Position numbers and translations under genes: made by a program. Positions 1 to 64,000 of a DNA stretch of 64,000 nucleotides are shown here, one piece after another. The notes under the pieces were generated by a model. It searched no databases. It saw only the letters and a program-made list of their open reading frames with translations, and had not been told where the DNA came from. This DNA comes from Mytilus galloprovincialis (Eukaryota > Mollusca > Bivalvia > Mytilida > Mytilidae), in NCBI RefSeq assembly GCF_965363235.1, contig NC_134850.1:41660602-41724601 (forward strand). The letters are read 5' to 3'. The first letter of the stretch is position 1. Each line of letters starts with the position of its first letter.

Positions 1-124
1 AAGATTGTTCACTTTAAACCTACAATAACATGCATAATCTTATAGACACAAACTCTTACAACTTTACACTATGTACTTATTACAAGATTGTTCACAGTAA
101 ACCTACAATATCATGTATATAGAG

Positions 125-275
125 AATATCATATGGCTTTTTCAATATCGCATCCGTATCAACCCGAGACACCAATATAATCCAAAGAGCTCTGCTCGAG
201 GGATTATATTGGTTGAGGGTTGACACGGTGTGTGATATTGAAAAAGCCATATCATATACACTTTATTATATACAT
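125..275. repeat. Fold-back element with imperfect inverted arms
   Basis: Left arm from about 128 (CATATGGCTTTTTCAATATC) is mirrored near 236-262. An inner pair (CCAATATAATCC / GGATTATATTGG) flanks a short GC-rich loop. Looks like a small non-autonomous inverted-repeat element. Confidence 0.6.
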
Positions 276-298
276 ATACCTCAAGTAGATGTTTTTTT

Positions 299-440
299 AT
301 GTGACATGACGTCATACAGATAAGGAGGTTTGAAATGACGTCATACAGATTATAGGTTTGACATGACGTCATACAGATTAGGGATTTGATCAAGACTTTG
401 CAACAGTGATTGTAATCGATGACATGACGTCATACAAATT
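299..440. repeat. Short repeats carrying four TGACGTCA palindromes
   Basis: Four copies of a 25-30 bp unit around ATGACGTCATACAGATT, with TGACGTCA at 307, 336, 364 and 425. TGACGTCA is the CRE/ATF octamer, but no promoter is evident nearby; it is most likely repeat sequence. Confidence 0.5.
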
Positions 441-995
441 AAAGGTGTGAAAAAGCTTTTGCAACCGTGCTGATATCGATATCATCACGGGTGGCTGATA
501 CAGCACGCTTGCCAATGATTGTATTACACATACAATTTATCTGTATTTACTACTAAGTATATAATAAAGTTTTATACACAAACTCTTACAAGTGTTCACT
601 AGTTTTGTTGAAATATTTAAAGTTTTGTGAGTGTAGTTTTTGCAATGTTAAGAAATAACACAATACAGTACATGTAGTTCTAAATTTTATAATCGACACA
701 TTAGTTATCTATCTTACCTCAGGCCATAAACTCCATTTAACTTGTACATTTCCTCTGTTCCTAAAATATCAATTCATTATTTTTTTATATTATTTACTAT
801 TAACAGAATAAGTAAAATAATACATTCCAAAAAGTTAGTAGATTCTCATTATTCATTTCAAAGTCTTATCAATATTTTGGCCCTGCATTTACTTCAGGGG
901 ACCAAGCATATAACTGAACTAACCCTTGTTTTAAGCCTACCCTTACCCATACCTAGCCCAAACACGAACCTTAATCTTTAATCATAACCCTAACC

Positions 996-1264
996 TTAAG
1001 GTGGTACCCAACACTTTCACTAAAATTAATTTGGCTCGTTTAATTTTCATAAAATTTTGTCAAAATAAATGAACAAAAATATAAAAAATTAAAAAATTTT
1101 GAACCAACCGTTTTGTCAGAAAAATTACACTGGTTATATAGCAATTTGACAACCACCAATTTTGATCATTGAGAAGCTTAATATTCCTTTTATAACACAA
1201 TGTAATTAAAACGTTTAGCCGACTTTACAGAGTTATCTCCCTGTAGTGTTAGGTACCACCTTAA
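996..1264. mobile_element. MITE, TTAAGGTGGTACC family, copy 1
   Basis: Terminal inverted repeats TTAAGGTGGTACC (996-1008) and GGTACCACCTTAA (1252-1264). A related copy with the same ends and internal text (TCATTGAGAAGCTTAATATT) is at 22710-22989. The outer TTAA may be the target duplication. Confidence 0.75.
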
Positions 1265-1293
1265 ACAAACCTTATTCTTTATCTTGCGAGGTT

Positions 1294-1299
1294 TTTATT
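1294..1299 (-). promoter_or_regulatory. Candidate poly(A) signal of the giant gene
   Basis: AATAAA on the minus strand, about 165 bases past the stop at 1465. It is the first canonical hexamer I see downstream of the stop. Function is inferred from position only. Confidence 0.45.
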
Positions 1300-1464
1300 A
1301 ATGCGAATAATGCCAATGGGTGAGTATCGCAATAATATGAACTCGCAATCTGATATTTGATAAATTTATCTGTATGCAGGTTTTTCTGAAACCACAATAA
1401 TTAATCTCACATTTTGGTTCATTCTTTTTTTTTTCAAATTTCCCTTAAGAATTTTTTTTTTTCA

Positions 1465-2675
1465 TTATCTGCCTTTAAATTCACCATCACATATCTTTCT
1501 TTTTTTTAAGGCTTTCTTAAAAATCTTAGAATAATTACCCCAGACATAGCCAACCAATGATATAGTTCTTGTCATTCTCTCAAGCGTAACAATCAGCTCT
1601 CCTTTACATGCATCTATCTGAACACTGGCCTCAATACTTCTACCTAATTCTGTTTCCTCAAAACAACATGTAAACTTTTCACAGGTGTTATCAATGTTAC
1701 ATGAAACTGTATTAGCGAGTGCTGGCAAGCTACTTGTAGGAACAATAGAACAAGCTAAAAAATAAAAGTTATATATAAAATGTGCTGCCTTCATAATTGG
1801 CAAGTGATTTTTTGTAAATTCAAGACATTACAATTAAAGGAATAACGCAATCAGTTTTATGTAAATGTTTTACTACAATTTAATTTTTATTGAGTATAAG
1901 ATGTTACATGTACATCAAATTAAAGATTAACATAAAGGTTCAAAGAAAATTTGCTTTCATAAATAGTTGCTTTCCTCCATGACTTTTTGTCGATGATGGA
2001 TGGTAGTCTTATTGGCAGTCATACCACATCTCCTTATTTTTAAATTGCTGATTAAGCAGCCTGATATCTAAAAGAAAATTTGTGAACAATGACAAATTCA
2101 TTTTTTAATATTGCAACTGTATAGATATTGCAAAGTCCATATTTCAATGCATTATGATCCTCAAAATTATTTGCAGCTAAATGAAATAGCAAAAGAATTT
2201 ATTGTTTCATTGAAATATGGCCTTTTTGTTTAGGATTGTAGATACAAGGTGTCTACTTGATTCAAGTTGTCTAACCCTTTTGTAGATAAGACAAGGTCCA
2301 TGTTTTGCTATTGGAAGGCAAAATATCATTTCTATCAGAAAGAAAAATAAAGATGAACAATGCCATTAGATGCTTAAGATTCAGCAAAAGTTTCATTTAA
2401 ATCAAGTCTAGTGAATAACATAGTTGAAAAATCAACTTATCACTCTGTCTTACGAGACAAGAGGTCAGCATATTATTCCACCACCCTATAAATTTGTTTT
2501 CACTAACCTGTGGTCCATCCATTGGTGCCAGAAGAATACAAGTTACCGCTTCGATCACATGGTGTGGCTAATAGGTAAAACGATACAAAGGCTTCATCCA
2601 AAAACCGAGAGGCATCATAGCTTTTCAAGTTTCCGGAGATTTTATTATCAGCCTTAAACTGGGTTAAAGAAAGGT
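1465..2675 (-). CDS. Giant gene terminal unit 20: E1 2508-2675, E2 plus tail and stop 1465-1754
   Basis: E1 has LSLTQFKADNK, TPCDRSG and NGWTT. E2 has CNIDNTCEKFTCC, IDAC, and YVWG, where other units splice. Here the frame reads on for 19 residues (ALKKRKICDGEF ...) to a stop. No E3- or E4-like exon is found to the left. The basic tail holds one cysteine and faintly resembles the E4 LPKKxCDW region, so it might replace Cys10 (inference). A GTAATT after YVWG could be a weak donor, so alternative splicing cannot be excluded. Confidence 0.75.
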
Positions 2676-5600
2676 CTGAAAAAAGAAAACATACCATAAT
2701 GACATTCTTTCAAATTGCATCAACATATTTTATATGTATATGTGCATTTCTTTGATGATCATGCACTGATCCATTATTACAGTAAAAATAAAGAACAAGA
2801 ATAAAAGACCTATTCTCTTGAAATAAGTTTAAAATTACATATTTTATGTGGTATTTGATTGGTGTTTCCATTGAAGGATAAAATATGTATTCTATGTAAA
2901 AATATAATAATTGACTTACTCTGATGAACAAATCCTGCATCCCATGTGCATTGTTTTTTGGGCAGAAGGACATTTTGTGCTATCACATAATCTTGCTCAC
3001 AAGCCAGGGCACTCTCGGTACATACAGCAACATTCATATCTATTAGGTAGGCATTTTCTGACTCAATATCATACACAGTAAACCTATAACACAGAAATTG
3101 AATTTATTGAAATCAAATAAAGAGCAAAAAGTATATAACTACTAAATGTACAGAAATACAAATACTTTTTATAGGCACAATCCTTATTTCCTTCTTTTAA
3201 AAATATGGTCTTTTGAAAATTCCCAATGTAATGCATGTCATGTATGTGGACTAGTTTTGAATTGTACTAATGTACAATTTTATTCAATATTGTTTTCCAA
3301 AAGATAAATATCTTAAAGGTCCCTTCACAACATTTGCAGTCACAAACATTAGAACTACATTTTGAAAATCAAACCACGAAACTTCTTTTGAGCCCTGAAA
3401 CATGCAACTACATTTCTGAACCACAACCAGTGTAAATTTAAACAAGTTCTTAAAAACAAAGAAGACTATTAAGACTGAAAAATCTTAAGAGATGACAGCT
3501 TATGATAGAATAAACACAACAGAAAAAAATGGAAATCTGGAGTTTCAAGTTTCTCAGAGCATTTTTTTTTTCATATGACTTACTCTGTTTTGACTATTCC
3601 TCCCAAGGAGAAGTTCCTCTGTTCACCTAAAATAGATATTGAAAACAAAATATGACATTAATTACTCAAATGTCAACAACAAGTTACAAATACGTTATTT
3701 TTCTGTTCATAAAAGTCACGAAAATAAGTTGGTAGACTGAACTAGACAAAGCAAAAAAATATATGTTAATGACTAATAATATTTGTCTAATTTGCATAAT
3801 ATATAACAACCAATATATCAGTATTTCTTAGAAATGACTTATTATTGCTTGCTGTAAGTGCAGTGGCAATATTTCATGCATATACAGGATAATATTTCAA
3901 AAAGAAATTAGCAACAACAACTTACCAAATGTATAGTCTGCCATGGCCAGCTTGTACTGGAAGTTTTCAATTCCAACATTGATGACAAAATCACATGGAT
4001 CTAATTTGACAACCACGTGGAAAGGTCTTTGAAGCTTCACAGAGTCAACACAACACTCGACTTCCGTACAACTTGATGTCACATGACATGTTATATCAGT
4101 GTAGCTGCTAGATAGGTCTTGTATGGTGGTATTCATGCTACATTCTAAATGATAAAAACACAATTGTTTTAATCTTGAACATCATATTGAGCTAAACTTT
4201 TCAGATATCTAATTTAAAACATTAATATAAAAATCAGCAAAGATTTTTTTCTAATTCCTTACTGTTGAATTACAAGTATGGATTGTAAAATCATAAATCA
4301 ATATCATCTTTTTATTAGTTCAATAATAGAAAGGGTGAACATAAGATATATTCAAACTAATATGTGAATTTTGCTACCCGGTACTTATATTTTAGCACAT
4401 GTACAGGAATCACATTGAATGATCTAGAAATATTGATCTTTATTTCAATTTTCAAATTAATACAATGAAATACAAACATAAATATCTTATCTGTACACTT
4501 ATTATACTTTCATTATTTTTCTTCAGAAATGCTTTTTTTAAATGAGAATGTACATTAAAAAATTAACAGTACAGGACTTTAATATCTTTTGATTGGACTA
4601 CAAATTTGTTTTACTTATAATGCTTACCATCAATCCATCCACCAGCAACAGATGAGTTAAACTTGGCACTGCTTCTACTACACTGAGACTGACTATCTTG
4701 TAAATAAGGAGATAGACCAGTTTGTTCATACAACAAAAATTCTGCCCAAATTGGTAATGGGTCACCTATGGTCAATCCTTGATCTCCTTGCCATGTCTCG
4801 AAAGAGAAATCTGTAAAGAAATGAAATGGCACATTGCAAAAAAAAAAGTAAACTTTTAGCAATAAGAAATTGTCATTAGCCAATTAATGGTATAGCTTTA
4901 CAATACTAAATTGAAAAACTCCCTATATTCCACGTTAAAAATTTACCAAAAACTTTGTAGGATCATGAGATACTTAAATTTGATTGACATGATTTGGCAT
5001 GGGGATATTTTATAAAGGTTTTCAATTATAATATTTTGATACTCTAATCTGAAAACTTGACCTACTTGGAATATGGTAGTCAGTTTTCCATTCACACAGA
5101 TCTTTAGGTAATCTGGTATTGTCAAATACTGTAGTGACCATATAACATGGCTGTCCATCCTCGTAACAGTATGATATATTCATACTGACCAAGTACATAC
5201 TCTCTCCTGGTATATCTTCTATTATGTAGCTAGAAAATATATAATGAGATGTCAAGAATTTATGCTTATGATTAAGAGTTTGTAGGCAAAGGTTACATTG
5301 AATGATAACTGATGGTCATGCTTTATTTATTCTATAATATGAATCTATTATAAGAATCGGGAAAAGTGAAGTTGTTGAACACACAAAAGAAAAAGAAAAT
5401 TATTTACAGAAACACAACAAAACATACTTTAAATATAGTAGTGAACAAGAATGTGTCCATAGTACACAGATGCCCCACTCGCATTATCATTTTCTATGTT
5501 CATTAGACCGTTAAATTGGGGTCAAAACTCTAATTTGGCAATTAAATTAGAAAGATCATATCATATGGAACATGTGTACTAAGTTTCAAGTTGATTGGGC

Positions 5601-8600
5601 TTCAACTTCATCAAAAACTACCTTGACCAAAAACTTTAACCTGAAACTCGCACTTTCATTTTCTATGTTCAGTGAACCGTGACATTGGGGTCAAAAGTTT
5701 AATTTGGCTTTAAAATTAGAAAGATCATATCATAAGGAACATGTGTACTAAGTTTCAAGTTGATTGGACTTCAACTTCATCAAAAACTACCTTGACCAAA
5801 AACTTTAACCTGAAGCGGGACAGACGGACCAACGAACGGACGAATGAACGAACGGACAGACGGACGGACGGACGGACGCACAGACCAGAAAACATAATGC
5901 CCCTCTACTATCGTAGGTGGGGCATAAAAACAAATATCTCCATAACTTAACACAACACTCACTCAATCATAACTGATCCAACAAGAGCAAACTGTTTCTT
6001 TGTTCCTAAAAACAAACAGATGTCACTGATTTAGTAGTAGTCAACTGCAATACATCTAACAAGATTTACTGCAGTAACTTACAGAAGTTAGAGCTGAAAT
6101 GTCTGATTTGAAGCTTGTTATCCTTAGCAGGGAACTTGTTTATGATAAAGTTAAAAACAAATATGACAGTAAAGGAAGTTTATTTTACATGATTTATTTT
6201 TCACTATCAATTCTATTGAAAAAAATATACATGTATAATATGAAATAAACAATTCAATTTCAAATTTGATAAAAATGTTTAAATGTTAGTAAATTTTGGA
6301 ACAATTTCACTTATTTTATTAAGCAGACCACTAAACTATATAATAAGTGACTTCTTATTCTTATCAAAATAACAATTTGTTACCTACCCTCCATGTAATC
6401 AATAAGAGATACATTTCTACTGAAACGTTCAATTCCAAGATACAGTACTTGTTTACAGGGGTCAATATGAAGGTATGTCCTGAATGACCTTGAGAGGAAG
6501 TCGATTTCAGTACAACATTCCACTGCAGTACAAGCTGAGGTCAGGTGACATTTTGTGGAATCGGTGATGTTGGGTAAACTGACAGTCTTTGTACAACCTG
6601 CAAAATATTTGCATATTAAATATCTAGTGTCCTACTCATTAGGTCTAAATATTTTTGCAAGCTACAAGGAAAGATGTTTATTTCATCCTGAATCCAAGAA
6701 TCACGTACACAGCTATATATATTTCATAGTACCGTTAACTGTGGAAACTCAGTTGAAGAGTCATAGCATCTTGTCATTATGCCAAACAATCTCTATGATA
6801 ATTCAAAGATTTTAATCTTTTTTTCAAGTTTGCTGTAATATAATCCACTTACTCTTAAATTAAGTAGTTAGATATGTCAATGAGTTTCAGTAAAATAAAA
6901 AAAAATAAAAACATTAAAAAAATATTTCCACACTACTTTAACTCTTCATATTTTCCTGATCTTAAGAACTTTGTCTTATTTTACTTTCATGATCTCAACC
7001 CATATAGAGTTATACTAAACAAACCCCTTACCCATACATAACCCTAACACTAGCCTTATCCTTAACCTAAACCAAACTGTAACATAACCCAAATTACAGA
7101 TACCCCTTAAGTTTAAGAAAGATGATCTTTTTTAAAATTAACAATTTTATCAATATAAAAAAAATAATTTAAATTCAAACCCTCACCAAGATTCCATCCA
7201 TTTGTATATTGTTGACTTGTCTGTCCACATTGATCTGTCTGTAAATAAGCAGCAATGTGAAGGTCATCCAGGAATGATGATGCTGCCCAGTCAGGCAGAA
7301 CTTGTCCGTCTGGTATTCCATTGTCAGCATACCACTGGGTCTTAGAGAAACCTGCAAAAATATTTAAAAAAAAAAACATATCATAAAAACTGATAACATA
7401 TACTTAAAAGATTGGCAATTCTGTATAAAAAAATGGTTAAAGATCTTGTGACCCTCACTGTTGTAACTTAAAGTAAACTAAAATAAAGTCTTTATCTGAT
7501 TCCTAAGGGAGTTGCTCACTTAACTTACACAATCCATATATGCTATCACTGACTGTAAACATTAGCAGCAAATATCATAACTTTAAAAGTCTTATTTATA
7601 TAAAATACTGAAAACTAGACAAAGTGATGCCCCCCCGCACTCCACTCTGAAGTAACTGTTTTATAACAAGTTCAATATGTAGGACATTCCTTGAGATATT
7701 ATGGTGTCTGGGAGACACAAATAATGCCCCGCAGATGCAAATTGTTATTTTAAAATACACAAAGTTGAGCATGGGAGCACATAGGTATATGGTTCAATGT
7801 ATGAGGAGTTATAAATCTGGAAACACTATGCACCTCTTCTGCAAGTATATACTCCTAAAATGACAAAGTTTAACTATCTCTCAAAAGGATAAATATTAAT
7901 AAAAATCAAAACCCTGACCACATGCATACCTTCAATAAATGTACAAACAGCCAGCAAAGTGAAAACTTCCTAGCATTCAAATGTAGTCTTACAGAGAGAC
8001 GGACAGACAGACAGGGGTAAAACAATATCCCCCCCAACTTTTAGTTGCTGGGGCATTGCTTGGGCATAAAAACAAGACAAAAGATAACCAGAATAGTTGT
8101 AAATGGTGCATCCATACCTGAGGTTTTGAATCCTTGATCATAGCTACATACACTTTTGGGTAACTTGGTGTTCTCAAAGATTGTAAAGGTGTTCTCAAGT
8201 GTACAGATAATACCCGATGACTCATAGCAAAAATAGGCAACTACATTTAACAGATAATAATGCTCTGTGTGAAGATCTTCAATGTTATATCTGAAATACA
8301 AGTTTAAAGCATGGAATAGAAAAACTAAAAAGAGCTCAACAACTATAGTCATCTCTGATTCATCTTAAGTAAGTAACGTGCATTATTTTGTCATTCTTAA
8401 TATTTCTCTGTAGTTGAAAAAGCAATAATTTTGCAACTTGTGTAGTTCTATGAGAATGTATTTAATTTAATTTGATTTATTTCTTTTTTCAATCTCACCA
8501 AATTTGCATCTATCTTCCAGACTAACATTTTTAATTTGATAATGCCCATATTTAGTACAAGGTTTTTTCTGACCTGATTTTTATAGTAAGTTCTATGTAC

Positions 8601-11600
8601 TTTTTGTTATTCAGCAAAGCATTGGTTAACTGTTTATTTTCCCTCTAAATTACATTCAAAATATGACACACTTACTTGAGACGGACAATTCCTTGTAAAT
8701 TGTAGTAATGATCCTCCCCTGCAAATAGAAAAAAAAGTTAATCTGACAGTGTCCAGAAATTTTCAAAAAATTCTATGGGATATTTACATTAGTAAAAAAG
8801 ACAATTTCATAATCTTATACATATTTTGAATTATCTACTATTTCAAATGTAACTTACAATATTCCAATGTAACTTACCATATTTAAATGTAACTTACCAT
8901 ATTCAAATGTAACTTACCATATTCAACAAGAATGTGTCCCCAGTACACGAATCCCCACTCGCACTATCATTTTCTATGTTCAGTGGACCGTGAAATTGGG
9001 GTAAACCCCCTAATTTGGCATTAAAATTAAAAAGATCATATCATAGGGAACATGTATACTAAGTTTGAAGTCGATTGGACTTCAACTTCATCAAAAACTA
9101 CCTTGACCAAAAACTTTAACCTGAAGCGGGACAGACGGACGGACGAACAAACGGACGGACGGACGGACGAACGAACGGACGCACAGACCAGAAAACATAA
9201 TGCCCCTATCGTAGGTGGGGCATAAAAATAACTTACCATATTCAAATGTAACTTACAATGTTCAAATGTAACTTACCATATACAAATGTAACTTACTATA
9301 TTCAAATGTAACTTACCATATTCAAATGTAACTTTACATATTTCAATGTAACTTACAAATGTGACTTACCATATTCAAATGTAAGTTACCATATTCAAAT
9401 GTAACCTATCATATTCAAATGTAACTTACACTTACAATATTCAAATGAAATTTAAAAATTCCAATGTAACTTACAATATTCCAATGTAACTTACCATATA
9501 CCAATGTAACTTACAAATGTGACTTACCATATTCAAATGTAACTTACCATATTCAAATGTCACTTACCATATTCCAATGTAAAACTAACCATATTCAAAT
9601 GTAACTTACCAAATTCAAAATCACTGAGTGTTCTGTTGTATCTTGCTCTCTCTATACTGATACTGAGCCTGTTTGAACAGGGATCCAGTAGAAGGGAGAA
9701 TTCAATTGACCTCTGAATAAAATCATTCTCTATACATCCTTGCACACCTGTACACATGGTAGTTATGTGGCCACTAACTTTGTCTGATAAAGTTGGTAAT
9801 GTCAGGTTAGCAGCACAATCTGAAAAAAGAAAAGAATGCATAAAAGACCTAATTGCTATTTTGATATCTGCAACACTCCACCGGGGAAAATTGCAACATT
9901 TAAACATTTGATATCATATAACAACAAATTTAGCTAATTAACACATTTAAAATGGTTGGGTATAATTATATGTTTATTGCAACTTTTTAAAACAGTAATA
10001 ACTTATTGCAAAAATAAGACAAAATGGGTTTAGGTTCTACTACAAATCTCCCATTGAAAATTTTTCTGCAGAGGGAGATCTGAAATTTTAAGGTTTCAAC
10101 AGCTGGCAGCTATCAAATAAGATTAGCATTTGTTTTATACCTTGTGTCCATGATCCATTGTTATACAGGGCACCAGTTCGGTTACACATTTCATCCTGCA
10201 TGAATGGTGCCAGGTTTGTATCTTCCATAAACTGTAGTAACAAGTTTGGTGTCAAAGGATCAGAAGGTCCATGGTTTCTGTTTATCAAATATGTGTACAG
10301 CGAAAAACCTGAAATATTAAAAAAAAATGCTTTTCATGCATTATCATAATTCTCTGTATTAATAGTGACATAAACAAAAGCTAAGTTTAGTTTTCTTTTG
10401 AGCATTGCTGTATAAAGATAAAGAGACTAGCCATACATTGTCTTGGATATAAATTGAATTTGTACTTGGTACAAATCTGGAAAGAAAGGCTTGGCAAGCC
10501 TCACATTTCTACCTGTTTCTAAGCCTTAAACACATAAATTTTATATTTTAAGACAATGTATGATAATTCCATATATTTTTTTCATATTTTAAAAAGTAAA
10601 AAAATTAAAGTGAAATAAAACAAAGTACATATTAATTCATCAAATATTTCATAAAATTAATTTTTTTTTATTAATCAATATTCATCTAATCTTGTTGATA
10701 TGCGTAATATAAATACTAACCAGATATATGGAAATCAGAGCTCCAATCACATTGTTTCTTAGATAGAAGGACCTTGTCCATTAGTATGTTGGCTGCTTTA
10801 ACGGGTCCAGCGGATTCATAGGATAATGTCAGATTCATAGAAACTAAGAACTGTCTGGACTCATATAGATTCTCTATTACAAAGCTGTAAAAAAATCAAT
10901 GTTTCCTTGTACTTTACATTGTTTTTGTCTATTGGAACAGTACCATGAAAGAAGTACTTATTCCAAAGAATTTTGTTTTGTCGGGTTGCTTTCTCATAGA
11001 TATTTACCTCACTCATATGGAGTATTTAAAACTGTTAAAAATTCTACTTTAATAAAACATATAAACAAACTATACAGTTATAATAAATTAAGAGGTTATT
11101 GTGGTCATTATAGTTCCCTATCTCTGACCACTAAATGGGAATTTTTATGTGATTACACAAAGGTATTAAGGAAAGTGTAATAAAGCTACAAAAAAATATT
11201 TTTTTGAAATAACATTTAAATCCAAGCATTGCAATCATAACACATAAAGGTCATAATAAAGAAATATAACTTTTTATCCTTTGATTTAAATGATTGGAAT
11301 ACTCACTCCATCGTCAACAAACCAAACAGGTCCATACTTTGTAAAACTCCTGTAAATTGAGGAAGACATTGTTAGTTCGTCTCAGCTATATATGAAAGAA
11401 CTGATATTCACATCAGTAAATATTGGGAATATCAGAAAAAAATTGATTTTTAAATGAATAAAGCTGAAATTACATGTATATTGCAAGAAAAAACAAAGAA
11501 ACGAGAAAGAATAAGTCCATGAACAAAATTTAATTCCACATTATTGAAATCTTAAAATTAATCTTAAATACCCCTAACTAGAACTTACCCCACTGGTAGT

Positions 11601-14600
11601 CATGGAAGGGAACTTTGAACTCCAGTTTTTCAATCCTGACAGACAGTTCAAAGTTACAGGAGTCAATTTCAAGCTCTGTTTCCATTGGTGTACCCAGCAG
11701 ATCAACTTCATGACAACACCTGACAAAGCTACAAGTGGGCGGTATGTAACACTTCAGTGTACTTGATGGTAAGTTCTCCAAGTTAGAAGCTGAGCATTCT
11801 GTAATGAAGATTGTTTATATGTCATTCAATTTTATATATTTAACTTCATGACAACACCTGACAAAGCTACAAGTGGGAGGAATGTAACACTTCATTGTAC
11901 TGGATGGTAAGTTCTCCAAGTTAGAAGCTGAGCATTCTGTAATGAAGATTGTTTATATGTCATTCAATTTTATATATTTAACTTCATGACAACACCTGAC
12001 AAAGCTACAAGTGGGAGGAATGTAACACTTCAGTGTACTGGATGGTAAGTTCTCCAAGTTAGAAGCTGAACATTCTGTAATGAAGATTGTTTATATGTCA
12101 TTCAATTTTATATATTTAACTTCATGACAACACCTGACAAAGCTACAAGTGGGAGGAATGTAACACTTCATTGTACTGGATGGTAAGTTCTCCAAGTTAG
12201 AGGCTGAGCATTCTGTAATGAAGATTGTTTATATGTCATTCAATTTTATATATTTAACTTCATGACAACACCTGACAAAGCTACAAGTGGGAGGTATGTA
12301 ACACTTCAGTGTACTGGATGGTAAGTTCTTCAAGTTAGAAGCTGAGCATTCTGTAATGAAGATTGTTTATATGTCATTCAATTTTATATATTTAACTTCA
12401 TGACAACACCTGACAAAGCTACAAGTGGGAGGAATGTAACACTTCATTGTACTGGATGGTAAGTTCTCCAAGTTAGAAGCTGAACATTCTGTAATGTAGA
12501 TTGTTTATATGTCATTGACTCTTTATTTATATCAAACTTTAACCATTCAAGCCAATCTACTGTTATCAAGCAGAATAGAATTCTCATCAGACAACAATAC
12601 AATCTTTAAGTTGACCTTTTTCTGAGTCGACAGAAATAATGTACAGCTATTCTAAGTACATTTGCAATAAAAAAAACAAAAAAAAACCATCTTTAATAAT
12701 TGCAAACTTTAACATTATTGCTGACATTAATACCTAAAGTCACACGTCTGTCATGTATTGCTGTCGAGACAAAAACACTTACTGTAAACCAACTTATTTT
12801 CGCGGATACTTTATTTCGCGTTTATTCCGTTCTAGCCCAATTCGCGGCGATTTAATTTCGCGATTTTCACATCTTCTTGTCGTAATTAAACAAGGAAAGA
12901 TCCAAGTTTCAAATTTTCGCGATGATTTATATTCGCGTTATTTTTCTTCTCGCGTAAGTCGCGAACATAAATCGCTCGCGAAAATTAGTTGGTTTACAGT
13001 AATTTTATGTGTAAAACCTACCATCCTTCCATCCATTAATAGCTCCTGTGTATGGTGAATTGTATCCCTGACACGGTGTATCTGCCTGGTAAGGTCCCAC
13101 GTATAGAGCCTCTGTCAGTCTGGCTGTGTCTACAGGGAACAGCTGGGCATTAGATGTAATGTTCATGTCATTTCTCCACCCAGACTCAGAGAAATCTGTA
13201 AAAAAAACGTAAAATTTGTTTCCAATTTTTTGGGTCATATTTCTCATTTCAAACATTCACACTAGATTGTTGCATTACCAAATTTTCAAGTTTCCCTCTT
13301 TTTCAAAAATATTATCATATCTTGACATCTACTGTCATACCTGTATATAAAGATCACTATCAGGACCAGAGAAAAATGACCTCAGAAGAGAGATGACCTT
13401 TGAATTAAGGTTCCAAATACAAATGTATTACTACAGCTAGACAATAAGAGGATGACCAGACAAGGCAGGTTTTCACTTACTTTAAATTCAGAAATTATTG
13501 CAAGGTTTTTATAATTGCAAATAATGTGACTGGATGATAACAGCAATATAGAGAACATGCATTCTCTTTTTGATACGTAAATAAGAGTATGCAGATTTGC
13601 CTGAAATCGCAATAATAAATGCACGCAATAATTTCTGATTTTACAGTATTAAAGGTGACCTTTATAGCTAGTTTGACTGTATTTATATCTATTCCTTTTG
13701 ACCAGCATAAAAACTAATTAAAAGTAGGCTGATAGCTTTAAATTTTAAATTATAAAGCTACATGTACATTTCTGTAGCAATATTTTTCAAAATTAAACAC
13801 ATTATTTTGGAACTATTTTTTGGCACTAGATATACCAGAAAATTATACTTATGGGTATTTACAAACTCTAAAAACATTTGTCAAGCCTTTTCCTTTTGTA
13901 AAGCATGCATTAAAAACTTAAATAAAAATTCTTTTTAAGATTGAAAGCAAAGAGTTTTACATTGAATAGACACCTGTCTATTGTTGAAGACTGTATGTTA
14001 ACCTTTTAATATCTTATGGTTTTGAGTGACATTAAGGTGCTGTTTCATTCGTCTAGACCTAATATACTAATAAATTGGCCAAAGACCAATTTCGACAGAC
14101 CCTAGAAGTCATGGTATTGGTTAACATCTTACTTGGATCTCTGAAGCCTGTTTTCCACTGACATGGCTTTTTGATTGGATAAAGTCATCAATTTTCATGG
14201 CATCAATTCACAAATTATGCTATGTAAACATTTGCACAAGGGCAGACAACGTGTGAGAGATTTTTAATGTATGATTTGATGTTGTTTTCTGTCAGTTTCA
14301 TTAGAATGGAGATAACAATATCGTATTTTAAGCTCCCACGGCTTTGATTGGTCATTTGATGGTCGTAAATACCTGTTTACTGGCTCAGCTGAGGTGTGGC
14401 CAGTAATCTTAATTTGCAAGAATCAAATGACCAATTGATGCTGTCTGAGCTCAAAATACAATACAATTATCTCCTTAATATTTCTTTTTGTAAAGCTGCA
14501 TTTTATGTTTTCAGAAATTTTATAAAATTTTAAACATCAAAATAATATTTATACTACGACATTTTGGGTGGAAATGCAAGATGTTGATGTGTTTTTTTTG

Positions 14601-17600
14601 TGTCTTTATTCAAATTTCACATTCATTGACTTATTTTCAACATCTCATTGTATTCATATAAATCAGATAGAGACAATATCTGACAGATCCTAGATGACAG
14701 ATGTTGGTTGATTAATGTCCAGTGGCAGATATTTTATGAATGTTCAGGAAGAGAACCAATCAGATCCTAGAAATCTGAGTAATATTAACTTACTTGGATC
14801 TCTGAAGCCTGTCTTCCACTGACAAGGCTTTTTATGCAGAACAGAACTATGGAAAATCATTGATTCTAATTCACATGGTGCAGATGACTCGTAGCAGATA
14901 CTGATATTCATGTCAACAAGGTATTGGTAGTCGTTGGTCAGATCATATATCACATAACTGAAAAAAAGATTAAAAATACACATAATCTCATTGTAAAATA
15001 TACATTTTTAATATCTTTACAAGAAAATTTGATAATACATGTAGTAAACAATCAATAAATAAATCTAAAAAAAAATTATTATTAAATTTTATACCCAATA
15101 AGAGATTTGATTTCAAAAATTACTTCTTTTACTAGTAACAGTTTTCTGTATTTTATAATAAACTTTTGCAAAAATCTGTTTATTTTTTAATAAAGGTCAG
15201 TCACTTTTGTTATAAAAAAATATTATTTTAATTTTAGATACTCACTCTACTCTAACAACATTTTCCATGTAAAACTGCTGTAAACTTCCTGTAATGGGTA
15301 AAAACATTATATTAGACTTTATGCATTGTTTACATAAGATAAATGAATTTTTACATTTTTTTTAACTGGAAACCCTTCAATTGTCTCCTTGCATTGTAGT
15401 AAAATATTTTAAAATTGAATAATATAATTTTCTAAAATCACTTTTCAACCCATTTTTTGAAGCTTATTGGTTTATTATCCAATTTACTCATGTCTACAAT
15501 TTGCATGCATAACAATTTTTTAATTCAAAGTAAAGCAAACAATAATATATCTTACTAATATTACAAATATTAATTTCTTTTATTTACATAAATTTACAGA
15601 TTGAGGTACAGTCGATTCCACTTAATTGCATACCGCTTAATAGCATAATTCGGTTAATTGCATACTTTTCTCCTGCACAAAACCATTTCCCATTCATCTA
15701 ATGTTAAATTGTACGGTTATATGCATAGCCCCACAAGTGGCATTTCGGTTAATTGCATAGAAAATAATTGCCAGCTAGATATGCTTAGTTAAAACTGACG
15801 AGATTTTTGACCGGAAACAGCAATTTGTAAGTATATTTTTCTTGAATGCATCATAATTTTTGATATTATTTCACATTTACTTATGTGTTATTTGAATAAA
15901 GTTTTAAAACAGTTTCTTTCGTGTTTATATGATTATAAAAAAGCCTCGATGTGTACACAGGTAAAGTTTCCCATATTCTATTTTAAGCCTCGAGGTCATA
16001 AAAATGTCAATCAGCTGATTGTTGTAAAAACACAATCATTCTATGATCTTCTATCTCAAAAGGTGTTAATTATTGATTGCATTTCAAACATTGTTCATAG
16101 ATTACATTTTGGGTGTATTTTAAAAACATTAACGCCTGCTAATTATCGATCATTATCCAATGTGCAATCTCGAAATTTGTCATGGGGTGATCTACATTTA
16201 TGTTAAATATTACAGGGCATTTATATATGGTTGAAGAATTTCATACATCAATCTTTCACTTTTAATATTTTTTGAAAAGAACATTAACTAAAAATTATTA
16301 TATTTTCTCACTTTCAACACTCGTGTACAGCAAATAACCCGTGTAGGGCCCCATTACCTGCTGCTTTGCATATATACGAAACTAACGAGGTTAAAGTAAC
16401 AGTGTTACATCACTGTGCAATCAGTAAATACTGCATATTAAAGGCAGTTCATTACACATTTATTGTATCAAATGATTATAAACTGTGTAACATTGTTCAA
16501 CAGTTTTTTTTAATCAAAGCGTAACAATATAATTTGTACATCCGGGTCATAGAAACAAATCTATTTTTAGAACAATTTTATTTTCGTATCTCAGGTAAAG
16601 GAAAAGTCGGTACATAAATTAAACTAAAACTAAATGTGTTCATAAACTTTATTGAAAGAATAAACAATGAAATAAAATGCATGACACTAGACAAATAACT
16701 TTTATTAGAATAAATAATCATTCATGTTGTAAGTGGATTATGGACGTTCATCTTTCTTCAGGATTTCCTTTACTGATCTGCACTATCGATGTTATTTAAA
16801 TTGTCTCCGTATTTTGGCATTTCGGATATAAGCATACTCCGCTTTATTGCATATTTTCATCTGACAAATAGGCTATGCAAATAACCGGAATGTACTGTAC
16901 TACATTACATATAATTTCATTTTCATTTTGGTTCTTTTTTCTCAATATTAATGCAAAAACTGACTTACCAAAACTGAAGTCAAACAAACTTCTGTTGTAC
17001 TCCAGATAATCAATAGTTAGAGACAAACTTTGGTCACATGGGTTTAATAGAAGGTGTACATCAATGTTACGGTTCAGTTCCTCTGTGTACACACAACACT
17101 TGACATCAGTACAACTACTGGTAACTTGGCAGGTTACATTGTCATGGAGCATTGGCTTGTTGACAGTCAATGGGCAACCTGTAATTATATTTTCAAAACA
17201 GTGTTAATTTTATCTACCATTATTTAGAAGTCAGCAATGCAGTACTGTACAGTTGAGCATAACACAGAAAGTAACTGTTATAAAGTATAGCTTTCATAAA
17301 ACTACTTAACATAAAACAATTTAAAGTAATAACAATTTTTTGAACAGCTTATCATCAATATAGAGGTATTTCCCCTTTTGGGTATTCAGCTGAATTGTCA
17401 TGTATGACCCTAGACCTGTGTCGGAATAACCTTCAGATTTCATGCAACAATCACTTTTTCATTTTGACATCAAATATTTTGGATTGTGATGAAATATTTT
17501 CAGGGGAAGTTTCAATTTCTATGTCATTTGGACACTTTTGGAAAGTTGTCTCATTGGCAATCATACCACATCTTCTTATTTTTATATTGTGTGGTTTTAA

Positions 17601-20600
17601 TAATGGCAGAAAAATTTGCATACAAGAGTAAATGTGCCTATTGAAAATAAGGACCTTGTAGCATTATTTTTTATTCTGAATCCCAGCACAATTATTTTGG
17701 TTCAATAATGTATGCAAAAATTGTATAAATCTATTTAAATTATATCAATGCTAATGAGTCAGCAAAAACTACTGGTTTGTTAACAGCTAGTATCAAATAC
17801 ATGGAGCATAAACACAATAAAACATCATTGAATCAAAATTTAAAATTGAAGTTCTTCATCCTAAGGTTACTTACCTCCTGATTGCCATCCTGGTGATGCA
17901 ATGGTACACTGTGGTTCCTTCATATACTTGGCTATTTTCAGATCACTCATGAGGAGAGAAGCAGCATACTCTGGTAGAGAGTTTGATGAACTTAATCCTT
18001 TATTAGCCTTCCAGTCTAACAGTGAAAATCCTGGAAATATAATTTTCATATGAATTAAAGAAGATTTAGTCACTTATTGTGATGGGCATCATCAGAGAGC
18101 AGCCTTCAAAATAGAGCAAAACTCTCACCTTATTACAAGCTCCTAAAGTTAATGATTTATTTTATGTATTTGAAGGCCATTGGATAAATTAAATATCTTC
18201 TAATTCAAAAAATGAAATAACCCTCTAAAATTTAACATCAATAAATTAATCTTACCTGGAATAACAAACTTGCCAGTAAATTAAAAATTGTACATGTTAA
18301 TAATTGCTTCCTATGTTAATAATGAACTACTTAAAAAAATATTCTCTTTAATCTAGCTTATTAACTGGAATGGCAAATTACCCAGTAGATGTACATGTAG
18401 GTTTGTCTATCTTGAGACTACTAGCTACTACTCTCTGTACAGTACAATCAGCATTGGCCTCTAAACATACACTCAGTGTTACTGTCAACAAGTAGGAACA
18501 AGACTATATATTATTATATTACCTGGAATAGCAAACTGTCCAGTAGATGTACATGTAGGTTTGTCTATCTTGAGACTACTAGCTACTACTCTCTGTACAG
18601 TACAATCAGCATTAGCCTCTAAACATACACTCAGTGTTACTGTCAACAAGTAGGAACACAACTATAGATTATTATATTACCTGGAATGGCAAACTGGCCA
18701 GTAGATGTACATGTAGGTTTGTCTATCTTGAGACTACTAGCTACTACTCTCTGTACAGTACAATCAGCATTAGCCTCTAAACATACACTCAGTGTTACTG
18801 ACAACAAGTAGGAACCATCTATTGGTAATTCCTCTATCTGATAGCTGAAATGTACACAATACAATAATGTATCCTCACTTCATTAAAATTCTGCATTTTT
18901 TTCCAATTTTGCTTGAACAGTCCTGTGAATACTTTAAGAAAACCTGAAATTTACTGATATTACTTGGAAAGTGTTATTTTGACATTGTAAAGGAAACTTG
19001 TATATCATTACCTAAATAAAGTCTAAAAGGGACTAATACTCTCTTTTCCTTTCAATGAACGTTGTTGAATTTTATAATAGAATGAAATTCAAAGACTTTA
19101 TTTCATCATTCTATTACTATTTGTGCCTTTTTTTGCAAAGTTTGCTATAGTTGAATCCTTTTTTGCAAATTTTAATATGATATAATTTTAAAATGATATT
19201 TTTACAAAAAGTAATGCTTACTCCATTTTGAAGACACCATTTATGTAAAACTTATCTTGTGTACCTAAAATATATCAAGAAACATCATTTATATATACAG
19301 GATATATCATTTGTTTACATAACTTAAAACATCAACTGCAATTATAAAAAGAATAATAGCATAGTTGATAAAAAAAAAATGATCTCTAAATATAGCTTGT
19401 TTGACAAAGATTGAATGAATGGAAAGTTTTATAATAATAAACACTACAAATTCTGCATTCTTTATTTTAACAGGCACTTTTTGATAATTTTATTTTATAA
19501 TTATCCATTAATTCTGTTATAAACCAAAATACTTTTAAACATTTGAACTCACCAAACTTGTAAGTCAAGAGATTCTGTTCATATTCCAGACCTTCAATGG
19601 CGACAGTCAATTTGTATTTACAAGCATCAACAGATATTTTGTACAAGAATGACCTTCCAATGACAGAGGCATCTACACAACACTGGAACCCTGTACAATC
19701 TGGTAACGTATAACAGGTTGTCTCTGTTGGTTTAATATATTCCAGTGTCAAGGACTGGGTAGTACAACCTATAAACAAAATAAAGCAGAATTTACAATCC
19801 ACAGTCTCACTGTATACATTTTCTGTTTCAGAATTCAATGAATTATGGGTAATTCTACGTTCATACCCAAAATATATTAGTTTCTGAAAATGGTAAATTG
19901 AATATTAAACTTATTATCTCCCTTTTTTCTCATTTTCATATTGATTATATATTTTTTTCTTTTTTTCTTTAACTATTTTAAGCCTATATTCATCTTTGCC
20001 ATATTAAAGAACAAACAGGAAAACATAGAAAGGTTCTTTTATTTTACCTACATGTATTAAAAATAAATTGCATAAAGAAATATTTTCTACTTGCCTTAAT
20101 ATTTGATGAAATTATATTGCCCTTACCTTTCATCCATCCATCGTAAGTCGTACCAAATGGTGAAGTCAATCTGTTACATGACTGCTCCAGTAGATATTGT
20201 GAGACACTGGCTGTATTCAAAACCTGCTGTACAAAGTACCTAGGAAGTGTGGTCACTCCGACTAGATGGTAAGTCTGTCTCATTGCCTCCAAGGAGAATC
20301 CTAAAATAGTAACCATGGAATTTACTGCATACAAAAAGCTTATTTTATACTTCATTACAGAATGACATTAGTTAATTACTTCCAGGATCCTTGTTCTCTA
20401 CCAATAATAAAGGGCTGTGAAGTGTGCAACATGATACCACAACAACATGTCAACCAGGAACCAAAAACCATGTGATCATAAAAATATGGAGTATGATTAT
20501 CGTATTAATTAGAATTCACCCATTAAAAATATTGAATTTGGTGTTCCAAGCACAAATGTTGTACTCTGATTACTGAGTAAAGTTTTATGACCGTAAGCTT

Positions 20601-23600
20601 TGTAAAATGCAAATGTAAACATTCTATTAGGCTTCAAACAAATAAATGTACAGTGATGTAAGTAATCATGCTTTGCAGATGAACAACACTGATGTATCCA
20701 TAACAAAAATTTGGGGGGACGGGGTATATTAATGATAGACACTAAGAATATAGTATATATACCAATACACATAATTAACAGCGCCTGGTGATGTTTTATA
20801 GCCTGACCGGTTTCGGTCCGAAAAGGACCTTCATCAGGTTCTGCCTCTGATGAAGGTCCTTTTCGGACCGAAACCTGTCAGGCTATAAAACATCACCAGG
20901 CGCTGTTAATTATGTGTATTGGTATATATACTATATTTTTATGCTTTTACATTTTTCTCACTGATACACATAGTTAATATGGCTTCTACTAACGAAAGTT
21001 CCATTTGGAGCTAATGTGTTTAGAGACTACTTATGTCAGTACACCTTTCCTATATTCCCTATATTAATGATAGACACTAAGAATATGATGTATATAAAAT
21101 GAAACAAATAATACAAAATGTTTTCAGACAATTGAAAATGGAGGTACTATATTTTTGTAAATTTTGCTGGAAAATGACTAATTTCTCAAGTCTAGATAAC
21201 AGTCTGAGCCATATCAGTTTAGATGTAAGAAAGATACCTTTTTTGCTGTTGATAAATTAAAAACATGATTGGCAACTTGCTAGATAACATGAGTACAAAT
21301 GCATTGTGTACACTGTAAATCATATTTTCATCAACATACCTGTAACTACAAAGTCACTAGAGAAATCACAAGTTTTCTTGTGCAGTAAAGTGTTGACAAA
21401 AATGTTCACTGGTCCAACTTCACATGCTCCTCCTGATGACTCAAAACATACACTCAAGTTCATGTTTACTAAGTACATGTTCTCACTTGGTAAGTTGTTG
21501 ATGGTAAAGCTATAAATGTTCAAAAAGTAAATAATACATTTGATATTCTTTAATAGAACAACACTTATTCCAATGATTTATATACAAAAAAAAATCAAAT
21601 CTTTGTGAAATCTTTCAAAAGACCTAGAAAGTATTTAAGACTGACAAATTTAATGGATTATAAACATTTCAAATCTTTAATAAGAAGGGGAAAAATCAGG
21701 TTTTAAACATCATATCAGCAAGTTCAACTACTTGGTCTTTCACCAGGTATCTAATCAAATACATTGTGATATAACTACAACATGGGAATGAAAAGAACAA
21801 CTTACTCTATTCTTACAACTCCTCTATACCAAACTTGCCACAAATCACCTGAAATTAAACAGGAAGAACATATCAAAACCGTGTCACAACAAAACACTTT
21901 TGGTACACCTTTTATACACTATACTATAATATTTTAAGTTTCAGTAAAAGTAATGTTACACCATATATAGTGTTTGCTTTATTTGTTTTATATAATATTT
22001 ATTGTTAATACTAACAGTACAAATTATTAACTATAGGTTAGCTAAACAAACAGCAGGTATCTTTACTTCGTAAATCTAATTGTAGACTATATACTTCATA
22101 CAATTTCAGAAACTACAATGATATCTTTGAAAAAAAGGTCTAATGGACTAAAACGAAACTTGTACATTTATAAGGTTATATTTATAAAATGATTAAGAAC
22201 CACTGTCAAGATTTATCCTTTCTTTAAAAAAAAAATTCCCTTAATTTTAGTTATAAGACATTCCCAGTCAGGTGAAATTAATGACATAACAACAGTCATT
22301 TTCGATTTCTTCCTGTATTTAGTCATTTTGCTTGATCTTCTTACCATATTGTTTTTCCAGTAGTCCAACATTGAAGTTCATTTTTTCTATCTGTACCATC
22401 ATATGAGCATGACATATATTCTTACCATATTGTTTTTCCAGTAGTCCGACATTGAAGTTCATTTTTTCTATCTGTACCATCATACGAGCATGACAGGGGT
22501 CAATATCTACAGCAGCATGGAAACTCCTGCCAAGTCTTGGTGAGAAAATACTACAGTCTACAGCAGTACAATGTGGCTGAAGAGTACAATTTGCTGCAGG
22601 AGAAATGTCTGGTAACTCTACCATGCCCAATGCACATTCTGAAAATAACACTATGGATTTTAACATTTTTTTATAACATTATAAGATCATAATTGATTAA
22701 AGTTGAACCTTAAGGTGGTACCAGACACCTTGACTAAAATTAATTTGGCTCGTTTAATTCTCATAAAATTTTGACAAAATATTTACTTTGTCTCTTTGAA
22801 AAAATTATAAAAATTTCAAAAAACTTGAACCAATCACTTTCTCGGAAAATTTCATTGGATATATAGCAGTTTGACAAACACTAATTTTGATCATTGAGAA
22901 GCTTAATATTTCCTTAACAATGCAATGTGATTAAAACGTTGAGCTGATTTTACAGAGTTATCTCCCTGTAGTGTTAGGTACCACCTTAAGTAAGAAAACT
23001 TACAACAAAGTTGTTATACAAAAGTCAAGCAAATAGTGTGAAATGAAAGCTCTTGATACATTTCAAACCTGATGATTTATTTGTTCAGGGGAGCTAACTC
23101 TGGTATACCATGTCATATTGCTGTGGAAACATATGTGTATGCACTTACCATTATTCCAGCCGTTACTACTGACATTAACTACAGTATAACCAGTAGGTTC
23201 ATAGAACTTGACAATGTCAAGGACTTCTTCAAGGTCGTCTAGTGCATCACCTGTCAGTGGTGCGGCATCTGTATATCCTGTAGTAGTAAGCCAGTTGGTA
23301 TAACTAAAGCCTGAAAAATAAAGATAAAACCAATTATGTTCATGTGTTCACCTCTAATAGGAAAAGAAAGAAGTTAGGGGATATTATTCATTGAATATGT
23401 TGATGTTAAACGTTTAAACTGTATCAACGAAAGTTCCCAAATTTCTTCTTCATAACTCACCATACAATTTGTTACTTAGTAGGACTGTTTAATGAATTTT
23501 AATTTATCTGCACACATCTAAGGTATTCAGTAAATAACACTGCAATAGTTTGGATTCAAATTTTAAAAATTGGAAATGTTACTCTGCTTGTGTAAGAAAT

Positions 23601-26600
23601 TAAAGGATTCAACCCTATAATGTGACAGCCAATTTCATGTCAAGCAAAATACTTGATATCCTTTCTTTTCCATTAAATAGAACTGATTATTTTAATACCT
23701 GACTGAGCAAAATCTCTCTGTATATCACATGTATGTTTAGGTAACAATGTATTCTGATTATTTACCTGACTGAGCAAAATCTGTCTGTGTATCACATGTA
23801 TGTTTAGGTAACAATGTATTCTGGAAAATTTGTGACACAAACTGACAATCTTGACCACTGCTCCAACAGATACTGACCGTCATGTTGACCACATACATTC
23901 CACTGTACATCAGATCATCCACGGAGAAACTAAAAATACAAATCAGTTATTATCTCTAATACCAAAAACCAATGGTAGAAATATACATAAAATTAAAACA
24001 CTTCAGTTTGACATAAATTATTTATATCCTCATCTCAAAATATTAAATTTGTCTTCTTATAATAAACAGCATAAGGGTGAAAGAAGCCTTGAAGGTGGAG
24101 TTCAATTATATAATTATTTTCAGTGAAAAATGACAAAACGTAGATAAAGAAATGGTTAGGGGTAATTAAAAATATAATACAAAGTTGTGCAAAAGGATGT
24201 TTACATGGAATCAAAGCCTTTAGTTCAAAACACTTGAAGCCTCTATTAGAGAATGTATTGTATTAAATTTCTCCAATTATAGGTGTTATTAATAAAATGT
24301 TAAGTGTTTTTTTAAACTATTATCAAACTAAGTACTGACAGTAAACTTATATAGATGTAGGTTTTAAGTGGTTAATTTGTGTATTTCAAACATTTTTCTT
24401 CACTTAGCTCTTTATAAACTAAAGCATGAACAATGGTGTATTTCACTAACAGGTTACTACTTGTATTTGTTTTGGTGAACTTAATTCCATCATCAAAGTC
24501 TATTCTAAATGACAGTGATGTTGAAGGTAGGATGAACTTCCTGCAAAGCTTTATGGATAGAATGGAGCACAGGATATTAACTCTAACAAAAACTGTAAAC
24601 AAACTATCCAAAAGTAAGTTTAATTTATTTATTGATATGAGATATGCTTGTATTAACATTAGCCTAGAAATTTACATGAAACATACATTGTAAAACAAAT
24701 ACTGAGACCTCTATCCATGAAAACAATCACTCAACACTTTTGAAAATCTCCATGGGGGATTTAGCGAGCGACCAGTTTTTAAGGGTTACATTTTTTGTGG
24801 CGTTTCTGTGTACATTATTTTTTACTCTTGAAATAGTCTCACATCTCTTTGAAATAGCCTCATATCTCTTCATTTTTCTTTTGGTATACTGAAGATGAGC
24901 TAAAAAGCCTTGATTTATTTTATTTGCATGATCATTGTACTTATTAATTGGCAAAATAACTTAAGAATAGAGAAAAATGGCATTAAAAATAATGGATTCA
25001 AAGTGAAAACCCTTTCCCTTTCCCCCCTCCAAAGACCTTCTTATCTTTGAACCATGACCCAAAAAACCTCTACCTAAATGTCCAAAAGTTAGAAGGATAA
25101 TAAAAGATTTTGAGTTAGTGGAGCAGTATTAATCTACAGAGAAAATGGATAAAATTTTAGTTATCTTTCTTTATGAGGCTTAGAAGTGAATACAAAATGG
25201 CGTCGATTTTAAAATCAGAACTGGACAGAAACAAGTTTGATTTCAAAATTTTAAACGGATTTCAAAATAAATGCTGCTTTCTAATGAGTTCATCACAGTT
25301 TTTGTCTTTCAGTTAATTATGATTTTGTCTTGAAACTATGGTAAACGTTGCAAATTTGTGATCATATGATGATGAAATGCCGACTGACCGATTCTGTTTA
25401 CAAATTAATTAATTTAGAAGATTTTTATGAAACAACAAATAATTTTATTTTCCATGTAATCAGCAGCCTGAAAAAGTAGATATTAAAATAAACATTTTTG
25501 TCCAATTATCACTTATTTTCTAATAGTTTTTATATTCTGTGTTTCTATAATTCATGCTTTTGTTTTTAATTTTCAGGAAAGAAGGATGAACATGTAATGT
25601 TCTATGCGACTTTGTCATCTGATACTGTGCTGAACATAAATTCTATAGTGAAATTCAATGAGATTCAGTTTGATGAAGGAGCTGACTTCAACTCGGGAGA
25701 TGGTCTGTTTGTTTCACCTGTGTCTGGTGTTTTCATGTTTTCTTGGACAACACTTACATATAGCGGGAAAAGTATAGACACAGAACTCAGAGTTGATAAT
25801 ATAGTAAAAGCTAAACAAATTATCTCCCTTGGGTCAACAGCAGGAAGTATTCAAAGTACCCAGTTTGTAATTTGCAGGGTAAATGAAAAGGACCACGTCT
25901 GGATTCAAACAGGAGCTGGTTTTACCACTGAAAATTTCTTTGATCACCTTTTTAAAGGTTCTAAAAGTTCATTTATGGGTATATTAATTCATGTGATTTG
26001 AAATTTAACGACAAAAGTGGTGTGAATTAACATATATTATCAAGACATTATAGAAACTTGTTTTTGAATGACTGGGTTTTAGAATAAATATTCAGCCTTG
26101 TATATTTTTTAAGTGCATATTTCAAAACAGTTACATATGTGGAAGATATCTACATAAGAAAATGCATGTACGAAGTCAAGAATATGACAGTTGTTATCCA
26201 TTCGTTTAATGTGTTTTGAGATTTTGATATTGCCATTTGATTATGGACTTTCCGTTTTGAATTTTCCTCAGAGTTAGGTATTTTTTGTTATTTTACTTTT
26301 TATATATTAGCAGTCATCCTAAAAATACACTTGTAAAACAAAGAATATATGTCCATAGGACACCATGCTCTACTCACACTATAATTTTTCATATTCGATG
26401 AACAGTCAAAACACATAATAATGAACATATTTACTAAGTTCTAATTTGACGTGACCAAGACTAAAGATAAATTACCCAAACCAATACTGAATAAAAAGAA
26501 AGGACTGACCAGAAAACATCATGCCCCCTCTGATGTCATAGGCTTGGACATCATAATTTTGTGGGAAAATGGTGAATGCCTATGGGCTGTTCCAGTGGAA

Positions 26601-29600
26601 GGCACTTAAGATATACATACATTTCTTGCCTCTTAAGACCTCTATATACTTTTTTATGGTACAGTCCTAAGAGTTAATTGTCTGCATGCCTTCAAATTTA
26701 CTACTTAATTAGTGAAACAGTTTACTTGAATCCAATTATTACCTGACTTTGTATATACCACCAAGATCTAACTCATAACTCCTCTCTGAAAGAACAAACA
26801 ATAATACATACATTTTTCATATCTTAAATTTGTCTACAAGAGAAATTTTTCTTTCTTTTTAATAAATATTGGATAGTGTACAATGAAATGTTTCCTCCTT
26901 TTTCAGATTAATTTTTCCAGTTGCTTATTATTTGTGTAATTGGGTTGCTGTCTTATTTCAGTATTCCACACAAATCTTTTTAATCAAACAAATAATGATT
27001 ATCAAAACTACCAACACATAAAATATAAATCCATACTCACCAAAGTCAAAACCAATGAGAGAGACTTCGTAGCTGTATTTCTCTACTCCAATCAGTAAGG
27101 TGAATTCACAGGGGTCCAGACTAAGGTAGGCATTGAAGTCACTCATGGTCTCTGGGTCATTGACACAGCATGACACTTCAGAACATTTACTACCAATCAA
27201 ACAAACAATATCTCCATCCAAGACACCTGGGGACACTCCTAATGTACAGTCTGTAAAAATCATTTCATAGATTTTTTTTTTCTCAACAAAATAATTGGAA
27301 AATTCATCTAACATCAATTTTTAAATTCATGTTTATTTGCAACCCATCTAGCAGGTTGATGACTTCTCAATGATTATGAATTTCAACTCATGCTTTATTT
27401 TTGCTTTATTTTAATCGTTTCAGATATGAGGTAGGTAATTTTAACATTTTACGCCAATGTGGAATTTAAAATGGCAATTCTTAAACATGTAAACTAAGCA
27501 AAACATTCAAAGACAATGAAGCATGCCTGAAGGTGCAGCTCAAATTAATCTGTGTAAATGAGAAATGCCAATGCTAAAAAAAAGCATATCAAATATCATT
27601 GACTTATCATAAGTGTCCCTTAAACTAATCAAAACACAAACTTTAACATGTACACTATGCAGAAGTTCCAAATCCATGAACCATGACATTAGGGGCAGGG
27701 TTATACAATCTCCATACAAGACTGAGATGTGCAAGTGCTAATACAACTGCATACCAAGCATCATTGACTTACCAGTAGTGGTTCATTTTAAACAGATCGG
27801 ATCACAAAAGTTTACATGTAAACAAACAGTGTGGGCTATATATAAACCCACAGTAATTTTGATCTAATTAATGGCACAGTTGAGATAGAAAAGGTAACCT
27901 TTTATTCTATATACAGTCTGAATTATGAGATTATCTTGATGTAATGCTTTGATTCAAATCTTTTCTGAAGAAATTTGCTTTTTTTAAAACTTTTATTACT
28001 TTATGTTGTTAACAAAAATATCAAGAAATTTTTACTTACTGTTAACCCAACCATCTACAGATCCTTGGTAGTCACCAATTGTATGATTACAGCGAGGTTT
28101 GTTCTGGTATAGAGCTACTTCTGTTTCTTCTAATAACTTGGCAATCTGCCACGAGGTCAGTGTTGCATCATCTGCAAGACCTCGGCTTGTCTTCCATTGT
28201 TCTGTTGTAAAACCTGAATAAAATGATAATAGAATAATTGTTCGGTGAGCCAAATCTTACATAAACAGAAAAGAGATGATTGCAACTCAATCCCCTGCCA
28301 GTTTCATATAAGGCAAAATAGCTGTCATTTTATGTTGAGGCTCTATAGGAGCTTTGGTATACATAAATTTCAAATAATAACCATATTGTGGCAAATAGTC
28401 TATAGGCATTATCAGTATTGTTGTAAGTGCTGTTCCATTAAAGTATACATGAGACCTAATGAAGGCACTTTGAAATTTCCAATATGAGTGGATGTCAAGG
28501 TACAGTGAAAATCTAAATGAAATGATAAATTTGCTTCAATAGATAGTTTACCCTTTTTGAAAGGGCCTTCCCTGTGTACCGTTTAAATGTAACAAACCTT
28601 ATGTCTGCTGCTAGTTAAATGAAACCAAAAGGAATAGAAAACATGTGATCATACATAAAGACTAAACTTATAAAGGTGACTTTTTCCCTCCTTTTTTTTT
28701 TGAGAACTTGTTGTTGATAGTAGATTTTTTATAGTTTCTGCTCAATTTTTTATGATTTACGGCTTGGCATATTGTATAGACACCTGTCTTTTGTTGAAGA
28801 ATGTTTTTGAACTCTGGATGACTTTTGATTATTTATGTTGGTGGGTGGCTGCTTCATTAACCCTTTCGCCGATGAGTCCCGGTTTACCGGGATTCACGCT
28901 TCAGACAGCTGACGATGAGTCCCGTTTTACCGGGATCGGAATACCTCTTTTATGTTTCCCGCTTAAAACAGTGCAAACATGAGTTATCTTTCTTTGATGG
29001 AATACCCGGATGAAAGTGTAAACATAACGCTTCCGTTTGTTGAAAACCGTGTCAAAATCAGAAGAAATTTACGGAATTTACGAGAATTTGAAATGAGGGA
29101 ACATTTTTTTTGAAAGAATATGGAAGAATTGAAGCCAAACTAGTATACTTTTTTGACATAAAATGTCGTTTTAAGTACAAAACACTTGGAATGGACATCG
29201 TTCAGTGTGAGGAATTTGTACAGCCTCATAAAAAATTTCAAAATTTTGCAGTTTTGGTTTAAAAAATTACGATTTGGGGTCAAAGAGCAGAATTTTGAGA
29301 ATTTCACCTAGAAAATGCCGAAAATTTGAAAATTCGAATATTTTAAGAAGAAAAAATTATTAAAACATGAATAAAACTGTGAACATGGTGTTAGTGAATG
29401 AAATAAATACACAAATAACTACAAACAAGTTTTTATTGACATTTATTATGAAGATCTCCCACTTCAGTAATAGTAGCCAGGGAAGCCATCGTCTCAGAGT
29501 AGCTTCTGTCTGGGCAGCAATCGGTGAAAGGGTTAATGCTTACTACAAATCTTCATTTATTCATAGATATAGGAAGATGTGGTGTGAGTGCCAATGAGAC

Positions 29601-32600
29601 AACTCTCCATACAAATAACAATTTAAAAAGTAAACCATTATAGGTTAAAGTACGGCCTTCAACACGGAGCCTTGGCTCACACCGAACAACAAGCTATAAA
29701 GGGCCCCAAAATTACTAGTGTAAAACCATTCAAACGGGAAAACCAACGGTCTAATCTATATAAACAAAACGAGAAACGAGAAACACGTATATATTACATA
29801 AACAAACGACAACTACTGTACATCAGATTCCTGACTTAGGACAGGTGCAAACATTTGCAGCGGGATTAAACGTTTTACTTCTCCCTTTTTCTGAAACAAT
29901 AGCATAACATCACAACAAAGAAAAACATACGATAAAATATCAATTGGCAGACTTAACTCAATCAAAAAACATACCAGTTATTATTACTGAAATAAGATGT
30001 AAATAAACCTACCAACTTCAGCATATCCATAACCCCATTGTGGAAGACATGAAGATCTTGGTAGTTCAACACTGTCCATTACTGTGAGGCTGTACTCACA
30101 TGGTGCACCATTGGTAGTACACACCTCAAACATAACAGAAACTCTGTAGAGATTCTGGTCTGCCAAATCATCTATTGTGTACCTGGACAGAAAAAAAAAT
30201 AAAAACAGCTAATCATGGGTGACATCGTCATACAGTTCTCCTTTATAAATTGATGCTCTGAACTAAATTTGTAGCACTCCATAATTTATTTCATTTAAAT
30301 GATTGATTGTTGCTTTCTTAACGTCCAGTGGCAATTATTTCATGCATATTCAAGACGAGAAAATATGAACTATGCATTTAATAAGTATGTTCTACAAGTC
30401 GGGACAACAGGACTGAAGGGCAGGAAATCTGGACCACCATAGGAAAACTATGGTATGTTGGATAGGGCAGGAAACCTGGACCACCATAGGAAAACTATGG
30501 TATGTTGGATAGGGCAGAAATTGAAACTGGCAACCTAAAGACCCTTAACAGAGTTGTTGCAAGATTTCCTAAATGTGCAGAGCATGACACTCTCTGTACA
30601 CTAGAAATCAGATTAAAAGTCCCCATTCTGACCAGATACTTATACAGAAATTTATACATCTCGCAAAGCCAAAAGGACAGTTTCAAGCAAAATGAATATA
30701 AGAAAGGTTTGCAAACCAAAACAAAAACTCAATCAAATAAAAACAAAATTAAGAGACTAATTAAGTCAAGATTTGACTCAAAGGTTTTAAGCTTGGTTTA
30801 ACTTATACTTTTGAGATAAGTAAAATTGACCTAAAAAAACACCTACTTGAGTCTGAATACTCCTTTAATCCACAAATAATCTTCCTGTCCAAAGGTGTAG
30901 TCTCTCAACATGAATTGTTCCTTGTAATTCTCCAAACTAATCTCCATATACTGGTTACATCCATACAAATTAAGTGAGAAATCAAATGTATGGTTACCCA
31001 AAAATGGTACAAAGACACAGCATCTTACATCTGTACATACATCAGATATATAACAGGAAGTTCCACTGGATAACACGGGCAAGTTGTTAATGGTTGAACC
31101 ACAAGCTGAAACAATTAAACATCAGATATATAACAGGACATAACACTGGATAACATGGGCAAATTGTTAATGGTTGAACCACAAGCTGAAACAATTAAAC
31201 ATCAGATATATAACAGGACGTACCACTGGATAACACGGGCAAATTGTTAATGGTTGAACCACAAGCTGAAACAATAAAACATTAGATATATAACATGAAG
31301 TACCACTGGATAACATGGGGAAGTTGTTAATGGTTGAACCACAAGCTGAAACAATAAAACATTAGATATATAACATGAAGTACCACTGGATAACATGGGG
31401 AAGTTGTTTATGGTTGAACCACAAGCTGAAACAATTAAACATCAGATATATAACAGGACGTACCACTGGATAACATGGGGAAATTGTTAATGGTTGAACC
31501 ACAAGCTGAAACGATTACCACATAATTAATATTTGACTGCTTTTTTTTTAATTCAAATTTTTCTAATAAATTGACATCTGAAATGAAGTAGATGGACCAA
31601 AAAAAAGTTTCCATGAAAAATTTCTAAACAGTTCTTTCATGTGCATCTTCCACCTTGCTGTTAAAAATATTTTGGTCTCCACCTCTAGTAAAAAATGCCA
31701 AGTCTACTTTATACTTTAACTTACTATTATTCCATCCATTAGCTATAAACGGTGACATTTCATAGTCACATGTATTCTTCAGATACCAAGCAACATCCAG
31801 TTCATCAAAGAGTCTTGTGAGGTCGGTTTCATTCATAGCATCTTTGTCAATACTGTTACTAGTAGCCCAAGTTGTCAGAGAGAAGCCTGAAATTAAATGG
31901 TGTTTATATATATATGTATCTTGTCCTACTTTGTATGTTCTGTAATGCCTATAAAAAGACTAGCAAAAGGGTTGGATCCTATAAGAAACTTTTGTTGTTT
32001 TGAAGTGATCATAGTATGAAAGTGGGTAATAGTAATACATTCAGCATGTGGCAAAGAAATCTAACCAATAACCTGAAATTATCTACAAACAAAAGACATT
32101 ATGAAGGACAGGTATAATATTCATTGATGCACATCCTCGGGTAGTGTTTATAAAGTTTCATCGATACCTGTCTTGCTGTTGGGGAGGGAGAATGGGGCTT
32201 ACAAGAGACTATAACCACTATTGCAATAATGAAGTAAGTAAACTTGATTATCTCCCCTTTAACATGTACATTCAGAAGCAGCGTTCTACAACTGTGTAAA
32301 ATTTCATTAATATTTGTCTACCCGTTAAAGAGGAGATGCTTTTACACGTCACATGGACAGTTGGATTGACACAGATTGACAGATGCATAGAGATAAACAG
32401 ACAGGGTGATTCCTATATACTTCCAAAATAAATTTGTTTCTGGCAGTAATAAAAAACCAAAGTCTTGTACAATGTTTTTTTTTCTTCAAAATACTGAAAC
32501 AATTTTCACTGCATTAAAATTTTGATGAATCAATTTTAAGACATAAGTACCTGTACTCTGGTATGCCATCTGTGAGGCACAAGTCTGCTTTTTAAATCTG

Positions 32601-35600
32601 GCATAGTCCAGTACAGACTGGGTCCAGGCACAACTACTATACATTTCCCAGCAGGATGATATCTCCAAGGATACCATATATACTCCTTCACTCCATAGGT
32701 CATATATATTGTACCTGAAAGAATAATTATAGATTAGACCATTGGTTTTCCTGTTTGAATGGTTTTACACCAGTCATGTTTGGGGCCCTCAATAGCTTGC
32801 AGTTCGGTGTTGAAGGCCGTACTTTGACCTATAATGGTTTACTTTTTATACATTGTGACTTGGATGGAGAGTTGTCTCATTGACACTCATACCACATCTT
32901 CTTATTTCTATATACAATGTTATAGTTCAAGTTCTGTATTTACATTTTTTTTGTCTTACATATTAAAATAACTGTTCGGATTCTTAAACGAAAAAGGTCA
33001 ATTTATTATTTTCAATTCCTGAAAGTCATTTGATAAGTGTTTATTGAAGAATAAAAATTAAACAAATCCTTTCTTAAACAATTTATTCATTTCTGCCATA
33101 TTTTTATTGGTCTTTTTCATATTCATCAATGACAAAATATCCATAAAAGATTTGCTGATAATATCAATGAGATAGCAACCTAACAATATTTAATAGAAAG
33201 CCTTCTTTATCTCACCTTATGCGGATTGTCTTTACTAAACTGAATTCATGCCATTTATCTGAAAGAAAATTAACATGAATGAATTAAAATCTTAATACAT
33301 GGGAGATTATAGACTTTAATGCTTGGATGTTAATATATCTGAAAGCTTGATAATAATCCATCACAATCTAAAAGTAGAAAGGTATTTTCCAAATTAATTC
33401 ATTAAACATCTTAAAAAAGTGAATCATATAAAATTGGAAGAAAAATCATAAAGAACAAAGCAAAAAATTCTCATGAATCTTACCAAATTCAAAGTCATGT
33501 AGAGGAATATAGAATTTCAGTTTTTCTATTCCAATGTATATCTTTCTCTCACAGTCATCTATCTCAAAGAAAACTTCAAAAGTCTCGCTTATAAAATTCT
33601 TACCAAATTCAAAGTCATGTAAAGGAATATAGAACTTAAGTTTTTCTATTCCAATGTATATCTTTCTCTCACAGTCGTCTATCTCAAAGAAAACTTCAAA
33701 GGTCTTGCTGATAAAATCCTCATCTAAACAACAACTGACAGCAGCACAGTCTGACTTCAGTCGACATGTCATTGGATTGGTAGAAATAGCTACCACATCT
33801 GTGTCAGAGCATTCTGAAACAAGTGAAACTGCGAGCTACTGCTCACTGATGATACCCCCGCCGCAAGTGGATAATATTAATAGTGTAAAAATATGCAAGT
33901 GTTCGGTAAACAGGAAGTTGTCGAGTGATGAATCTGAAAACGCATCACACGGTATAGCTGACTTATAAAAATCCTGAAACCAAATTTCAGAAATCCTTGT
34001 ATTGTAGTTCCTGAGAAAAATGTGACGAAAATTTTTAACTTGGTTATCATGTGTAAAATCATACAAGTGTTCGGTAAACAGGAAGTAGTCGAGTGATGAA
34101 TCTGAAAACGCATCACACGGTATAGCTGACTTATATAAATCCTGAAACCAAATTTCAGAAATCCTTGTATTGTAGTTCCTGAGAAAAATGTGACGAAAAT
34201 TTTCAACTTGGCTATCATGTATAAAATCATACAAGTGTTTGGTAAACAGGAAGTTGTCGAGTGATGAATCTGAAAACGCATCACACGGTGTAGCTGACTT
34301 ATATAAATCCTGAAACCAAATTTCAGAAATCCTTGTATTGTAGTTCCTGAGAAAAATGTGACGAAAATTTTCAACTTGGCTATCATGTGTAAAATCAGAC
34401 AAGTGTTCGGTAAACAGGAAGTTGTCAAGTGATGAATCTGAAAACGCATCACACGGTGTGGCTGACATATATAAATGTTGATACCAAATTACAGAAAGGG
34501 TGGATGTGTAGTTCCTGAGAAAAATGTGACGAAAGTTTCATGGGACGGACTGACTGACTGACGGACGGACTGACGGACTGACGGACGGACGGACGGACTG
34601 ACAGACAGAGGTAAAACAGTATACCCCCCCTTTTTTAAAGCGGGGGTATAATTAGATAGTGAATTTTACATTCATGTGAACCACCAGTCTTGATATCTCT
34701 TAAGTTTAAGAGAATTTTCCATCTGAATTGACTTTCTGGAAAGTTATACTATATTTTCATTTACAAGTATTTCAGACATATTCAGGCCATTTTTTTACCT
34801 TTTAAAAAATTAACTTTTTCTTAATTTAACATTATTACAAATCTCTATTTAAAAAAAACAAGAATGTGTCCAAAGTACATGGATGCCCCACTCGCACTAT
34901 CATTTTCCATGTTCAATGGACCGTGAAATTGGATAAAAAATATAATTAGGCATTAAAATTAGAAAGATAATATCATAGGGAACATGTTTACTAAGTTTTA
35001 AGTTGATTGGACTTCAACTTCATCAAAAACTACCTTGACCAAAAACTTTAACCTGAAACATGCACTTTCATTTTCTATGTTCAGTGGACCGTGAAATTGG
35101 GGTCAAAAGTTTAATTTGGCTTTAAAATTAGAAAGATCATATCATAAGGAACATGTGTACTAAGTTTCAAGTTGATTGGACTTCAACTTCATCAAAAACT
35201 ACCTTGACCAAAAATTTAACCTGAAGCGGGACAGACGGACAAACGAACAGACGGACGGACGGACGAAAAAACGAACGGACAGACGGACAGACGAACGGAC
35301 GCACAGACCAGAAAACATAATGCCCCTCTACTATTGTAGGTGGGGCATAAAAAATGATAATTTGGTAAACCCCTAAGAATAAGGTTCTGTAGTTTTTGAC
35401 TGATCTTGTGAAATCAACTTACCTTTTTTCCAGCCATTGGTTGGGGAATCATACGGTGACGCGGATCGGCTACACTGTGATGATTGGAAGTATCTGGTTA
35501 GGTCCAAGTTCTGTAGAAGTTCTGATATGTAATAAGCTGGGTAAACTTGTGTTGTGTCAATAGATCTCTCCCTACTCCACTGATCCAGTGAAAAGTCTGA

Positions 35601-38600
35601 AATCAAATATCAGATTTACACAATAAATAAATGGCTTGCTTGATTAATTGTTGGTTGCTTAATAACAAATAAAAGCAAATATTTCATGCACACTGAAGAG
35701 GATTAAAAAATAGACCAAATTAAACAAAATAATTGGTTGAATTTAGAATCAACTTATCTATAATTCTGTTACAAGAAAATAGAGACATAATTTTCTTACA
35801 CTTCAAATATTTAAGTAAAAAACAAATTTGATGTTTTTTATATTTTCAAAGGACACATAAGAACTTGAAAGTCATATCATTAATTCTTTTCTACAGTAAA
35901 CATTTTTTAAATTGAAAAATATGGTGATTAACAAGATTTTTAGGAATTTTAAAGCATTTATTTTTTTTTCTATTTCAAAAAATTGTTGACAGGCTTATGA
36001 AACAGTTTATAAATTTCTTAGACCACTTAGCTATTGTCATGCTCCTACAGAAAGACAGTCTGATATTTCACACACTACTTTAATTAATTTTTACCTTTCA
36101 CTCTATATGTATCATCCCATGTACATTTCTTTTTAGGGAACTTGACCCCCTGGATGATAGTTTCTGTAAATTCACAACTTCCTGTCTCTAAACAGAAGGA
36201 AAAGCTTATATCCATCAAGTAAGCTCCCTCTCCAATGAAGTCCTCTATTTTGTATCTAAAAATTAATTACAAAATCAGTTGCACTATCCTACAGATCTTT
36301 TTCTTAACTAAAACTTAGTTAAGAAAATAACGTTTAGTTAAGAAAATGTCAGGTTTACACAATTTTAAGATTGCCCTAACATTTGTAACTTTTCTGGATT
36401 TTCCTTTTTCAATACATTAACAAAATTACCAATTAACCCTTCTGCTTCTTTTTTTTAAAACAAACATTCAAAATACACTTCTGAAATGATAGTTTTAAAT
36501 TCTGGTTATTTCTTTTACATTTTCCATACAGTATTATATTTACTTCTCTCTATATATTTTAAATGAAAATGCCAAAAAGACTCTTTAATGCCAAAGGAAA
36601 CTTATCGTTCAATTGCATTTAAAATGCTTAAAAGCAAGATCAAGAATCTGTCTTTATTTTTTCCATAATTTAAATGTATAACAGATTTTCTATTAATGTT
36701 GTTATTTTTAACTTTAGAAAATACATTCTGGTAACAAAATAATTAACAAAATTTCCCATCAAATCACTACATCTATAGAAATATTGTTAACAGTAAGTTT
36801 TTAGATAGCAATGTATTAAAAATATTTCAGCTGTTGTTTCTCTAAACCTCAGCAAACTTAAGGTTAAGTATATAATACATAGCTTCAATAAAATATCGAA
36901 TAAGAAACTGAAGAAGCACTGTAAGTTAAATTTTCAGTTAGAATCAGTCCCTATTAGACATTTGTATTATGCATCAGGGTTTGTGGAAAAAAAATATGTT
37001 ATATTTGATTTAATTTCAATTGTTTTATACTTTCTTGTAAAAAGGGAGATAATTCAAATGAAAAATCCTGTTCCATTTTCAAGTCCAATATTTAAATTGC
37101 AACTTAGCAAGATTTCTCTATTGGTCATCTGATTAGTCATATCATGTTGGTATTCTAGATAATTTGTTTTATTATCAAAATTTGAATATGGAAGGGATAT
37201 CCAACTTCAGGACTACAAAAATCCTAGCATTCATAAGTAAAACTTACTCCATTTTTCCAACTCCTACGAGGTTGAAACTTTCAATAGTTCCAAAAGCGAA
37301 ATCCAGTAATTTGTATTCTCTGTACATTGATTCTAATCCAACAGTTATGTCCTGGTAGCAATGGTTTATGTTAATACGGAAGTTCATTGTTTTGTTTGTT
37401 AGTGGAATGGTGATACAGCAGTCCAAACCAGTACAAGTGTCAGTGGAAACAGTACAAACAACTCCTGATGGTAGCACAGGGACAGAAACAGGCATTCCAC
37501 AATCTGCAGATAGGTAATATTTTTTTTAAATGCAAAAAGAAATCCAAAATATCATATTCACAAATAAAGACTTTTTCAATAAGTAATGTATAATACACAA
37601 CAACAATGGAGAGAAAAAAAGATAAGTATGTATTCCTTTCCTTAAGAAAATTTTAATTTTCTAGGGGGGGGGGGGAGAGATTTTCTAGGGGGGGAGATAC
37701 AAATTGATTTTTTTCTATGAAATGTGGGGAAAAAATCAATATGAAACTGTGAAGATATATTAAAATTAACAAGAATTTCAAATATTTTACATAGAAGTGT
37801 GAAATGTAATTTTTTACTGAATTGCCAAGACCCAAAGGCTTGTTTATATAATAAAAAGGATATAAAAACAGTATATAAAACTATCACAAAGGGATGCATT
37901 TCACAGTCCAAAATATACAACAGACATCAAATACAAAGAACTTACCATTCTTAACGCCTCCCACATTTCCAGAGTACATACTACCCTGTTGATCACATGG
38001 AGGCTCATACAGATAAGCTGCTATGCCAGCGTCAGACATTAACTTGGATGTTTCTGGTCCCCTCAGAGGTTCGGCTTTAGTTACACTGTTGTCTGTCAGC
38101 CATGTTGTCAATCCTTGGAATCCTACAAAACAAAATGGAAATGATATATTTGGTCTTATCAGGGTTTTTTACTGTTTTCTTCCCTGGTTTTCAATTCTTT
38201 TCAATCATTTTGTTTTTTTCTGACAATTATCTGCTCATTTCCCATTTCATACATAACTTTGTAGTATAATATGATGCATTCCTAGACATAATTTGACAGG
38301 ATTAAATTTTCAAATCACAAATCACCACAGGCCCTTATCTCTCTTTAATAAATTGTCACAAAAGGGCAGTTTCATGATATATCAAAAATATTACACATAG
38401 AACTTTACTCAAACTTACAAATAATTTTTAATTTAAAATCACTTAGTTTTGAAATACTTTGTAATTTTTGTAAGCTGAAAAGGGTCTTTACCACAGGTTC
38501 GTCCCCTCTATATAAAAGATTTTGTGAAGATACTCTTGTTTACCTGAATCTAGTCCTGAATTCCAGTCACATGACAATTTAGGAAGTCTGTATTTGTCAA

Positions 38601-41600
38601 AGATAACGATATCAACTCCACATGGTGTTGTGTCTGTATCTGACTCACGACAAATCTGAAGTTTCATGTCAATCAAATAATCACCCTCTATCTCCAAGTC
38701 CCTCACGGTAAACCTGTTTAAAAATAATAAGTTTTAATTAAATCATGTGTGTTTGATCTTTTTTTAGTATTTACATTTTTCAAAATTCGTATATATTTAG
38801 AAAAAATAATTACAAAATACATATCCTGTGTAATTATCTTTCAGGCATAGGGTTTTGCTCTATATTAATTACCAACATGAAGAATTATTTCTCCATTTTA
38901 TTGATTATATAACCAATTAAAAAAAAACATTAAACAAAATAAGAGTAATGTTTTTATTGAAGTCCTAAGATTCAACATATATTCTATAAATTTAAAATCT
39001 ATAAATACATTTCACTTTAAACAGGTTCTACTCCAAATGTACTTTCTCTTTTATCTTAAACATCCTTTATATACAAATCTTTTTTAACTGAATAGGACAG
39101 GTGTCAAATGTTTAATTATTGAATGATATACAACAGTTTAATTTTATGGTTTAAAAACATGTCATTGCGAAAACATGAAACCTTTCCACAAAATCAGTTC
39201 CTCTTTTTCAAGGTATTTAAATTTTTGCAAGTTCACCTGTCCCATTGTATAAATACAATAGCTACTGTTCTCTATGGAGTTTATTCAATTGGACCTTTAA
39301 ATTTCTTCTTGAAAAACCAATATTTCATTGATTAATTTAGCTTGATAAAAAATTCAACTCTTAGGGATGAAAATACATTTACCAATAACAGTTTAACTGT
39401 ACAAGGTTTTCTTAAGTGAAGACAATACTTACTCCATTCTGACATATCCAAACAACCAAACTTCAGTCAGCTGACCCCATTCATAATCAAATAAGAGTGT
39501 ACTGAATGTTAGTTTGTCTATTCCAACACTTAGTTTGAAAAGACATGGGTCAAACTTCACAAATGTCTCAAAACTTTTGCTGATTCTGGTGTCCGACAAA
39601 CAACAGTAGACAGTTGTACAATCACTGCCAACATTGCATACAACACCAGATATAGTGGGAAGAGTTGCCATAGACTGTCCACATGCTGTGGATATAAAAA
39701 GACAAAATTAGCCTCTGAAATGTATATGATTATGAATATATGATTATCTAATTAATCGAACTGATTCTCCTTGATTTTCTTATTATGAACAAAAAAGTTG
39801 TTAATAGATCAAAATGAGGAGTTATAATTACTGATTACAGCTCATGGGAGATTTATAGGTTTTCTTAACATCCGAATTTCATTTATTGCCTTTAACCATC
39901 TTTGTATGTCATGATTTAAGGCAATAAAAAAATAAAATAGGTATGCCTTGTATTCAATTTTTCTTACAGAATTTCATTATGAACAACCAATACATAAATT
40001 CAGTGGAGATAGTACTGTCAAACATACTAACACAAAGTTATCAATTACTATCCACACTAATCTGTGTCCACACTTGTTCAATTATGAAAAATCAAAGTGC
40101 TTGTGAGCACTAACTGTAAAGTTTGCATTCAATTTGTATTCCGAACTAAAAATTAAACATTGCTCTGTATTAAGCATTGGAAGAAAATACCATGAGTTGA
40201 AGAATCTTCCTTTGACCATAATTGTTATTGGTTTAACTACAATAATAAACAAATTAAAGGAAGATTACTCCCAATTATTACTTTAAAAGTGACAGTATTG
40301 ACATTTTTGGAACAAGAAAGATTCACACACCATGCGCAAATTATGTAATTTTCTTGATAAGATTGGTTATACATAAACAAATCATTTTGTAACTTTATTA
40401 TCTAAGTACTCTATATATATTTCATTGATAAATTTCTTGAAATATACATGGATAGGATGTAAAGAATGTCCTGAATATTGCACTATGCATTTTTGCTCTC
40501 AAAAATAGTGATAAGATCTAGAAACTATCAAACAAGTCTCAAAAGGGGTTTGTTTGCATGAATGCAAACTTTACCTCAATACAAAACATATACAGGTCTC
40601 TGATTCCATCTGTCTTGTCAAAAATTAAAGATTATCAGTTGAGCAAAGTAATCCAAACCTTTTCTTAATCTGCTAAATTGAAATGCACATTGATTTCAGT
40701 ATCAATAAAACATTTAAACTTTTTTATTTGATGTACCCAATATGTACTTAATATGGGTCAGGTTAAGTTTATTATCAATTGCAAAAATATTAACAAAATA
40801 ACTTACAATTAGTCCATCCATTTGAATGTCCACTGTAAGGAGACGCAGAACTACTACATTGTGTGTCCATCAAAAAATCTCCAATAACTAACCTCTCTAT
40901 CAAGGCAGACAGTTGATTGGTATCCAGATTATCATTCACACCTATACCTTTCTCATTTAGGAATCCAAGAAATGAAAAATCTAAAACAAAAAAAGGCTTT
41001 ATTTGAAAATTCAGTTACAAGAAATTTCCACCACCAAACACCAATTAAAGAATTAAATTTGCTATTTAATTGTTCTGTTTTGTCAATCTTTGTATTATTT
41101 TTCTGTTGACTGTAACACTAAGAATTATAAATATTACAAGTCACTTAAAAATATTATAACTCCCTTGGTAGGCTTATTGCACATAAAGACTTCAAAACAT
41201 TTGGATCCCTAAAACATTTCATTGGGTTGAGTAGTTAATTAACTAGCTATCATATTCGGCTGTGAATAGCATGCATTAGTGTAATTCTTCCATTCACATC
41301 CCTGTTTTAGGGATCCCCCTCCCCCCACAAAAAAAAAGGCATCGATAGGGAACTTATAAACCATGTATTTAATCATCATTAAAGTTTATTAAAGATAAAA
41401 AGATGAAAATAATATAAAAGTTTGTTTATTCAATAAAATCTCTTTTGTAATATTTTTGAATTAAGAAATAATTGATGCCAGCTATACTTTATTGTAGTTT
41501 TAACATGGGTAGGCATTATATTCGTGATTATTTTTGCCAGAGCGATAGCGAGGGCTAAAATAACACGAATATAATGCCTACCCATGTTAAAACTAAAATA

Positions 41601-44600
41601 AAGTATAGCTGGCATCAATTATTTCGATTCTGATTAGGACAATTACGGTAATTTCTATGTTCGCTGTGTATAAGTGTACGATCTTCGTGTAGGCTCTTCC
41701 ATCAACCTCGCTGTCGATTTTTATCCAACTAGTTCAAACCAGTTTAATTTCGCAAAGTTGTAGGTTTCTAAAATTCAAAATTGAAACAGAAATTAACAAA
41801 TTAATTTATCAGCCTAACTAAAACAATATTTGAGTCACAATATAACAGAAAATTTATATTACAACAGTCTTTTCCTTTGAGGTCAATTTCTGACACGCAC
41901 ATTTTCAAGCCAGTTGTCAATGGCGGTGGACGCACAAGGAGAATCGGGTAGGTCTTTATTTTACTAAATTAATCGTAAATATTTCGCCGGTTAATAGTGT
42001 AGCATTGGTAAATATATTTATATTTGATAGAGGATTCCTTGATAAAGTTGTGCTGACATTTGAGACTTGGAAGGAGGGGCCCTTTGACAGAGATCCATTT
42101 ATACTTGCGGTGGCTACACCTTGTAAAGTAGCTGCGGAACCGTAGCTCTTAGGTCCTTATGTTATTTTTTGACTATTTGCGGACCATCCGCAAATAGTCA
42201 AAAAATAACATAAGGACCTAAGAGCTACGGTTCCGCAGCTACTTGTAAAGTTGATCAAAGGGCACGCCTTTGTGCATCTGACGATTTCAAATGCTGTATT
42301 ACATGATGATTAAAATTAATACTGGGTGACAATCTTGTTGCATTTGTAAAATGGATTGGAAACCTTGGTGGTATATTGGTAATTACGCCTATTTTTTTTT
42401 TATAGGAGAATGGGGTTCGATTCCCTGCTAGGGTCAATCCATTTTATCAGAAATATATGAAACAATTTTGTCATTTCAGTACAACAGTAATAATAACCTA
42501 TACTTGATTTTATATTTTATCATCGGAACATATGTTTCAATGAAATTATTCTATACAATGACATGCATTTTTAAAAGGAGAGATGAAACATGTTTTTCAG
42601 AGGGAGGGGTTTTGAAGTTAGAACAGCCAACATGAACGATGCGGTATCTAGGTCAAATATGTCAATTACGAATTGTAACACATTGTTGTCATTGTAAAAG
42701 TATAAGGAACAAAATGTGTATCATTTTAGTGTTTGAAAGTGGTTTAATTTAAGGAAATACATTAAATGCATATCAATTTGACAAAATTCATTTTTCTGCC
42801 GTAGTCAATATACGCATGTGCAAACTAATTTTATTGGATAATAAAGTATGGTTTCTTTACAAAGCTTAAGAAGCACGTCATATTAGAATTGGTTATTGTG
42901 CTTAAGACCTTTCGGTTTTCATGCACTAAAACATTTGACATTGTTTGCTTTCAAAATCTTTGACATTTAGCTGAAATTGTTATCATTTGCGTTTTTACAT
43001 TCTAAGTTAAATCATCCTGATGTCTAAATACCTGCTTGAACATAATCATTCTTCCATTCACATGGTGCTTTTGGTAGGGCTGTACTTATCAGGACAGGGA
43101 CAGTTATTTACCTGCTTGAACGTAATCATTCTTCCATTCACATGGTGCCTTTGGTAGGGCTGTACTTATCAAGACAGGGATAGTTATTTACCTGCTTGAA
43201 CGTAATCATTCTTCCATTCACATGGTGCCTTTGGAAGGGCTGTACTTATCAAGACAAGGACAGTTATTTACCTGCTTGAACGTAATCATTCTTCCATTCA
43301 CATGGTGCCTTTGGTAGGGCTGTACTTATCAGGACAGGAACAGTTATTTACCTGCTTGAACATAATCATTCTTCCATTCACATGGTGCCTTTGGTAGGGC
43401 TGTACTTATCAGGACAGGGACAGTTATTTACCTGCTTGGACATAATCATTCTTCCATTCACATGGTGCCTTTGGTAGAGCTGTACTTATCAGGACAAGGA
43501 CAGTTATTTACCTGCTTGAACATAATCATTCTTCCATTCACATGGTGCCTTTGGTAGGGCTGTACTTATCAGGACAAGGACAATTATTTACCTGCTTGAA
43601 CATAATCATTCTTCCATTCACATGGTGCCTTTGGTAGGGCTGTACTTATCAGGACAAGGACAGTTATTTACCTGCTTGGACATAATCATTCTTCCATTCA
43701 CATGGTGCCTTTGGTAGGGCTGTACTTATCAGGACAAGGACAGTTATTTACCTGCTTGAACATAATCATTCTTCCATTCACATGGTGCCTTTCGTAGGGC
43801 TGTACTTATCAGGACAAGGACAGTTATTTACCTGCTTGGACATAATCATTCTTCCATTCACATGGTGCCTTTGGTAGGGCTGTACTTATCAGGACAGGGA
43901 CAGTTATTTACCTGCTTGGACATAATCATTCTTCCATTCACATGGTGCCTTTGGTAGGGCTGTACTTATCAGGACAAGGACAGTTATTTACCTGCTTGAA
44001 CGTAATCATTCTTCCATTCACATGGTGCCTTTGGTAGGGCTGTACTTATCAGGACAAGGACAATTATTTACCTGCTTGAACATAATCATTCTTCCATTCA
44101 CATGGTGCCTTTGGTAGGGCTGTACTTATCAGGACAAGGACAGTTATTTACCTGCTTGGACATAATCATTCTTCCATTCACATGGTGCCTTTGGTAGGGC
44201 TGTACTTATCAGGACAAGGACAGTTATTTACCTGCTTGAACATAATCATTCTTCCATTCACATGGTGCCTTTGGTAGGGCTGTACTTATCAGGACAAGGA
44301 CAGTTATTTACCTGCTTGGACATAATCATTCTTCCATTCACATGGTGCCTTTGGTAGGGCTGTACTTATCAGGACAGGGACAGTTATTTACCTGCTTGGA
44401 CATAATCATTCTTCCATTCACATGGTGCCTTTGGTAGGGCTGTACTTATCAGGACAAGGACAGTTATTTACCTGCTTGAACGTAATCATTCTTCCATTCA
44501 CATGGTGCCTTTGGTAGGGCTGTACTTATCAGGACAGGGATAGTTATTTACCTGCTTGGACATAATCATTCTTCCATTCACATGGTGCCTTTGGTAGGGC

Positions 44601-47600
44601 TGTACTTATCAGGACAGGGACAGTTATTTACCTGCTTGAACGTAATCATTCTTCCATTCACATGGTGCCTTTGGTAGGGCTGTACTTATCAGGACAGGGA
44701 CAGTTATTTACCTGCTTGAACATAATCATTCTTCCATTCACATGGTGCCTTTGGTAGGGCTGTACTTATCAGGACAAGGACAGTTATTTACCTGCTTGAA
44801 CGTAATCATTCTTCCATTCACATGGTGCCTTTGGTAGGGCTGTACTTATCAGGACAGGGACAGTTATTTACCTGCTTGAACATAATCATTCTTCCATTCA
44901 CATGGTGCCTTTGGTAGGGCTGTACTTATCAGGACAGGGACAGTTATTTACCTGCTTGGACATAATCATTCTTCCATTCACATGGTGCCTTTGGTAGGGC
45001 TGTACTTATCAGGACAAGGATAGTTATTTACCTGCTTGAACATAATCATTCTTCCATTCACATGGTGCCTTTGGTAGGGCTGTACTTATCAAGACAGGGA
45101 TAGTTATTTACCTGCTTGGACATAATCATTCTTCCATTCACATGGTGCCTTTGGTAGGGCTGTACTTATCAGGACAGGGACAGTTATTTACCTGCTTGAA
45201 CATAATCATTCTTCCATTCACATGGTGCCTTTGGTAGGGCTGTACTTATCAAGACAGGGATAGTTATTTCACATGTTCCATTTGTCTCCATACAAATACT
45301 CATCTCTAGGTCTACCATAAACTTCCTTTCTGCTTCAAGATTTTCAATTCTGAATCTGAAAAAAAATAATTTTGAAACCTTTACTCATTTGAAACAAATG
45401 TTCTTTATGCTGTTTGGATCACTAAAAACCTAATATAGTCTTACATTTTACTTCTAAGGTCTTTACATATCTTTTTAAATTCATGACTTTTACTATGATG
45501 TCAATCATGTCAGTGAACTATCAATTTTCTTCAACTTAAACAGACTGCCTTAGCTTCAAGCCAAAGTGTTTTATATCTAAGTACCAGCTTATAAGTCAAT
45601 CAAAACTTAATTGTATATTTTAAAATTGACTGACTTCAGATGATATATGTAAAATTATACCTAGCCTGGGTTTAGCAGCCTATTTTCAATTATTCTTTAA
45701 CTACTAGTACTTACTCCAGACCAATAACTCCATGTAATTTTACTTTTTTGACTTCACCATAAGTATATCCAAACAAACTGATAGTAATTTCAAGCTTCTC
45801 AATGCCAATGATCATCTTACGGTTACAGGGATCCAGTTTTAACTGTGTGTTAACATTCCTATCGATCCTTGGGAAGCTGCTACAACAGGTTATACCAGTA
45901 CAAGAGCTGTACAAATGACAGATGGTACCAGATTGCAACACTGGTAATTCTACATAATCTTCACAAGCTGAAGACAGAAAAATATAGAATAAAATTTATT
46001 TAAAACTGACTAATGTAAACATCAAAAATGTCATCTTGTATACTTTTGGCCTCTGAAAATGATTAATAAAAAAACATGTTGAATGATCTTACATTTATCC
46101 TAATTGTTACGGTCATAGCAAACACTACATCCAAAAAATATGTTTGTCGAAAACTGTTGTTCAATTTCAAGCATTTTAAATTACAAAATTTGTCAAGTTT
46201 CAATTCACTTTTATTCATATATTACAATTTATAATTTTAATTCTTCACTATTTCACTTTATTAATTAATACCTTACTAGCTTTCTTTTCCACGTCAATTT
46301 TCTAGTTTTAACAATACACAACTTTTCCAGGCAAATTACAATATCAACTTCATTTCAGCTCATCTTTAAATCAAACAGCAGATTGCTCTGAGGGATACGA
46401 TTGCCATTGTTTTCATTGACACATGTATACATGTAGCTGGATAATATTATTTTCAAAACTAATTCAACTGCACATGTAAAATGTAATTTACGTAATCTGA
46501 ATAGTTACAAAATAGCCAATCCCGCATAAAAGTGTATGAACAATGAACTTAGGCCTATTGTGTTTTATTTTTGTACTATCAATTCCAAGTTTACTTTCCA
46601 CAGCAGTCACTGAGACTCAGAGTGAGAAAAGGTATTTCACTTCATATCTTATCACCTATTTTCCTACGTTTATTCTAGGAGGAACCCCTTTCCTAACTCT
46701 TTAAATATTTAATTTCCTTTGGGTCAGTGATCATGACTCTTTTCCATACACATTCCTCGGTTTAAATTGCGATCGTTTTAATATAATACAACGTTTATCG
46801 ACAGAACGAGTTAATTTTTCTCGACATGTTGTAGTATTTTGATTCAGAATTCATGGAAGCTGCTTCCGGTAGGGAGACAACTCGAAACGATAATATGGAA
46901 GACTCCATTTCGCCTGAAGGGGTGTTGTAGTTGCACCTTTACGATGTTGACTACATTTATTTTAATTTAAATGATGCATATGATTTAAAATTATGCAACA
47001 ACAATAACCCTCAATAGCCATACATAGAAAGGATCCCATGAGTTTTAAATTAATCAATTGAGTGGGGAATCCAGAGCAACCATTCAATCTAATACCCCTT
47101 AAAGTCAAGAAAGCTATACGCATGCGCATAATTACCTAACCAAACCCTGGAGCAAGAACGTATATTAAATGTTAATTAAAGACCTAGATGGTTCTCTATT
47201 TCTTTATGGAAATACAATATCAAATATCAGTTTCATAATGGTGACATATAAAAAAAACTCCACTTCAGTTCTTATATGACAGAAATAGATTTATCGGAAT
47301 TCAGAGAACTCTCGCATTTTGATCAAAACTGAGGAATTCCCTCTGACGTGTTTCTAAATTTATAAACACACTAAATATAAATACTGCTTAATTCTGATTT
47401 TCCGTGTTGTTAAAAACACACATATAAATCATGGGAAATATCAAACATGAAGATTATGAAAAGAACATTATAGGAAAGTTGTTTAAGTTCAATCCCTTTG
47501 TTTGTTTTTACCTTTTAAAGCAAGACAATCATAAGAAGCTGAGATGTTCCTTATGTTTAGAATAAAAAGGTTGACGTGAGGGCATGGCCCTGAGCCAATG

Positions 47601-50600
47601 GTATAAGTCTACAGATTGCTTGAAAGCAATCGTATCCCAAAAACTATAGCACAAAGTTATATTATGCAGTTTACTGTTATCCTTTACAGTGACAGTGTGA
47701 TATTAGGGTATTACATTCTATCAGTTCAATCATATAAGATAGTATAGTTTAGTCACATGACAATCATGTGATAACCAGACTGTATTCTTACCTCTGTTCC
47801 ATCCTTTATCATTGGGATAGTATGGTATGACAGTCTGATCACAAGCATCATCCATCATGTAAGGTGCGAGAGCTGTATCGTGCAGCAATTGAGCAATAGT
47901 GTGGACATCCAGGGGTACACTGTTAGTGGGTACACTCTTCTCATCTAAGTAATCATTCAGGCTGAATCCTAAAAACAAATATAGATTTTAAGCATCTGTT
48001 GTGTACCTTGCAAACAAAATTCTTAAAAGGAAAACATTATTTCTTCAAGTTTTCTTTGTAGGATTATAAAAAGTGTATGAAAAATATCCATGAATAAAAA
48101 AAATTTGTGGATGCAAACTGTGAATCTATTTTTAACACATTGTACTTTTGGCAAATTAAAGAACCTTCGTGAGTGCGCTCACATACCTCACATCCCCACA
48201 TTGTCACTGGAGAAATAAAATAACAGTAAGAAAAAAAAATTGAATCATAATTTCCTGTCGATATGCACATCTACATAGTATGTCCTAATTATCTACAAAG
48301 TTTCATGAAATTCTGTTGTGTGGTTTCAGAGGAGTTGCGATGACAAACTGTTGCAGTAGTATATTGAAGCAAATAAGTTCAAAGGGGCATAACTCCTAGA
48401 AAAAAAATTGAATCGTAATTTCCTGTCGATATGCACATCTGCATAGTATGTCCTGCTTATCTAAAAATGTTTCATGAAATTCTGTTGTGTGGTTTCAGAG
48501 GATTTGCAATGACAAACTGTTGCAGTAGTATAATGAAGCAAATAAGTTCAAAAGGGTGTAACTCCTAGAAAAAAAATTGAATTGTTATTTCCTGTCGATA
48601 TGCACATCTATATAGTATGTCCTTATTATCTAAAAAGGTTTCATGAAATTCTGTTGTCTGGTTTCAGAGAAGTTGCGATGACAAACTGTTGCAGTAGTAT
48701 ATTGAAGTAAATAAGTTCAAAGGAGCGTAACTCCTAAAAAAAAAAATTGAATCTTAATTTCCTGTCGCTTTGCACATCTATATGGTATGTCCTTATTATT
48801 TAAAAAGGTTTCATGAAATTCTGTTGTGTGGTTTCAGAGGAGTTGCGATGACAAGAAACAGGACTGACGGACGGACAGACGGACGGACGGGTCAAAAACA
48901 TTATACCCTCTGCAACTTCGTTGCGTTTCATTGCATGGGGTATAATAAATGCAAATCATTTTGTACTGACAGTATATGTTAAGGTTAATTGTACAGGATT
49001 CTGTTCCCATGATAGGATTTTCCAATGGTTAACCAAATGACATACGATTCTAGTTTTCACATGGTTGGATTTTTGTTGATACCACATCATAGACAAAAAA
49101 ATCATTGGAAAATAATATTGTGTAAACACACCTTAAGGATTGATCAAATTTACTTACCAGGAATGACAAACTGTGAATCATAATCACATTCTGTTTTTGG
49201 TAACCTGTGATCCTGGAATACACCGGTAAACACTTCACACGCCCCTCCTGATTCTAGACAGACTGATATATTCATAGAAACAACATATACTTTATCTGCT
49301 GTTAGATCATCTACCACAAAACTGAAATTACAAATAAATAAGATATGGATTGGGTGTACATACAGACTCTTGGTCATAAAACCTAAACCAGTAATTGGAG
49401 TACAAAATTTGTGCTTAAAAACCAAATCCAGTATTTTGATTGGTTTAATTCTGAATCTGAGAATAATAATTGTATTCATATTTTTTATGAGGGCAAGACC
49501 AGAGAAAAATGATATGCAACTATGACATCAACAATGATTGTTTCATCTATTATGAAAAATCCCCAAAGCTTTAGTAAATGACTCACTTAGCAGGATTAAT
49601 CTAAAGATAAACTCATAATCATTCCCAAAGGCTGAAATGCAGATTCCTAAAAAATTCCGATTTGAATGAAGCATGCTCTTTTTGTTTTTTCAGATGATTT
49701 TCTCAAAACTGCTCCCTATATTTGACAAAATGAGAACAAAAAGTGACAGACTTTTACTTCCAATACTTACTCTAGATTAAAAACTTCATTCATGGCATAA
49801 TGTTGCACTGTACCAAAGCTAAAGTCAATGAGTGTATAGTCTAAATCAATACCCTCCAGTCCTATATATATTTTGTAGTTACAAGGATCCAGTCTAACAT
49901 ATCCATTGAAGGTCAGTCCGAGGCTTGTAGAATCCACACAACAATCAACAGCTGTACATGATGAGTCAATGTGACATGTGGTATCGCTACCCAAATTTGA
50001 TAAAGAACTAATAGGATCAGCACAATCTAAAAAAAAAAAGAATTTGCTTGTGTCATATTGTTTAGAGCTTGCCCCTTTATGTAGTTGCTTGACAATCATC
50101 TGTATGCTATAAGGTCAATTTAGGATGTGTTTTATGGTTGAACTTTTTGTTGTCACATTAACATTTATTGGTTTTGTTAACAAATAAAAATTTGTAAAAT
50201 TTTGCAATGGCTGCATACCATAAAAATGTATTGCTTCTATCATTACAATAAATATTCATCCAAGATCAGTACAAATATCATTTTAATTCTAATACAAGTA
50301 AATATTGTATTACTGACAATTGAAACCATATATTAATTTTATTACATTAATTTTTTAGCCTTTGTCCTGTTTTAAAATGTTGTCTTTTGATATTTCTTTT
50401 CAAAATTGCTAAAAATGTTCTCCAGTTTTCACCATTTATCCAATTAAAAATATCACTCACCATTTTTCCAGTTGTTTGCATCAGCCCCAGTGTAAGGAGT
50501 TGCAGTCCTACTACATGGGTTCCTCTTCATGTATTGTGAAATACCAGTCAAGCGTAGAATATCTGACACATGATGATCATCCAGAGTAGAAATACTATTG

Positions 50601-53600
50601 TCAGTCTTATACTGAGTCAGTGAAAAGTCTGAAAAGAAAATGGAATTCTATTTAAAAGTCAATTAAAGAAACTGTCACCAGGCTTATATTAAGGCCAAAT
50701 AAAAATATATGTGTGGTTCCAGTTACATACTTTTAAAAAATAGGGTCGGTAGGTCAGCAATATTTTTTTTTTTTTTTTTTTTTTTTTTAATGTCAAAATC
50801 CGGAAAAGAATCGTGTGTTTACCGAAATTGTTTCCCTTATTATACACACCCCAACCGGAAGTCCAACATTTTTACATGTGTGTGGTTGTAAAATAAACAG
50901 CCATGATACGTTTTTAGTTAATTTTGTTGCATTCTGTTATGAATTCTTGCATTTTAGCCATAACAGATACTTGTGATGGAAATTCAGATGACAGAAATCT
51001 ATGAATTTAATTATTTTAATTCACAATCCTCAAAATTTGATCGTTTGAAAATTTATTTTTAAGAAATGAAAAAAAAGTTCTAGGGTCGGGGGGTTTTAAC
51101 TAGGGTCGGTCGGGTTCTGGAACCACACATATATTTTTATTTGGCCTAATTATACCTGTGTTTTCAGTTATCTAATACTCAACTTTTTCTCCTTTTCTCC
51201 CTTGTCCTTTAATATTATTTCTGCAACCACATTTTTAGGCCAATGAGCTTCCATTATTTGATTAAGTAAATTATTTCAAAATGCAAAGTGTGGTCCCATT
51301 TCTTTGATGGGAAATTTTGTGTTAAAAACATTAGTGATGAACAGACAGATATCAATTACTTATACCTTTTTTGTCAGTCTCATTGAATCCATTTCAGCTG
51401 ATAGGAGGAATTTATGAGACTGACATAAAGACTTTTCATTCTCTTTTCTTTCCTAACAATATTCTGAATACCTACCATTTTGTAGGAACTTTTTGTCCCA
51501 GTCACACACTTTCTTTGGTAGTCTGACTTTATCAAAGATATTGTAAACAGTTCCACATGGCTGGTTAGCTTCCCAACATAAACTCAGCTTCATAGAAATC
51601 AGGAATGCAGGCTCAGCATACAAGTCATGGAGAACAAAACTGGAAAAATAATTCATCTATTTATAAAACAAAGCCTGAAAGTAATGCCTTCCAAAAAGCC
51701 ATCTTCATAGATCCAAATAGATAGAAACAAAACAAAAGATTTGGTTGCGTATTATACACAATTTTTTCACCCAAGACATATAGTTGATAGAGGAGATGCA
51801 TATTATACACAACTGTAGACGTTTTTTTTTTGTTTTTTTTTCATTTTTTTTTTTTTATATAAATGATTACAAGTGGGTCTCATTGGGGTCTAAGCGTGAC
51901 ACGGGATTGCCGATTTTTTGTAAGCGTGACACCTGAAAGTCAAATTATTGTGCCGTGAAAACAGGAAATGAAGTCTAACGGGACACGGGAAATTACAAAA
52001 AAATGAGATTTGCTTATGTACATAGTATAAGCGGAATACAGGAATCTGACAAAACAGTAAGCGGGATCCGGGATCAGAACCCCCCAATGAGACCCCCTTA
52101 CAATGGCTTATCAATTTTACATGCAATGAAAAAAACAAACAAAGGAAGCTTGTACCATGTTAAAGCAACATAATTATCACATTCTAAATCTTTCATGTAT
52201 AATTGTCATAGTTTGATGGATATTACTGTGGAACCATTATCATCCATCAGGTACTAATTGTCATGGTTAATATTTACCACAAACTAAAGGGGTCAACAAA
52301 GTACTAATTTTTATCGTTTGTAATTTTTCCTCAAACCACTAAATATAATTCATTGTTTTAAATTGCCTCAGTTAAACAAATCCTTAAAATGAATGGTATA
52401 TAACTTTAAAAATTATAAAATCACCTCATTTTAAAAATTCCATTTAGATCAACATCTGTCCATTCTCCCCATTGATATCCTTTGAGTGTTCTTTGGTATT
52501 GCTGACGTTCAATTCCAACTTTCAACATGTAGTCGCACTGCTCTAGTCTCATATAGAATTCAAATGTTTTACCGATGAAGGGTACGTCTAATGCACAACT
52601 CAATCCCCGACAGGTGCTCTCTAGATTACAGGATATTACAGACTGGTCCATTTGAAGGAGAGTTACAGGGGCCTCAGTACACTCTGAAAGGTAATTTTGT
52701 ATGTTAACATTGATAGATAGGTGATTGGATGTGAAATATCACATGTCCTTATTTCTAAATAAAGGCATCAGTAGATATAACAACCTCTCACTGTAGTCTC
52801 TTTTTGGATCAGGTTTTTTTTTCAATTATTCTCATGATATATTATTCACTCACTTTCCAAACCTAACAATCAGGTCTGTTTTTTTTTTTCTTTTTCTTCT
52901 TTTAACTAACTCCAATAATCCACCAAATCAATGCACTTAGGATACGAAGACACATTTTGCAGACTCTTATTAATTCTGTGATATATAAAATTCTAGTAGG
53001 TTGTCCTATAATCTTCTTACAGCCCAAACCCACAAGGATACACAATATCCCTTTATTTTTCCTCTAATATTCCTCTTAAACACTTCCCAATTAGTGTAGT
53101 TCTTAACATCACCAACTTAGTCAGTCTAATTTTTTTTAAAGTGGTACAATTTTTTTTTAAACACATACCTGAACTCCAACCAAGATAGGCTGCTGCATAT
53201 GTACCAAAGGGGTCATCTCTAGATACCATAGGACTGAGTAAATATTCTCCTATCTGTGATGCCTCCATTAAGGAAGACACCGCAGAGGAATCCAAGTTAG
53301 ACCCTGGTGTCAAAGAATTGTCCAAATACCACTGATTAAGAGACCAACCTGAAAGATGAAGATACATTTGTATTAAATCTTCTTCTGCAATGTCCTTGAA
53401 ATACTTTTTCTGATATTATAAATACTATCGATCTCACAAACATGTTTAACACCGCCGCATTTTTGCGCCTGTCCCAAGTCAGGAGCCTCTGGCCTTTGTT
53501 AGTCTTGTATTATTTTAATTTTAGTTTCTTGTGTACAATTTGGAAATTAGTATGGCGTTCATTATCACTGAACTAGTATATATTTGTTTAGGGGCCAGTT

Positions 53601-56600
53601 GAAGGACGCCTCCGGGTGCGGGAATTTCTCGCTACATTTATGACCTGTTAGTGACCTTCTGCTGTTGTTTTTTTCTATGGTCGGGTTGTTGTCTCTTTGG
53701 CACATTCCCCATTTCCATTCTCAATTTTATTATCAAGCTATTGTCACTACTCTAAATGATCAATCTTTAAAAGATGAATTTATAATGCAATACAATAATT
53801 GTTGCATACTTGGATTTGGATATCCTCTAAACCATGGACACACCATCTTTGGTAATTTGGTATTCAGTACTATTGTATCTTGCAAGTCACATGGTGTAGG
53901 GTCATTGAAGCAAATCTTAACTTTCATATCCACAAGGTAGACCATTTCACCAACCAAATCTGTTATTTTGTACCTGTTAAGAAATTAATAGAGAACATCA
54001 AGTCTTTTTCTAGTGTTTCGTATTCATATTTGTTTTTATCAGCCATTATTTTCTATTCTGTCCCATCTAGACCCTGTTATTTTGTTTTCATGTAGCATAG
54101 AAGAAAAAGATTTTTTTATTGCATCATGTACATAAAATCCAAACTTTAGAAATATGAAATAATAACACAAAGCAAAAAAAGAAATGACATATACATGAAT
54201 ATTATTTAAATTTGATTTTTGATTTTTGGTGTTTTAATGCCACTTTTAAGCACTGCTTTTGGGCTATTTCGTAGCAGCCAGTTTTTATTGGTGGAGGAAG
54301 CCGGAGTGTCTGGAGAAAACCACCGACCTTCGATAGGAAATATTATTTAAAGATTTAAAATATGCAAACAAATATAATTATAAACCTATATCAAAGTTGA
54401 AAAATATGCGAAGAAGTCTTATAAAATGTTCAAAACAATACATTTCAATTGAAAGAGTGTAGAAATCCTTGATAACTTATTCTATTTAAGCTTCATATTA
54501 CTATCAATCAGCCCGGGGGGGGTTACTGACTATCCTTTCGGGTATAACTGTGCCGACAGCACTTGCCAAATCATACCCTGTTCTAACCAGAAAACATTGA
54601 AAAACATACCCTGTTCTAAACAGAAATATTGAAAAACATACCCTGTTCTAGACGCGTTCAGAAAATGTATACCCTGTTCTAGACACGCTCAGAAAATGTA
54701 TACCTTGTTTGAGACAGAGACCTGTATCTTAAACAGTTAAATAAGCGATCCTGTTCTAGACAAATACTTTGTTTAAAAAAAGACCCTGTTCTCACCAGCA
54801 GGGCATGAAAAAGCGACCCTGTTCTAACCAGCAGGACATGAAAAAGGGACCCTGTTTTAACCAGCAGGGCATGAAAAAGCGACCCTGTTTTGCGGCACAC
54901 TTGTACCACTAAAAATATAGGAAGTAACTATTATCATTCATATTCAGACACTATCAAAGGTCAAAAATTAAAAGGCCGATGATTTCCTGTGAATTTGATT
55001 TAAACAAGACTAAACCTGGAAATGAGTCCGGAATTGCTTGTTTTAGAATTTTGCAAAACATCCGGTTTCAATTTTTGTCTTCAAAATCGAAAGAAACGCA
55101 AGACATGTCTGAGAAATTTATCGTTTTGAGTCATTAAAATCATTCATTTTTAAATTTGCCTTCCCTTAATTGCTCTTGAACGATTTTCGGAAAATGGTAG
55201 GAAAATTCATGAAGTAAATGCAATGCAAGCAACAGTAAAACAAGTTCATTGAGGCTAGAGTATGATTACTCAGTATTACAGTAATGTGATTTTGACAATC
55301 TTTTTTTGAAAAAGGGCACCAACTTTTAAGTTATCTCAAAATGACCAAATTAGGTGAAAAAAAATCCGGTTCCTTGGTCTCTTACATATCTAAATAAATT
55401 GGAAACTTTGTGACCCTAAAACCAAAGGTTATCATAATTTCATTTATTTCAAATGAAAATCTCTTAAGATAACAAGTCTTCACAAAAATAAACAACTCAT
55501 ATTTAACTATTATATTTTTTTAGATACTTGAACATCAAAACATATTATAATCTAAAATAAATTTTACATACAAAAAAATATATTTGACTTTGCCATAACT
55601 GAAAGAAAGAGCAAATGTACTCACTCAATTTCAATAACTCTGTCAATATGGAAATACTGTGTCGTCTCAAATGTAAAGGTGTAAAGTGAAAAGTCAAACT
55701 GGTACTTTTCTATACCAATGTCAAGTTTCTGTGTACAGGGATCCAGTTTGAGGAAGACATTGAAGTTTCTATCAACAGTAGTAGAATGTAGACAACATGA
55801 TATACCAGTGCAGGTATCATATAAGTGACAAACACTATTACTTCCTAGAGTTGGTAGATCTACTGCTGATGTACAACCTGAAATATAAAAATGTAAATAG
55901 TTTGAAATAGCTGTGAAAATTAGCTAATGGTGAGTTGCAAAACCTTACATGTTTGTTTTTTTTAAACAAATATTACTATTTTAGCCTATGCTGGGCCATT
56001 TTCTGATCACTTCTTTTTTTATTTTTCATGCGACACCCAAATTTTGGCATACTATAATATTTTGTTTTTTTGACTTTCTTTGTAAGTTCTATTGAATAAT
56101 TCAGAATAGTCTCTATATTCAAAGCAATGTTTGCAAAAGCTTAACCTAGACAGATTTTATTACATTAAAAGTATTCCGCACTGCAAAACTACCACAAAAT
56201 TTTAATGACGGTAGACATTAATTTTTTTTATTGTCTTGTGTTTTGCAGTTTATGTGAGCTGCAAATGGATAATTATAATTCTAAAAACTTTAAAAGTGTC
56301 TAGTTTAGTCTTTGGTACTTCATAATGCAAGAAATATGTTTTGTTGACCTACATAATTAAACTCTTTTCAGTTTACTTTAATTACCTGCGTCTTTTGTCC
56401 AGCCGTTAGTTGGGGACGCATAAAGTGGATCTGACATTTGACACTGATCAGCTGTTGTTTTCAGTAAACTGGCTACTCCCAGGTATTCCAAGAGTTGTGA
56501 GGATACTAATGAGTTCAGTGGTGTACTTGTGGAATATCCTTGTCCAGTCAGGTAGGAATTCAAATTGAACCCTTAAAACAAATCAAATGCATATGTTTGA

Positions 56601-59600
56601 TGTTAACCATTTTAAAAATTAGAGGTAAAAATATTTAACTTAAATTTCCATTAATGACAACTTAAAACTGAGGTTTAGTTGTTAATTGCACTTTTCATGA
56701 GGGATATGGAACAGTGATAATGCACTTTTTTCTGGCTTTCAAGTATTGAGTTGTCAAAAAGGTACATTATATCAAAATTCTTGCATTATTTTAATGAATA
56801 TTAAAAGTCAGTTTCCTTTACATATTTAAGCTTGAATTCAGTTTTAAAAAAGCAAGTCACAAATGAACATGTAATGTGTTAAGTGTAATTTTCTCCACAT
56901 CATTCTACAGACAAGACAAGACAAATTAAGAAATAATTCCTTCATGTTATGCTCTATGCTCATTTTAACATGGGTAGGCATTATATTTGTCGATATTTTA
57001 GACTGAGCGTTAGCGAGGTGTAAAATGTGGTCAAATATAATGCCTACCCATGTTAAAATGAGCATAGAGTATGACATGAAGAAATTATTTCGATTCTAAT
57101 AGGACAAATACAGTATTTTTATGGGTCGAAGCGTACGAAATTACCGTAAAAATGTTTGGCTGTTCCCGTTTCCTCCTCGAGGAGTCTGTGCATTGCATTT
57201 CATATTTAATAAGTTTTAAAACTACGAGCAGGATAAATATATGTTGTTTCATAAAAATATATTATAAAAGTTTATGTTAGCTGCCTAAATGTATATATTT
57301 TAAAGGATAACGATGGAAATAACGTTAATTTAAACAGTAAGTTTGTGCGCATGTGTCAAACATATTTTGTGCTCATTAGAACACGGCTTTGTTTACAAAG
57401 CGTAATAAGGACGTCATATTAGAATACTTTATTAAAGTCTCACCACTTGTTACATATAAAATATACAGCTTTTTAAAACACAAGTTAACAACAAGAGCCA
57501 CTCTATAAAGAGTTATGAGAGACTATAAAACAATTTTTCTTACTACAAATACAAGTCAACTATCATGATTATAAAATACATTTTTGCTTATTAAAATTTC
57601 ACAGCAGATTTTGGCAGCATAAAATACCATATTTTCATTTGTAAAAAGAAATATAAATTTTTCATTATCAGACATATGTAAAAATTTCTCATCAACAATA
57701 CTAGCATGGTTAAAAATAACATTACGAATATCTGAATATACAGACCTGGAATAACATATCCTCCAGTCCAGTCACATGGTTGTTTAGGAATCTTTACACC
57801 ATCAAATACAGTGTAAGAATAACGACAATCTCCAACAGTTTCAAAACATATACTGATCGTCATGTACAACAAGTAAACTTTCTCGGCTGTCAACTCCTCT
57901 GCTTTGTACCTAGAATATAAAATGATATAATATGAATGATGTACAAAATAATAAAAAAATGTTTTCTTAAAGGACATGACTGTTCAAAAGTGAAAAGCTG
58001 AAATGATTCTATCAATTTTTTGGTATCTTGTGAAATAAAAATTTTCCAAGAGCTGTTCAGATAATTGGTAGTTGAAATCACAAACTGTTAACACAGATAT
58101 GTCTCACATGGGACACATGCTATCAATGCCAAAAACAGTATGCTAGACAGCTTTATTCAGAAGACTTTATGTTGATAGCACCTGATAAAGCCTTTGTACA
58201 AATGCCAATGAACATTCAATTATTTTACATTTATCTTGTGACACTCACAAAAAAACTTGCACACAAAAACTTGTCTAACTTTATACAAATCAATGTCTCT
58301 CTGGTGCTAAAAGATGAGGTATAGTTTCCATCTGCAAAAACAAATCCATTCAAAAAACAAGTTTTGTTTAAATTGTCTACAATTCCCGACTGAATAAAAT
58401 ACTTGTTTTTTATTAAGTATATCATTAATAAAAAACTTACTGTAGTCTGAGCAGATTGCCTAAAGTGACCGTCTGCCAACTGCCTTGTGTAAATTCCAGT
58501 AATGTAACATTGAAATTTCTTTTCTCCAGTCCAATACTAACAGAGTAACTACAGGGATCCACCAAGACAAAGGCTTCCAACTTTCTCCCAAGATAACCAA
58601 TGTTAGAACAGCACTGAGCACCAGTACAGTAACTTGGTAACCTGCACCGTGTGTAGGCTGGTAACTGTGGTAGTGTTATAAGTTCTCCACAAGCTGTAAA
58701 GTAATTTGTTGAAAATGTACTTACAAATTAATATGTTGAATTGATAATTAACATCATGTGGCAAATAGTACATGATGCAAGACCCATATAAATGTGATAT
58801 GAATAGGAACCCTTCTTTGAACTAGATTGAAATGCTGAGACAAATTTTTAAAGTGCTAGTTCACAAGGTAACTGGTCGCAGGCATGCCCATCATCCTACC
58901 TGGACACATTATTATGACTCCAAGTAGACCAATCTTTGCTTCAATATATACATGCTGTTACAAGCATTTGGATATTTCTTTGAGTTTTACTCCAAACTTT
59001 ATTTTATTACTCTTGAGTAAAGTATGCATTAGATTTGTTATTTTTTTTAATATTAACATGAAGTCTGTCAATTCATTTATTGTTTTCAAACATGTGGTCT
59101 CTTATTACTGCAACTGCTGCTTTTCAAGTCTTCAATGTTTTAGACAAAAGATAATTCATTTGTGGCTGAAATTATTTCTTGTTGCCTATTTCTAAACTCC
59201 ATGCTTAGATTTAGCAAGAGTTTACTTTTGTGATGGTAAAACTTTACCTGTTGAATCCCATCCATTGGATAGAGCTCCAGAATAGCTTGACAATTCACAC
59301 TGAGGATCTTTTTGGAAACCTGCTATTCCTAATTCCTCCATCAGTAAGTCAACGGCCCAACTTGGTAACTGATTGACATTTGTGTTAACCTCTAACTCAC
59401 TCATGTAAGACACCAATGAGAAATCTGTAAAGTTCATTAGTAAATCAGTATAAGTACTACAATTAAGATTTAGGTATAAGCATATAAAAATTCAAATGTG
59501 TTTGAAGGCTGTCAACATTTACCAACAGAAAAATAATTGAAATTATTTCAAGGTCTCCAGCTTCTTGAACGAAGTAGCCTTATAAAAATTAAAAAGAAAT

Positions 59601-62600
59601 AAGAAATTAATTACTTTTTGTAAAGTACAAAACAGTTAGAATCATTAAAAATTCTCCTAAGTTCTCCCTATTCAATATTTCTAAATTATGGCTATTCCAG
59701 GAAAAAATGTATGAGAAGGTTGGACAACACTTTTATTATACTCCACCATCCATAATTTTGTAACAGAATTGTATTAATGCGACCATTCCTATCACCACCA
59801 GATATATCATGTGGTGTCCAAACCTGCCATATATTTTTTTCCTGGAAAAGCCTTAAGCCCAAACCTTGAAAGTTTATTTTCAATTTTTGTTTACCTAAAT
59901 CACAATTTTTTTTAAGTTCTTACCAGGAACGGCATATGGCTGGCTGTAGTTACATGAAGATTTGGGTAACTTTACATCAGTCAATACTGTGTGCTGTACT
60001 GCACATGGCCCAGCAGCAGAATAGCAGACTTCAATGTCCATATTAACTACAAACACTCTCTCACTCTGGTAGTTCACTATTTTGTATCTGTAGAACAGGG
60101 GAAAAAAAAGACTTGAAAACTGCTGGATTTTGGAAGGAAGGAGGGAAAATTAGACATGGTAACAATATATATGATTGATTGAATGGACATTTAAAAATAA
60201 CATGTTTTTGTCTTTTCAGATTTATTTCAAATTCAGTCAATATCCCTTTCAGTCAGTATGCATGGATAAATTTTTTGCCTTTTTAATAGAAATATGAGCT
60301 ATCAAAATTAATTAAGTTGTAGCTAACTAAAAATTTAATTCCACTGTGTCTATAAAGTGGGGATGGTAGTAACATTTCATTATCAATTAATAATACCCCC
60401 AAAAAATATAAAATGACAGATTTACAAATAAACATTTTTAAGACGATGAAATGAAATCTCAAATTCAATGTAAATATAGTTCTTACTTAATATTAACAAG
60501 CCCTCCGAAGGAGAAAGTATCTTCCTGTGCATACTGGAAACTATACAGAGATATAGTTCTGTTGAAATTCTCTATACCAACTGTGAACTCCCTACTACAC
60601 ACATCAAGGTCAGCATAAACTCTGAAGGTCGTATCTAACTTGGCAATTTCAACACAGCAGTCAATTTTAGTACAGCTGTCACCAAGGTTACATACAATAC
60701 CAGAACCAGGCAATGTAGTGAGTGTTGGTGCATTCTGACATCCTGTCCAAAATATATATATATATATAGTTAAAGAAAGTAGATATAATGACATTCTTGT
60801 AGACCAAACCAGGTTAATAATTTTTCAAACTATCTACAGTGGATTCCTTATTATTTGTTGGATACCAATATTCATGGATTTCATAGTTACAGGGGAACCA
60901 CAAATTACAAATTTTCTTAATGAATTTATGCAGACTTTGGCCAAACAATGTAATCAAATTTCCACAAAATGCATATTTTCCTTAATCCACGAAAATTGGT
61001 ACAAACGAAAATAAATGAATCCACAGTAAACAACAAGTAAATCTAAACACAAAAAAAATCAAAAAAAATAATTATAACCATCTTCTCATGAAATACCATC
61101 AAGTATTTTTACATGTTTACTGATGTAGGTAGAATTGTGAACAAGCAATGCATGCACTACTAATTTAACAACATTTTGTCCACCATTTTTTATTTAGAAA
61201 GTGAGTGTGTTGGTATATTTCTCACCTGAACTATTAGTCCAGTTTTCAAAGTTGACTGGTTTATAAGGTGCAGAAGATGCCACACACTGGCTAGGTTGTA
61301 CATGTATATTTCTCACCTGAACTAATAGCCCAGCCTTCAGAGTTGAGGGGTGTATATGGTGCAGAAGATGCCACACAGTGGTTAGGCTGTATATAATATT
61401 ACCTGAACTAATAGCCCACCCTTCAGAGTTGACGGGTGTATAAGGTACAAAAGATGCCACACAGTGGTTAGGCTGTATATAATATTACCTGAACTAATAG
61501 CCCAGCCTTCAGAGTTGACGGGTGTATAAGGTGCAGAAGATGCCACACAGTGGCTCGGCTGTAGATAATCTTCAAACTGTAAGAATCTTTCAAGTTCAAT
61601 GACGACAAGTTCTGACAAAGGATTTGAGTCTGTATAACTGTTACTTGATAGCCAGGTTGTCAAGTCAAAACCTAAAATAATGAAAATCATAGTCAGATTT
61701 CTTAAAAAGAAGAATGTGTCTAAAAATTAAACATGAAACTTGGAAAATTTAAGGGAAAAAAAATTCAGTTCTTTCTGTTTGGCAAAAAATGATTCTGTAT
61801 TAGAATTCTATTTTAAACTCCACATATGTTTACTTCAAATGTTTATATATACAAATGTTATTCTTCAAGTAATGCTGGTACTACTCATAAATAATGATCA
61901 TACTTCAGTTAAAAGATAATGGACATATAAACTTAAAGAAATCTGTATATAATATCCATCATGGTTGAAAATTTTAAATTAAAAAAAAAAGTTATAATGC
62001 AGAAGTAAAGATTTATAACAAAACTTTGACTTTTCTTACTTGGATTGCCAGAGAATGCAAATCTATTGTTCCAATTACAGGACTTCTTTGGTAGTTTGAC
62101 ATTATCTAATACTGTATGTTTAACATCACAACTGTCTCTGTCTGAAGTCTCCATACACAGACCCATGTCAACAGATACCAGGTACATTCCTTCGCTGGTT
62201 AAATCATGGATCACATAGCTGGAAAAAAGTTTGAAAAAAGGAATATTAGGACGGTCAAAAAAAAAAAAAAATAGAACTGTAGCACAAAAGACTCTACAGT
62301 TAGTTTAGACAGGTTAAAAATAACAAAGTATACAATCAGTAGCAAGTTTTTGATTTTGTTGATTTCATATTACTTTTGGTAGATTATAAAATCCTCATAA
62401 AGTATATAAACACAGATATATGTCTCGCCTTTTAAAACCTTATCACTAGATACAACATTTGTATGTGCCACCAATTCTGCTGAGGACCAAAAATAACACT
62501 AAAAAGTTTTGATTTCACAACTATTGTCACAGGTGACACAAAAAATATTCCAAACAAACAAATTTTCTAATAGCATTTCTTAAAATGTATTCTTCTACAG

Positions 62601-63221
62601 ATTAATCTTACTCCATTCTAAGTCCTCCTTGTAAGGCAAAGGATTGTGGCTTTCCCCACTGGAAATGTAACAAGGACACAGTAGTCTCCATTGTCTCGAT
62701 GCCAAGAGTTATTTCATATGTACAGGGATCCAGTTTCACTGTAGACTGGATTTTCTTATCAATATACCCAATATCAGAACACATAGTAACTGATGTACAG
62801 TCTGATTGGATGTTTAATGATACCTCTGTTGGTAGAGTAATGGAATCTACAAGATTGCCACATTCTGAAAAACAAATATGTACTAACTTTCTTGAATTCA
62901 TACAATTGCATTTAAAAGTTTTGCCCTTTTCCTATCTACATATTCTCAATTACATTTCATTATACACAGCAAAGAATTTTTTTAATTTCTTGTTTTTGAT
63001 TTAACAAATATTCTAATAAAAACGTGAGCTATAAGCCATGTTCTTACCATCATTTAGTCTGCTATTAGCTGTGGTGAACGGTAAGACAGAGTGATCACAT
63101 GCAGTTACTTGAAGGTAGTCACTTATTCCAGTATCTTGTAACAGTTTAGTTGTTGTCGCTGAAGGCAGTGGATCCACCATGGCTTGATTCTCAGCCAGTA
63201 AAAAGTTGTCCAGAGAAAATG
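1465..63221 (-). CDS. Giant tandem-unit cysteine-rich protein, 3' part (68 exons seen; 5' end beyond the window)
   Basis: One minus-strand gene built of 20 copies of a four-exon unit (E1-E2-E3-E4) of about 197 residues, about 3,900 residues in the window. Every exon is bounded by AG and GT sites. All lengths fit one phase scheme: E1 and E2 divisible by 3, E3 exactly 43 nt, E4 equal to 2 modulo 3. The whole series therefore stays in frame. Conserved marks are FSLxxW, one Cys and NGW in E1; CxxxxxCxxVxCC, LDPC, GIE and YxFG in E2; a short FxLxGxVxxE strand in E3; and YLVxMxxxxCxE, a second Cys and LPKxxCxW in E4. No membrane segment is visible. The ten conserved cysteines point to an extracellular, disulfide-bonded protein (inference). 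I do not recognise the domain. The start codon and signal peptide lie to the right of the window. The stop is at 1465-1467. Confidence 0.85.
2920..4810 (-). CDS. Giant gene unit 19: E1 4628-4810, E2 3926-4144, E3 3584-3626, E4 2920-3083
   Basis: E1 has FSFETWQGDQG, SQCSRSS and GGWID. E2 is the longest separate copy (219 nt) with CHVTSSCTEVECC, LDPC, GIE and YTFG. E3 reads EQRNFSLGGIVKT. E4 has CTESALAC and LPKKQCTW. All ten cysteines are present, and introns contain nothing recognisable. Confidence 0.83.
5066..7351 (-). CDS. Giant gene unit 18: E1 7187-7351, E2 6388-6597, E3 5963-6005, E4 5066-5229
   Basis: E1 has FSKTQWYADNG, DQCGQTS and NGWNL. E2 was read by eye because no ATG falls in frame: CHLTSACTAVECC, IDPC, GIE; YxFG is replaced by DYMEG. 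E3 reads TKKQFALVGSVMI. E4 has CYEDGQPC and LPKDLCEW. All ten cysteines are present. A pearl element fills most of the E3-E4 intron. Confidence 0.83.
5444..5930 (+). mobile_element. Pearl-type (Helitron-like) element, copy 1
   Basis: Begins AACAAGAATGTGTCC. Two units of about 170 bp are followed by a GACGGACGG-type microsatellite and a closing ATGCCCC ... GGGGCAT hairpin. This order (tandem core, ACGG microsatellite, 3' hairpin) is that of bivalve pearl elements. Lies in the unit 18 E3-E4 intron. Confidence 0.75.
7616..8070 (+). mobile_element. Degenerate pearl-type element
   Basis: GTGATGCCCCCCCGCACTCC near the start, a short GACGGACAGACAGACAGG tract at about 7990, and a CCCC ... GGGGCAT closing hairpin by 8068. 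The core is single and decayed. Extent is approximate. Confidence 0.45.
8118..10308 (-). CDS. Giant gene unit 17: E1 10141-10308, E2 9610-9819, E3 8676-8718, E4 8118-8290
   Basis: E1 has FSLYTYLINRNH, DEMCNRT and GSWTQ. E2 has HITTMCTGVQGC: Cys3 and Cys5 are both Gly, the same joint loss as in unit 1. LDPC and DFEFG are kept. The E2 donor region seeds a 20-bp minisatellite filling the intron. E3 reads EDHYYNLQGIVRL. E4 is 173 nt with CYESSGIIC and LPKSVC. Confidence 0.82.
8835..9609 (-). repeat. 20-bp minisatellite built from the unit 17 E2 donor
   Basis: Some 20-25 imperfect copies of a unit that reads TTGAATATGGTAAGTTACAT on the minus strand. It resembles the end of E2 (TTTGAATTTG|GTAAGTTACATTT), so most copies carry a GTAAGT donor. 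A pearl element (8925-9228) interrupts the array. Confidence 0.75.
8925..9228 (+). mobile_element. Pearl-type element, copy 2, inside the donor minisatellite
   Basis: AACAAGAATGTGTCC start, one core unit, a GACGGACGG tract and a shortened hairpin ending GGGGCAT. Closely related to the copies at 5444 and 34857. Both flanks are minisatellite units, so the array is older than the insertion. Confidence 0.75.
10721..13195 (-). CDS. Giant gene unit 16: E1 13022-13195, E2 11589-11798, E3 11307-11349, E4 10721-10884
   Basis: E1 has FSESGWRNDMN, DTPCQGY and NGWKD. E2 has CYIPPTCSFVRCC, IDSC and YQWG. The E2 acceptor and its first 95 coding bases are repeated five more times upstream (138-bp period). 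E3 reads VLQSMDLFGLLTM. E4 reads LTLSYESAGPVKAAN, so both Cys8 and Cys9 are missing while LSKKQCDW keeps Cys10. Confidence 0.82.
11799..12510 (-). repeat. 138-bp tandem copies of the unit 16 E2 acceptor edge
   Basis: Five extra copies, spaced exactly 138 bp, of upstream intron + AG + the first 95 coding bases of E2. Extra acceptors fall at about 11937, 12075, 12213, 12351 and 12489. Copies differ by only a few bases, so the expansion is recent. Confidence 0.85.
12780..13001. mobile_element. MITE with TACTGTAAACCAACT termini
   Basis: Inverted ends ACTGTAAACCAACTTATTTT and its near-exact complement at 12980-13001. The interior is rich in TTCGCG. This end sequence is common in mollusc and other invertebrate MITEs. 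It ends about 20 bp from the unit 16 E1 donor. Confidence 0.8.
14128..14172 (-). repeat. Dispersed copy of the unit 15 E4 donor end
   Basis: Matches 14789-14833 almost base for base (CTTACTTGGATCTCTGAAGC ...), including the donor, 661 bp away in the next intron. It is an unspliced exon-edge duplicate. Confidence 0.7.
14794..18030 (-). CDS. Giant gene unit 15: E1 17875-18030, E2 16969-17178, E3 15246-15288, E4 14794-14957
   Basis: E1 is the shortest (156 nt): FSLLDWKANKG, EPQCTIAS, PGWQS. E2 has CQVTSSCTDVKCC, LNPC and FSFG. E3 reads SLQQFYMENVVRV. The E2-E3 intron is 1.7 kb, mostly a Tigger-like element. E4 has CYESSAPC and LHKKPCQW; a diverged copy of its donor end lies 661 bp away at 14128-14172. 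All ten cysteines are present. Confidence 0.82.
15607..16899. mobile_element. Tigger/pogo-like non-autonomous DNA transposon
   Basis: Ends TACAGTCGATTCC ... TTGCATA and the complement (TATGCAAATAACCGGAATGT, then ACTGTA), bounded by TA. The motif TTAATTGCATA repeats at both termini. I see no transposase frame inside. Fills the unit 15 E2-E3 intron. Confidence 0.65.
18365..18680 (-). repeat. 158-bp tandem copies of the unit 14 E4 3' region
   Basis: Two near-identical 158-bp copies contain the E4 part from VTLSVC to the donor plus nearby intron. Donor positions are about 18363 (decayed) and 18521. A more decayed third trace is near 18255. Confidence 0.75.
18681..20300 (-). CDS. Giant gene unit 14: E1 20127-20300, E2 19553-19768, E3 19222-19264, E4 18681-18844
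   Basis: E1 has FSLEAMRQTYH, EQSCNRL and DGWMK. E2 is 216 nt with CYTLPDCTGFQCC, VDAC and YKFG. E3 reads TQDKFYINGVFKM. E4 has CLEANADC and IDKPTC. Most of E4 with its donor is repeated at least twice on the intron side with a 158-bp period. All ten cysteines are present. Confidence 0.82.
20752..21059. mobile_element. Retroelement-like insertion with long palindrome and 27-bp target duplication
   Basis: A 308-bp insert is flanked by a perfect 27-bp direct repeat (20725-20751 and 21060-21086). Its left part is a near-perfect palindrome with arms of about 90 bp (20747-20838 and 20848-20937). A long, non-fixed target duplication with an inverted 5' part is typical of Penelope-like and LINE insertions. 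No coding region is present. Confidence 0.6.
20843..20883 (+). ncRNA. Hammerhead ribozyme-like motif
   Basis: Core CTGATGA (20847-20853), helix II GGTCC/GGACC with a five-base loop, GAAAC (20870-20874), and GTC (20877-20879). Helix I is GCCT/AGGC (20843-20846 and 20880-20883). One extra A lies between the core and helix II, and helix III would be minimal, as in ribozymes of Penelope-like elements. Activity is not shown. Confidence 0.4.
21340..23310 (-). CDS. Giant gene unit 13: E1 23149-23310, E2 22426-22638, E3 21806-21848, E4 21340-21509
   Basis: E1 was read by eye: FSYTNWLTTTGY ... NVSSNGWNN, with no cysteine. E2 has CTAVDCSIF, so Cys6 is Ser. This repeats the unit 5 pattern of joint Cys1 and Cys6 loss. 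The 3' 81 bp of E2 with its donor is duplicated in frame (22345-22425). E3 reads DLWQVWYRGVVRI. E4 has CFESSGGAC and LHKKTC. Confidence 0.82.
22345..22425 (-). repeat. In-frame 81-bp duplication of the unit 13 E2 donor edge
   Basis: A second copy of the E2 3' end (HMMVQIEKMNFNVGLL ...) with its own GTAAGA donor. The period is 27 codons and the frame stays open, so the far donor would yield a lengthened E2. Confidence 0.8.
22710..22989. mobile_element. MITE, TTAAGGTGGTACC family, copy 2
   Basis: Same termini and internal motifs as the copy at 996-1264 (for example ATCTCCCTGTAGTGTTAGGT near the right end), in the same orientation. Sits in the unit 13 E1-E2 intron. Confidence 0.75.
23699..23765 (-). 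repeat. 67-bp duplication of the unit 12 E4 donor edge
   Basis: Second copy of LPKHTCD ... FAQS plus donor. The period is not a multiple of three, so use of the far donor would shift the frame. Confidence 0.75.
23766..28213 (-). CDS. Giant gene unit 12: E1 28040-28213, E2 27041-27250, E3 26743-26785, E4 23766-23929
   Basis: E1 has FTTEQWKTSRG, KPRCNHT and DGWVN. E2 has CLIGSKCSEVSCC, LDPC, GVE and FDFG. E3 is separate (RSYELDLGGIYKV). The E3-E4 intron is 2.8 kb and hosts a complete C1q gene on the other strand. E4 has CWSSGQDC and LPKHTC. Its 3' end and donor are duplicated once (67 bp, not in frame). All ten cysteines are present. Confidence 0.81.
24433..26001 (+). CDS. Secreted C1q-domain (C1qDC) protein, two exons 24433-24613 and 25577-26001, nested gene
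   Basis: Exon 1 starts at ATG 24433 with a signal peptide (hydrophobic LLLVFVLVNLIPSS), then a short polar, coiled-coil-like stretch (NFLQSFMDRMEHRI ...). It ends at AAAA|GTAAGT in phase 1. Exon 2 follows TTTTCAG and restores the frame (KRKKDEHVMFYATL). The rest, about 135 residues, is one C1q domain: FYATLSSDTV, IVKFNEI, NSGDGLFVSPVSGVF, MFSWTT, TELRVDN and a final GILIHVI. There is no collagen repeat. Total is about 202 residues, normal for bivalve C1qDC lectin-like proteins, which bind microbial or self ligands outside the cell (family knowledge). The gene lies inside the unit 12 E3-E4 intron of the giant gene on the opposite strand. Confidence 0.9.
26083..26088 (+). promoter_or_regulatory. 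Poly(A) signal of the C1q gene
   Basis: AATAAA 82 bases past the C1q stop codon; the only canonical hexamer in the near 3' flank. Confidence 0.6.
26338..26562 (+). mobile_element. Old degenerate pearl-type element
   Basis: Weak match to the pearl copies: AAGAATATATGTCCATAGG, then CTCACACTATAATTTTTCAT, and ACCAGAAAACATCATGCCCC at the end. The microsatellite is lost. Lies just 3' of the C1q gene. Confidence 0.5.
28861..29532. mobile_element. piggyBac-type non-autonomous element
   Basis: TTAA (28857) then CCCTTTCGCCGAT; the right end is ATCGGTGAAAGGG then TTAA (29533). CCCTTT ends inside TTAA duplications are the piggyBac hallmark. Sub-terminal CGATGAGTCCCG ... ACCGGGAT is repeated twice near the left end. 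No transposase frame in 672 bp. Lies in the unit 11-12 intron. Confidence 0.8.
29537..29880. repeat. Dispersed mussel-type repeat, family A
   Basis: Contains GTGCCAATGAGACAACTCTC, TACGGCCTTCAACACGGAGC and GACAGGTGCAAACATTTGC. An inverted partial copy is at 32735-32930 and short 3' ends are at 1985-2045 and 17505-17590. Familiar in mytilid DNA; class uncertain. Confidence 0.6.
30013..31886 (-). CDS. Giant gene unit 11: E1 31725-31886, E2+E3 30847-31105, E4 30013-30182
   Basis: E1 has FSLTTWATSNS, NTCDYEMSP and NGWNN. E2+E3 is fused here although both neighbouring units (10 and 12) are split. E2 has CYISDVCTDVRCC, LYGC and YTFG running straight into QEDYLWIKGVFRL. The E2 acceptor region is repeated five more times upstream. 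E4 has CTTNGAPC and LPRSSC. All ten cysteines are present. Confidence 0.82.
30422..30520. repeat. Two-copy 59-bp intronic repeat
   Basis: Unit with GGACCACCATAGGAAAACTA then TGGTATGTTGGATAGGGCAG, present twice in a row. It contains no exon edge. Confidence 0.7.
31106..31510 (-). repeat. 80-bp tandem copies of the unit 11 E2 acceptor edge
   Basis: Five further copies of the acceptor (CAG before CTTGTGG) plus the first E2 codons and upstream intron, at exact 80-bp spacing (acceptors near 31106, 31186, 31266, 31346, 31426, 31506). Copies are nearly identical. Confidence 0.85.
32551..35596 (-). CDS. Giant gene unit 10: E1 35423-35596, E2 33604-33813, E3 33216-33258, E4 32551-32714
   Basis: E1 has FSLDQWSRERS, SQCSRSASPY and NGWKK. 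This unit has E2 and E3 as separate exons, E3 exactly 43 nt (KWHEFSLVKTIRI). E2 has CRLKSDCAAVSCC and IDDC. Its 3' 120 bp with donor is duplicated in frame at 33484-33603. Two pearl elements lie in the E1-E2 intron, one touching the E2 acceptor. E4 has CWEMYSSC and FKKQTC. All ten cysteines are present. Confidence 0.81.
32735..32930. repeat. Dispersed mussel-type repeat, family A, inverted copy
   Basis: Reverse complement of 29560-29770: GTTGAAGGCCGTACTTTGAC, GAGAGTTGTCTCATTGACAC, ACCACATCTTCTTATTTCTA. Lies in the unit 10 E3-E4 intron. Confidence 0.6.
33484..33603 (-). repeat. In-frame 120-bp duplication of the unit 10 E2 donor edge
   Basis: Copy of the last 40 codons of E2 (TFEVFFEIDDCERK ... 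DFEFG) with its own GTAAGA donor. The frame stays open, so the far donor would give an E2 with the LDPC/GIE half repeated. Confidence 0.8.
33818..34650 (+). mobile_element. Pearl-type element, second family, four units
   Basis: Starts AACAAGTGAAACTGCGAGC. Units of 168 bp (AAATCCTTGTATTGTAGTTC recurs at 33991, 34159 and 34327), then GACGGACTGACGG and a CCCCCC ... GGGGGTATA hairpin. The long open frames inside are by-products of the repeat. Its left end abuts the unit 10 E2 acceptor. Confidence 0.75.
34857..35353 (+). mobile_element. Pearl-type element, copy 3 of the first family
   Basis: AACAAGAATGTGTCC start, two units of about 172 bp, a GACGGACGG tract and a GGTGGGGCAT end. Same orientation as copies at 5444 and 8925. 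Second pearl in the unit 10 E1-E2 intron. Confidence 0.75.
36095..38122 (-). CDS. Giant gene unit 9: E1 37946-38122, E2+E3 37248-37503, E4 36095-36255
   Basis: E1 has LTTWLTDN and EPPCDQQ but ends VGGVKN instead of NGW. E2+E3 is fused; CTVSTDTC has one extra residue between Cys3 and Cys4. LDPC is replaced by INHC. E4 is the shortest (161 nt) with CLETGSC and FPKKKCTW. All ten cysteines are present. The 36256-37247 intron shows nothing recognisable. Confidence 0.82.
36256..37247. other. Unit 9 intron without recognised content
   Basis: AT-rich intron between E2+E3 and E4 of unit 9. I see no repeats, exon copies or coding potential on either strand. Confidence 0.6.
38544..40980 (-). CDS. Giant gene unit 8: E1 40807-40980, E2+E3 39433-39685, E4 38544-38713
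   Basis: E1 was read by eye: FSFLGFLNEKGIG ... DTQCSSSA ... NGWTN. Its last base before the donor is T rather than the usual G, giving a Ser codon across the junction. E2+E3 is fused with CNVGSDCTTVYCC, FDPC, GID and YEWG. E4 has a longer loop between Cys8 and Cys9 (CRESDTDTTPC) and LPKLSCDW. All ten cysteines are present. Confidence 0.82.
41465..41625. repeat. Long palindrome, family P copy 1
   Basis: Arms from AAATAATTGATGCCAGC to the complement ending near 41625, through TAACATGGGTAGGCATTATA. The loop contains GAGCGATAGCGAGGG. Sister copy at 56930-57092. Confidence 0.75.
42129..42241. mobile_element. Nearly perfect palindromic MITE with 9-bp target duplication
   Basis: Arms of about 55 bp (TAGCTGCGGAACCGTAGC ...) around a three-base loop, flanked by CTTGTAAAG on both sides (42120-42128 and 42242-42250). 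A 9-bp duplication suggests a Mutator-like relative. Confidence 0.75.
42361..42435 (+). repeat. tRNA-like (tRNA-Glu-like) remnant or SINE head
   Basis: A-box TGGTATATTGG and B-box GGTTCGATTCC at tRNA spacing; CTTGGTGGTATATTGG resembles the tRNA-Glu 5' half. The anticodon arm is a poly-T run, so it is not a functional tRNA. Confidence 0.5.
43031..45270 (-). repeat. 28-copy 80-bp array of the unit 7 E4 donor edge
   Basis: Twenty-eight head-to-tail 80-bp units, 1-4 differences each. On the minus strand each holds the last part of E4 (ITVPVLISTALPKAPCEW ...) and a GTAAATAACTG donor. The rightmost unit is part of the real exon (45192-45355); 27 are in the intron. The period is not a multiple of three. 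Confidence 0.9.
45192..47968 (-). CDS. Giant gene unit 7: E1 47792-47968, E2+E3 45715-45967, E4 45192-45355
   Basis: E1 has FSLNDYLDEKSV, DDACDQT and KGWNR. E2+E3 is fused: CHLYSSCTGITCC, LDPC, GIE, YTYG. E4 (MSICMETNGTCEI ... LPKAPCEW) ends at a GTAAAT donor. That donor and 79 neighbouring bases are repeated 27 more times to the left. The exon given uses the first donor met by the transcript. All ten cysteines are present. Confidence 0.82.
45968..47791. other. Unit 7 intron with a CpG-richer stretch
   Basis: Holds the orphan signal-peptide exon candidate (46543-46631), a 25-codon open frame at 46854 and an NRF1-like CGCATGCGC at about 47118. The 46740-46930 part is richer in CpG than its surroundings. 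Otherwise unremarkable. Confidence 0.4.
46543..46631 (+). CDS. Candidate orphan first exon encoding a signal peptide
   Basis: ATG at 46543 opens a 29-codon frame with a strongly hydrophobic core (LLCFIFVLSIPSLL) and polar residues after it (VTETQSEK). It ends at AAAAG|GTATTT, a plausible donor. A CCAAT box lies about 25 bases upstream. The composition resembles exon 1 of the C1q gene at 24433, but I find no matching second exon on the plus strand before the next giant-gene exon. It may be a remnant of a duplicated secreted-protein gene, or chance. Confidence 0.3.
48158..48945 (+). mobile_element. Pearl-type element, third family
   Basis: 5' part GAACCTTCGTGAGTGCGCTC, then about 3.7 units of 169-170 bp (TTGAATC recurs at 48240, 48409, 48578 and 48748), a GACGGACGG tract, and TATACCCTCTGCAACTTCG ... 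GGGGTATA. Lies in the unit 6-7 intron. Confidence 0.75.
49158..50628 (-). CDS. Giant gene unit 6: E1 50461-50628, E2+E3 49771-50026, E4 49158-49321
   Basis: E1 was read by eye (FSLTQYKTDNSIS ... KRNPCSRT); NGW is replaced by NNW. The fused E2+E3 has CHIDSSCTAVDCC, LDPC, GLE and DFSFG. E4 has CLESGGAC and LPKTECDY. All ten cysteines are present. Exons and introns are compact and carry no duplicated edges. Confidence 0.83.
50692..51147. mobile_element. DNA element with perfect terminal inverted repeats of about 30 bp
   Basis: Ends AGGCCAAATAAAAATATATG and the exact complement. Inside is a poly-T run and two AGGGTCGG motifs near the ends. 456 bp, no coding frame. Lies between the unit 6 E1 and unit 5 E4 exons. 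Confidence 0.8.
51476..53348 (-). CDS. Giant gene unit 5: E1 53169-53348, E2+E3 52425-52683, E4 51476-51639
   Basis: E1 (GWSLNQWYLDN ... YLGWSS) has no cysteine at all. The E2 that follows has CRGLSCALD, so Cys6 is Ala while Cys5 stays. The two losses in one unit fit loss of a Cys1-Cys6 disulfide. E2+E3 is fused (259 nt). E4 has CWEANQPC and LPKKVCDW. Confidence 0.82.
51866..52105. mobile_element. MITE with GTCTCATTGGGG termini
   Basis: Left end ACAAGTGGGTCTCATTGGGG, right end CCCCCCAATGAGACCCCCTT. Internal TAAGCGTGACAC occurs twice. A sequence familiar from bivalve genomes; 240 bp. Confidence 0.75.
53429..53730. repeat. Dispersed bivalve repeat, family B
   Basis: Contains GTCCCAAGTCAGGAGCCTCT, GGGGCCAGTTGAAGGACGCC, and a 3' end (GTTGTTGTCTCTTTGGCAC) like that of family A. 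Ends about 80 bp from the unit 4 E4 donor. Class uncertain. Confidence 0.6.
53810..56571 (-). CDS. Giant gene unit 4: E1 56386-56571, E2+E3 55625-55877, E4 53810-53973
   Basis: E1 is the longest at 186 nt, with TADQC and TNGWTKD. E2+E3 was read by eye: CHLYDTCTGISCC, LDPC, GIE, then ETTQYFHIDRVIEI as the E3 part. E4 has CFNDPTPC and LPKMVCPW. All ten cysteines are present. The E2/E3 to E4 intron is 1.65 kb and holds a mollusc dispersed repeat and a degenerate minisatellite. Confidence 0.82.
54215..54345. repeat. Mollusc dispersed repeat (GTGTTTTAATGCCACTTTTA)
   Basis: Carries GTGGAGGAAGCCGGAGTG and ACCACCGACCTTCG, a conserved stretch I associate with mollusc genomic repeats. Family uncertain. 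Confidence 0.5.
54510..54905. repeat. Degenerate ACCCTGTTCTA minisatellite
   Basis: About ten copies of ACCCTGTTCTA(A/G)AC separated by 15-35 bp spacers such as GAAAAACAT and CAGCAGGGCATGAAAAAG. The left edge has a G-run. Lies in the unit 4 intron. Confidence 0.65.
56930..57092. repeat. Long palindrome, family P copy 2
   Basis: Same arms (TTTTAACATGGGTAGGCATT ...) and loop (GAGCGTTAGCGAGG) as 41465-41625, but the outer arm sequence differs (CTCTATGCTCA against CAGCTATACTTTA). Confidence 0.75.
57094..57432. mobile_element. Short DNA element next to palindrome P
   Basis: Ends ATTCTAATAGGAC and GGACGTCATATTAGAAT, matching the element at 41628-42888. Short form of 339 bp, no nested insert. Also in a giant-gene intron (unit 3-4). 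Confidence 0.55.
57746..59424 (-). CDS. Giant gene unit 3: E1 59248-59424, E2+E3 58441-58693, E4 57746-57909
   Basis: E1 begins FSLVSYMSELEV and ends SNGWDST with Cys1 in DPQC. The fused E2+E3 was read directly from the minus strand because it has no internal ATG: CRLPSYCTGAQCC, VDPC, GLE. The usual YxFG is LEFTQG here. E4 has CFETVGDC and IPKQPCDW. All ten cysteines are present. The 0.5-kb introns show no recognisable elements. Confidence 0.82.
59924..61671 (-). CDS. Giant gene unit 2: E1 61489-61671, E2+E3 60487-60742, E4 59924-60087
   Basis: E1 reads FDLTTWL ... QPSHCVASS and ends EGWAIS. Its 3' end and donor are followed on the intron side by three further copies (61226-61488). E2+E3 is fused and has the full CNLGDSCTKIDCC pattern, LDVC in place of LDPC, and GIE. 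E4 runs YKIVNYQSERVFVVNMDIEVCY ... LPKSSC. All ten unit cysteines are present. Confidence 0.83.
60835..61028. mobile_element. MITE with TACAGTGGATTC termini
   Basis: TACAGTGGATTCCTTATTAT and the complementary AAATGAATCCACAGTA. Internal TTGGATACCAATATTCATGG is mirrored by CCACGAAAATTGGTAC. A common invertebrate MITE type. In the unit 1-2 region. Confidence 0.7.
61226..61488 (-). repeat. Three extra copies of the unit 2 E1 donor edge
   Basis: Copies of the E1 3' half (HCVASSAPYTPVNSEGW) with donors at about 61225, 61316 and 61402, spaced 86-91 bp from the real donor at 61488. Some periods are not multiples of three. Confidence 0.8.
62040..63221 (-). CDS. Giant gene unit 1: E1 63048-63221, E2+E3 62612-62864, E4 62040-62218
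   Basis: First unit visible; its upstream neighbour is outside the window. E1 (FSLDNF ... TACDH) ends SRLND where most units have NGW. E2 and E3 are one 253-nt exon, exactly 210 + 43. E2 lacks two cysteines at once: Cys3 is Leu (SLNIQSDC) and Cys5 is Met (SVTMC). E4 is the longest in the gene at 179 nt because of extra residues around METSDRDSC, and it keeps LPKKSCNW. Confidence 0.82.
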
Positions 63222-63563
63222 CTGTAAAATAAATATGCAAATTTATGCATATGAGAATTGCAAAAAACTAATGTACATGAACGTTATTTTCCTTCTTTTT
63301 ATATTTTAAAATACTGAAAAATCAAAAATGTTTGAGGTATTATTATTATTGCCAAAATTGCAACAAAATAGGTTTGGCAAAGGTGAAAACCTTGCATTCT
63401 AAATTATGATAGCATTATTTGTATGCCTTATCTTATGATTTTTTTGGTTAATTGTTAATAATCGCAATGATAAATCAGCAAAAATAATTTCTGAATTTAA
63501 AGTACAGTAAAAAGGAGCACCCTTATTCAGTGATTCATAATTAAGATACTGAATAGATGTTTT

Positions 63564-64000
63564 AACAAGAGGCTGTCACAACGACAGCAAACCGGATTTA
63601 TTTACATTTATTTGTGTCCTGGCAATATCAGATGATATCATTACTGATGAATGGTGAAAGTGAAAATCATCAATATCAAATTTGACCTCTATTTTGTCAT
63701 CAGTATCAACATTTTGAAATAATAATATTTGAAAAGCTTAGATTGAATGGTTCATGAGTAAATGCAACAACGTGAATGGAAACGCCATTTTACGATCTTT
63801 CAAGAACCATAACTCCTGAACAGTAAAAGTCAAAATCGTCATTATGGAACTTGACCTCTATTTTGTCATCATTAACAACATATTAAAATTTCAAAAGCTT
63901 TGGTTGAATGGTTCATGAGAAAATGCACGGACACGACGGGAAACACCATTTTTCAATCTTTCAAGAACCATAACTCCTGAACGGTAAAAGTCAAAATCGT
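63564..64000 (+). mobile_element. Pearl-type element, fourth family, running off the window
   Basis: Starts AACAAGAGGCTGTCAC. Two units about 169 bp apart (TTGACCTCTATTTTGTCATC at 63682 and 63851). The microsatellite and hairpin expected at the end lie beyond 64000. Confidence 0.6.

Follow-up and report, generated by a model that had tools for sequence, protein, structure and literature searches.

The question raised by this locus is why so many tandem arrays within a single gene should lie at the edges of its exons. The window (the whole 64-kb stretch of Mytilus galloprovincialis DNA that was analysed) lies entirely inside one minus-strand gene, for which 69 exons were predicted with an 11.7-kb CDS and no stops in the spliced frame; neither the start nor the end of the gene was identified within these 64 kb. 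The gene is built from repeated four-exon units, with exon types distinguished by peptide as E2 (DLxxExxYLVxM), E3 (FSLxxW), E4 (CTxVxCC) and the small exon E1, which is fused to E4 in units U1–U9 and U11 (matched by position, E4, E2 and E1 of the original prediction correspond to E2, E4 and E3 here). The E4-E1 intron, present in some units and missing from others, showed no link to any array, and an account in terms of its gain or loss was set aside, with 14 of the 16 inner branches of the unit tree unresolved. The least certain edge of the model is the E4 acceptor of U20, placed at 1754 (1784 in the first model). Searches with pieces of the repeat protein gave no Pfam match above cut-off (with E values up to 1 allowed, AFF4_CHD alone appeared, at 0.081 and below its cut-off), and a PDB sequence search with the repeat protein gave one match at E 0.37. 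The structure predicted by AlphaFold for the fused E4-E1 exon (mean pLDDT 82, pTM 0.65) matched no PDB structure with E ≤ 0.001. When one 52-residue exon peptide was used to scan viral contigs, 14 stretches fitted its pattern but none was confirmed as a relative.

Nine tandem arrays adjoining real exons of the predicted model were identified using Tandem Repeats Finder (TRF), and their periods of 20–158 bp and 2–28 copies agreed with the original prediction (Table 1). Each array contained exactly one splice edge, so that the arrays straddle splice sites as proposed, and this edge was closer than one period to the array end facing the exon, which places the extra copies in the intron. About ten tandemly copied edges had been expected, nine of which were recovered by TRF; the tenth, the E2 donor of U16 (an E4 donor of unit 15 in the earlier labels), instead has a non-tandem copy at a donor-to-donor distance of ~660 bp. 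For the U7 E3 donor edge, a candidate copy in a decayed state had an alignment score of 32, compared to a control maximum of 22. Seven array edges are donors and two are acceptors, and no preference for donors is claimed from this difference (p = 0.18).

Table 1. Host gene, edge arrays and further edge copies in the window
Feature	Position	Strand	Unit and copies	Remarks
Host gene	718..63221	(-)	~20 copies of four-exon unit E2-E3-E4-E1	69 predicted exons
Array A, E4 donor of U17 (exon 9610-9819)	8842..9619	(-)	20-bp unit GTAAGTTACATTTGAATATG (coding strand), ~25 copies	interrupted by inserted element, ~8927-9228
Array B, E4 acceptor of U16 (exon 11589-11798)	11704..12516	(-)	138 bp x 5.9	unit of ~91-95 bp exon + up to 47 bp intron
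Array C, E2 donor of U15 (exon 18681-18844)	18359..18815	(-)	158 bp x 2.9	~15 intron bp/unit
Array D, E4 donor of U13 (exon 22426-22638)	22338..22495	(-)	81 bp x 2.0	~7-8 intron bp/unit
Array E, E2 donor of U13 (exon 23766-23929)	23696..23823	(-)	67 bp x 1.9	~13-16 intron bp/unit
Array H, E4 acceptor of U11 (fused E4-E1 exon 30847-31105)	31039..31517	(-)	80 bp x 6.0	~12-13 intron bp/unit
Array I, E4 donor of U10 (exon 33604-33813)	33478..33717	(-)	120 bp x 2.0	~6-7 intron bp/unit
Array K, E2 donor of U8 (exon 45192-45355)	43029..45269	(-)	80 bp x 28	only 2-3 intron bp/unit
Array N, E3 donor of U2 (exon 61489-61671)	61224..61569	(-)	86 bp x 4.0	~3-6 intron bp/unit
U16 E2 donor edge, dispersed non-tandem copy	14096..14172	(-)		source 14761-14833; 40 exon + ~33 intron bp
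U7 E3 donor edge (exon 47792-47968), candidate decayed copy	47674..47723	(-)		downstream, own intron

Periods and breakpoints differed among all nine arrays, and unit junctions, as read by eye, carried altered or filler bases or short matches (e.g. CAG in array E). These differences support the reading of the edge arrays as apparently independent, recurrent tandem duplications of exon-intron edges, each with its own origin as originally proposed. The accompanying claim that the repeats are unrelated in sequence was borne out for most of them; however, 5 of 36 pairs of array units scored so high that at most 2 of 100 shuffles reached the same score, and four of these five pairs involved ends of the same exon type. 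Neighbouring copies were 94–97% identical without gaps in seven of the eight arrays measured, whereas the eighth, array N, had an ungapped adjacent-copy identity of 0.70 with TRF matches of 88%, which we put down to indels. Array A, which lay outside this measurement, had diverged further, with TRF matches of 77% in one part and 92% in the other. Since the paralogous four-exon units have a median end branch of 1.28 changes/site, arrays with 94–97% copy identity are far younger than the units that carry them. Array K had 11 variable positions among 27 copies, 6 of which were common to several copies in mixed combinations, the pattern expected from exchange; high copy identity could also come from recent amplification alone.

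Placement was analysed for 19 arrays with a period ≥ 20 bp, for which TRF rows were merged by hand and GGAC tracts and shorter periods were omitted. Ten of these arrays were intron-only, comprising five with 161–169-bp units that look to be carried by mobile elements and five plain arrays; mobile-element-like status was assigned by judgement, and 14 of the 19 arrays were not so attributed. Lowering the TRF cut-off to 36 gained only rows with periods below 20 bp. At periods ≥ 40 bp, one plain intron array compared with eight edge arrays, or six with eight when mobile-element-like arrays were counted. Thus, the expected rarity of plain intron repeats held when mobile-element-like arrays were set aside but not for the arrays overall, more than half of which were confined to introns. 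The mobile-element-like intron arrays were absent from the original prediction, as were the mainly exonic units described below and the amphioxus precedent. In a self-comparison of the window (E ≤ 1e-3, leaving out low-complexity rows and array-to-array pairs), edge arrays had no dispersed relatives other than matches to their flanks and, for array A, to its inserted element; origin of the edge arrays from a mobile element or satellite class was therefore unsupported within the 64 kb.

Enrichment was tested by comparing a single unit of each array with random placement. With mobile-element-like arrays set aside, the unit straddled a splice edge in 9 of 14 arrays, against an expectation of 2.0 (p = 1e-5); for the full set of 19, the count of 9 compared with an expectation of 3.7 (p = 0.004); other choices of dropped arrays gave p = 4e-6 to 3e-3. 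Matching placements for GC content raised the expectations to 2.66 (p = 1e-4) and 4.56 (p = 0.016), respectively, which argues against base composition as the whole cause. By contrast, overlap of whole arrays with splice sites, the comparison with random placement put forward in the original prediction, showed no excess (9/19 vs 9.6 expected, p = 0.72; 9/14 vs 6.5 expected, p = 0.10) and was significant only for the nine plain arrays with periods ≥ 40 bp (p = 0.018). We consider the unit the fairer test because whole arrays grew from one unit. A TRF-free test, with arrays and mobile-element regions removed from its intron control, found strong local duplications at 8 of 136 edges relative to 4 of 766 downstream intron segments (p = 6e-5; upstream segments, 4/747) or 3 of 383 non-overlapping intron equivalents (p = 1.5e-3); neither array A nor the dispersed copy from U16 is among these eight edges at the threshold used. 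The score of an edge against its own intron exceeded that against all mismatched introns for 8 of the 68 donors. Among the 68 acceptors this held for 4, of which two led by 1–3 points only and one was possibly tied or outside the top rows. Exon-internal duplication was seen at none of 299 tested positions.

Most edge-array units consisted mainly of exon. All seven donor-array units included only ~2–16 intron bases, and the intron part was below the median of a uniform null in eight of nine units, that of array A being equal to it. Combined across arrays, the shortness of the intron parts gave p = 0.003 (Fisher) or 1e-4 (sum of uniforms), and p = 0.08–0.12 when the intron estimates were doubled.

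Donor GT was present in 27 of 27 copies of array K examined and acceptor AG in six of six copies of both B and H, while array C had lost GT at its last donor. In five of the seven donor arrays, splicing at the last donor would bring stop codons into the message (in array A, the last donor of four further copies was followed), and read-through to it would be in frame and open only for D, with 81 bp added, and I, with 120 bp added. The last donor of array N scored higher than the first (11.9 vs 7.2) and those of D and I scored the same as the first; both are points against masking by use of the first donor. In array A, the donor hexamer differed less than the rest of the unit when gaps were counted (5.3% vs 14.6%, p = 0.004) but not for substitutions alone (8/150 vs 21/343), and extra conservation of this donor was accordingly rejected. 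The arrays lengthen introns that were already present.

The edge arrays are likely to be mirage-type minisatellites, that is, duplicated edges masked by splicing whose copy number has been altered by exchange. Each would begin with tandem duplication of a short segment that spans a single splice site, with a portion of the exon on one side and a small amount of intron on the other. The initial lesion would probably be slippage, or staggered breaks repaired by end-joining that uses little or no microhomology. The duplicate would survive because one complete junction stays on the exon body and everything beyond it, extra copies included, is removed as intron. Duplication of a donor would lengthen the downstream intron and require use of the first donor, and duplication of an acceptor would lengthen the upstream intron and require use of the last acceptor; we infer both this choice of copy and the near-neutrality of the arrays. 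From two copies on, unequal exchange and conversion would shift the copy number, here from 2 to 28.

Splice masking of neutral, evenly distributed duplications predicts mostly intron-only arrays, which were in the minority at periods ≥ 40 bp, and intron parts of any length, whereas those observed were short. Masking alone is thus insufficient given the few plain intron arrays and the short intron parts, and a bias toward exon DNA seems to be needed. A possible addition, compatible with masking although we hold it only tentatively, is a hotspot, with the exon DNA of this gene especially prone to short tandem duplication; most events would fall within exons and be purged, and the survivors would be those with the far breakpoint just past a splice site. 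Chromatin, base composition or co-transcriptional nicking of exons might lie behind the lesion. The short intron parts, the edge enrichment that survives GC matching and the excess of local duplications at edges over intron segments are all consistent with such a hotspot. However, it was formulated post hoc from nine arrays in one gene, the evidence from intron parts weakens with doubled estimates, and no candidate lesion or exon-internal event was found; as purging also predicts a complete lack of exon-internal events, this last result gives the hotspot no support. A broader version, which we think rather unlikely, holds that exon DNA here, and perhaps genome-wide, duplicates in tandem far more often than introns do, breakpoints becoming scarce within ~15 bp of the edge and mirages being the survivors of a much larger, purged flow.

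Other explanations are less favoured. The window has 138 splice edges, so that arrays might overlap some of them by chance, and whole-array overlap indeed showed no excess; coincidence of this kind is nevertheless improbable given one-unit placement with and without GC matching. Selection for exon inclusion or variant proteins could instead have made the extra splice sites functional, cf. the human IFI6 minisatellite (IFI6/G1P3), whose downstream repeats, reportedly described by Turri et al. in 1995, are said to act as alternative donors. Intact GT and AG in K, B and H, the open reading through D and I and the hexamer of array A when gaps are counted would fit this, but young or homogenised copies keep GT without selection, the hexamer is ordinary for substitutions alone, and the stops beyond most last donors together with the lost GT of array C make function a poor prospect. 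That the arrays are assembly artefacts is the most improbable of these explanations, as the copies of K vary in mixed patterns, junctions carry altered or filler bases, and nine arrays have nine structures; the assembled copy number, notably the 28 of K, may be wrong.

Masked edge duplication remains the preferred explanation, and nine mirages in one gene provide a set of breakpoints for comparison, of a kind not met in the literature consulted. These breakpoints suggest that the units are made mostly of exon, an outcome that masking by splicing would not by itself predict. If the pattern were genome-wide, it would point to a mutational bias linked to exon edges and to a source of material from which introns could grow and new ones might perhaps arise; if exon-directed duplication were true, mirage counts would become a gauge of exon-directed mutation.

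The class itself is known, and what is new is the density of arrays in one gene, the exon-heavy units and, probably, the bivalve lineage, as no mollusc or bivalve mirage was among the matches listed in a search of open-licence literature (weak evidence of absence). In human segmental duplications (PMC2812944), internal tandem repeats at exon-intron boundaries vary among paralogs and transcripts show changed splicing, whereas the mussel arrays are known from sequence. The IFI6/G1P3 minisatellite gives multiple splice donors (cited in PMC4526556), which form a tandem series like that of array A. In potato, RdRp gained an intron when a segment spanning an intron-exon boundary was duplicated in tandem (PMC4974935); the likeness lies in duplication across an acceptor edge, but the potato event created a new intron with a recruited cryptic donor, while the mussel arrays lengthen existing introns. 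The closest parallel is with amphioxus, where mirages, minisatellite-like duplications of intron-exon boundaries in Adh3 and the globins BflGb6 and BflGb9, were reported from a few genes with an unclear mechanism, unstable copy number and, as suggested by RT-PCR, undisturbed splicing (PMC3087553). Splicing and instability were tested in amphioxus, while the bivalve arrays have been read from the genome sequence. All nine mussel arrays have a tandem unit across an exon-intron boundary of a predicted exon, and splice signals stand in many copies (all those examined in K, B and H), just as amphioxus mirages have tandem units across a 5' or 3' exon boundary and several copies with splice signals, and unit sizes are similar (10–160 bp in amphioxus vs 20–158 bp here). 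Unlike the cephalochordate globin genes, for each of which one array is named, the bivalve gene described here carries nine.

In the predicted exon model, which was assembled from translated self-comparison, splice-site scoring and profile searches over candidate exons, the window sits within a single minus-strand gene of 69 exons with consistent phases (E2, 2 to 1; E3 and E4, 1 to 1; E1, 1 to 2). Its spliced predicted exons total 11.7 kb with no stop codons, and GC content is 40% in exons and 30% in introns. Searches of the protein found no Pfam family above the cut-off and no convincing match among solved structures. E4 and E1 are fused in ten of the repeated four-exon units (U1-U20); the intron between them is in U10 and U12-U20 and missing from U1-U9 and U11 and must thus have been gained or lost within the gene, between which the unit tree did not resolve.

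Tandem repeats were collected with TRF, whose 44 rows were hand-merged to 19 arrays with a period of at least 20 bp, GGAC tracts excluded. A splice edge lay inside nine of these (seven donors, two acceptors), and the intron-only arrays comprised five with 161–169-bp units and five plain ones. Two of the five 161–169-bp arrays belong to a dispersed family, one copy of which also interrupts edge array A, and GGAC-type tracts adjoin four (both family members and two others); the fifth crosses the window end without such a tract on its readable side, so its mobile-element status is the weakest. The original prediction of ten tandemly copied splice edges held for nine, recovered as TRF arrays, but not for the U16 E2 donor, whose copy (40 exon and ~33 intron bases) lies some 660 bp downstream. 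A decayed candidate copy was also seen downstream of the U7 E3 donor.

Table. Edge arrays, with intron bases per repeat unit estimated by eye from junction alignments, and other intron features of the host gene.
Feature	Position	Description
Array A (U17 E4 donor)		10 of 20
Array B (U16 E4 acceptor)		up to 47 of 138
Array C (U15 E2 donor)		~15 of 158
Array D (U13 E4 donor)		7-8 of 81
Array E (U13 E2 donor)		13-16 of 67
Array H (U11 E4 acceptor)		12-13 of 80
Array I (U10 E4 donor)		6-7 of 120
Array K (U8 E2 donor)		2-3 of 80
Array N (U2 E3 donor)		3-6 of 86
E4-E1 intron (example)	33603-33259	
Dispersed family	5444-5933, 8925-9231, 34857-35353	169-bp monomers, GGAC-type tails
C1q-domain open frame	25570-26001 (+)	Pfam E 2e-12
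26-bp inverted repeat	12779-12804 / 12977-13002	96%; flanks ~220 bp
Similar intron stretches	41459-41659 / 56924-57123	77% direct, 73% inverted

Whether arrays overlap splice edges beyond chance depended on what was placed at random, and all enrichment statistics come from one gene, with p values that are post hoc because the hypothesis was drawn from the same sequence. Whole arrays showed no excess over random placement among all 19 (9 seen vs 9.6 expected); among 14 of them the figures were 9 vs 6.5 (p = 0.10). Because arrays grow after their origin, one repeat unit is the fairer object to place, and on this basis 3.7 were expected among all 19 (9/19 seen, p = 0.004), 2.0 among the 14 left when the five mobile-element-like arrays were dropped (9/14 seen, p = 1e-5) and 1.8 among those of the 14 with periods of at least 40 bp (8/9 seen, p = 1e-5). 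Barring exon-internal placements altered this little, GC-matched placement gave p = 0.016 (all 19) and 1e-4 (14 arrays), and other choices of dropped arrays gave p from 4e-6 to 3e-3. In a TRF-free test, 70-base segments were scored for a strong local duplicate (score at least 60) within 600 bases; one was found at 6/68 donors and 2/68 acceptors, vs 4/766 overlapping intron segments when searched downstream and 4/747 when searched upstream, arrays and mobile-element regions having been removed (p = 6e-5 against the 766; 1.5e-3 against 3/383 non-overlapping equivalents).

In each edge array, the true exon copy is the end adjoining the exon body, so the remaining copies fall in the intron. Junction alignments showed units that are mainly exon, except in A (half). 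The intron parts were shorter than at random edge-straddling positions (Fisher's combined p = 0.0026, GC-matched 0.0018, taking 3 for N and upper estimates for the other eight; sum-of-uniforms p = 1.2e-4), a point that is suggestive only, since p climbs to 0.08-0.12 when all estimates are doubled. Little beyond the GT is intronic in K and N, where the donor bases after GT appear to come from exon.

A short duplication extending beyond the splice site would leave one complete junction with the exon body, and surplus copies would be removed together with the intron. Duplications lying wholly inside an exon would alter the protein and mostly be lost; a test of 299 exon positions detected none. 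The initial lesion, splice choice and neutrality are what we infer here. Splice masking alone fails to predict exon-rich units and the scarcity of plain intron arrays. Use of the last donor would introduce stop codons in 5/7 donor arrays (in A, the last of the four further copies followed), and read-through would stay open in D (+27 residues) and I (+40 residues). Among the donor arrays other than A, splice-site scores favoured the first donor over the final one in C, E and K, were equal in D and I, and favoured the final donor in N.

Adjacent copies were 94-97% identical in 7/8 arrays measured, with A more diverged (TRF matches 77% and 92%). Array K has 11 variable positions; the variants at six of them recur in more than one copy and are combined differently from copy to copy, a pattern expected from unequal exchange or conversion. 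Median end branches among the paralogous units were 1.28 changes per site and, judged from sequence divergence, the units are far older than the high-identity arrays.

The introns hold other features besides. The C1q frame, on the strand opposite to the host gene, may be an intronless nested gene; this frame and the GGAC-tailed dispersed repeats point to a bivalve as the probable source of the DNA. The sequence flanked by the 26-bp repeats looks like a small inverted-repeat element. The two similar intron stretches, alike in both orientations, are thus dispersed repeats, each of them partly palindromic.

Minisatellite-like duplications of intron-exon boundaries are called mirages in amphioxus, and none from a mollusc, bivalve or mussel was among the matches listed in our literature searches. 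The IFI6 minisatellite, cited in PMC4526556, is reportedly a related case. Others are a potato RdRp intron (PMC4974935), human repeats at exon-intron boundaries (PMC2812944) and a Cryptococcus gene with introns gained through repeat expansion (PMC2395259); a review also derives short tandem duplications in rice from asymmetrical nicks (PMC7407515). In the amphioxus report, the intron 3' end and exon 5' part are duplicated in BflGb6 (150-160 bp units), with a 157-bp unit in BflGb9 and earlier-described duplications of 10-72 bp in Adh3; RT-PCR suggested regular splicing, copy number was unstable and the mechanism was called unclear (PMC3087553). The edge arrays in our predicted exon model share this structure, and nine of them in one gene are a dense new instance of an already known structure.
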